A stretch of 35,147 nt of DNA from a virus: positions 1-35,147 of the IMG/VR virus record IMGVR_UViG_3300026184_000042. The stretch is one strand, 5' to 3'. Position numbers and translations under genes: made by a program. This document shows positions 1 through 35,147 of this stretch, in pieces (the stretch's first letter is position 1; each line of letters starts with the position of its first letter). The notes beneath the pieces were generated by a model that ran no database searches, was not told where the DNA came from, and saw only the letters and a program-made list of their open reading frames with translations.

Positions 1-114
1 AGCGGATACTCTACTTCTTCCCTTCGCCCCTGGATAGACCGACTCGAACTCTACAAGGAGGCCTTCCCCTATGAAGCCGAAGTTCACCTGCGACAAATGC
101 TCCGCAAAGTTTAA
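1..114 (+). CDS. Possible C-terminal end of an upstream gene (partial)
   Basis: Frame 1 is open from the window edge to a TAA at 112-114 and reads as plausible protein (…WIDRLELYKEAFPYEAEVHLRQ…). It would overlap the next gene by 44 bases, which is more than usual here. Frame 3 is also open, and ends at 72-74 with an ATGA-type overlap more typical of this genome, but its translation looks less protein-like. Which frame is real cannot be decided from the fragment, and no function can be given. Confidence 0.3.
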   Translation, partial: SGYSTSSLRPWIDRLELYKEAFPYEAEVHLRQMLRKV

Positions 115-181
115 GACCATCAAGCAACTCAAGCGCCACAAAGACACCGTGGACCACACGAAGAAAGGACAGAAGAAATGA
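71..181 (+). CDS. 36-aa C2H2 zinc-finger microprotein
   Basis: A short gene starting ATG at 71, preceded by an AAGGAGG ribosome binding site at 55-61, and ending TGA at 179-181 in an ATGA overlap with the next gene. The 36-aa product is almost entirely one classical C2H2 finger: C7-x2-C10-x12-H23-x5-H29, with the aromatic F14 and leucine L20 at the positions expected for the finger core. It is very basic (many Lys). C2H2 fingers normally bind DNA, RNA or protein through the helix between Leu and His. By inference this is a small nucleic-acid or protein binder used early in infection. A single finger rarely gives high DNA specificity alone, so partner binding is an alternative. Confidence 0.75.
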   Translation: MKPKFTCDKCSAKFKTIKQLKRHKDTVDHTKKGQKK

Positions 182-705
182 GTAACCTGTCTCTCGACGA
201 CTTCCTTCCCGCCTACGCGCGGACGAACGAGGACGGCCTCCCCTTACAACAGAAGCGTAAACCCGACAACGCCCCCAGAGAACTCGCGGTAGTTCTCTTC
301 TGGAACCTCTACCGCTGCCAGTGCGGCGCCGAATACCACGGCCCGCAACATATGGACTCCCTTTACCTCAAGTACGAGGACCGCAAGCATAACTGCATCC
401 GGTACAAGCCCCTGAAGAGTTCCACCGCCTTTCCCTCTCTCGACAGGCTGGTTGACTACAAGTTCCACAACCTCACCGCCTGTCCCTTCTGCACGGAGAT
501 CGTGGACTTCGACTACAGCGCGGGCGAGATAGACGAAGAGCCTAAACCTCTGAAAACCACCGAAGAACCCACAGAAGACACCAGTACCGAAGAAGTCTCT
601 TCCTGCGGCGACATGTCTCTCGACACCCTCCTCGAAGCCGAAGACAAAAGCGAGGAAGCAGACACTGATGAAGGAGGCTTCACCCAAAATGTGCGAACTC
701 ACTAA
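178..705 (+). CDS. Hypothetical protein with zinc-ribbon-like Cys pairs and acidic tail
   Basis: 175 aa; the ATG overlaps the stop of the zinc-finger gene (ATGA), so translation is probably coupled. Two Cys pairs, C47-x-C49 and C102-x2-C105, with C73 between them, could bind zinc as a split ribbon. The C-terminal third (from about residue 118) is dominated by Glu, Asp, Thr and Ser and is probably disordered. I do not recognise the family. Its position in a run of small early genes suggests a host-interaction or regulatory role, but that rests on context only. Confidence 0.7.
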   Translation: MSNLSLDDFLPAYARTNEDGLPLQQKRKPDNAPRELAVVLFWNLYRCQCGAEYHGPQHMDSLYLKYEDRKHNCIRYKPLKSSTAFPSLDRLVDYKFHNLTACPFCTEIVDFDYSAGEIDEEPKPLKTTEEPTEDTSTEEVSSCGDMSLDTLLEAEDKSEEADTDEGGFTQNVRTH

Positions 706-1018
706 ACAGGCCTACGAAGCAGACGCGGAAGATTCCACGTCCCTAGACACCCTGGACTCCCTAGAGCCCCCTGTTCTAGGACGTCTCCATAGCGACGCGA
801 AATCTTCCAACCGCATCTACACCCTACTTCACGCAGGACGAGTCTATCGCATCTTCTACCAAACACTAGACCCTGAGCTAGGCCCCTCCTATGTATTCAT
901 TGATTCCGACGGAGAGTGGGCCGCAGCCGCGAAATACTGCATCACCATCATAAGCGGAGACGCTGAAAAACTCCCCTTCCGTAACGTAGACACCCTTAGA
1001 AAGGAAGACCCGACATGA
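689..1018 (+). CDS. Hypothetical protein, 109 aa
   Basis: The frame is open from an ATG at 668, but the AAGGAGG at 671-677 lies 11 bases before a second in-frame ATG at 689, so 689 is the preferred start (product begins MCELTKQ). It overlaps the end of the preceding gene by 17 bases. Residues from about 40 to 90 have alternating hydrophobic residues typical of a small alpha/beta fold (…IYTLLHAGRVYRIFYQ…). No motif or family was recognised. The stop overlaps the next start (ATGA). Confidence 0.65.
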   Translation: MCELTKQAYEADAEDSTSLDTLDSLEPPVLGRLHSDAKSSNRIYTLLHAGRVYRIFYQTLDPELGPSYVFIDSDGEWAAAAKYCITIISGDAEKLPFRNVDTLRKEDPT

Positions 1019-1659
1019 CTCAACAAAACGAAAACGAGCGGAACCCTCGGACCACCCTCATCACCGAGATCCTTAAGGCAGGAGTTCGGAACGACCTCTC
1101 CATTCCGCAACTTCACGAAGCTTTCCGCCGCGGCCTTTCAGAACTCCTAGACGTTCAGGCCCGCAAGTCCCTCCCCGACAGCGAACTCACCGAGTTCTCC
1201 CGCCGGATGCGCAAACTGGACACCAGCTACGCCCGCGAACGCGCAGCGCTTCGCAAGCACGCTCTCCGTCTAAACTCCCTGGGCCGCATAGCGACAGAAC
1301 TCCTCAAGTTCCACGTCGTCACCGAGGCCATCCCTACATGGGACGTCTTAGCCAACACCTACACGCTCCACATCAACACCACTGTCTACGACAGTTTAAT
1401 GGAACTCATTCCCATAATGCTCTACCTGGAAGAAGAGCAAGGCTTCTACATCGGGAGCGACATCTACGACGGCTACATGGTGCGCTGCTACCACGTCTAC
1501 AAAGATGACCCAACAAACCTCCGTCCCGGCACCACTCTCTGGCGGAAGCGCGTCGCAGAAATCTGGGTTCGCGCAGCCGAAGGCGCCACTTGTGGCCCGC
1601 AGCTTGTGGACGAAAAGGTAACGCAGAACGTGGAGTACGTTTACGAATGGCGCTGCTAA
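1015..1659 (+). CDS. Hypothetical protein, 214 aa
   Basis: Begins at ATG 1015 inside the stop of the previous gene, with AAGGAAG at 1000-1006 as ribosome binding site. The N-terminal half (residues 1-100) is charged and mainly helical (…RRMRKLDTSYARERAALRKH…), possibly a coiled coil. The C-terminal half is more beta-rich with several Tyr (…EEEQGFYIGSDIYDGYMV…). No catalytic motif or known family was identified. Codon choice (many C-ending codons) matches the neighbours, supporting a real gene. Confidence 0.7.
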   Translation: MTQQNENERNPRTTLITEILKAGVRNDLSIPQLHEAFRRGLSELLDVQARKSLPDSELTEFSRRMRKLDTSYARERAALRKHALRLNSLGRIATELLKFHVVTEAIPTWDVLANTYTLHINTTVYDSLMELIPIMLYLEEEQGFYIGSDIYDGYMVRCYHVYKDDPTNLRPGTTLWRKRVAEIWVRAAEGATCGPQLVDEKVTQNVEYVYEWRC

Positions 1660-1688
1660 TGGCGCTGCTAGCCCGAAGAGAGGAAAGA

Positions 1689-1988
1689 ATGAAAACCTCA
1701 GGAAACGAGAACGACAAGTTCCTTCTCGAACCAGGCGTCTACCTAAAGTACGGCCGCCTAGAAGGCCTACTTGCACGAACATTTGGCGCGAAAATTCTTC
1801 GGCAAGACAAGAACACGACTATTCGTGCCTATCTCTTCTTCGGACGCTACTACATAGAGGAAGTCAGCTTTGAGCGACCTGAAATCTTTTCCCCGCTGGA
1901 GAAGAAAACCGGAAGCGGGATCAATTCCCATGACGGGGATAAAGATTCTTCTAAATCTCTATCTTCTCCATGGTCAAAACCTTTTTGA
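1689..1988 (+). CDS. Hypothetical protein, 99 aa
   Basis: The frame is open from about 1590, but AGAGGAAAG at about 1677-1685 sits just before the ATG at 1689, giving MKTSGNEN…. The first 65 residues look like a compact domain (…GVYLKYGRLEGLLARTFGAKILRQ… then …RAYLFFGRYYIEEVSFE). The last 35 residues are Ser/Lys/Asp-rich and protein-like character fades, while another frame (1930-2055) starts to look coding. The C-terminus could therefore be natural, or the trace of a frameshift. No family recognised. Confidence 0.55.
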   Translation: MKTSGNENDKFLLEPGVYLKYGRLEGLLARTFGAKILRQDKNTTIRAYLFFGRYYIEEVSFERPEIFSPLEKKTGSGINSHDGDKDSSKSLSSPWSKPF

Positions 1989-2047
1989 CTGGACTGGTCC
2001 AAAGAACTGGCGATGGACCTGGGAAAAACAAAAGGAGAACGAAGAAA

Positions 2048-2212
2048 ATGCCTAGCAAAAACGAAACCATTAAGCGCCGGAACGACACGAACCTCCGAGC
2101 CTACCGTTCCAAGAAGTCCTTCCTTGGACAAGGAGTAAACGTCTCCGAAAACTACGCGATTCGCACAGCGGTTATCCGCACAACCATAGAATCCTATAAA
2201 CCGCAGCCTTAG
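2048..2212 (+). CDS. Small basic hypothetical protein, 54 aa
   Basis: An in-frame ATG exists at 1970, but AAGGAG at 2032-2037 is ideally placed 10 bases before ATG 2048, giving a 54-aa product MPSKNETIKRRNDT…. It is rich in Lys, Arg and Asn in the first 30 residues and ends in a hydrophobic stretch around AIRTAVIRTT. Net positive charge could allow nucleic-acid binding, but there is no recognisable motif. Confidence 0.6.
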   Translation: MPSKNETIKRRNDTNLRAYRSKKSFLGQGVNVSENYAIRTAVIRTTIESYKPQP

Positions 2213-2221
2213 GAGCACCCC

Positions 2222-2464
2222 ATGGCTAAGAAGCCCCATGAAGACGCAGAAGTCTTAATCGAAAGTCTTTACGAAAAGATTTTCGAGGACGGCGAAGCCT
2301 GCCGTACCTGTCCACACCACAGAACCTGGGAGGAACCCTTCCCCTTCGATGTAGAAAAACGCCTCCAAAAAATAGAAACTTTCCGCGAGTGCGAGGCAAC
2401 AGCGGAGACCTGTCCGGAAGTCTCCTTCCTTATCCAAGAAGCCGCTAGCCTCATGGAGACCTAG
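2222..2464 (+). CDS. Cys/His-containing hypothetical protein, 80 aa
   Basis: Start ATG 2222 is preceded by AGGAG at about 2211-2215. The 80-aa acidic product contains C27-x2-C30-P-H-H and two further cysteines (C57, C64), so one small metal site is possible. The rest is predicted helical. It belongs to the run of tiny Cys-rich early proteins; no family was recognised. Confidence 0.65.
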   Translation: MAKKPHEDAEVLIESLYEKIFEDGEACRTCPHHRTWEEPFPFDVEKRLQKIETFRECEATAETCPEVSFLIQEAASLMET

Positions 2465-2503
2465 CAAAACGCAACGCCGAAATGCAACGCAGGAGGACTA
2501 AAA

Positions 2504-2848
2504 ATGCTTAACATTCGCAACACGGCCCCTGTCGCCGCAGCTATTCTGTTATCCGCTTGCACCACGACAGGCCCTGTACCCCCAAACAACGTGGGCCTCA
2601 TCGGCCTAAGCGATCAGGCGTGGCAAGCCCAAGGCGTACCAGCGGGCAGCCTTGCCTTCGCCGTCCTGAACTCCCGCACCGGACAGTGCACCATTTACTT
2701 CCATGCCTCGCAGGGCCTCCCGCATAGAGACACCCTGCACCATGAGTGGAAGCACTGTCTCGAAGGCCAGTTCCACCGTCCGTCCCGCTGGGGTGCTCCA
2801 AACTGGAGCCCGCTCCCATGGAATGAAAAGGCAGGCTTAACACCATGA
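2504..2848 (+). CDS. Small lipoprotein with HExxH metallopeptidase-like motif
   Basis: 114 aa, ATG 2504 with AGGAGG at about 2490-2495. The N-terminus is a lipoprotein signal peptide: Arg at 5, hydrophobic APVAAAILL, then lipobox LSAC with Cys19 as the expected lipidation site. The mature protein should therefore be anchored in the host envelope. Residues 80-91 read HEWKHCLEGQFH: an HExxH zinc motif (H80, E81, H84) followed by Gly and His91, close to the HExxHxxGxxH metzincin pattern but with one extra residue. Two cysteines (C62, C85) could form a disulphide. Known phage lipoproteins act in superinfection exclusion or as outer-membrane spanins. Metal binding and peptidase activity here are inferred from the motif only. 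The stop overlaps the next gene (ATGA). Confidence 0.7.
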   Translation: MLNIRNTAPVAAAILLSACTTTGPVPPNNVGLIGLSDQAWQAQGVPAGSLAFAVLNSRTGQCTIYFHASQGLPHRDTLHHEWKHCLEGQFHRPSRWGAPNWSPLPWNEKAGLTP

Positions 2849-3036
2849 CACAGAAAAACCGTACCTGTCGCAAATGCGGAGTCCAACAACCCTTAAAGAA
2901 CTTTAACAACAAGGGCCGGACGTGCGTGACCTGCAAGAAGTTCGTACACCACAGCCCCAGGGATTCCGAAGGCACTCCCTGCCCAGGAACTCTGGACGAA
3001 TACACCCTGAACCTTCCGGGCTCAGAAAACTTCTAG
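2845..3036 (+). CDS. Zinc-ribbon microprotein, 63 aa
   Basis: Starts at ATG 2845 in the stop of the lipoprotein gene. Residues 8-30 form C8-x2-C11-x15-C27-x2-C30, a four-Cys zinc ribbon resembling those at the N-terminus of some phage HNH endonucleases, but here no HNH domain follows. The C-terminal half (…SPRDSEGTPCPGTLDEYTLN…) is short and probably flexible. Likely a stand-alone nucleic-acid or protein binding module. Confidence 0.7.
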   Translation: MTQKNRTCRKCGVQQPLKNFNNKGRTCVTCKKFVHHSPRDSEGTPCPGTLDEYTLNLPGSENF

Positions 3037-3048
3037 CGGAGCCGTCCA

Positions 3049-3339
3049 ATGGCTAGCCAGGAAGAGATTCTACAGGAAGTCATGAACCGACTTCAAGCTG
3101 AACAAGAACGGGTTATGAAGCAGTACAACGAACTAGTGAAAGACGTTCCGCACTACGTCAACCAGCTAGACGACGTGATGCAACTCGCCCGTGATAACCC
3201 AGACTTGCCTGAAACAACCGCTGCCCAGATTTTCGACAGCCTCCAGTTTCAGGCCCGCATCCAGGCGCTTCAGGAGGAATACGCTTCTCTACGAGAACAG
3301 GAGCAAACCCTCAACACCCTTCTGGGAAAGGACCCGTAA
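3049..3339 (+). CDS. Coiled-coil hypothetical protein, 96 aa
   Basis: ATG 3049 follows the previous stop by 12 bases, with GGAG just upstream. The sequence is almost wholly helical with heptad-like hydrophobics (…EEILQEVMNRLQAEQERVMKQYNELV… and …FQARIQALQEEYASLREQEQTLN…), separated by a Pro-containing turn near residue 60. It is probably a helical hairpin or dimer. The stop TAA shares its last base with the next ATG (TAATG). Function not recognised. Confidence 0.65.
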   Translation: MASQEEILQEVMNRLQAEQERVMKQYNELVKDVPHYVNQLDDVMQLARDNPDLPETTAAQIFDSLQFQARIQALQEEYASLREQEQTLNTLLGKDP

Positions 3340-3779
3340 TGGACTTTACCAAGCCGGTACAGACGCGAGACGGGCGGCCCGTGGAAATCCTTAAGATAGG
3401 CCTGCAGAACCGCAACGTCTACGCTGTAGGGACTTATCTCGATAACAAAGGGGAAGAGCATGTTGACCTTTGGGATATACATGGCCAACTACTCCCTCAC
3501 ACGGGCCAAAAATTGAATGTCGATTTGGTACAAGCCCCCGTCGTCAGCCCGTCCGACATCCCCTGGCGCTGCCTGCGCCCGGAGATTAAGTGGGTAGCTA
3601 TGGACATTACTGGAACCTGGTTTGGGTATGACATTGAGCCAAACAAATTGAATACTATATGGAGTACTTCTTCGAAGATCTACGCCTTGGAAGGGGTTAA
3701 CATGCCCAAGGTTCCACAACTGCAATGGAGCGAGACCTTAGTGCAGCGTCCCGGCGGGGAGACCACCAACAATGACTGA
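3339..3779 (+). CDS. Conserved phage hypothetical protein with TKPVQTRDGRPV start
   Basis: 146 aa. The N-terminus (MDFTKPVQTRDGRPVEIL) matches a motif I know from small accessory proteins in many phages; those begin D-x-T-K-P-V-Q-T-R-D-G-R and are of unknown function, probably small beta folds. Base and codon use from here to about 4479 looks less C-ending than the flanking genes, suggesting separate ancestry. The end (…TTNND) overlaps the next start in an ATGACTGA junction. Confidence 0.65.
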   Translation: MDFTKPVQTRDGRPVEILKIGLQNRNVYAVGTYLDNKGEEHVDLWDIHGQLLPHTGQKLNVDLVQAPVVSPSDIPWRCLRPEIKWVAMDITGTWFGYDIEPNKLNTIWSTSSKIYALEGVNMPKVPQLQWSETLVQRPGGETTNND

Positions 3780-4077
3780 TCCGAAGCCGTGCCCTGTCTG
3801 TGGCCACCAACCAAGGCGTGATGCCTTGGGCCGCCTTCACTGCCGTAGGCTTAGCTGTGAGTTCTCCTGGGTCCACATATCAAATGAACTGTGGAACCGC
3901 CTCGTCGCCCTGCAGAATGACGAAGTGGTGGTGCCGGAGATTAGCCACCAAGCCCAACGTGACGCTATGGGCAACGTCCTTTACAACCTGAGTGTAGACA
4001 GAATATTTGCCGACTATGAACTAGACGATATGTACTCGGCAGCCGTCGAAGCCCGCCCACGCAAGGAGGAAACCTAA
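3772..4077 (+). CDS. Lar-like zinc-ribbon protein, 101 aa
   Basis: Starts at ATG 3772 in an 8-base ATGACTGA overlap. C7-P-V-C10 … C24-x4-C29 followed by ELWNRL is the layout of Lar-family proteins (CPFCG … C..C … WN.R), which are small phage/prophage zinc ribbons named after the Rac prophage restriction-alleviation protein. Residues beyond 50 (…VPEISHQAQRDAMGN…) are not part of the usual Lar length and are unknown. Restriction alleviation is a family association only; most Lar-like phage proteins are uncharacterised. The C-terminal RKEET is encoded by the AAGGAGGA ribosome binding site of the next gene. Confidence 0.6.
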   Translation: MTDPKPCPVCGHQPRRDALGRLHCRRLSCEFSWVHISNELWNRLVALQNDEVVVPEISHQAQRDAMGNVLYNLSVDRIFADYELDDMYSAAVEARPRKEET

Positions 4078-4220
4078 TGCTCACATTCATCAGCACACTT
4101 GGTTTGCTCATAGCCTTCATAATGTATGATATAGACGTAGTCATGTCTTACATGGACTTCTTCATCTTCTGGGTTCTTGTAGACATTTATATGTCCGTGA
4201 AGGAGCCAAACGATGACTGA
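4077..4220 (+). CDS. 47-aa membrane protein with two predicted helices
   Basis: Short gene with ATG at 4077 sharing a base with the preceding TAA, and a strong AAGGAGGA at about 4063-4070. The product has two hydrophobic segments, residues 3-17 (TFISTLGLLIAFIMY) and about 26-39 (MDFFIFWVLVDIYM), and almost no charge until the C-terminal VKEPNDD. It is likely an inner-membrane hairpin. Such tiny early membrane proteins in phages can affect host physiology, superinfection or lysis timing; nothing here fixes which. Ends TGA 4218-4220 in an ATGACTGA overlap with the next gene. Confidence 0.65.
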   Translation: MLTFISTLGLLIAFIMYDIDVVMSYMDFFIFWVLVDIYMSVKEPNDD

Positions 4221-4479
4221 CAAACCGTGGACACCTGGGCCTTGGCACATAACAGACTGTCCTTGTGGTCATCCTAGATGCAACGACAAACATATAAGCT
4301 CTGGCAAGTTTTGCCAGGGTTCTGGATTTGACCCTGATACGGCCAACCTCGTTGCCGCTGCACCCGATCTTGTAGAGGCGCTGGAAAAGATTGAGCCCTA
4401 TCTTGAGGCGCAGGATTTGCGTGAGATTGCAGAATCAGCCCTCGCCAAAGCTTATGGAAAGGAACCCAACGATGACTGA
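4213..4479 (+). CDS. Conserved phage protein of the WTPGPW / AAAPDLVEALE type
   Basis: 88 aa, ATG 4213 with AAGGAG at 4200-4205. It contains WTPGPWHI near the start and ANLVAAAPDLVEALEKI at residues about 44-60, the two hallmark segments of a very common phage/prophage protein family of unknown function. The insert between them holds Cys/His residues (CPCGHPRC), so metal binding is possible. It ends KEPNDD, the same last six residues as the preceding, unrelated 47-aa protein, because both ends encode the next gene's ribosome binding site and start. Confidence 0.75.
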   Translation: MTDKPWTPGPWHITDCPCGHPRCNDKHISSGKFCQGSGFDPDTANLVAAAPDLVEALEKIEPYLEAQDLREIAESALAKAYGKEPNDD

Positions 4480-5920
4480 ATGGTCTACCTATCAACAAGA
4501 CATCTTCACCCACGTCGCCGAAGCAAAGCACGTCTCCGCTATCGTGGAAGCCGTCGCCGGCTCCGGCAAGACAACAACTCTCGTCCAGGCTCTACAGCAT
4601 GTACCCTTCGACGAACTCGCACTCTTTCTTGCCTTCAACAAGCGCATCGCAGATGAACTCCGCAGCCGCGTACCCAGCGACGTCGACGCCCGCACCTTTA
4701 ACAGTCTGGGCTTCCAGGCCGTCCGCAAGCAGATGAAAGTCGAAATGGACGCCAACAAGATGAAGAAGTTCGTCCAGCAGAACGCAAACGACAAGCTAAA
4801 GGAGGAAGCCTTTTCTCCCATCATGCAGCTTATCGGCTCAGGAAAGTCCAGCGGCGCCGGGTTCATCATTCCCAACAACCGCTCAGTCTACGAAGAGATC
4901 GCGGACCAGCACGACATCACCCTCCCCGAAGGCATGGAGCACCAAGTCTTCCAGCTCGTGCAGCAGGCCATCGACTGGTCTTACCGGGAAACGAAGACCA
5001 TCGACTTCGACGACCAGATCCTCTACCCGCTCTACTTCGGCCTCGACATGCCCAAGTATAACTGCGTCTTCGTGGACGAAGCCCAGGACCTCTCGCCCCT
5101 TCAGCATGAGTTCCTCGCTTCCCTTCTCCACGACCCTGACCGTTCCCGAGTCATCGCAGTAGGCGACACTCGGCAGGCCATCTACGGGTTCCGCGGCGCA
5201 GACAGCAACAGCATGACGAACCTAGAGCATCGCTTCTCTATGAAGCAGCTTCCACTCTCCATAACTTACCGCTGCCCCTTGTCCGTCGTGCGCCTAGCTC
5301 AACAGATTGCCCCTGAACTCGAGCCCTATGAACGCGCCATCGAAGGCGCCGTGAACCATCACGACGTCCTTCCTCCTCTCGAAAACTTTACGCCACAGGA
5401 CCTCGTACTTTGCCGCACGAACGCTCCGCTTCTGAAGCTCGCAATGAGCTTCCTTAAACGACGCTTCGCAGTTTACGTCTGGGGCGACTTCGGCAACAAG
5501 ATGATCCGCTTTATCAAGTCCTTTAAAGCGCAGAACATCGACGACTTCTGGCAAAAGCTTGCAGACTGGCGAGAACAAGAAATAAGCGACGCGGAACAGA
5601 AAGAACAATGGAGCCGCATCGGCAGGACTGAAGACAAGTACGAATCCATCACCGTCGTAGGAGAAAAAGCGCAGACACCTGAAGCTATCTGCGAGCGCTT
5701 CGAGCGCCTCTTCTCACCAAGCGAAGGTGTAAGCCTCGCCACTATACACAAGTCCAAAGGAACGGAGGCCGACAACGTCTATCTTCTCGAGCCGGGGCTC
5801 ATCCCGTCCCGCTATGCTACCCAGCCTTGGATGAAGGAACAGGAGAACAACCTTCTCTACGTCGCCTACACGCGGGCCAAGACTACCTTCAACTTTCTCC
5901 CAGATGGAGGTATAGAATGA
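4472..5920 (+). CDS. UvrD/Rep-like superfamily 1 DNA helicase
   Basis: 482 aa. The frame extends upstream, but ATG 4472, in the ATGACTGA overlap with the preceding gene and after AAAGGAA, is the fitting start. The SF1A motifs appear in order: motif I AGSGKTT (29-35), Ia FLAFNKRIA (52-60), II VDEAQD (201-206), III GDTRQAIYGFRGA (231-243), IV ITYRCP (264-269), V LATIHKSKGTEADNVYLLEP (422-441) and VI LLYVAYTRAK (461-470). It is shorter than UvrD or PcrA (about 700 aa) because the 1B/2B insertions are reduced. Expected role: 3'-5' ATP-driven DNA unwinding in phage replication or recombination. Confident on family, less on exact role. Confidence 0.93.
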   Translation: MTEWSTYQQDIFTHVAEAKHVSAIVEAVAGSGKTTTLVQALQHVPFDELALFLAFNKRIADELRSRVPSDVDARTFNSLGFQAVRKQMKVEMDANKMKKFVQQNANDKLKEEAFSPIMQLIGSGKSSGAGFIIPNNRSVYEEIADQHDITLPEGMEHQVFQLVQQAIDWSYRETKTIDFDDQILYPLYFGLDMPKYNCVFVDEAQDLSPLQHEFLASLLHDPDRSRVIAVGDTRQAIYGFRGADSNSMTNLEHRFSMKQLPLSITYRCPLSVVRLAQQIAPELEPYERAIEGAVNHHDVLPPLENFTPQDLVLCRTNAPLLKLAMSFLKRRFAVYVWGDFGNKMIRFIKSFKAQNIDDFWQKLADWREQEISDAEQKEQWSRIGRTEDKYESITVVGEKAQTPEAICERFERLFSPSEGVSLATIHKSKGTEADNVYLLEPGLIPSRYATQPWMKEQENNLLYVAYTRAKTTFNFLPDGGIE

Positions 5921-6258
5921 CTATCGCAAGCTGGGAATACCCGTTAATCCAAGACCTCGCAGACAAGACCTACATCTACTGCCTGAGGGAGGGGGCAGGA
6001 AGTCTGAACGAACTTCTCGAAGTTTTCAACACCGCCCTTCGCTACGCAGGCGTAAATGCCAGCTACGTCCAGAGAGGCGAGGACTACGCCGAATGGATCG
6101 CACCTGACGAAGCTACTGCCCAAGCGGCCCGCGAGTTTTACAATCTGCTCATGTGCTGCCGGAGCGGACAGGAAGTCTACGACCTGATCCTCGACTTCCG
6201 CAAGAACAACGAACCTGATGACGATGGCGCTATAAGGCCAGGGCACAACGAGGACTAG
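5917..6258 (+). CDS. Hypothetical protein, 113 aa
   Basis: The frame is open from 5827, but ATG 5917 overlaps the helicase stop (ATGA) and follows GGAGG at about 5906-5910. The product (MTIASWEYPLIQDLADKTYIY…) is acidic, mostly helical and ends in a Asp/Glu/Asn-rich tail. No motif or family was recognised. Coupling to the helicase gene suggests a possible accessory role, but that is only context. Confidence 0.65.
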   Translation: MTIASWEYPLIQDLADKTYIYCLREGAGSLNELLEVFNTALRYAGVNASYVQRGEDYAEWIAPDEATAQAAREFYNLLMCCRSGQEVYDLILDFRKNNEPDDDGAIRPGHNED

Positions 6259-6259
6259 C

Positions 6260-6424
6260 GTGTCTTTCGACTACGACGCACATGACCGCATCCAAGAGTA
6301 CAAGCGACAGAAGGGAGAAGACCCATGTCCAGGAGAAACGCCGTCGAAGCTAGTGAAACGAGAGAAACCCGCAGCCTCGGCACCCTCTTCCACACAGCAG
6401 AAGCCCTCGGAAGAGTCCGAGTAA
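6260..6424 (+). CDS. Possible small basic protein with GTG start
   Basis: A GTG at 6260 directly follows the previous stop (6256-6258), with GAGGA at 6250-6254, and opens a 54-aa frame VSFDYDAHDRIQEYKRQK… rich in Lys, Pro and Ser toward the end. It overlaps the next, better-supported gene by 100 bases in another frame, so at least one of the two may be spurious over the overlap. The N-terminal part fills an otherwise uncovered 66-base gap. Confidence 0.3.
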   Translation: MSFDYDAHDRIQEYKRQKGEDPCPGETPSKLVKREKPAASAPSSTQQKPSEESE

Positions 6425-6579
6425 ACAGCGATCCTTTCGAAGCAGCAGCAAGTCACATCGTAACAATCTGCTTCACGCGGCAGAGCGGAACCTTTGTCCA
6501 AGCCAAGGGTAAGGACAAGTCAATCTACGAAGCCTTCAAACAGGCTATCAGCGAGGCGGAGCATCTGAAAAATGGCTAA
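6325..6579 (+). CDS. Hypothetical protein, 84 aa
   Basis: ATG 6325 with AAGGGAG at about 6309-6315. Residues 28-80 look like a small alpha/beta domain (…VRVNSDPFEAAASHIVTICFTRQSGTF…YEAFKQAISEAEHLKNG). The first 25 residues are Arg/Thr/Glu-rich. A later start is possible given the overlap with the GTG frame at 6260, but no better ribosome binding site was seen. Ends overlapping the dNMP kinase start by 8 bases. Confidence 0.6.
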   Translation: MSRRNAVEASETRETRSLGTLFHTAEALGRVRVNSDPFEAAASHIVTICFTRQSGTFVQAKGKDKSIYEAFKQAISEAEHLKNG

Positions 6580-7165
6580 ACTCATAGGAATTTCCGGCGC
6601 CAAGTTCGCGGGTAAGACTGAGGTAGCAAACATTCTTCGTGACCAGCTCAACGGAGCCATGATCCTCAATCTTCCCGAACCTATCTACCATGCTTGCATG
6701 GCAATCTTCGGCTGGTCCTACGAACAATGCACCGACCCTGTTCTACGCGAACAGATTGATGAACGCTACGGCGTCTCTCCCCGCTACGCACAGCAGACCC
6801 TAGGAACTGAGTGGGGTAGAAACATCATTCACGGAGAACTCTGGCTCATCCGTGCGGACGACGTTCTCGCAACCATCGAAGAGAACATGAGTATAAACTT
6901 CGCCATCGTTCCAAATATCCGCTTCTACAATGAAGCTCTCTGGATTCGGCGCAATGGCGGCATCGTCTTCAACGTCCACCGAAACGGGTATGAACTAGAC
7001 CACTCCCATGGAAGCGAGGTAGGAATCCCAGCAGAACTTATCGACGCACATATCCACAACATGAACTACGCGTCTGACTGGAGAGAAATTCTCGCAGATG
7101 AAGTAGACAATATGCTCGAACTTTTCCTTTCCGAAACTCTTCCTCACCGACAGGAGAATAAATAA
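6572..7165 (+). CDS. Deoxynucleoside monophosphate kinase
   Basis: 197 aa. The N-terminal LIGISGAKFAGKTEVANIL contains a Walker A loop GAKFAGKT (9-16) typical of phage dNMP kinases (the DNMK P-loop family that includes T4 gene 1). Further family-like features are the LGTEWGRNIIHGELWL segment (about residues 77-92) and IVPNIRFYNEALWIR (about 112-126). It phosphorylates dNMPs to dNDPs, supplying precursors for phage DNA synthesis. It fits with the downstream dUTPase. Overlaps the preceding gene by 8 bases and the next by one base (TAATG). Confidence 0.85.
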   Translation: MAKLIGISGAKFAGKTEVANILRDQLNGAMILNLPEPIYHACMAIFGWSYEQCTDPVLREQIDERYGVSPRYAQQTLGTEWGRNIIHGELWLIRADDVLATIEENMSINFAIVPNIRFYNEALWIRRNGGIVFNVHRNGYELDHSHGSEVGIPAELIDAHIHNMNYASDWREILADEVDNMLELFLSETLPHRQENK

Positions 7166-7353
7166 TGGCTAAGACTGGACGTCGCCCTCGCGCAAAACCG
7201 GCGATTGATCGCCACATCCGTCTTGACCAGGACCTGGACGCCGAGGTCAAGGAACACCTTTCTGACCCCGTTACCGGGAAGCTTAAACAGGGCGCTTACT
7301 CGAAGCTAGTAGAACGTCTCCTCCGGGAGCACATCCAGGGCAAGCGCCGGTAG
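7165..7353 (+). CDS. Small basic DNA-binding protein, probably ribbon-helix-helix-like
   Basis: 62 aa, AGGAGA at about 7152-7157 before ATG 7165. Composition is strongly basic at both ends. The middle, HIRLDQDLDAEVKEHLSDPVTG-x-LKQGAYSKLVERLLREH, has one beta strand followed by two helices, the layout of phage ribbon-helix-helix-like proteins with a DPVTG loop. Such proteins dimerise and bind short DNA repeats. It lies directly upstream of the repeat-rich intergenic region 7349-7531, so it could bind there, but this is inference. Confidence 0.6.
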   Translation: MAKTGRRPRAKPAIDRHIRLDQDLDAEVKEHLSDPVTGKLKQGAYSKLVERLLREHIQGKRR

Positions 7354-7465
7354 CTTAAGCACCGGTAGGTGAACCCCTGGTAGAAATAATAAGAAACCTT
7401 GGCCTATAAGTCCATAGGGTTGAAGGTTCCACAATATGTGGTAATGTAGGGGTAACGCTGGGTAA
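7349..7465 (+). repeat. Phased GGTAR short repeats
   Basis: GGTAG occurs at 7349-7353, 7364-7368 and 7379-7383 (exact 15-base spacing). GGTAA occurs at 7440-7444, 7451-7455 and 7461-7465 (11 and 10 bases apart, about one DNA turn). The first copy overlaps the stop of the basic protein gene. Such phased short repeats suggest a protein-binding array (operator or origin iterons), though each unit is only five bases long. Confidence 0.45.
7395..7441. promoter_or_regulatory. Two adjacent inverted repeats in the 7354-7531 intergenic region
   Basis: The first is an interrupted palindrome: AACCTT (7395-7400) and CCTAT (7403-7407) pair with ATAGG (7414-7418) and AAGGTT (7423-7428). The second follows directly: CCACA-ATA-TGTGG at 7429-7441. 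Both are of operator type. TTGAAG at 7420-7425 with TAATGT 16 bases later is a weak promoter-like pair. This 178-base stretch is the largest gene-free stretch of the early arm and holds no convincing ORF. Confidence 0.45.
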
Positions 7466-7466
7466 G

Positions 7467-7506
7467 TTTTGTGGAGATATAACTCAACATTACTTCTCCA
7501 CAAAAC
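7467..7506 (+). repeat. 40-nt palindromic element, copy 1
   Basis: First of three related 40-nt elements (others at 15055-15094 and 31992-32031). Here the arms are perfect over 12 bases, counting G7466: GTTTTGTGGAGA (7466-7477) with TCTCCACAAAAC (7495-7506), with a 17-base centre. It ends 25 bases before the ATG of the 68-aa gene at 7532. It has T-rich bases on the 5' side and A-rich on the 3' side, the reverse of an intrinsic terminator. The terminal pair is G-C (GTGGAG/CTCCAC) where the other copies have A-T, a compensatory change. Confidence 0.75.
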
Positions 7507-7531
7507 GCCCGCCCCTTCCAAGGAGGCCCGT

Positions 7532-7738
7532 ATGCCGGAAGACCAGCCGCAAGAACTCGACATCCATGAACTCAATGACCTTCGGCGCCGTATCGTAAGC
7601 GGCGAGGACTGGTCCCGCCAGGAACTTCGCCGGGCGCTTCAGAGTATCCGCATCGACAAGGAGCGCAAGGGCCAGAAGGCGCAAAGCAACGGCGGCAGCA
7701 CGAAAAGCAAGCCCGCGAACCTCGACGATCTTCTCTAG
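7532..7738 (+). CDS. Hypothetical protein, 68 aa
   Basis: AAGGAGG at 7520-7526 selects ATG 7532 over an upstream in-frame GTG/ATG position. The product is mainly helical (…DIHELNDLRRRIVSGEDWSRQELRRALQSIRIDKERKGQ…) with a Ser/Lys/Gly-rich linker and a short acidic end LDDLL. No family recognised. It is the first gene after the repeat-rich intergenic region and palindromic element copy 1, so it may head a transcription or processing unit. Confidence 0.65.
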   Translation: MPEDQPQELDIHELNDLRRRIVSGEDWSRQELRRALQSIRIDKERKGQKAQSNGGSTKSKPANLDDLL

Positions 7739-7749
7739 GCGGACACGTT

Positions 7750-8046
7750 ATGCCAGCGCAGAGAAGCTTCTACCGCTACCCCGAACACTACGCGGACTAT
7801 ATCCGGCGGGCCGCTGGTGGAGAGGACGTAGTCATAGAGGTTCCTACGGACAAGTCTGCTACCATCTCTCGTAACGAACTCTATAACTACCGCTACTCTC
7901 TTCGAGACGAAGTAAAGAACAACAACCCTGACCCGCAGGTTCACGAACTCCAGCGTATGGCCGAACGGCTTGTTTTCTCCATAGAAGATTCCGAGTTTGG
8001 CCGCAGGATTCGTATCTTTGTTCCCAAGGGTCTTAAATACCTCTAG
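7750..8046 (+). CDS. Hypothetical protein, 98 aa
   Basis: ATG 7750 follows the previous stop by 11 bases with only a weak AGGCGG site. The protein contains YPEHYADYIRRAAGGEDVVIEVPTD and a C-terminal beta-like segment GRRIRIFVPKGLKYL; it is charged and probably alpha/beta. No family recognised. Its place just before the nuclease-Sak4-SSB module suggests linked expression. Confidence 0.65.
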   Translation: MPAQRSFYRYPEHYADYIRRAAGGEDVVIEVPTDKSATISRNELYNYRYSLRDEVKNNNPDPQVHELQRMAERLVFSIEDSEFGRRIRIFVPKGLKYL

Positions 8047-8055
8047 GTATCCACC

Positions 8056-9003
8056 ATGCTCGAAGAGTCTCCTACTGTCCACGGACAGCCGAAGTCCGAG
8101 CTTTCGTTTCCGCAGGTCTTCGACGCAACTATGCTCCGCACCGCGAAGTCCTGCCTGCACAAGTTTTATTGGGAGTTCCTTCGGAACAAGGTAGCCACGG
8201 GTCTTAACCCCGACCTGAACGCAGGGGCCGCCTACGCCCGCGCTCACGAAGTTTTCCGTAAGAGCTACTACGGAGAAGAAGAGGAAGAAACGTCCTTTGA
8301 GGACGCTCTTCTCGACGGCGCGGCCGCCCTCATTCAGGAATACGGACTCGATGATCCGCCGAGCGACAGCCCGAAGCAACTCGACCGGATGCTTGCGGCC
8401 TACAAAGCCTATTACCGTCGCGAGTACCCGCCCACCTTTGACGACGTACATCCTTACATCATCAACGGACAGCCCCTCGTAGAGTTCTCTTTCGCAGAAC
8501 CTATTGAAGACGTTATCCATCCGGAAACCGGGGAACCCATTCTCTACGCGGGCACCTACGACATGATGGCCACCCATGCCGGTATGCTCTGGGTCTTTGA
8601 CGACAAGACCACTAAGCAGATGGGCATAACGTGGGCCGACCAGTGGAAGCTCCGCTCTCAGTTCCTCGGCTACATCTGGGGCGCACAACGCTTCGGCTAC
8701 GATGTTCAGGGCTACATCGTCCGCGGCACGGCAATTCAAAAGACTCAAATAAAGTTCGCCCAGGCCAAGCATCTTATCCCGAAGTGGCAGCTGGACCGCT
8801 GGTATGCGACCACCGTGCGCGAACTTCAAACCATCGTCAACGCTTGGAAGGAGGGTTTCTTCGACTGGAACTTCGACGACGCCTGTGCCAGCTACGGCGG
8901 ATGCCAGTTCCTCGATCTCTGCTCCGTCCCGAACCCCGACGACTATCTCCGTGGCAACTATGAAGAACGCTACTGGAGCCCCGTGAAAACCGAAAGCTAC
9001 TAA
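8056..9003 (+). CDS. PD-(D/E)XK exonuclease, Cas4/RecB-like with Fe-S-type cysteines
   Basis: 315 aa. Nuclease motifs are in order: H64 in AYARAHEVF, acidic E143 (VEFSF), D169 in GTYD, D182-x-K184 in WVFDDKT, and Q202-x3-Y206 in QFLGY. This is the RecB/Cas4 PD-(D/E)XK arrangement with its QxxxY helix. One early Cys (C33 in AKSCLHKFYW) and three late ones (C277-x5-C283-x5-C289) match the four-Cys layout of 4Fe-4S-stabilised Cas4/AddB nucleases. Expected role: metal-dependent DNA end resection, providing single strands to the Sak4-like protein two genes downstream. No adjacent cas1/cas2 or CRISPR array is present, so a Cas4 adaptation role is unlikely. Confidence 0.85.
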   Translation: MLEESPTVHGQPKSELSFPQVFDATMLRTAKSCLHKFYWEFLRNKVATGLNPDLNAGAAYARAHEVFRKSYYGEEEEETSFEDALLDGAAALIQEYGLDDPPSDSPKQLDRMLAAYKAYYRREYPPTFDDVHPYIINGQPLVEFSFAEPIEDVIHPETGEPILYAGTYDMMATHAGMLWVFDDKTTKQMGITWADQWKLRSQFLGYIWGAQRFGYDVQGYIVRGTAIQKTQIKFAQAKHLIPKWQLDRWYATTVRELQTIVNAWKEGFFDWNFDDACASYGGCQFLDLCSVPNPDDYLRGNYEERYWSPVKTESY

Positions 9004-9014
9004 GGAGAAGAAGA

Positions 9015-9353
9015 ATGAGCGAAAACGAAGACTTTAACGGCTACCAGCAAGCAGAAGCAGAAGAAGCCCTGGGGGGACAGGCACACTTTTCCGGCCACCC
9101 CCTTCTTTCTCAAGAGCACCTGAAGTCCGTCATCGAGCTTCGGAACCAGATGGCGCAGAAGGCCCAGGAACTCACCGCCTTCATCAACGGGGACGAAGAA
9201 GCTGTCTCCGAACCTCCTGAGTGCGTCCTGATCGTTCCCCCGTCCACGAACGCGGGCGGCTACATGGGAGTCGGCCTGTTCACCGTTCACGGCTCCTTCG
9301 ACGCGCTGCGCCAAGCCATCAACCTGCAGAACGCCATCGCTGGGAGCGAATAA
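9015..9353 (+). CDS. Hypothetical protein, 112 aa
   Basis: AAGGAGAAGAAG precedes ATG 9015. The first half is Glu/Gln/Ala-rich and helical (…SQEHLKSVIELRNQMAQKAQELTAFI…). The second half has a beta-like stretch (CVLIVPPSTNAGGYMGVGLFTVHG) and a final helix. It lies between the nuclease and Sak4-like genes and is probably co-transcribed with them; no family recognised. Confidence 0.65.
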   Translation: MSENEDFNGYQQAEAEEALGGQAHFSGHPLLSQEHLKSVIELRNQMAQKAQELTAFINGDEEAVSEPPECVLIVPPSTNAGGYMGVGLFTVHGSFDALRQAINLQNAIAGSE

Positions 9354-9354
9354 T

Positions 9355-10215
9355 ATGTCCGTTCCTGAAAGTATCCCTGGAGTCCGCGTCCTTCTCGAAG
9401 GAGAAACGGGCTCTGGAAAAACCCACAGCATCCGGACGCTTCATAACCTGGAAGGGATTGACGACATCTTCGTCATTTTCACCGAGCCAGGCATGGAGGT
9501 CCTAGCGGATCTCACTCACGACCACTACCACTGGACCTACGTCAAGCCCGTCGCCAGCAAGATGGAAAGCCTTATCGACAAGGCGCGCACCATGAACTCT
9601 ATGTCCTGGGACGGGATGCAAAAAGCCCTGCAAAACGACCCGAACAAGAAGGACTACGACGCTGGTGTCCGCCTCCTCGAAGCCATGCACAAGCCCGTAT
9701 GCGCTGAGTGCGGAAAGGAGTTCCCTGACGTCTCCGAATGGACCAACCGGCAAGTCCTCGTTTTGGACAGCCTTAGCGGTCTGAACACCGCAGCCATGCA
9801 GCTTATTATCGGCGGCAGTCTCGTCCGCTCCCAGCCCCAATGGGGCGCGGCGCAAGACACGGAAATGATGCTGATCAATAAGCTCTGCTACGACACTAAC
9901 GCCCACTTCGTTCTTACGGCCCACGTTGAAAAGATGCTTGACGAGATCAACGGCGGGCAGGTCGTTAAGGTCAACGCGCTCGGCAAAGCCCTGGCGCCGG
10001 AGATCCCGAAGAACTTCTCCGACGTGATCTACTGCTATCGCGTGAGCGACCAGTTCAAGTGGTCCACGGCTAGCACGGGCGTAGAGACTAAGGCTCGTAA
10101 CGTCCCCATTTCCGACAAGATCGAGCCTTCCTTCAAACAGATTATCCAAAAGTGGAGGTCCCGCTATGACGTAAAGCAAGAAGCCCAGAAGCAAGAAGCC
10201 ACCACGCAACAGTAG
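9355..10215 (+). CDS. Sak4-like RecA-fold ATPase / single-strand annealing recombinase
   Basis: 286 aa. Walker A GETGSGKT at 16-23 and Walker B VLVLDS (D139) sit in a minimal RecA core, with a likely sensor segment NAHFVLTAHVEK (about residues 182-193). Residues 117-120 are CAEC, a possible partial zinc site. A short RecA-like ATPase of this size next to an SSB-like gene and a nuclease is typical of phage Sak4 recombinases, which promote annealing together with SSB. The C-terminus is Gln/Lys/Glu-rich. Expected role: homologous recombination and repair of phage DNA. A generic AAA_24-type phage ATPase is the less specific alternative. Confidence 0.82.
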   Translation: MSVPESIPGVRVLLEGETGSGKTHSIRTLHNLEGIDDIFVIFTEPGMEVLADLTHDHYHWTYVKPVASKMESLIDKARTMNSMSWDGMQKALQNDPNKKDYDAGVRLLEAMHKPVCAECGKEFPDVSEWTNRQVLVLDSLSGLNTAAMQLIIGGSLVRSQPQWGAAQDTEMMLINKLCYDTNAHFVLTAHVEKMLDEINGGQVVKVNALGKALAPEIPKNFSDVIYCYRVSDQFKWSTASTGVETKARNVPISDKIEPSFKQIIQKWRSRYDVKQEAQKQEATTQQ

Positions 10216-10228
10216 TCTTGGCCAAGAC
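10215..10228. promoter_or_regulatory. 14-bp perfect palindrome before the SSB-like gene
   Basis: GTCTTGGCCAAGAC is a gapless palindrome beginning at the last base of the Sak4 stop codon and lying 24 bases before the SSB-like start. It could be a dimeric protein site or a short RNA hairpin. A palindrome of this length is expected about twice by chance in a window of this size, so only its position makes it notable. Confidence 0.3.
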
Positions 10229-10252
10229 AACACAGAAACAAGGTAGGAAACC

Positions 10253-10705
10253 ATGAGCCAGAACTTCGATCCTGACGTCCTGATGAACACTTCCATCGAG
10301 CAGCCGCTCTCCACGCAGGTTATCCAGCCCGACGGCGGCGAGTACGAGGCGACTATCGACTCCGTCAATCTCCGGAACGGTACCGGTAAGAATGGCGAGC
10401 CGTACTACATGCTGAACGTCGGCTGGGAGCTGCACAGCGAGGAGGCCAAGCAGAAGACCGGTCGCGAAAAGGTCGTGGCTCGTCAGTCCCTGTTCCTCGA
10501 TGTGGACGAGGACTCCGGGCGCCTGGAGACCGAGGAAGGCAAGAACGTCGACCTCGGCCGGCTGTTCGACACCCTGGGTCTGAACGACCAGGACAAGTCC
10601 ATCAAGATGCTGGAAGGCCGGCCCGCCAAGGTGCTGGTCTCGGTGGACGAAGGAAACGACGGCGTTCCCCGTGCGAATGTTCGCAAGGTTGCCGCTATCG
10701 GCTAG
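10253..10705 (+). CDS. ssb: SSB-like single-stranded DNA-binding protein
   Basis: 150 aa, ATG 10253. The layout …QPDGGEYEATIDSVNLRNGTGKNGEPYYMLNVGWELHSEE… resembles the phage SSB-like/DUF669 type, with a core of beta strands, a polar loop and then a helix-rich part. Codons are more strictly G/C-ending than in most neighbours, consistent with high expression. Being directly after the Sak4-like gene and before a strong terminator supports its identity as the recombination partner SSB. There is no acidic DDDIPF-type tail of bacterial SSB. Assignment rests on context plus general resemblance. Confidence 0.65.
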   Translation: MSQNFDPDVLMNTSIEQPLSTQVIQPDGGEYEATIDSVNLRNGTGKNGEPYYMLNVGWELHSEEAKQKTGREKVVARQSLFLDVDEDSGRLETEEGKNVDLGRLFDTLGLNDQDKSIKMLEGRPAKVLVSVDEGNDGVPRANVRKVAAIG

Positions 10706-10716
10706 CCGTCCTGAGG

Positions 10717-10742
10717 GAGGGGGCAGATGCCCCCTCTTTTTT
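10717..10742 (+). terminator. Rho-independent terminator after the recombination module
   Basis: Perfect 8-bp stem GAGGGGGC (10717-10724) and GCCCCCTC (10729-10736), loop AGAT, followed directly by six T (10737-10742). It begins 12 bases after the SSB-like stop codon. This is the strongest intrinsic terminator seen on the + strand and ends the nuclease-Sak4-SSB transcript, while the next gene starts 20 bases later. Confidence 0.92.
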
Positions 10743-10762
10743 CAGTCCGAAAGGGTAAAGAA

Positions 10763-12055
10763 ATGCAAGAAATAGGTGTCTCTGAAGTCGTTGTCGAAGA
10801 GAGAGTTCGTAAGCACTTTGACGAAAAGAAGATCCAAGAACTCAAGGACTCTATCCTCGAGAAAGGACTTTACCATCCCATCGTTCTCCAGGACGATTCC
10901 TCTACGCTCGTCATGGGTGAACGTCGCCTCCGCGCCATCCGTAGCATCTACGAAGAAGACGAAACTTTCTACCATAACGGACAGCCTGTGACCGTGGGCC
11001 ACGTTCCCTACAGCATCCTCTCCGAGATGGAAAACTATCAAATCCTCGAAGCGGAGCTGGAGGAGAACATTCTGCGCGACGACCTAGAGTGGCAAGAACG
11101 CGCAGAGGCTACCAGACGGCTCCACGAAATGCGCGTCTCTCAGTATGGCGAAGCGAACCATCGCGGCTCCGGCTGGTCCGTAACTGACACCGCGAGCGAA
11201 ATCCGTGGAGAGCAGGCCAAGGGTTCTCAAGTCTCTCGCGTCCAGCGCGACCTGACCCTGGCTGATCACCTAGACGACCCCATGGTTGCCGCAGCTAAGG
11301 ACGAGAAAGAAGCCCTGAAGATTATCGAAAGGGAAAAGAAGCGCGAGCATCGGCGCCAGCAAGCAGAGGAAGCCTCTACCTCCAACACTTCTCATAGTCT
11401 TCTCCAGGCCGACAGCCTAGAGACCCTGAAAACCTTCGAAGATGCTTCCTTCGATATCATCATAACCGACCCTCCGTATGGCATCGATGTCCACAAGGAC
11501 AAGCAGCGGGACGGTGAATATCATGAGTACGACGACAGTCCGGAGTATCTCGACCAGGTGGCCCAGGCCCTCGCGGAGGAAGGTTTCCGTATCTGTAAAC
11601 AGGAAGCTCATCTGTATATGTTCTGCGATATTCGCCAGTGGCCCTCACTCGCTGCCACGTTCTTCGTTAATGGCTGGGACGTTTGGGAGCGCCCCCTCAT
11701 TTGGTACAAAGGGAATACTGGTTCTTTTGGTGGAACTGACTGGGGACCGAGGCGTACCTACGAAGCTATCCTGTACGCCGCAAAAGGTCGGCGTCCTGTT
11801 ACGGCACTTTACCATGACGTCATTGACGTGCCGAAGCCAACCCAGACAGAACACCCTGCCGCAAAACCAGTTGAAGTCTACGAGAACCTTCTTCGGCGTT
11901 CCGCTAACCCCGGAGACAGAGTTCTCGATCCTTTTTGCGGAGGAGGCCCAGTGTTTGAAGCTTCTGAAAAATTCATGGCGATTGCCACAGGGATAGAGCT
12001 TAACGACGACTACTATGCCCTCGCCCACGAGAACCTGAGGAAGATCAATGAGTGA
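10763..12055 (+). CDS. ParB-like domain fused to DNA methyltransferase (N6-adenine/N4-cytosine)
   Basis: 430 aa. An in-frame ATG at 10727 lies inside the terminator hairpin, so ATG 10763 is chosen. Residues about 5-120 are a ParB/Sulfiredoxin-fold domain with GERRLRAI (52-59) and ENILRDDLEWQERA (101-114), the nucleotide-binding boxes of ParB. After a charged linker (about 180-205) comes a class beta amino-methyltransferase: catalytic DPPY (236-239), then HPAAKPVEVYENLL (364-377) and the S-adenosylmethionine site DPFCGGG (389-395). It probably modifies phage DNA at a specific sequence, protecting it from restriction or marking it. No partner restriction enzyme is nearby. What the ParB-like part recognises or does is unknown. 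Confidence 0.88.
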   Translation: MQEIGVSEVVVEERVRKHFDEKKIQELKDSILEKGLYHPIVLQDDSSTLVMGERRLRAIRSIYEEDETFYHNGQPVTVGHVPYSILSEMENYQILEAELEENILRDDLEWQERAEATRRLHEMRVSQYGEANHRGSGWSVTDTASEIRGEQAKGSQVSRVQRDLTLADHLDDPMVAAAKDEKEALKIIEREKKREHRRQQAEEASTSNTSHSLLQADSLETLKTFEDASFDIIITDPPYGIDVHKDKQRDGEYHEYDDSPEYLDQVAQALAEEGFRICKQEAHLYMFCDIRQWPSLAATFFVNGWDVWERPLIWYKGNTGSFGGTDWGPRRTYEAILYAAKGRRPVTALYHDVIDVPKPTQTEHPAAKPVEVYENLLRRSANPGDRVLDPFCGGGPVFEASEKFMAIATGIELNDDYYALAHENLRKINE

Positions 12056-12527
12056 GAATCTAAAGCAGCTCAAGATTACGCCCTACGACGACACTTGCTT
12101 CCTTCCGGACAGGGCGCACTCTGATGATGCGGGCCTTGACCTATACGCTAGGCGGGGCCTTGTAATAGGCCCTCACAGCGCTGAAATTTGCCCGTGTGGC
12201 TTTTATATGGCCTTGCCAGGGGGGTACACCGGGTTAGTATGTACGCGCAGCAGCAGCCCCCTTAAACGCGCCTACAAGGTGGCCAACTCACCGGGGGTTA
12301 TCGACTCCGGTTTCCGTGGCGAAGTCGCGGCCATTCTCCACAACTTCACGGACGACACCATAAAGATCAGTCCTTTCGAAAAGGTGGCCCAGCTTCTCAT
12401 CGTCCCCATAGAACTTCCGGAACTCACCGTCGTACCTTCCCTCGACGAGACGGAACGCGGCGACAAGGGTTATGGCAGCACCGGCGGTTTCGCTCCCAGC
12501 TTCGGCAACAGCGGAGAGCATGAATGA
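12048..12527 (+). CDS. dut: dUTP diphosphatase (trimeric dUTPase)
   Basis: 159 aa; ATG 12048 overlaps the methyltransferase stop by 8 bases. All five dUTPase motifs are present: DAGLDLYA (motif 1), RSS (2), GVIDSGFRGE (3, catalytic Asp kept, usual Tyr replaced by Phe), KVAQLLI (4) and RGDKGYGSTGG (5). It hydrolyses dUTP to dUMP and pyrophosphate, keeping uracil out of DNA and supplying dTTP synthesis. The next gene encodes a DNA polymerase with a UDG-like domain, a coherent uracil-avoidance pair. Confidence 0.95.
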   Translation: MSENLKQLKITPYDDTCFLPDRAHSDDAGLDLYARRGLVIGPHSAEICPCGFYMALPGGYTGLVCTRSSSPLKRAYKVANSPGVIDSGFRGEVAAILHNFTDDTIKISPFEKVAQLLIVPIELPELTVVPSLDETERGDKGYGSTGGFAPSFGNSGEHE

Positions 12528-15028
12528 CTGCGACACCCGTGCAGCCGGTAGGGTCTCGAAGTGCCAACATAATGCTCGTCGGCGAAGCCCCTGGCAAGGA
12601 GGAAGAGAAAGTAGGGTTTCCCTTCGTCGGCGGCTCGGGCCGCGAAGCTATCCGTATGCTGCACGAAAGTGGGTACAGCTTCCCTAACCTCTCCCAAGGA
12701 GACCTGGTAAATCTGGACAAACTTAGCCGGGACGACGTTAAGGAAATCTGGCAATACAGCGGCCTGTTCATCACCAACGTCGCCCGGCAGCGCCCTCGGG
12801 ACAATAAGATCGACAACTTCTTCGCCAACAAGACAGAAGCGAAGAAGGAAAGCCTTCCATACACCATGGGCCGCTATCCTCGGGAAGAGGTCCAGCGAGG
12901 AATGGAGAAGCTCTACGAAGAAATCAACTCCGTTCGCCCTAACGTAATCGTCGTCATGGGGAATACCGCCCTCTGGGCTCTAACCGGCGAGACCGGCATG
13001 ACCCACTGGCGCGGTAGCTTCATGACGTCTGTAGAAATCCATGGACACACCTATCTCGTTGTCCCTGCTTACCACCCAGCTGCGATTCTCAGGCAATGGT
13101 CCTGGAGAATCCTCTTTAAGCATGATATCTCTACCCGCGTTCTTCCTTACGCAGACGGGACACCTGTCCCTGTCCCTGAGTACGACTTCATTCTCCGCCC
13201 TGGCTTTGAACAGGCGCTATCGGTTCTGAACGAAATTCTGCTGAGAGCAGAGCAGGAAGAGCTGAAAATTTCCAGCGATATCGAGACAAGGCATTCCCAT
13301 ATTGCCTGCGTAGGTCTCGCCTGGAGCACCAGGGAAGCTATCTGCATTCCCTTCATGACTATAGAAAAGCCGCAAGGTTACTGGTCCCTTGACGAGGAAC
13401 TAGTTCTCGTAGAACGAATTAGGCAGATTCACCAACATCCGAATATTAGGATTACCGGCCAGAATTTTAACTACGACCAGTTCCACTTTGCTTGGTGGTG
13501 GGGCTTCATCTCTAACCTTAGCATCGACACCATGACGGCCCACCATACTTTGCATCCAGCGTTGCCTAAAGCCCTGGACTTTCTTTCCTCCCTCTACTGT
13601 TCCTACCACAGGTTCTGGAAGGAAGAGTCCGAGGAATGGGACCCGAATCTTGGCGAGGCCCAGTTCTGGGAGTATAACTGTAAAGATGTTTGCGTCACCT
13701 ACGAGGTTAGCGACGTTCTCGAAGAGGCAGTGAAGGAGAAAGGGAAGGAAGAACAGAACGCCTGGCAGCACGACATTGAAGACCGTGTCCTGCTCGCCGA
13801 ACTCCGGGGCGTGAACTACTCTAACGTCGAGCGGAAGCACGTTGGCCAAGAGTTAAGCACGAAGATGAATCAAGTGGCACAGTATCTAATCGACCTCGTG
13901 CCGCAGGAGTTCGTGGACCCTAAGGCTAAGACGCCATGGTACCAATCCCCTACTCAGCTAGGCAAGCTGTTCTATAAACAGCTAGGGATTAAGCCAGTCC
14001 TGCATCCAAAGACGAAGCGGCCCACGACCGACAAGAGCGCCATTCCGCAGATTGGTAAGAAGGAACCTCTCGTTAAGCCCATCTGCGACGAGATCGGTTT
14101 CTACCGCAGTCTAGGTGTCTACTATAACACCTTTGTCAAAGCACCAACAGATGCGGACAATCGTATCCGCTGCACCTATGACGTAAATGGCACGATTACG
14201 TTCCGCTTTTCTAGCCGCGCAAACCCAATCCGCACGGGGACTAACCTACAGAACATCCCTAAGGGTAAGGGCGGAGAATCTGATGAACGCAGGCTGCCCA
14301 AGCTCCGTAGACTCTTTAAGCCTGATAGCGGTTATATGATGTTTGACATCGACCTGGACCGCGCAGATATCCAGATCGTTGCTTGGGACAGCGGATGCGA
14401 GGCTCTAAAGAACCTGCTTAAACAGGGAGCAGATGTTCATAGCATCAACGCCCAGAAAATCTGGAATGACTCCTCTATTGGCGACGGCGATCCTCGCAGG
14501 CAGCTGATGAAGAACGGCGGCCATGCCACAAACTACATGTCCAGTGTACGCACCGTCGCAGCTACGCTAGGCGTCAGTGAGAAGAAGGCCGACGCTTTCA
14601 TGAAAGCCTACTTCGAAATGTATCCGGAAATTCTCGACTGGCATGAGACAATTGAACATCAGCTCTATCAGAACAGAACCATCGCTAATCCCTTCGGCTA
14701 TGAGATCACGTACTTTGATAGAATACAGAACGTGCTGACTGATGCCGTTGCCTGGATTCCTCAGTCCACCGTCGGCCTGCTCATTAACCGCATCTGGGCC
14801 AACATGGAAGATAATCTCCAGGACTGGGGCGTACAGGTCCTTATGCAGGTCCACGACTCGCTCGTAGGCCAGTTCCCTGTTCGCTACTACCCAGACATTC
14901 TTCCCTATATAGAGGAACAGACCCGCATCGTAATCCCCTACGAGGACCCTTTAACTATCTCCACAGGGATTAAGGTTTCTCGCGAATCCTGGGGCGATTG
15001 TAAGGAAGTTCCCTGGACGGCTGCGTAA
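12524..15028 (+). CDS. UDG-like domain fused to family A DNA polymerase with 3'-5' exonuclease
   Basis: 834 aa, start overlapping the dUTPase stop (ATGA). Residues about 12-210 resemble family 4/5 uracil-DNA glycosylase: GEAPGKEEEKVGFPFVGGSG (20-39), GNTALWAL (146-153), YHPAAILR (183-190); it has no cysteines, so it lacks the Fe-S cluster of true family 4 enzymes. Exonuclease motifs: DIET (D252, E254), N314…D318, Y384-x3-D388. Polymerase motif A carries catalytic D610 (with D615 and Q617 where Glu and Arg are usual). Motif B R659-x3-K663-x3-H667-x3-Y671 has His where Phe/Tyr is usual. Motif C is QVHDSL with D778 and Ser instead of the usual Glu. It is the replicative polymerase of the phage. 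Confidence 0.93.
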   Translation: MTATPVQPVGSRSANIMLVGEAPGKEEEKVGFPFVGGSGREAIRMLHESGYSFPNLSQGDLVNLDKLSRDDVKEIWQYSGLFITNVARQRPRDNKIDNFFANKTEAKKESLPYTMGRYPREEVQRGMEKLYEEINSVRPNVIVVMGNTALWALTGETGMTHWRGSFMTSVEIHGHTYLVVPAYHPAAILRQWSWRILFKHDISTRVLPYADGTPVPVPEYDFILRPGFEQALSVLNEILLRAEQEELKISSDIETRHSHIACVGLAWSTREAICIPFMTIEKPQGYWSLDEELVLVERIRQIHQHPNIRITGQNFNYDQFHFAWWWGFISNLSIDTMTAHHTLHPALPKALDFLSSLYCSYHRFWKEESEEWDPNLGEAQFWEYNCKDVCVTYEVSDVLEEAVKEKGKEEQNAWQHDIEDRVLLAELRGVNYSNVERKHVGQELSTKMNQVAQYLIDLVPQEFVDPKAKTPWYQSPTQLGKLFYKQLGIKPVLHPKTKRPTTDKSAIPQIGKKEPLVKPICDEIGFYRSLGVYYNTFVKAPTDADNRIRCTYDVNGTITFRFSSRANPIRTGTNLQNIPKGKGGESDERRLPKLRRLFKPDSGYMMFDIDLDRADIQIVAWDSGCEALKNLLKQGADVHSINAQKIWNDSSIGDGDPRRQLMKNGGHATNYMSSVRTVAATLGVSEKKADAFMKAYFEMYPEILDWHETIEHQLYQNRTIANPFGYEITYFDRIQNVLTDAVAWIPQSTVGLLINRIWANMEDNLQDWGVQVLMQVHDSLVGQFPVRYYPDILPYIEEQTRIVIPYEDPLTISTGIKVSRESWGDCKEVPWTAA

Positions 15029-15050
15029 GGAAGTTCCCTGGACGGCTGCG
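15001..15050 (+). repeat. 25-bp tandem duplication at the polymerase stop codon
   Basis: Bases 15001-15025 and 15026-15050 are identical (unit begins TAAGGAAGTT and ends GGCTGCG). The polymerase stop TAA (15026-15028) is the first codon of the second copy. Without the duplication, the frame would end at the TGA now at 15051-15053 after the same last residue. The duplication therefore leaves the protein unchanged and only lengthens the spacer to the next gene. Confidence 0.95.
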
Positions 15051-15054
15051 TGAG

Positions 15055-15094
15055 TTTCATGGAGATGTAATGCCTTGTTACGTCTCCATAAATC
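15055..15094 (+). repeat. 40-nt palindromic element, copy 2
   Basis: Arms ATGGAGATGTAA (15059-15070) and TTACGTCTCCAT (15078-15089) pair over 12 bases with one G-U wobble, and enclose the 7-base loop TGCCTTG. Flanking TTTC and AAATC match copy 3 read on the - strand. It ends 32 bases before ATG 15127. No T-run follows, so it is not a standard terminator. Confidence 0.75.
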
Positions 15095-15126
15095 CTCCAG
15101 CCCTTCCACCAAAGAAAGGAAGCCAA

Positions 15127-15498
15127 ATGTCCTACAAGTTCTTAGCTTCTCCCTATTCACACCCACAGCGAGACGGGCTTGTTTACCGCCATTGGCAAGT
15201 ATGCAAGCTTCTCGGCGTAATGCTCGAACGGGGCGAAATCGTCTTTTCTCCTATCGCTCACTCGCACCTAACAGCGGACCTATGCAATCTGCCCACTGAC
15301 TGCCCCTTCTGGGAGCGCATAAACTTTCGCTTCCTAGAACAGTCCTCTGGACTCATCGTCGCAATGTTCTCTGACTGGGAAAGGTCGAAGGGGATAGAGA
15401 GAGAAGTAGATAAGGCAAAGGAACTCCAACTCCCTATCGCTTTCATCGACCCGAGAAACTACGGAATTGACCCGAACCTGCCTCCGCACTTGAAGTAG
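15127..15498 (+). CDS. DUF1937-family protein (nucleoside 2-deoxyribosyltransferase-like)
   Basis: 123 aa. ATG 15127, after AAAGGAAG, is preferred over an in-frame start at 15070 that would lie inside palindromic element 2. It has the DUF1937 features: FLASPYSHP at the start, EIVFSPIAHSH (about 38-48), CPFWERINFRFLEQSSGLIVAMFSDWERSKGIEREVDKA (about 59-97) and PIAFIDP near the end. The family is common in phages and structurally related to nucleoside deoxyribosyltransferases, suggesting a nucleotide-metabolism role, but the substrate is unknown. Confidence 0.8.
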   Translation: MSYKFLASPYSHPQRDGLVYRHWQVCKLLGVMLERGEIVFSPIAHSHLTADLCNLPTDCPFWERINFRFLEQSSGLIVAMFSDWERSKGIEREVDKAKELQLPIAFIDPRNYGIDPNLPPHLK

Positions 15499-15507
15499 GG
15501 GTCCCTC

Positions 15508-16740
15508 ATGCGAAAGCTCGATCACTGGATTCGAGCGTATATGCGCTACACGAGGCACCTGGAGGCACCGGACGCTTTCCATTTCTGGACAGCAGTTTAT
15601 ACTCTCGCCGGGGCACTCCAGGGCAAGACTTGGATCGACATGGGGTTCTTCAAATGGAAGCCTAACTTCTTCATCATCTTCGTTGCTCCGCCAGGAATTG
15701 CGACCAAAAGTACTACGATCCGAGTTGGGACGCAGCTTCTCTCCCAGGTCGATAATGTACACTTCGGTCCGAAGTCCATCACGTGGCAGTTCATCGTAGA
15801 CGCGCTCTACAACTCAAAGGAACTCTACCAGACCCAACAAGGGGAAGACATAGAAACTTCTTCCATTACCTGCGTGGCGACAGAGCTAGGGACCTTCCTC
15901 GATCCTAAGAACCAGTTTCTTATCGACGCACTGGTCGATCTCTGGGACGGACAGGATGAAGGCTGGGGACGAGGCACTAAGGGAGAAGGTGAGAAGATTA
16001 TTAGCAACCCATGGATCAACATCGTGGGCGCGTGTACGCCAAGCTGGATTGCGGAAAGCTTTCCAGAATACGCCATCGGTGGCGGCTTCGTTTCCCGCAC
16101 GGTCTTTGTCTTCGCTGAAGGGAAGCGGAACCTAGTCCCCTATCCTAAGTACGACCAGGATACGGAAGACGAAGGGCTTAAGGCGGACCTCATTCACGAC
16201 TTGCAAGAGATCGCCAGGATGACAGGCGAGTTTGTCCTTACGGATGATGCCCTGGAATGGGGTCGTAAATGGTACGAGGAACTCTGGAAGAACCGACCTT
16301 CCCACCTCTCTAATGAGCGGATGGCTAGCTACGTCGCCCGTAAGCAGACGCATATCCATAAACTCGCAATGGTAATCTCTGCGGCCCAGCGTACCAGCCA
16401 ATCCATTACGCAAGAGGACCTAGAGACCGCTAACGAACTGATGACCGCTATCGAGAAATCAATGCACCGAGTCTTCGACCAGGTAACGGACAATACATAT
16501 GCCCGCTACGCTCAGGCCATCCTCGGTACATTGCGTGTTTCCGGCAAGCTGTCCAAACAGGACCTGTGGAGGGACCTCTTCCACATGATGGCTCACGATG
16601 ACTTTGAGAAAGCCCTCATGGCCTGTCAACAAGCCGGCTATGTCGAACTACGGGACAATGGCAGCGACCTTATTGTTGTCCCCCACCTGAGTACAACCGA
16701 TCAAGGTCCTGATACAGACGCCGCAACATTTTCTCGTTAG
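15508..16740 (+). CDS. DUF3987-like helicase/primase-associated ATPase
   Basis: 410 aa. Begins WIRAYMRYTRHLEAPDAFHFW, continues with PNFFIIFVAPPGIATKSTTI (about 51-70), where APPGIATKST is a divergent P-loop, then a likely Walker B region near ITCVATELGTF (about 118-128) and a helical C-terminal part with …GKLSKQDLWRDLFHMM… of winged-helix type (about 350-365). This is the layout of phage DUF3987-type ATPases that take the place of a replicative helicase or primase-helicase. No zinc-binding primase domain is seen. It is the last + strand gene and overlaps the convergent - strand gene by 71 bases. Confidence 0.7.
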   Translation: MRKLDHWIRAYMRYTRHLEAPDAFHFWTAVYTLAGALQGKTWIDMGFFKWKPNFFIIFVAPPGIATKSTTIRVGTQLLSQVDNVHFGPKSITWQFIVDALYNSKELYQTQQGEDIETSSITCVATELGTFLDPKNQFLIDALVDLWDGQDEGWGRGTKGEGEKIISNPWINIVGACTPSWIAESFPEYAIGGGFVSRTVFVFAEGKRNLVPYPKYDQDTEDEGLKADLIHDLQEIARMTGEFVLTDDALEWGRKWYEELWKNRPSHLSNERMASYVARKQTHIHKLAMVISAAQRTSQSITQEDLETANELMTAIEKSMHRVFDQVTDNTYARYAQAILGTLRVSGKLSKQDLWRDLFHMMAHDDFEKALMACQQAGYVELRDNGSDLIVVPHLSTTDQGPDTDAATFSR

Positions 16741-19700
16741 GCAGCCCGCGTTCCGTGAGATTTCTCCGCCGCGCCCGTTGCTGGATGCTCTGGTAGATGT
16801 CGTCATAACTGATGCGCAAGGCCGGGCTCGGGACGTTCTTGTTAAACTCCCGTACGGCCTTCCTTGCATCTGCGACACCTTCTCTATCTCCAATCCGTCG
16901 AGCGTAAGCAAAGTCCTCCATGAGCAGGGTCCGCCTAGTCAGCCAGTACCTACGAGCATTATGCTTCGCGGCCCGAACCTCGTATGCCTCGTTCTTCCGA
17001 GTAGGCGGAAATCCAAGAGCCTGGGCCACCTGTTCTGCTCGATGCTCCAGGTCGTAAGGATCGAAGTCGATAAGCTGGGCACCGCCCCGAAGCGTTTCTT
17101 CCCCACGTGTTCCGTACCTGATTGCGCTGCTGGCGTTCTTTAGCATCGTCGGCATGGCCCGCTCCCAGCGCTTCCAGCTATCGGGGTTCGGGTCAGTCAT
17201 CGCCCGCCAGAAGCTGTAGGGGATTCCGAACACAGGACCTGCAACCTCGCTGATAGTCCTCGCAAACTTCGTATCCGGGTCCTGCCCCTGAGCAGCTAAG
17301 GGCTCTATCCCAGGCGGGAACATGCCCATGGATAACGAACCGGAGACGTCCGTATTCGGAACCGGAGCGCCGAAGGCCTCAAGAACGTGAAGCGGCCCGA
17401 GCCCGAAGTACCGGCTCCAGCCATGCATCACGATATCCGGATTATCGGTAATCCCAGATGCCAGCTCTCGCAAGTCCTCCTGGATGTTCACCCGTGGGTT
17501 CTCCATCCCCATCGCCTGCTTGAACTTAGACCCTACGTTGTTGATAATATCCATAATGACTTCGGCAAACGGAAGCCCCTGCAAGCCCGCCGCCATACCG
17601 AGCATGAGCCAGAAACGCATCGCCGTGCCGCTACCATGCCGACCTGCGGCCAAGTACGACGCGTGCTGCATGAACTGCCAGAAAAGGAAGAACACGCTCT
17701 TCTTCCCGCGCATAAACTTAGGCCGGTTCCACTTCGCGTACTCGAACATAGTCGCCCGAACAGCCGCTCGGCCCGCGTCATACGCCTGCTCATACGTCTC
17801 CCCTCTCTTCATCGCGAGGCGCATAGCAGCCGTAAACGTTACCTGACGGTTATACTGTTCGGCCTTCGTGAACATCCATCCGCCATAGTAACTGACGCCG
17901 TTCATTAACCGCGTCGCTCGGTCCTGCGGCATGATGCGCTGGAGGACAGAACCCTCAGCCGCACCACTGATCTCCGTACTCAACGACTCGTTAATGAAGC
18001 CCTCGTTCATACCGTCCATAAGACCCTGCTGGAGCCAATCCTCTGCATCACTCTTTCGTCCACGCAGAAGATTTGCCACAGTCTTGAACGCTCGCCCAAT
18101 TTCCCTTACAGAGGCCCCGTCTCCATACCTGTCCGCAAGGTATGGATAGGCAACCATCGGGACCTGGGTAAGGTTCACCGCGGCGCTTCGTGGGTTAAAC
18201 CCGAGATACCACATGAAGCCTGCGGCACGAAGCTGGGCCCACTCAGACCGTGGATTCATGATCCACTCATAGTGTTCCTCTGTGTCCTTCCGCAGCTTGT
18301 CGAGTACGACGGTATCCGTATCGTTCGCGCTCTCTTTCAGTCGGTCCGACATTACCTGCATATCATTGATTTCCTTCTGCATATCCAAGTAATGTTCGAT
18401 CCGTGCAAGGTGCCCACCAGCGTTCGCCATATAGCTGGCGTAGGTCCGCAAGGCATCCGCGCTGAAGCCCTCGATCCCCTTCCGCTTGAGTAGGTGCCGC
18501 AGGAAGCTTCGGCCCGGCGACATGCGAAGGAAAATCTCCTTCAGACTCTCCTTCTGTGCTTCGCTTAGCTCCAGCTCGTTCTGGATGTTATCCATCAGAG
18601 TAGGCGGCATCCCCAGGAAGCTGAACTCACGATCATCCAGCTCTCCCTGGTGGATCTTCACGTCCTGACCCCCGAACTCCTGCTTCAACTCCTCAGCCCG
18701 GCCGCTCTGTGGATTCCGGCTCTCAAAGGTCTCGAAGGTAATAACCTCGCCCTTGTTATACGTCTTGCCGTTATACTCAATTCCGTCCGCGTTCGCAAAG
18801 ACGCCGATGCTGAACTTACCGAAGCGCATCAAAGGGAAGTAATTTCGGTTCCGCAGCTGTTCAAACTGCTGGTCGATCTCGTTCAGGCGGCTATCGAGAA
18901 AGGTCCCAGAACGCCCGGTAACTCCGAACTCCCGCTCGATGATATCCCATCTCGCCGCAGGCTGCCCACCGAGCTGTTCCCATCGCTGCAACACTCGATC
19001 CGCAAGGTCGGCATCCTCCAAGGTCTCCCGCGCGACGTTGTACTTCAGACCTCGCTCCATGCGGTTCATTAACTGCTGCATGGATTTATCAATCTCCCAG
19101 AACATGTCCCTGGTCTCTTCGTCGAGCTTAATCCCCTTCTGGTCAAACAGCTCCTGAAGCTCCTGTGGAGAAAGCCTCCTTCCGAGTTCATCGCTGCGAA
19201 GCGTACTCTCGAAGAGGGCCTTACTGAGATTTTGACTCCTGGTCTTACCCAGTCGGTTCCAGCGACTCACCGTCCCTTCTGCACTATTAAGAACCTCGCT
19301 CTTCGTGTTCCACCACCGAGCAACGGTCTCATAGTACCGACGCATCGGCTCCAGACCGTACTCTTGACTAAGCTGGAGTGGCGTCAGGAAGAGCCGCTTG
19401 AAGTTGGCGCCCCAGACGGAGCCCAGGTTCTCCACGTCCTTGGCAAGCTGGGCCGTGTCGGTCTCACTAATATCCAGCTTCGACATCAGGTTGTCTGTAT
19501 ATGCCGCCGCCCGGAAGCGGTAACTCCGCCCACTATCTGCATGGCTCGTAACATACTGACGCTGAGAGAACCTGGGCATCGGCCCGCCCTGGAAGTACCG
19601 ATGCATATCCTTCAGGATGCTCCGAATCTCGTCATTCGTCAGCTTGAGATCGGGCATGACCCGTCGGAGCACCCGGCGGAAGAAAGCAACAATGCGCCGG

Positions 19701-22189
19701 AACAGAGGCACGTTTGTCCCGTCTTCCGCAATCTTAGCGACGTACTCCTCAGCCGCCTTCATCTTGTCCTGCGTCCCATACTCCTGCATGACCTGATCAA
19801 GGTCGATGCTACGCTCGACGTGGGAGAGGAAGTCCTTTCTCTCCTGTTCCGTCATGAGCTGGTTGATACCCCCGTGCGCGACCATCTCATGCAGTAGGGT
19901 CTCTTTAGCCCGGCTTGGGGATTGAATATTATCCGCGACAATATAGATGTGGTTATTGTTCTTGTCGTAAATTCCCCTACTCCGCACCGCGATCTGTCCA
20001 ATGCGCTGCCCCCAGGGGAAGACCTCCGGGTCGAAGGACATGGCAACAGTGGTTTCAGGCGCGTTCGGGAAGTTCTTCAGCTCTTCGTCAATCGCATTCT
20101 TGACCTTATTAAAGTGATGATCTGTCATGCGGCTCCGGCGGACGAAGCGGTCTTTCTCCGCCTTACCTTCCATAAAGTCATCCAGATTGACCTCATCCGG
20201 ATCGTAACCGAGCTTCCGAAGCTCTTCCTCTGCGACCTGATCAGACTGCTGTTGGGTCTGCGCTTGCTGCCCTTCCTGCGCCCTGCGCCGTTCTACTCGA
20301 CGGCGGGCCTCTTGCGCCTCCTCGCGATTGCTTCTCCGCTGCTGCCCGCGATCCCTGGACAGTTTAGTCTGCTCCGCTTCCGGGAGAGAACGTACTATCT
20401 CTTGCCGAACCGCCTCGTAGCGATCCTTCCACTCAGTACGGATGTTAGAAGGCTGCGCCTGGTACTCCCTGTCCAGTTGCTGAACCGCTTCAACCTTTTC
20501 ATCCGTATCGACCTCAAGGATACTAAGGCTCGCTTCTTGCCCCTCCGCGTTCATTACGAAGTCTTCGAACAGACTGCTTCCCTCAGCGGCCTCACCAGCA
20601 GGGATGACCTCTTCTTGGACACCTCGTGTACCCTTCTCAGTGATCTCGGGCTCAGTGGTCTGTTCAGGAGCGGAGACATCCACCTCTTCGAGACTGATGG
20701 GCTCCTGTCCAGTCTCCTGCCGGATCATATCTAAGAGCGGCGCAGAGGTCTCATCTACAGGGATATTCTCTGCCTTCTGCTCGACCTCACGCAGGAAGGT
20801 CTCCGTATCTACCTCGGAGATCCCGCCATCGTCCAGCGAATAGACCCCAGTCCCAGTATCCACGCCTGGACCTGGGGTTAGATCATCCGCTGCTTTTGCG
20901 TACTCCGACATGGCGGATGGCGGGGGAAGCCGCTTGGGCGGGGGCGGTAGCTGCTCAGGCTGCGAAATTTGCCCTGTGCTGGCCTGTTCGCTACGCTGGG
21001 GGCCTACCAAAGCACTCTCTTGAAAAGTGCGCTCACGGGCCGAAATTGCGCCCCCTAGGGTGCCCATACCGCCGCCAACAAACCCGCCCGCAGCAGTAGC
21101 GTTAAGGATGCGGCTCCGTCCCTCTTCCCCAAGAGCATCGTAATTCTCGTCGACAAAGTCCCGGGCAGCAAGGGCAATGACTTCCTGCGCCGCCTCAGTC
21201 CCCGCTTCCTGTCCACTGATCAGCGCACCCATAGCAGCGGCCCGCTTTGGTCGGGACAGCTGCCGAATACTCGACATGACCTTCCCGGTCATCTGCTTGC
21301 CGAAGCCCAGGTGCCGGGCCACAGTTACGATAGGAAGGGCTTCCAGCGACCCGGCGAGGGTGCCCGCCCCGATAGCAACGAGGGGCTCATCCTTCCCAGC
21401 CTCCCGCTGCTCTCCGTAGATGCCGCCGGTCTCCACAGTCGAGGCATAACCAACGACGCCGCCCAACGCCCCACGATTCGCCCACTGCTTCGCCTTAGCT
21501 TCCAGCATCTCCTTAGCAGACTTGCTAATCAGCTTCCTCGCAGCGAGTTTTCCAGTAATGCTCCCGATACCGCCACTGAGTAGGGCGCCGACGATGTTTG
21601 GTACTTGCTCGCCCAGATTACTCGCGGCCCACGAGATGAACTTTCCAGGAGAGTCGATATCTTCGACCTTCTCCACTTCTGGGGCGTACTGCTCAGCTTC
21701 CCGCATGAGCCTGTCGTACTCCCGCATCTGCTCCTCGGCGAAGTCCTCAAAGCCAAGGGCACTAGATGCAGCGCCCAGGCCACCATAACCCAGCGCAGCA
21801 GTCTGATACCACCCTCGCTTCAGACCCTTCATGAACTCGCCACTTTCAGCTTCCGGCTGTGGCTGCGGGACGCGATATGGAACCCCGTAAGGCCCAACCT
21901 TAAAGCTCTCCCTCTGCGCGAAGGAGACAGTTTCAGGGTCCTTTACCTCCTCCAGCATGGAGCGGTCGAACTTCTGAGGCTCTACCTCCTGCACTTCCGG
22001 TCGCTGAGACTGGGCCGGTTGGCTCCCCTGCTGCCCCTGCCGCTCGACAGGAACAATAGGTTGGTCCCCCAGATTCTGGCCCTCGTCTTTCCGCTCACCC
22101 TGGTTAGGCTGCGGGCCCGGCTGCGGGGCATTCGCAGACCCTACCTCCTCGAACATATTTCTGTTCAGACGCCTTCCCTCTGCCATCAT
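16670..22189 (-). CDS. Giant PLxRFG polyvalent protein, likely DNA ejection/internal virion protein with peptidase-like domain
   Basis: 1839 aa, starting at tandem ATGs (22189 and 22186) that overlap the stop of the upstream gene. Residues 1-115 are Gln/Pro/Glu-rich; 195-385 contain several Gly-rich hydrophobic segments (GALLSGGIGS, ALGGVVGYAS, AAGGFVGGGMGTLGG), possibly membrane-active; 400-660 are low complexity and charged. LLHEMVAHGG (765-774) gives H767, E768, H772, the HExxxH variant seen in polyvalent-protein metallopeptidases. The literal PLxRFG motif is PLMRFG at 1119-1124, with the family-typical FNPRSAAVNLTQVP at 1331-1344 and AEQYNRQVT at 1443-1451. Such proteins are packaged and injected with DNA to act in the new host. 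It lies with other ejection proteins at the end of the late operon. Confidence 0.85.
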   Translation of the reverse strand: MMAEGRRLNRNMFEEVGSANAPQPGPQPNQGERKDEGQNLGDQPIVPVERQGQQGSQPAQSQRPEVQEVEPQKFDRSMLEEVKDPETVSFAQRESFKVGPYGVPYRVPQPQPEAESGEFMKGLKRGWYQTAALGYGGLGAASSALGFEDFAEEQMREYDRLMREAEQYAPEVEKVEDIDSPGKFISWAASNLGEQVPNIVGALLSGGIGSITGKLAARKLISKSAKEMLEAKAKQWANRGALGGVVGYASTVETGGIYGEQREAGKDEPLVAIGAGTLAGSLEALPIVTVARHLGFGKQMTGKVMSSIRQLSRPKRAAAMGALISGQEAGTEAAQEVIALAARDFVDENYDALGEEGRSRILNATAAGGFVGGGMGTLGGAISARERTFQESALVGPQRSEQASTGQISQPEQLPPPPKRLPPPSAMSEYAKAADDLTPGPGVDTGTGVYSLDDGGISEVDTETFLREVEQKAENIPVDETSAPLLDMIRQETGQEPISLEEVDVSAPEQTTEPEITEKGTRGVQEEVIPAGEAAEGSSLFEDFVMNAEGQEASLSILEVDTDEKVEAVQQLDREYQAQPSNIRTEWKDRYEAVRQEIVRSLPEAEQTKLSRDRGQQRRSNREEAQEARRRVERRRAQEGQQAQTQQQSDQVAEEELRKLGYDPDEVNLDDFMEGKAEKDRFVRRSRMTDHHFNKVKNAIDEELKNFPNAPETTVAMSFDPEVFPWGQRIGQIAVRSRGIYDKNNNHIYIVADNIQSPSRAKETLLHEMVAHGGINQLMTEQERKDFLSHVERSIDLDQVMQEYGTQDKMKAAEEYVAKIAEDGTNVPLFRRIVAFFRRVLRRVMPDLKLTNDEIRSILKDMHRYFQGGPMPRFSQRQYVTSHADSGRSYRFRAAAYTDNLMSKLDISETDTAQLAKDVENLGSVWGANFKRLFLTPLQLSQEYGLEPMRRYYETVARWWNTKSEVLNSAEGTVSRWNRLGKTRSQNLSKALFESTLRSDELGRRLSPQELQELFDQKGIKLDEETRDMFWEIDKSMQQLMNRMERGLKYNVARETLEDADLADRVLQRWEQLGGQPAARWDIIEREFGVTGRSGTFLDSRLNEIDQQFEQLRNRNYFPLMRFGKFSIGVFANADGIEYNGKTYNKGEVITFETFESRNPQSGRAEELKQEFGGQDVKIHQGELDDREFSFLGMPPTLMDNIQNELELSEAQKESLKEIFLRMSPGRSFLRHLLKRKGIEGFSADALRTYASYMANAGGHLARIEHYLDMQKEINDMQVMSDRLKESANDTDTVVLDKLRKDTEEHYEWIMNPRSEWAQLRAAGFMWYLGFNPRSAAVNLTQVPMVAYPYLADRYGDGASVREIGRAFKTVANLLRGRKSDAEDWLQQGLMDGMNEGFINESLSTEISGAAEGSVLQRIMPQDRATRLMNGVSYYGGWMFTKAEQYNRQVTFTAAMRLAMKRGETYEQAYDAGRAAVRATMFEYAKWNRPKFMRGKKSVFFLFWQFMQHASYLAAGRHGSGTAMRFWLMLGMAAGLQGLPFAEVIMDIINNVGSKFKQAMGMENPRVNIQEDLRELASGITDNPDIVMHGWSRYFGLGPLHVLEAFGAPVPNTDVSGSLSMGMFPPGIEPLAAQGQDPDTKFARTISEVAGPVFGIPYSFWRAMTDPNPDSWKRWERAMPTMLKNASSAIRYGTRGEETLRGGAQLIDFDPYDLEHRAEQVAQALGFPPTRKNEAYEVRAAKHNARRYWLTRRTLLMEDFAYARRIGDREGVADARKAVREFNKNVPSPALRISYDDIYQSIQQRARRRNLTERGLPNEKMLRRLYQDLDRLYSGGGQQ

Positions 22190-23433
22190 TCGTTCCCCTG
22201 TAGAGCACGTTGCAGCTCTGTCAGTTGACGGAGGCGTTCAGCCCTGTCTTGCGCTTCGGACACGTTTCGCCCCTCAGCGCCCCAACGACCCAACCACCGC
22301 ATAAGTGCGTCACCTGGGTCGGAAACATCCGTAGTCTCCTCCCCGCCAGACACAGCAGTCTTCACCTGCTTATCGAGGGCGCCAATGTCAATACCCAGCT
22401 CGTCGGACATGTCCCTCAACATGCTGTTATAACGACGCCGAGCTTCGTCTGGGCTAAGAGTAGAGACGTCGCTAGCCCCCTGGCCCTGTTGCTCCTGCCC
22501 CCCTTGCTGGCCCTGCTGCGGATTCAGACGATATACTTTGTCGTCCTCGATGTCCTCAGCGCCTTCGAACTCAGGAAGCATCTTCAACTCGCGGCCTGTG
22601 ACTGGCAGACCACTACTGGCCTTGTACCGCACCATTTCTGCGCTGCCCTGTCCGCCCCCACCAGTCGCAGACTCTCCTATGTAGATACGGCTATAGCTGT
22701 CGTAGAGGCTCTGGACGCGCTTTTGGAACCCGCCGCCACTCCACTTGGAGTCAAACTCTTCCTGAGACATACCTCCAAGTTCGACGGCTTGCCGGTCCAT
22801 CTCGTATTCCTTCGCCACGGCGTCCTGCGAAAGGTTCAGGAGCTTGTTCGGATCGAGCCCGCCAGCTTGCTGTTCCTGGGAAAGCCGCTGTTCACGCTGT
22901 TTTTGAAGATTGAGACGCAGCCGTTCCAGGTCCTCCATGGTCTTATTACTCCGGACCTCTTCCTGGAACTGCTTCTCATCCATCTCCATGCCATGTTCTT
23001 GCCTTGTCTTACGAAGGTCAACGCCCTCTTCTTGCGTCTTGACCTGACGCTCCTTCAGGCCCAGCTGCTTCTGACGGGCTTCTTCGTTCTTCTGCCGCTG
23101 CTGTTCAGCCAGCATCATCTGGCTTCCCTGCAAGACGCCGGAGCCGATCTGTCCGGATGCACTACCACCGACAGGTACAGGCTGCATCAGCCGAGAGCCG
23201 AAGCCGAGAAGGAACTGCTGCATATCCGGCTCCTGAAGGCGCTGGATAATACCCTTCCAGCCCTCCTTTCGCCTCTGCAAATCTTCCTCGCTCTGCGGCG
23301 GCCCGGTCTGTGCGGGAACCTGCGTACTTGCCATATTTCCGACGCCGACAGAAGTCCCTGCCTGAGTCGTAGCACTAGGCATCAGACCACCAATGCCCTG
23401 CTGACCCTGCTGGTTATTGTTATCCGTTGCCAT
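22186..23433 (-). CDS. Gln-rich coiled-coil internal virion protein, 415 aa
   Basis: The frame extends to 23541, but the extra residues are Arg-rich and unlike protein, and ATG 23433 (MATDNNNQQGQQG…) overlaps the preceding gene by 14 bases, so it is preferred. The N-terminal 45 residues are Gln/Gly-rich and disordered; residues about 100-210 are a long charged coiled coil (…AEQQRQKNEEARQKQLGLKERQVKTQEE…); the C-terminal part has more Gln/Gly linkers and helices. Position between ejection proteins suggests a virion core or ejection role, like internal core proteins of podoviruses. No enzymatic motif seen. Confidence 0.7.
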   Translation of the reverse strand: MATDNNNQQGQQGIGGLMPSATTQAGTSVGVGNMASTQVPAQTGPPQSEEDLQRRKEGWKGIIQRLQEPDMQQFLLGFGSRLMQPVPVGGSASGQIGSGVLQGSQMMLAEQQRQKNEEARQKQLGLKERQVKTQEEGVDLRKTRQEHGMEMDEKQFQEEVRSNKTMEDLERLRLNLQKQREQRLSQEQQAGGLDPNKLLNLSQDAVAKEYEMDRQAVELGGMSQEEFDSKWSGGGFQKRVQSLYDSYSRIYIGESATGGGGQGSAEMVRYKASSGLPVTGRELKMLPEFEGAEDIEDDKVYRLNPQQGQQGGQEQQGQGASDVSTLSPDEARRRYNSMLRDMSDELGIDIGALDKQVKTAVSGGEETTDVSDPGDALMRWLGRWGAEGRNVSEAQDRAERLRQLTELQRALQGNE

Positions 23434-23812
23434 CGTTCGGCCCCTGAATCTGCGCGGCCTGCTGCGCGATTTGAAGGTACGGGTCGAAGCCCTGCGAAGC
23501 TTGGGAAAAGTCCGGCGGAGGCGGAGCACCCCTAGCACCACCAGTCGCAGGCATCGGCTGCTGGATGCTCTGCGTTAGCTGCATCTCTTGCTCTAACTGC
23601 TGCATGTCCGGGGGCTCCATCTCCATAGCAGCCTGCTCCGCAACGAAGTCCTGAAACTGCGGGTCACGAAGCTGCTGCTGAAACTGAGCCATCGCTTGCT
23701 GCGGGTCGTTGATATTGCTCTGAATTGGCTGTCCCCCCAAAGGAGAGAAGCCCCCTCCCTGCTGCGGGCTCTGGACAGCGTTCGGCATGTTCATCCCAAG
23801 TGGTCCCGGCAT
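23420..23812 (-). CDS. Pro/Gln/Met-rich small virion protein, 130 aa
   Basis: ATG at 23812 with a perfect AGGAGG (complement of 23818-23823). The product is rich in Gln, Pro, Met and Gly with one helical segment (…DPQQAMAQFQQQLRDPQFQDFVAEQAAMEME…). It lies between two ejection-type genes and overlaps the next by 14 bases. Function unknown; probably a structural or assembly accessory protein. Confidence 0.65.
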   Translation of the reverse strand: MPGPLGMNMPNAVQSPQQGGGFSPLGGQPIQSNINDPQQAMAQFQQQLRDPQFQDFVAEQAAMEMEPPDMQQLEQEMQLTQSIQQPMPATGGARGAPPPPDFSQASQGFDPYLQIAQQAAQIQGPNDGNG

Positions 23813-23821
23813 TTTTACCTC

Positions 23822-24859
23822 CTATTGGCTGCCGAAGTAGCCCATACCAGCGCCTACGACGGCGCCAATCGCTGTCCCCCAGCCGGGGTAAATCTGGCTC
23901 CCAACAGCAGCGCCAGAAGCTGCACCGCCAAGGGTACCGAGAGCGGGGTTCGTCGTAGGCATCGGAGCGGTAGTCTGCGTCTGCCCACCATAGTCCCCAG
24001 CAACGAAGCCGCGATAACGGCGGAGCATTTCATACGGAAGCTCTTGCTGATAGTTCCAGCGAGAAACATCCGCGTTAGTCTCCCTTTGGTCCTGCGCCTG
24101 CCGAAGCGCGCCGATCTCACTCATTAGCTCGTTCGGATAGTTGCCGAGCCTAGCAGTCTCAGGCGCCAAAGCCAACGCCTGCCCGCGAGCCTGGACGCCG
24201 GTCTGGTACGCCTGGTTATAGATGTCGCTCGTAGTGTTAAGCGCGTTCCGAGTAAAATCGTTTAGAGCATTTGCCTCTAAAACTCCCTGTCGAGAGCTCC
24301 CAATCTGCCCCGCCGAGATAGCTTCACTCGTAACTTGCGGCAGCACGTCCCGCGTAAGAGACTGATATGCAGGGTCAATCGCTGCCTTAGCCGCCCCTTG
24401 GACATAGGGATTGTTTGCAACATCTGGAGCGTTCAGGGCCTGGACGCTTGCCTGCAAAGCTTCGTTCGTGTACTGTTGTGCGGGACCGCTTGCGTACTCC
24501 CTACCACCTTGAAGTGCCTGCTGCTGTTCAGGAGAGAACCTAGCAACAGTTTCACCAGGGTAGTATTTCGGCCAGTATTGAGTATTAACTGGACCACTAC
24601 CCCCACCCTGTGCCTGGATCTCGTTGTTTAGCTGCGTGGGGTCTCCAACAGTAATGGAAGAGCCTCCAGGAATTAGCTCTGACCCTTCACCGCTGATCGT
24701 AACGGGGTTTCCTCGCTGTACGAAATTTCCTCCCCCGGGGCCACCAAGCCCATAAAGCTTCGTCGCTTCAGAAAAGATGTTCCGGAGGTAGGGCTGCTGC
24801 CCTTCCCACGGATCTGCTTTCTGCACAGTCGTCTGATTGCCACCGCCGCCGCTACCCAT
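23822..24859 (-). CDS. Ejection-type virion protein with glycine-zipper C-terminus, 345 aa
   Basis: Begins MGSGGGGNQTTVQKADPWEGQQPYLRNIF…, a start typical of a common podovirus protein family (TTxQ…PWxGQQPYL) linked to DNA injection. The middle is Ala/Gln-rich and helical (…SEAISAGQIGSSRQGVLEANALNDFTRNAL…). The C-terminal 40 residues (GTLGGAASGAAVGSQI…GTAIGAVVGAGMGYFG) form a glycine zipper likely to insert in a membrane. This supports a pore or pilot role during genome entry. GGAGGACTAG precedes the start on the - strand. Confidence 0.75.
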   Translation of the reverse strand: MGSGGGGNQTTVQKADPWEGQQPYLRNIFSEATKLYGLGGPGGGNFVQRGNPVTISGEGSELIPGGSSITVGDPTQLNNEIQAQGGGSGPVNTQYWPKYYPGETVARFSPEQQQALQGGREYASGPAQQYTNEALQASVQALNAPDVANNPYVQGAAKAAIDPAYQSLTRDVLPQVTSEAISAGQIGSSRQGVLEANALNDFTRNALNTTSDIYNQAYQTGVQARGQALALAPETARLGNYPNELMSEIGALRQAQDQRETNADVSRWNYQQELPYEMLRRYRGFVAGDYGGQTQTTAPMPTTNPALGTLGGAASGAAVGSQIYPGWGTAIGAVVGAGMGYFGSQ

Positions 24860-24861
24860 AT

Positions 24862-25314
24862 CTAGTCCTCCAGGTTCTTCTGCAGAACCACTCGTTCCTT
24901 CTCATAGCCGTAGCCATCAAGAATCCGCTGAAAGCCGGGCCGACAATGGAACTCTACTCCTTGCGCCCCCTGGCTTCGTGCCCACTCTTCCAAAGTATCC
25001 AGTTCTCCTAACCAAACAGAAAGATTTTCACCTGCCAAAAAAACTATGCTCATTGTAACACGATTAGATGGATATTTCACTATTTGTGTTACAGCAAGCA
25101 TCTCTACCTCATTCCCTTTCAAACCAATCCACAGCTGCATCTCCTGCTCTAGCACCGCGAGGTAGATATCTTCCTGTCGATATTCTCCACTTCCCTGGTT
25201 AAGAGCTTTATCGATTAGCTCAGTGACATAGGGCCAGACAAGCAAAAGATCATCCGTCCCTACGTAAGCGAGATGCCTATCCAAGTTTATGCCAGGATGT
25301 GTCGTTTTCGTCAT
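24862..25314 (-). CDS. GNAT-fold acetyltransferase-like protein, 150 aa
   Basis: The frame is open to 25365, but the ATG at 25314 (MTKTTHPGIN…) is preceded by GAGGAG on the - strand and is preferred; it overlaps the upstream gene by 38 bases. The order DIYLAVLEQEMQLWIGLKGNEVEMLAVTQIV … SIVFLAGENLSVWL … LEEWARSQGAQGVEFHCRPGFQRILDGYGYEKERVVLQK follows the GNAT fold, with the end resembling its G-F/Y terminal motif. The canonical Q/RxxGxG/A acetyl-CoA loop is not clear, so it may be a structural or degenerate member. Such proteins commonly sit among podovirus tail genes. Confidence 0.65.
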   Translation of the reverse strand: MTKTTHPGINLDRHLAYVGTDDLLLVWPYVTELIDKALNQGSGEYRQEDIYLAVLEQEMQLWIGLKGNEVEMLAVTQIVKYPSNRVTMSIVFLAGENLSVWLGELDTLEEWARSQGAQGVEFHCRPGFQRILDGYGYEKERVVLQKNLED

Positions 25315-25528
25315 AATAGTAAACTCCTCGCCCACTTCCAGGGTCCCAGTTTGTCCCATCTGCAAACCTCGTCATGCCAGTATAAGGTTTATCTGGCTCA
25401 GAGTAGGCAAGGGGAATTTGCCCACTTGCAAGGACATCAATTACCTCTCCTAAACGAGAAAGCTCTCTATAGAGATACTCAGGCGTAACTTCCCTTGGCG
25501 GCGGTTCTGGTACGAAGCGTTCAGCCAT
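25277..25528 (-). CDS. Small tail-region protein, 83 aa
   Basis: Begins MAERFVPEPPPREVTPEYLYRELSRLGEV and ends GMTRFADGTNWDPGSGRGVYYYDENDTSWHKLG. Both ends match a small protein I know from many phage tail clusters: a helical N-terminus followed by a minimal beta motif ending in W-x-KLG. It is probably a minor tail or fibre-attachment component. The start shares bases with the preceding stop (TAATG). Confidence 0.7.
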   Translation of the reverse strand: MAERFVPEPPPREVTPEYLYRELSRLGEVIDVLASGQIPLAYSEPDKPYTGMTRFADGTNWDPGSGRGVYYYDENDTSWHKLG

Positions 25529-27117
25529 TAGTACGATCCTATCTTCTGAATGTTTAGGTCATACCCATGCAGAGCCCAAGGAGTGCTGTCTTCTGTCTGG
25601 AACCGGACAGCTAGCAGCCGCCCTGAAATAAGGCAGTTCACCTTTCTATCGCTCTCAGGGTAGAACTCGAAAGGCCCGGTCCAAGAGATCGGCTGGTCTT
25701 CTGCATCTTGGCTGCCCACGTACACGTCGATCTTTGCGCCGCCTCCGAAGACCTCAGCACGAGGCCAAACCTCCTTTAGAAGCTTCCTCGACTCGGCATC
25801 TACGACTGGTTCTCCCTTTGCGTCTACCCCCGCGATAGGGATTCCGCTCCGCTCGACGTATGCGCGAAGGTCGCTTCCATCAAACTGCTGCGTTGTATCA
25901 AAGGTAAAGATTGCCTCACTTCCACTCGCAGGGCTCGCTGTGACAAGCTCCTTCTTCACATCACTAAAAGTTTCCTCACCCCAAGCAGCAGTATCGGAGT
26001 TCCAACTATCAGTGTCCGAATCCCATGTATCTGTTCCCGTTCCTGGATTCACAACGCCGGGGGCCGTATGTACCGTTCCTGGAAGGTCCCGTACACCGAT
26101 GCTGTCTTCTTGGTAGTTCCATACAAGTGCTAAAGTACAGAAGCTCTCCCCGGTTTCAGGGAAGCAGATCCAGATTTCCCTGTCCCGCGGATTGTGCGCG
26201 ACGTGCGAGTAGTAGAAATTGTCGCTAGACAGCCGGCTAAACAGGAACTTCTTCATCCGCCGATTGAGCAGGGACCGAGGGCTTTGCCCATCATGGAGAA
26301 CAACATCGTCAGTAGTAAGAACCAGATGCTGTCCGAAGAACTCCGTAACGCAGTTCTGCGTAAGAGCGTTAACCGTGTCCATGATCTTATAGAAGCGAAA
26401 GACAAGGTTGCCACCCACGTAGGACATAGCCCAAGTCGAATCCTCTTTATACAGGATATTAACGTCCCGCAAAGGAAGACAATCGACTAGGTGTCCAGGC
26501 GTTTGCGATAGAACAGCCTCGCCCGCAAGCTTCGTAACGTCTGTTTCATCCCAAGTACTCGGCACCGTACCGGGGTCCGCAGGATGGCTCCACTTGATAA
26601 GATAAGGATACTCCGTTCCACTCTTTGTAATGTAGAGTGCCACAAGGAATGATTTAAACGGACGGATAACTGCGGCCTTCGTATCGGCCGGCCAGTTAGA
26701 AAGGTCAGCCAAAAGATTCGTTGGTGCTGGATCAGTCCATTGCTGTGGGTCGTCTACGCCATTGTTAATAATAGGAACGCCATTCAGAATTCCGCCGTTC
26801 CACTGAGTGAACGTGGTAGCTGTATAGTCCGAGCTGCTCTTCGTAATCTCGCTGTGGCTAGTCCCGTCGATACAGTACGCTTTGTTTTCCCCAGCGTAGA
26901 GCCAATAGATGTTCGCGCCTTGGACCACAGGAAGCAGGAAGTAAGGAGCAACCTGAGCTGCTCCCATCTGCTCTATATGCCCCAGGAACTTGCGGACACT
27001 ACTATCTTGCATCCGCACGTTTTGTCCCTCACTCCAGACACCATGCGGAAGGTACTGCGGGATTAAATCACTATTGATCCCTGTATTCCCGACCTCATGA
27101 ATCCTTACAATGGCCAT
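25528..27117 (-). CDS. Nozzle-like tail protein (podovirus tail tube distal part)
   Basis: 529 aa. Starts with …GINSDLIPQYLPHGVWSEGQNVRMQDSSVRKFLGH, the hallmark N-terminus of beta-propeller nozzle proteins in short-tailed phages (T7 gp12 / P22 gp10 functional class). Repeated Trp/Tyr/Gly beta segments follow (…YWLYAGENKAYCIDG…, …DDVVLHDGQSPRSLLNRRMKKFLF…, …REIWICFPETG…). It should form the distal part of the tail that attaches to the adaptor (gene at 28696-29373). AGGAG lies about 10 bases before the start. Confidence 0.78.
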   Translation of the reverse strand: MAIVRIHEVGNTGINSDLIPQYLPHGVWSEGQNVRMQDSSVRKFLGHIEQMGAAQVAPYFLLPVVQGANIYWLYAGENKAYCIDGTSHSEITKSSSDYTATTFTQWNGGILNGVPIINNGVDDPQQWTDPAPTNLLADLSNWPADTKAAVIRPFKSFLVALYITKSGTEYPYLIKWSHPADPGTVPSTWDETDVTKLAGEAVLSQTPGHLVDCLPLRDVNILYKEDSTWAMSYVGGNLVFRFYKIMDTVNALTQNCVTEFFGQHLVLTTDDVVLHDGQSPRSLLNRRMKKFLFSRLSSDNFYYSHVAHNPRDREIWICFPETGESFCTLALVWNYQEDSIGVRDLPGTVHTAPGVVNPGTGTDTWDSDTDSWNSDTAAWGEETFSDVKKELVTASPASGSEAIFTFDTTQQFDGSDLRAYVERSGIPIAGVDAKGEPVVDAESRKLLKEVWPRAEVFGGGAKIDVYVGSQDAEDQPISWTGPFEFYPESDRKVNCLISGRLLAVRFQTEDSTPWALHGYDLNIQKIGSY

Positions 27118-27130
27118 AGCTTATATACTC

Positions 27131-28282
27131 CTACACGACCGCAACGCCAGCCGATTTTATTGGGAGCCGGGGGGCAGCAAACGTATATAGTGTTGGGGGC
27201 CCTTCCCACACAAAATTTCCGTCCTTATCGTACTTCGTTACAGTCGTTGTACTGGTGTCATAGTCAGTCGCACGGATATAGATAGCACCCTCTCCGTCGA
27301 TCTCAACCCACCAAAGATCATCGTAACCAGTAGATGAGTTAGACCACCGCTGCGTGTTCAAGTCTCGACTGTACTTTGCGATAAGGGGCGTGTACCCTCC
27401 TGAGGACCTTCGAGAGACTACAACATCTCCCCAAGTGTCTATTCGGCATCCATACAGACCTGCAGCATCTCCAGCGTTTGAGAGGGTTACATAGTTCACG
27501 GTATTTCCAGAACCGTCAATAAGGTACAGTCTAGCCCCATCTGTACTACTACTAAATACGCGAGTCGAGATATAGATATTGTCATCGTCGAAGCAATCGA
27601 CCTGCCTACATCCGTACTCCCCGCTTTGAGTGCTCTCCCACCAAGCATTGTCTACCGTAGCAAAGTCCTTACTAATCCGAATAATTTTTAGGGGAAGAGT
27701 TTCTATACCAATAAAGATATAGCCATGCCCAACAACGATACAGCTCACTGTAGTAGTGTTAATAGATACTTCATCTACCTTAGTCCCAGAAGAATCATAC
27801 TTAACGATCTTCCCAATGTTGCGGTCATCTGCGCTGAAATAGATGTGTCCTGTATACTCATCGACACCCATAATGTGGTAGCCGAGCCCACTAGGCTCTC
27901 CATTATCCCAGGAAGCCCGCCAAACATTCGCTCCGCTAGAGTTCCACTTTGTAAGGCGGTGTCTAGTATTTCCACTATCGAACTGTAGAGCGTAGACGTT
28001 TCCGCTTAGGTCAGCAGCAAGACCTTGGAGAGTGTACCCATCGCTAAGATCGTTGTCCCAAGTTTCAGTTCCGTCGCTAAGAACCCGCCCAACACGATCC
28101 TGCCGACCACTATTAAGGTTCGACATATGGTAGAAATAGAACTCCCACCCAGTCTGTACTAACTTCCACGTTCCACTGTCCTTGACGTAGGTACTCTTTA
28201 CAGTTTTCCAGGCCCCTCCGTCCTTAACGTAATGAAACGCAGGCCGCTTCCATGTACCGCCGTCGTTCGCATAAAGAGTCAT
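27131..28282 (-). CDS. Beta-propeller tail fibre or receptor-binding protein
   Basis: 383 aa. The N-terminus has three imperfect Y-x-K-D-x-G-x-W-K units (NDGGTWKRP, KDGGAWKTV, KDSGTWKLV; residues about 5-43), a motif frequent at the start of phage tail-appendage proteins. The rest is repeats of about 45 residues of type GNVYALQFDSGNTRHRLTKW / GHIYFSADDRNIGKIVKYDSSG, i.e. a beta-propeller. It likely binds the host surface. Its bases look more A/T-rich than neighbouring late genes, which fits frequent exchange of receptor-binding genes. Confidence 0.7.
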   Translation of the reverse strand: MTLYANDGGTWKRPAFHYVKDGGAWKTVKSTYVKDSGTWKLVQTGWEFYFYHMSNLNSGRQDRVGRVLSDGTETWDNDLSDGYTLQGLAADLSGNVYALQFDSGNTRHRLTKWNSSGANVWRASWDNGEPSGLGYHIMGVDEYTGHIYFSADDRNIGKIVKYDSSGTKVDEVSINTTTVSCIVVGHGYIFIGIETLPLKIIRISKDFATVDNAWWESTQSGEYGCRQVDCFDDDNIYISTRVFSSSTDGARLYLIDGSGNTVNYVTLSNAGDAAGLYGCRIDTWGDVVVSRRSSGGYTPLIAKYSRDLNTQRWSNSSTGYDDLWWVEIDGEGAIYIRATDYDTSTTTVTKYDKDGNFVWEGPPTLYTFAAPRLPIKSAGVAVV

Positions 28283-28285
28283 GGC

Positions 28286-28696
28286 TTACACCTTGAAGTG
28301 AACGTCGCCATCCGAACCACCAGAAGGGTCGGAAGAGCTGACCGTGTGTGTCGGCCCGGAAGTAGCATTCAGCGACCCACCACTTGTGACCTGCACGACG
28401 TTCCCAGCACTATCTTGTACGAACAGTTCGGTCACGCCACCAACTTCCTTGGCATACAGCTTAGCTTTATTCGCCGCGCCACCAGGATCGGAAGTTACTT
28501 TGCTATAGACGCGAGTCTCGCGGTCCCCGTTTAACTCCGTAGGCGTCGCATTCACAGCCCCATCAACATTCGGGAAGGTTGTCTTAAGAACCGACTTAAT
28601 AAGCCGCAGGTGATCATCCCCCTGGCTTTTATAGTCGGACCCTACAGGGTTAGTATCGACCAACCCATCAATGTAACTTGCGCTTTCGAGAGCCAT
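28286..28696 (-). CDS. Fibre-like virion protein, 136 aa
   Basis: The N-terminus …SASYIDGLVDTNPVGSDYKSQGDDHLRLIKSVLKTTFPNVDGAVNAT is a very common phage fibre-protein start (GDDHLRLIKSVLK.TFPN), probably the virion-attachment part. The remaining 80 residues are Ser/Gly/Thr-rich. In longer phage homologues a receptor-binding domain follows; here it ends early. The preceding GGAGGTGA is a near-perfect ribosome binding site. Confidence 0.72.
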   Translation of the reverse strand: MALESASYIDGLVDTNPVGSDYKSQGDDHLRLIKSVLKTTFPNVDGAVNATPTELNGDRETRVYSKVTSDPGGAANKAKLYAKEVGGVTELFVQDSAGNVVQVTSGGSLNATSGPTHTVSSSDPSGGSDGDVHFKV

Positions 28697-29373
28697 TAGT
28701 TGTCACCTCCCTTCGTAACTTCGTAGTTCTCCATCTCGCGGGCGACGGTAGCGTTATAGGTCTTTACGCTCTGCTCCGCCATTTGCCGCAAGAATCGATT
28801 CTGTAGGTTCTGGTCATGCAGGTACATCCCTGCCATGATTTCCCCCACCTTAGCGATGAGAAGCTGGGGAGCATAAAACAGCCAGACGTTCTCAATATTG
28901 GTCCCAAGTTCCTGGGCCGCTTGGTAGTAAATAATCTTGAGCTGATACTCCCCGTCGCTAGCAGGGAACAGGTAGAAGTTATCCCCGGAGAGGGCATAGG
29001 CGACAGGCTCTGCCAAGTCCTCACTATAGTTCGCCCGCAGATAGTCGTAGGACGCCTTTTCTAGCAACTTCCAAGGATCGTCCTTATTACTATCATAGAG
29101 CCACAGGGCCCCATATTCCCACCCCATAATGAAATCGTCAGGAACGCTAATCTTATGCGTCCCTTCTATAATATCCCCTGTAGAGATTTCACTCAGAAGG
29201 AACCACGGCCAGAAAACTCCGCCGCCCTGCTCGATGGGAAGGTCCACGCCACTATATTCAAAGTCCTTCTGAACCATCTTCATCTCTTTGACGAGCTGGT
29301 CCTTCAGAGTCGTGTCCCCTTGCCGCTGGCCGGCCCGCGCTAGCAAGATATCCAACGCTTCATCACGTTTCAT
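28696..29373 (-). CDS. Head-tail adaptor protein
   Basis: 225 aa, mainly helical: MKRDEALDILLARAGQRQGDTTLKDQLVKEMKMVQKDFE…, then a beta insertion (…GTHKISVPDDFIMGWEYGALWLYD…) and a helical end (…APQLLIAKVGEIMAGMYLHDQNLQNRFLRQMAEQSVKTYNATVAREM…). This layout is that of podovirus adaptor/tail tubular A proteins (T7 gp11, P22 gp4 class), which form a dodecamer joining portal and nozzle. The stop of the upstream gene overlaps the start (ATGA). Confidence 0.75.
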   Translation of the reverse strand: MKRDEALDILLARAGQRQGDTTLKDQLVKEMKMVQKDFEYSGVDLPIEQGGGVFWPWFLLSEISTGDIIEGTHKISVPDDFIMGWEYGALWLYDSNKDDPWKLLEKASYDYLRANYSEDLAEPVAYALSGDNFYLFPASDGEYQLKIIYYQAAQELGTNIENVWLFYAPQLLIAKVGEIMAGMYLHDQNLQNRFLRQMAEQSVKTYNATVAREMENYEVTKGGDN

Positions 29374-30854
29374 AGCGATTCACTCCAACTAGTCGAAACA
29401 TCGGAGTCCTCTACCCAGGTAGTATCATCCTTCGATGCCTCTGTCCAAATGGTAGAAGCCTTCCCTGCTTCCGTGAAGCCCGGGATGAGGCGAGCAGAGA
29501 TACCTTGAGCAGCGTCCGTTTCAAGCAACTGTGCGAGATCATAGGTTCGACGCGGCGTCGCAGAAAGCGCAGCAGAAGCCTCCCCTGTGAGGCCCAGCGT
29601 AAGCGTCCGAATTGCCGTAGCGGCAAAAGCCGTCTCAGTCTCCACGACCTGCCCAGCAGAAACAATTTGTTGGTTCCACTGAGTATCATCCAGGTCCCAT
29701 GCCTGGGTATCTTCATCCCAAGTATACCCAAACTGAAGAACGGGCTTAACGTCTAGCGCATACTCCCTCGTATAAGGCTGCGAAATGACGATCGAGGTAG
29801 CTACGGAAGCAGAAACACCGCGGGCCGCGGAAGTCTCTGTCGCCATACCGAGAACCGCAACCTTCGCGTTCCCGATAGGGAGTGCGTCTTGCGTCTCCGT
29901 AGCCTGCGAGACGCTTCGCGTCTTTGCCTTTCCGAGGGAGAACGCAGAACTAGTCTCTACGACTTGCCCTACTCGATTCCCCTTCGTCGGAGACACGTCT
30001 TGAGAGGCAGAAGTTTCTACGACTTGCCCAAGAGTAAGAGACTTCACAGTAGCAACTGTCTGCGCTGTCTCTGTACTAGTAGCCTGTCCAACAAGCTGCT
30101 CTGCTGCTAGCGTCGGCGTAACACTCTGCGAAGTAGAAACTTCTGCTGCAAGGCCAACAGAAGCAACCTTCGCCTTACCCACCGCCTGCGAAGTCTCAGT
30201 TTCCGACGCTTGATTAACGGTAACGGTTTGTCCACCGCCGCCCCCGCCGATGGGGTCGGCCTGGAAGTCTGTAATCCATTCCTGGCCGAGCAGGCTACCG
30301 CCATTCTTGACCACGCCCTGCCGGGTCTCGGTGTTGTTGAACGCCTCGGTGGCCGAGGCCTGAGCGACCCAACTTGGGCTGGACCCTGTTCCGCCGTGGA
30401 ACAGCTCGATGGTGTCGCCCTCGGCTTCGACCTTCACCCAGCCATGCCGAATATTGGACTCGGCGCCGTCCTGCTGAATCAGGTCGGTATAGCTGCCACC
30501 GTCGATCTTCGTGACGCGGGAGCCGAGGCCGCCCGTTCCGTACCAGCGCCAGCCGATGCCGTTGCTGTTATCCGTCAGGCGGACGCAGGCGAACATATTC
30601 CGCATTGGGAGGTCCTGCGAAATGTCCGCCATCCGCAGGACGGTCAGGTGGTCGACGCTGCCCTGGTCATCGCAGTGGTAGCCATCGTTCGCTGAGTTGA
30701 TGGCATCGAGTTCGTTCCCGTTCGGGGAATCACTACGAATCTCGTAGACGGTCGTGGTGCCGCTGATAAGCGCCCAGCTGGTGCCCACGTCCGGTGTGTG
30801 GTTCTCCAGCTTGGTCCCAACAGAGTCGGTAAAGGTGTCCTCGAAGGCCGCCAT
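29370..30854 (-). CDS. Lectin-like virion protein with about 11 tandem 20-aa repeats
   Basis: 494 aa. Residues 1 to about 205 (…FEDTFTDSVGTKLENHTPDVGTSWA… to …NTETRQGVVKNGGSLLGQEWITDFQ) look like a concanavalin/LamG-type beta sandwich. After a run of Gly comes a tandem array with consensus close to GQAxETxxAxxVxxxKxxxV (20-22 aa), for example GQVVETSASQDVSPTKGNRV and GQVVETSSAFSLGKAKTRSV. About 11 copies are seen, interrupted by a Trp-rich insert (…YTWDEDTQAWDLDDTQWNQ…), and the end is also Trp/Asp/Ser-rich. It is probably a surface-exposed virion appendage or glycan-binding decoration. Confidence 0.65.
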   Translation of the reverse strand: MAAFEDTFTDSVGTKLENHTPDVGTSWALISGTTTVYEIRSDSPNGNELDAINSANDGYHCDDQGSVDHLTVLRMADISQDLPMRNMFACVRLTDNSNGIGWRWYGTGGLGSRVTKIDGGSYTDLIQQDGAESNIRHGWVKVEAEGDTIELFHGGTGSSPSWVAQASATEAFNNTETRQGVVKNGGSLLGQEWITDFQADPIGGGGGGQTVTVNQASETETSQAVGKAKVASVGLAAEVSTSQSVTPTLAAEQLVGQATSTETAQTVATVKSLTLGQVVETSASQDVSPTKGNRVGQVVETSSAFSLGKAKTRSVSQATETQDALPIGNAKVAVLGMATETSAARGVSASVATSIVISQPYTREYALDVKPVLQFGYTWDEDTQAWDLDDTQWNQQIVSAGQVVETETAFAATAIRTLTLGLTGEASAALSATPRRTYDLAQLLETDAAQGISARLIPGFTEAGKASTIWTEASKDDTTWVEDSDVSTSWSESL

Positions 30855-31124
30855 CTACCGCCCCCTGATCCGGCCCAGGCCGTCGCTGGTGAACTTGTTG
30901 GCAGCCGTCAGCACCTCGTCCACGGTCTTGTCGGCCTGCTCCCCCGTGATCGGCTTCGGGTAGCGCAGGACGAAGTACCCCTTTCCGCCTACCTCGGCGT
31001 AGGTAGCGGTCCAGTTCGTCCCCGCCTGCACCGGGTAGATGTTGCCACGCTCGTCGGTGAAGGCCTCCTTCACATACAGGAAGCCTCCGTCCGCGAACTT
31101 GGGCGGGTACTGGAGCGGGATCAT
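30855..31124 (-). CDS. Hypothetical virion-region protein, 89 aa
   Basis: A GTG at 31136 is possible, but ATG 31124 overlaps the upstream stop (ATGA) and fits better: MIPLQYPPKFADGGFLYVKEAFTDERGNIYPV…. It appears to be a small beta-rich domain with a final helix (…GEQADKTVDEVLTAANKF). No family recognised. Position between a carbohydrate-binding protein and the lectin-like repeat protein suggests a virion role. Confidence 0.6.
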   Translation of the reverse strand: MIPLQYPPKFADGGFLYVKEAFTDERGNIYPVQAGTNWTATYAEVGGKGYFVLRYPKPITGEQADKTVDEVLTAANKFTSDGLGRIRGR

Positions 31125-31519
31125 AGCTGCGCCCACCCTGCCACGCCGGGCTCCCAGGTGTTGCCGGCGGTAGTGTTCTCCCAGGTCGCGCCGTTGTGCG
31201 TCACCCGTGCCGGGTCACCGCGCACGTCGGTCAGCGGGTAAGCGTCCTGGCTGCCGCTGGGCTGAATCCAGGCCGGAGGCTCCGCCGGGTCCGGCTCACC
31301 CTCGCGCACGATCCCGAACAGGTCGAGGTACCAGCGCCGCAGGGGCGACAGCGTCCCATCTGCGTTCTCGCTCCCGACGAGCGTGTGGCTGGACCGCTCG
31401 CCCACCTCCCCGATCTTCGCCACGCTGGCATTCGTCGCCACGCTCTTGGCCTGATCGTAGATGTGGTTAGCGTCCGCCTCGTTGTCAAAGGTGGCATGGA
31501 CAAGGACGACATAGGCCAT
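31121..31519 (-). CDS. Protein with C-terminal carbohydrate-binding module (CBM5/12-like)
   Basis: 132 aa, AAGGAG before ATG 31519. The first 80 residues are an unknown small domain (…YVVLVHATFDNEADANHIYDQAKSV…). Residues about 82-130, PAWIQPSGSQDAYPLTDVRGDP-x-RVTHNGATWENTTAGNTWEPGVAGW, match the short chitin/polysaccharide-binding fold in which W-x-Q-P…AY-x…V-x-HNG-x-W…N-x-WEPG-x-x-GW residues form the binding face. It may help the virion bind polysaccharide on the host or its surroundings. Confidence 0.75.
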   Translation of the reverse strand: MAYVVLVHATFDNEADANHIYDQAKSVATNASVAKIGEVGERSSHTLVGSENADGTLSPLRRWYLDLFGIVREGEPDPAEPPAWIQPSGSQDAYPLTDVRGDPARVTHNGATWENTTAGNTWEPGVAGWAQL

Positions 31520-31535
31520 GAGCTATCTCCTTGCG

Positions 31536-31976
31536 TTAGCTAGCCCGATAGAAACCGGCACTGGCGATCTGCGCCGTCAGGTCCGAACCATCAGTCGTAA
31601 CGGCGAAGTCATGGTGCGTCAGCGGAATACGGCCAGCGTCACTCGCACCTTCTTCGTAGAAGATAATCACCTTCACCAGCGTGTTGTCCGTAGTACCGCC
31701 AGCAGCAGTCCAGGTCTGGTCAGGAACGTCCGCATCGACCTGATTGTTGGCGTCATCGACAGAGACAGTACCAGTGAGCCCGGTCTTGCGCGCGTAGTTG
31801 GTAAAGTCCGCTTCCGTGTTGCCAGCGGCTCCAAGAAGCGCGGCCAGATCATCATAGTCGTCCAGAGTGTTATCTGCTTCTGCTGCCTTCAACAGCATGA
31901 CGCCCACGTTACTGCCCGCATCTCGGATCTTCTCAGCCACAGCACCCTTCGCGATATTAAAAACGCCATCAGCCAT
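31536..31976 (-). CDS. Conserved virion-region protein, 146 aa
   Basis: Start ATG 31976 with AGAGGGAAG upstream on the - strand. The sequence …GVFNIAKGAVAEKIRD…LLKAAEADNTLDDYDDLAALLGAAGNTEADFTNYARK… matches a small protein type common near phage structural genes, whose function is not established. The second half looks like a beta-rich domain. It directly follows palindromic element copy 3, which lies 15 bases before its start codon. Confidence 0.65.
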   Translation of the reverse strand: MADGVFNIAKGAVAEKIRDAGSNVGVMLLKAAEADNTLDDYDDLAALLGAAGNTEADFTNYARKTGLTGTVSVDDANNQVDADVPDQTWTAAGGTTDNTLVKVIIFYEEGASDAGRIPLTHHDFAVTTDGSDLTAQIASAGFYRAS

Positions 31977-31991
31977 TGGACTTCCCTCTTA

Positions 31992-32031
31992 GTTTTATGG
32001 AGATATAACGCCTCGTTACGTCTCCATGAAT
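31992..32031 (-). repeat. 40-nt palindromic element, copy 3
   Basis: On the + strand the arms are ATGGAGATATAACG (31997-32010) and CGTTACGTCTCCAT (32014-32027): seven pairs, a wobble and a mismatch, then five more pairs, with a 3-base loop. Read on the - strand it aligns without gaps to copy 2 (TTCATGGAGA-Y-GTAA … TCTCCATAAA). It starts at the stop codon of the holin-like gene and ends 15 bases before the start of the 146-aa gene, so it lies in the mRNA between two late genes. Confidence 0.75.
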
Positions 32032-32582
32032 TAGCCCCGGTCCTTCGCGGGCTTCACCTTCGCTCGGCTACCGAACCACCAGGTAATCGAAGTAGACGCA
32101 ATGTACAGAACCGTGATAGTAACCTGCCACCACAGTTTTTCCACTTGCGCGGGATTGATGTTATCCATGCCGCCTACGATACTGTTCATCCGCACCACCA
32201 TGTAAGTCGCAACACCGGCGAGATACATGGTGAGCAAGGGCCGTATAGCGCCACGAAGCACATCAACCACCACCATCCAAGAACGCTGGCCGTCGGTAAG
32301 CTCCCCTGTTGCATAAGCTCGGGAATCATGCTTATAGCTCTGTTCCCAAGCGGCGCCCTCATTCTTCACCGCCTGCATGTCCTGCTGCGCTTCAGACATT
32401 GCCTCCGTCTTGGCAATAGCAGCGTCCTTCTCCAGCTGGATCTCCTGCATATCCATCTCGCGCATCTTCTCGTCATGCGCGTATTCCTGCTTCTGCTGGA
32501 AATAGTCACCGACCTTCTGGGCAATAGACCCAAAGATGCCAGTAATACCGCCAGAAAACACACTAGCCAACATTTCGAACAT
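32031..32582 (-). CDS. Holin-like membrane protein, 183 aa
   Basis: AAGGAG before ATG 32582. Residues 1-25 are amphipathic and hydrophobic; 28-85 form a charged coiled coil (…QEYAHDEKMREMDMQEIQLEKDAAIAKTEA…). Two membrane segments follow: about 112-130 (IRPLLTMYLAGVATYMVV) and 150-167 (WWQVTITVLYIASTSITWW), ending FGSRAKVKPAKDRG. The LRG-x-IRPLLT … TWWFGSR pattern is that of a phage holin-like family found beside lysins. It likely permits lysin release or triggers lysis. Overlaps the lysin gene by 20 bases. Confidence 0.7.
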   Translation of the reverse strand: MFEMLASVFSGGITGIFGSIAQKVGDYFQQKQEYAHDEKMREMDMQEIQLEKDAAIAKTEAMSEAQQDMQAVKNEGAAWEQSYKHDSRAYATGELTDGQRSWMVVVDVLRGAIRPLLTMYLAGVATYMVVRMNSIVGGMDNINPAQVEKLWWQVTITVLYIASTSITWWFGSRAKVKPAKDRG

Positions 32583-33030
32583 GGTCCATACTCCTTACAT
32601 GAAGGCGGCCAGGGCGCTTGCCCATCGCGTGGATAAATCTCCGAACCGCTTTGCGGCTTTGGAACACTGCTCTTTGGCCACCCATAGATCCCTTCGACAT
32701 TCCAAGAAGAGGACACCCATAGCTGTTTCTCCTATAGCCTTCCTCCGGGTCACCTGCCCAGTTTCCAGCATGAATAAGAATCCCGCTCCGCCCCTCTACC
32801 GGATGCACCCAATAAAGCCACCTGCGGCCCCCGAGTCTGGACCCGGCTTTAACAAACTCAATTTCATAATCCCCATCAGGGATGCAAGAAACGTTCTGCT
32901 GGTTATTCCTCCAGGGAAGCTCCAGAGTGAAGCAGCTGAAACTGCCGGGGATAACGAGGATGCCAGAAGTGCCCTGGACACCCCCGTCCATTCGGTTCAG
33001 GTACGCCTCAGTTAACGAGGTCCTTGACAT
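32563..33030 (-). CDS. DUF5675-family lysin-like protein
   Basis: 155 aa. Segments CFTLELPWRNNQQNVSCIPDGDYEIEF (33-59), GRSGILIHAGN (80-90) and SYGCPLLG (103-110) mark DUF5675. H87 and C106, in HAGN … SYGC, resemble the His/Cys pair of YkuD L,D-transpeptidases (HG … SHGC), pointing to activity on peptidoglycan. No signal peptide is visible, so export would rely on a holin. It lies between two membrane-protein genes, forming a lysis cassette. Confidence 0.78.
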   Translation of the reverse strand: MSRTSLTEAYLNRMDGGVQGTSGILVIPGSFSCFTLELPWRNNQQNVSCIPDGDYEIEFVKAGSRLGGRRWLYWVHPVEGRSGILIHAGNWAGDPEEGYRRNSYGCPLLGMSKGSMGGQRAVFQSRKAVRRFIHAMGKRPGRLHVRSMDHVRNVG

Positions 33031-33253
33031 ATTTCACCGCCGTCTCCATTGCGTCCATGGTCAGTACAGTAACCACGCCCCAAATAATAGCAGCGCGAGT
33101 ACGAGCACTGAGCGACCGTTTTGTGCTGAATGCATCAAGAAGAAAGTCATGTGCCCTTCGAAGTGTGTTAGCCGACTCATAATCGTCAGGAACGGGGTAC
33201 CCATGCTTCCGCATATGGTCCTTGAACTTTTTCGAGAACTCTTCATCTTCCAT
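33008..33253 (-). CDS. Small membrane protein of the lysis cassette, 81 aa
   Basis: The first 45 residues are charged and soluble-looking (MEDEEFSKKFKDHMRKHGYPVPDD…). A single hydrophobic segment at about 54-70 (AAIIWGVVTVLTMDAMETA) is preceded by basic residues. It overlaps the lysin gene by 23 bases. It could be an antiholin, a second holin or a pinholin-like protein; the sequence does not discriminate. AAAGGA precedes the start. Confidence 0.6.
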   Translation of the reverse strand: MEDEEFSKKFKDHMRKHGYPVPDDYESANTLRRAHDFLLDAFSTKRSLSARTRAAIIWGVVTVLTMDAMETAVKYVKDLVN

Positions 33254-33265
33254 TTGGAAGATCCT

Positions 33266-33553
33266 TTACTCATCGCGCTCGAGGTCTTCAAACTCGTTCT
33301 TTCCCTGCTTGTAAACCTCGACCTCATCCATTTGGACGGCGAGGCGACGGATAGTCTTCAGCTCCTCTTCCTCTTCTTCACCAAAGCGGGGCATCTCCTC
33401 CTCACTAACCTCCTTCACCACGGCCTTCATGGTGACCTCGACCTCGTCCCCGACGTTCAGGTTCTGGACGAGTTCCTTGTTCACATTCAGGGAGACACGG
33501 CGTTCCCAGTCATCCGCGCGAACGTTCTCCGACCCATAGGTTACCTTGGGCAT
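33266..33553 (-). CDS. Hypothetical capsid-region protein, 95 aa
   Basis: Starts MPKVTYGSENVRADDWERRVSLNVNKELVQNLNVGDEVEVTMKAVV, a small beta-barrel-like N-terminal half. It then has a poly-Glu stretch (GEEEEEELK) and another strand-like part (…AVQMDEVEVYKQGKN…). Similar short proteins occur downstream of capsid genes in phages, but no function is established. The start overlaps the previous stop by one base. Confidence 0.6.
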   Translation of the reverse strand: MPKVTYGSENVRADDWERRVSLNVNKELVQNLNVGDEVEVTMKAVVKEVSEEEMPRFGEEEEEELKTIRRLAVQMDEVEVYKQGKNEFEDLERDE

Positions 33554-33720
33554 TACTTCTTCCCTTTCTTCTTCTTTTTAAGCCCCAGATCCCGCATAAC
33601 GCTCTGGCGCTTCTTTTTCCGTTTCCGGATATCATCCGCAGCACTCCGCGCCATGCCAGTCCCTAGCATCTCGGCGCGTTCCTTGTCGGTAATATCCTTA
33701 TCCTTCGGCTCTCCGGCCAT
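33553..33720 (-). CDS. Very basic small protein, 55 aa
   Basis: A - strand frame from ATG 33720 to TAA at 33553, overlapping its neighbours by single bases (ATG/TAA). MAGEPKDKDITDKERAEMLG… is followed by runs of Lys/Arg (RKRKKKRQ and KKKKKGKK). The first half is helical and acidic/basic mixed; the second half is strongly positive. Possible roles include binding DNA or capsid surfaces, but no family was recognised. GGGGAAG is the ribosome binding site. Confidence 0.6.
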   Translation of the reverse strand: MAGEPKDKDITDKERAEMLGTGMARSAADDIRKRKKKRQSVMRDLGLKKKKKGKK

Positions 33721-33854
33721 TATTTCTTCCCCTTCTTGCCTTTCTGAGCATGAATCGCTTTCTCAGCCTGCCGACACTCTTTCTCATCTTCAAACTGACA
33801 GCGACCGTTTTTGCCGTACTTCCACTTTCCGTTCTTACATTTCATGCACGGCAT
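33720..33854 (-). CDS. Cys-rich microprotein, 44 aa
   Basis: Short - strand gene, ATG 33854, with GGAGTAAAAG upstream. The product MPCMKCKNGKWKYGKNGR… has C3-x2-C6, C19 and C27, a four-Cys pattern able to bind one zinc, and a Lys-rich end. A similar PC-x-x-C-x-NGKW start is known from tiny proteins next to phage capsid genes; function unknown. It is the first gene after the terminator at 33867-33893. Confidence 0.65.
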   Translation of the reverse strand: MPCMKCKNGKWKYGKNGRCQFEDEKECRQAEKAIHAQKGKKGKK

Positions 33855-33866
33855 CTTTTACTCCAT

Positions 33867-33893
33867 AGAAGAAAAGGGGCCCGAAGGCCCCTT
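33867..33893 (-). terminator. Rho-independent terminator after the capsid genes
   Basis: Read on the - strand: stem AAGGGGCC and GGCCCCTT (33886-33893 pairing with 33874-33881), loop TTCG (an unusually stable tetraloop), then a T-rich tail TTCTTCT. It begins 4 bases after the stop of the capsid-associated gene (33898). It probably lowers transcription of downstream late genes relative to the capsid genes, with read-through since no promoter is evident. Confidence 0.85.
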
Positions 33894-33897
33894 CCTG

Positions 33898-34260
33898 TTA
33901 CGCAACGCCCGTCCCATACCAGGCGCCGCCGAAGGCGATGAAGATCCCGAGCCCGTTCTGGTCGACAGTACCGCCAACCGCAGAGTCGTTATGATCGTTC
34001 ACCGTAATGCTCTCGGCACCGTCCGCCGTGTTGATGAAGATGAACATGAGGCCATCGCCCCCGTCCTCCCCTTCAACGTTTGCCGGATCAGGCAGCGTCA
34101 CCGTGCGGCCCGCACCATCAGGGTCCAGGGCCTGCACGAGGGCATCGTCCACCGACATGCTCTTTGCGCCGCCCAGCGTCTCGACGTTTACGTCATTCAG
34201 CCGCAGCCCCTGCATAATCTGAGACTGCTTGATTACCGCATGCACCAGATTCGCCTGCAT
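33898..34260 (-). CDS. Capsid-associated/decoration-like protein, 120 aa
   Basis: AGGAGGAAAGG precedes ATG 34260, just after the major capsid gene. The N-terminal third is helical (MQANLVHAVIKQSQIMQGLRL…); the rest is beta-rich with Gly/Asp/Asn turns (…RTVTLPDPANVEGEDGGDGLMFIFINTADGAESITVND…). Size, position and the strong terminator directly downstream suggest an abundant capsid component such as a decoration protein, but no family signature was recognised. Confidence 0.6.
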   Translation of the reverse strand: MQANLVHAVIKQSQIMQGLRLNDVNVETLGGAKSMSVDDALVQALDPDGAGRTVTLPDPANVEGEDGGDGLMFIFINTADGAESITVNDHNDSAVGGTVDQNGLGIFIAFGGAWYGTGVA

Positions 34261-34277
34261 TTTCCTTTCCTCCTAGC

Positions 34278-35147
34278 TTACACCGAAGTGGACATGTTGC
34301 CGATGTAGGCGCAGGTCGTCCCGCCGTACCGGACCTCCAGGCCAGCCTCAGTCAGCCACTGACCCTTGTGGGTGTCCTCGTCGTTCCCCTCGATGTGGTC
34401 CTCACTCTTAGTATCACGCATATGGCGATACCGCAGAGAAGAGGCATCGATAACGAACATCGAGTTCTTGTACAGCCCATGCCGGTTCATCAGCGGGTGG
34501 GTCTTGATATACAGCGTACCCTGCGGAAGCATCAGCTCGCGGAGGTTCATGCCGTACATGCTGATCTTCTCAGTGAAGTTCACATCACCGCTATTGTCAG
34601 CGATTTTGTTCAGCACGTTTAGGGCACCATTCCCCGCGAAGACGATCCGCTGGTCGCCCGCCTCGGTGTCGTAGTCGAAGACCTGGTACAGGTCGTCGAT
34701 CAGATCGCGAGCTTGGGAGTAGTCCGAGCTCTTGATCTTCACGTTCGACGCCGGGAGGAAACTCCGCAGACCCCCGGTATAGCGAAGCGGCTTCCCGTTC
34801 GCATCCGTGGTCTCGTTCCGCACACCGAAAAGGAAGGCCATCTCCAGGTCCCGGCTATGATCGAACATCTTCCGCTTCTTGTCGTTCTTCAGCGGATCGC
34901 CGGTACGAAGGTTGGTCTCCTTCGCGGTGTTCGTCAGCTCGAACGGAGTCTTGAAGATCTGGCAGTAGTTGTAGTACTTCACGGGGTTCCGAGACACAGC
35001 CTTCGGACTCGGAGTACCCTCACCGTACGCGCTGCCGATCTTCGTCAGGTACGCATCGTCGTTGATGGAACCAGCCGTAGTTCCAGCGGCGCCGCGAGTG
35101 GCCTTGAACTTGGTCGCAGAGATGACCTCAACAACGGCCACCATTTC
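34278..35147 (-). CDS. Major capsid protein, DUF5309/SU10 type (N-terminal part outside window)
   Basis: At least 289 codons, open at the window edge. The first ATG inside the window (35144) is probably internal, because …ATRGAAGTTAGS is a segment that in this family lies after an N-terminal arm. The segment RNPVKYYNYCQIFKTPFELTNTAKETNL … DHSRDLEMAFLFGVRNE and the later RIVFAGNGALNVLNKIA … YGMNLRELMLPQGTLYIKTHPLM match DUF5309 capsid proteins, which adopt the HK97 fold. It builds the icosahedral head. Codons are strongly G/C-ending, as expected of a highly expressed gene. Confidence 0.85.
   Translation of the reverse strand, partial: EMVAVVEVISATKFKATRGAAGTTAGSINDDAYLTKIGSAYGEGTPSPKAVSRNPVKYYNYCQIFKTPFELTNTAKETNLRTGDPLKNDKKRKMFDHSRDLEMAFLFGVRNETTDANGKPLRYTGGLRSFLPASNVKIKSSDYSQARDLIDDLYQVFDYDTEAGDQRIVFAGNGALNVLNKIADNSGDVNFTEKISMYGMNLRELMLPQGTLYIKTHPLMNRHGLYKNSMFVIDASSLRYRHMRDTKSEDHIEGNDEDTHKGQWLTEAGLEVRYGGTTCAYIGNMSTSV

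Follow-up and report, generated by a model that had tools for sequence, protein, structure and literature searches.

Genome-specific families of evenly spaced 40-bp DNA dyads in a group of phages: candidate sites for an orphan ParB-methyltransferase fusion

The locus and its three dyads

The DNA analyzed here, called the window, comes from IMG/VR; the record has 35,147 bases and is probably incomplete, with early genes on the plus strand and late genes on the minus strand. Among its products are a uracil-glycosylase/PolA fusion, a DUF3987 primase, a ParB_N-methyltransferase and a UvrD-type helicase, and its structural module is related to that of LUZ24/tf-type podoviruses. The late arm ends with a 1839-aa protein (16670-22189) that has no match in Pfam; relatives have a similar giant gene at the same place. 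Just one record (L004) comes close to identity; at 99.96% it represents the same phage and thus contributes no independent evidence. The named relatives (Microcystis phage Mel-JY34, MW202489) are distant, with PolA at about 40%.

Three 40-bp dyads, none assigned to a strand, are located in the window. The first (7466-7506, centre 7486) occupies the gap after the gene of a 62-aa basic protein, the second (15054-15094, centre 15074) lies directly past polA and the third (31992-32032, centre 32012) is flanked by two genes of the late arm. A first-pass annotation had reported palindromic copies at these three places, and all are found: the core TGGAGA-N17-TCTCCA has three exact matches in the window against 0.02 expected, and the 40-bp family gives three similar dyad pairs against none in 200 first-order Markov shuffles. 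Its other descriptive claims are accurate as well, namely that the copies occur in both the early and the late arm, stand shortly before start codons (about 16-33 bases), lack a terminator T-run and differ by GTGG/CCAC in copy 1 for ATGG/CCAT in copies 2 and 3. The inner stem of copy 1 is unpaired (T-T, A-C, C-A), TAAC/TTAC being nonetheless retained. The ungapped alignment in the direction of transcription has to be corrected in part: the family is real, but copies 2 and 3 are closer on the plus strand, where they are 88% alike, than in the transcription direction (78%). Since their best match is on the plus strand while their genes are opposite, the orientation of the dyads is not set by transcription.

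The surroundings of two copies deserve description. The centre of dyad 2 lies 46 bp past the polA stop; a perfect 25-nt tandem duplication (15000-15049) spans the end of polA and shifts its stop codon, and without it the distance is 21 bp, which puts this dyad in the same slot as the polA-side copies of other genomes, centred 17-22 bp past the polA stop. The stretch from the 62-aa gene to dyad 1 contains an inverted repeat (AACCTTGGCCTATAAG ... ATAGGGTTGAAGGTT, 7392-7431), perhaps a terminator without T-run. The gene adjoining dyad 1 (7532-7738) codes for 68 aa in which an LRxR...DDLL pattern is conserved; this 68-aa protein has no family in PHROGs and occurs in nearly all relatives.

Dyad families in related phages

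Alignment-based scans provided about 150 related loci, in which 40-bp dyads recurring inside one record were sought; shuffled DNA gave none. Multi-copy families were found in some 40 loci, one of which (L111) is a low-complexity repeat, and whole contigs of relatives were then retrieved for family counts. About 5-14 copies per genome are present in MW202489 and in fifteen genomes from IMG/VR. Another 25 genomes, retrieved as a second batch, yielded about a dozen further families, with about ten genomes lacking one, and a softer search added families in G021 and G022 (three copies in G022). Altogether, 30 other genomes carry a multi-copy family (31 with the window), with 4-14 copies per genome compared with three in the window. 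As the first-pass annotation anticipated, related phages conserve this kind of element, each in its own multi-copy version of different sequence.

Copies agree inside a genome, while sequences change between close relatives. Consensus halves vary by genome (e.g. TTTTTACCGgGATTAC, aTGGGaCGgTGATTAA, TTtaTGGAGAtgTAAC), and sister phages on the polA tree may carry very different sites (G026/G034, G031/G032). The shared plan, in distances from the centre, comprises an A/T tract at 17-20 bp, a block at 11-15 bp that is conserved and for the most part rich in G/C, and a TTAY-type block at 4-8 bp, the centre itself being free; the information profile is sharp over 40 bp, with nothing beyond 20 bp from the centre. 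A Desulfofustis phage (L203, OP947158) carries nine copies of a shorter, unannotated dyad (GCTATGTCCCAA-TTGGGACATAGC) across its genome, ending near 14 bp from the centre. In Microcystis phage Mel-JY34 (L005), a cultured relative that possesses the genes concerned, a multi-copy dyad family was looked for and none was found; one strong palindrome (TGGGGTGTAATTC...GAATTACACCCCA, 35377-35411) lies past its capsid gene. Vibrio phage VS-ABTNL-3 (L007) has three spread short dyads around CAATCG...CGATTG (182, 23368, 38809), which may be that phage's version of the family. The nick sites of phage tf and its end palindromes were considered as the same element and are different things. A search of open-licence papers for a description of these dyads found none.

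Placement and spacing

Placement was analyzed for 220 elements from 31 genomes, the window and the Desulfofustis phage included. Called ORFs cover 93% of the DNA, yet 54% of dyad centres fall outside them. The elements occupy the gaps that separate a stop from the following start codon, at median distances of 24 and 38 bp as measured from the centre, and convergent gene boundaries are used no less often than others. The polA gene itself contains one copy in 13 genomes, mostly near codon 190 in the glycosylase-polymerase linker, and 12 of the 31 have a copy in the zone that separates the ends of the two arms. These two placements, together with free orientation, led to rejection of a promoter or start-codon element, which the first-pass annotation had listed among its candidates.

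The dyad in the polA linker is encoded in frame (L118 10573, L133 10573, L147 10573, L077 4767 and others), so that the local amino-acid sequence is set by the DNA site. Across 30 genomes, the spacing of dyads is more even than that of gene boundaries drawn at random (Fisher p=6e-17, with crude gene calls).

A DNA site rather than an RNA hairpin

The non-Watson-Crick pairs of the dyads were counted on the transcribed strand for 110 elements whose surroundings are transcribed in one direction. They are strand-neutral, with 126 G-T against 130 A-C (p=0.85), besides 77 A-A, 75 T-T, 73 A-G and 74 C-T. Terminator-like hairpins of the same genomes, found by a criterion not favouring G-T, served as control and contain 249 G-T against 118 A-C, which differs from the dyads at p=4e-6. 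Strand-neutral mismatches, set against a two-fold G-T preference in terminators, show that the dyads are not maintained as RNA hairpins; as judged by sequence comparison, they are double-stranded DNA sites whose symmetry is at the DNA rather than the RNA level. A hairpin for RNA processing, stability or translation, proposed in part by the first-pass annotation, is therefore extremely improbable: the dyads can be folded on paper and the window copies stand before start codons, but the G-U preference is absent although the control reveals it, and dyads occur at convergent ends and in either orientation. Of the candidate functions initially listed, a site for a phage protein is the one that appears probable.

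Candidate DNA-binding proteins

The window gene at 10727-12055 (plus strand) encodes a ParB-like NTP-clamp domain, a helix-turn-helix and an N6/N4 DNA methyltransferase, here called ParB-MTase, which sequence comparison favours as the dyad binder. The clamp domain matches PF02195 (E=1.9e-8), with boxes II and III visible. The ParB part aligns with Spo0J over residues 26-199, covering clamp and helix-turn-helix (E=8e-9), and with Noc over 12-209, while Pfam HTH_ParB is matched only weakly (E=0.04, one of six members). The methyltransferase part matches CcrM, M.BceJIV and MboIIA, and methyltransferase-domain matches fill the Foldseek list for the protein. ParA, sought via PF13614, was found in none of 20 genomes, some of them fragmentary records, and in all 14 control genomes.

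The other candidate is the 62-aa basic protein (7165-7353, plus strand), which has a GRR/GRP-type arm and two helices, both confident in the structural model. It has no family in Pfam or PHROGs; weak matches (EndoAI, XACb0070, NikR, TCP), with Foldseek likewise giving only weak ones for the model, hint at a ribbon-helix-helix-like protein, a possible partner on the outer arms of the dyad. It is encoded by all 30 close-clade dyad genomes, window included (E 1e-7 or better). Window genes common to dyad genomes include those for the 62-aa, 68-aa and SSB-like proteins and ParB-MTase. The structural module is common to just 6 of 16, so the dyads accompany replication-side genes yet span unrelated late modules.

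All 33 genomes with a dyad family have ParB-MTase, as do 11 in which no clear family is seen. Families thus occur in 33 of 44 relatives with ParB-MTase and in none of 14 without, which are G036, G038, G040, G042, G043, G044 and eight named phages (Fisher p=4e-7, kinship uncorrected). Kinship confounds this co-occurrence, since the genomes that lack ParB-MTase are nearly all distant or fragmentary. For partial loci alone the association is weaker, at 20 of 65 with the fusion and 0 of 8 without (p=0.07, kinship again uncorrected). In G038 and G040, ParB-MTase, the 62-aa protein and the dyads are all absent, while the polA, SSB-like, Sak4-like and nuclease genes are kept. Two genomes separate the candidates: G042 has the 62-aa protein with neither ParB-MTase nor a dyad family, and the Desulfofustis phage has ParB-MTase and a family, of the shorter dyad, with no 62-aa protein.

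Divergence of sites and proteins

Mantel tests address the same choice from sequence divergence. In a first test on 16 genomes, the 62-aa protein varied with the sites (r=0.35, p=0.001). On 30 genomes, the whole site singles out no protein: the 62-aa protein reaches a partial r of 0.12 (p=0.04), below PolA and the SSB-like protein, and PolA at least equals ParB. Segments of the site were examined by partial Mantel tests on the same 30 genomes, controlled for the SSB-like, nuclease and Sak4-like proteins. With about a dozen such tests run, a post hoc inner/outer split and small partial effects, the divergence of the inner half-site (3-9 bp) tracks the helix-turn-helix of ParB-MTase (partial r=0.29, p=0.0003), compared with -0.02 for the 62-aa protein and -0.05 for PolA. 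Within ParB-MTase, the helix-turn-helix scores 0.22 and the clamp domain and methyltransferase 0.12 each. For the outer part PolA scores best, maybe because some copies lie inside polA. These comparisons of diverging sequences favour the ParB helix-turn-helix over the 62-aa protein; they are supportive, not decisive. The 62-aa protein as sole binder, favoured on 16 genomes, was abandoned when neither the 30-genome nor the segment tests singled it out. A residue-level code pairing a Trp in the strand with TGGGG sites was also discarded, one clade on the polA tree explaining most of it.

Alternative explanations and known systems

Sequence analysis establishes a genome-wide, genome-specific and evenly spaced dyad family that co-occurs with ParB-MTase, ParA being found in none of the 20 genomes searched. 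The best explanation, whose chances may be put at about even, is that the dyads are dispersed parS/OB-like sites for an orphan ParB clamp-methyltransferase, perhaps assisted by the 62-aa protein. Against it stand the 11 or so relatives that have ParB-MTase and no clear dyad family, and the length of the dyad, 40 bp where known ParB sites have about 16 bp. The rival closest to it takes up the suggestion of the first-pass annotation that the basic protein is the binder, the dyads being dispersed operators of a global repressor or road-block resembling L5 stoperators. The conservation of this protein alongside the sites, its gene directly before copy 1, a GRP-type arm that would suit the T-tract ends, the weak RHH/NikR/TCP-like matches and the 16-genome correlation speak for it. 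These fold matches are weak, however, and G042, the Desulfofustis phage and the 30-genome and half-site tests do not single it out, which makes this reading rather unlikely. L5-type stoperators of mycobacteriophages are likewise regulator sites specific to a phage and dispersed over short gaps between genes. They are 13 bp long, asymmetric and oriented with transcription, and belong to temperate phages, whereas the dyads are symmetric and strand-neutral, which excludes them from that class.

Even spacing could also reflect replication or genome organization, with the dyads as origins or as anchors of a nucleoid-like protein (as in MatP-matS) at even distances, and in most genomes one copy lies near replication genes (polA linker, post-polA, post-primase). 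No specific initiator or architectural protein was found, and this explanation is distinctly unlikely in its own right, though partly compatible with the ParB-MTase reading because ParB proteins organize DNA elsewhere. Spread by copying, as mobile palindromic elements or recombination hot spots, would explain the sequence common to copies within a genome and the in-frame copy within polA, reminiscent of Rickettsia palindromic elements, which sit in frame inside other genes. It is contradicted by even spacing, a constant 40-bp length and the joint turnover of all copies between close relatives, features that point to a trans-acting reader; mobility is thus highly unlikely.

Among known systems, KorB of plasmid RK2 loads at OB as a sliding clamp, which the small protein KorA locks (PMC11790492). 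The likeness lies in a ParB-family clamp, palindromic sites and a small DNA-binding partner, putative in the phages; OB has 16 bp, KorB has no methyltransferase and RK2 possesses the ParA-like IncC. Noc-NBS and chromosomal ParB-parS share homologous clamp and helix-turn-helix and palindromic sites, and Noc also lacks a ParA partner. Their sites are about 14-16 bp on bacterial chromosomes, they have no methyltransferase, and the membrane binding of Noc is not seen here. Dispersed centromere-like sites are known from N15, RK2 and pSM19035, and the ParB sites of prophage N15 and pMF1 are spread across the phage or plasmid genome concerned (PMC3235114); these replicons have ParA and maintain a plasmid, in contrast to the phages examined here. 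Compared with ParABS, a ParB with clamp and helix-turn-helix is present and a replicon-encoded ParA was not found (0/20). The several palindromic copies of an orphan ParB with dispersed sites (Noc-NBS or KorB-OB type) are found, 4-14 in relatives and three in the partial window. Phage fusions of ParB-CTPase and N6_N4 methyltransferase, the same domain combination as at 10727-12055, have been recorded with their function left open and a role in anti-defence suggested; the available part of that survey gives no DNA sites (PMC12704722).

Proposed mechanism and implications

If the dyads are ParB-MTase sites, a helix-turn-helix dimer would read the inner ~18 bp (TAAC-N5-GTTA in the window), and the small basic protein may assist on the outer arms. 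By analogy with ParB and KorB, the NTP-bound clamp would close, leave the site and slide. A small number of loading sites, evenly spread, could in this way bring the methyltransferase, or a silencing or organizing clamp, to the whole genome, and the genome-specific dyad sequences would confine the system to the phage's own DNA. A more speculative extension, and a doubtful one, is self-marking: a nucleotide-gated ParB clamp would load at genome-specific dyads every few kilobases and slide with its fused methyltransferase, modification being aimed by the loading sites as well as by a short recognition word and thereby falling chiefly on the phage's own DNA.

Both components are already known, ParB sites dispersed over a genome as well as fusions of ParB and methyltransferase in phages; the link of genome-specific dispersed dyads to such fusions appears to be new, as it was not found in the papers searched. 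Should the small basic protein bind instead, the dyads would still form a phage-wide network of genome-specific sites, of which no description was found. The dyads offer concrete candidate DNA sequences for ParB-methyltransferase fusions, which are common in phages and whose role is left open in the available part of the survey (PMC12704722), and, as each relative has its own site, they form a ready-made specificity series. If the ParB-MTase reading is true, ParB clamps would extend to a phage system without ParA, and the possibility would be raised of a methyltransferase delivered from loading sites.
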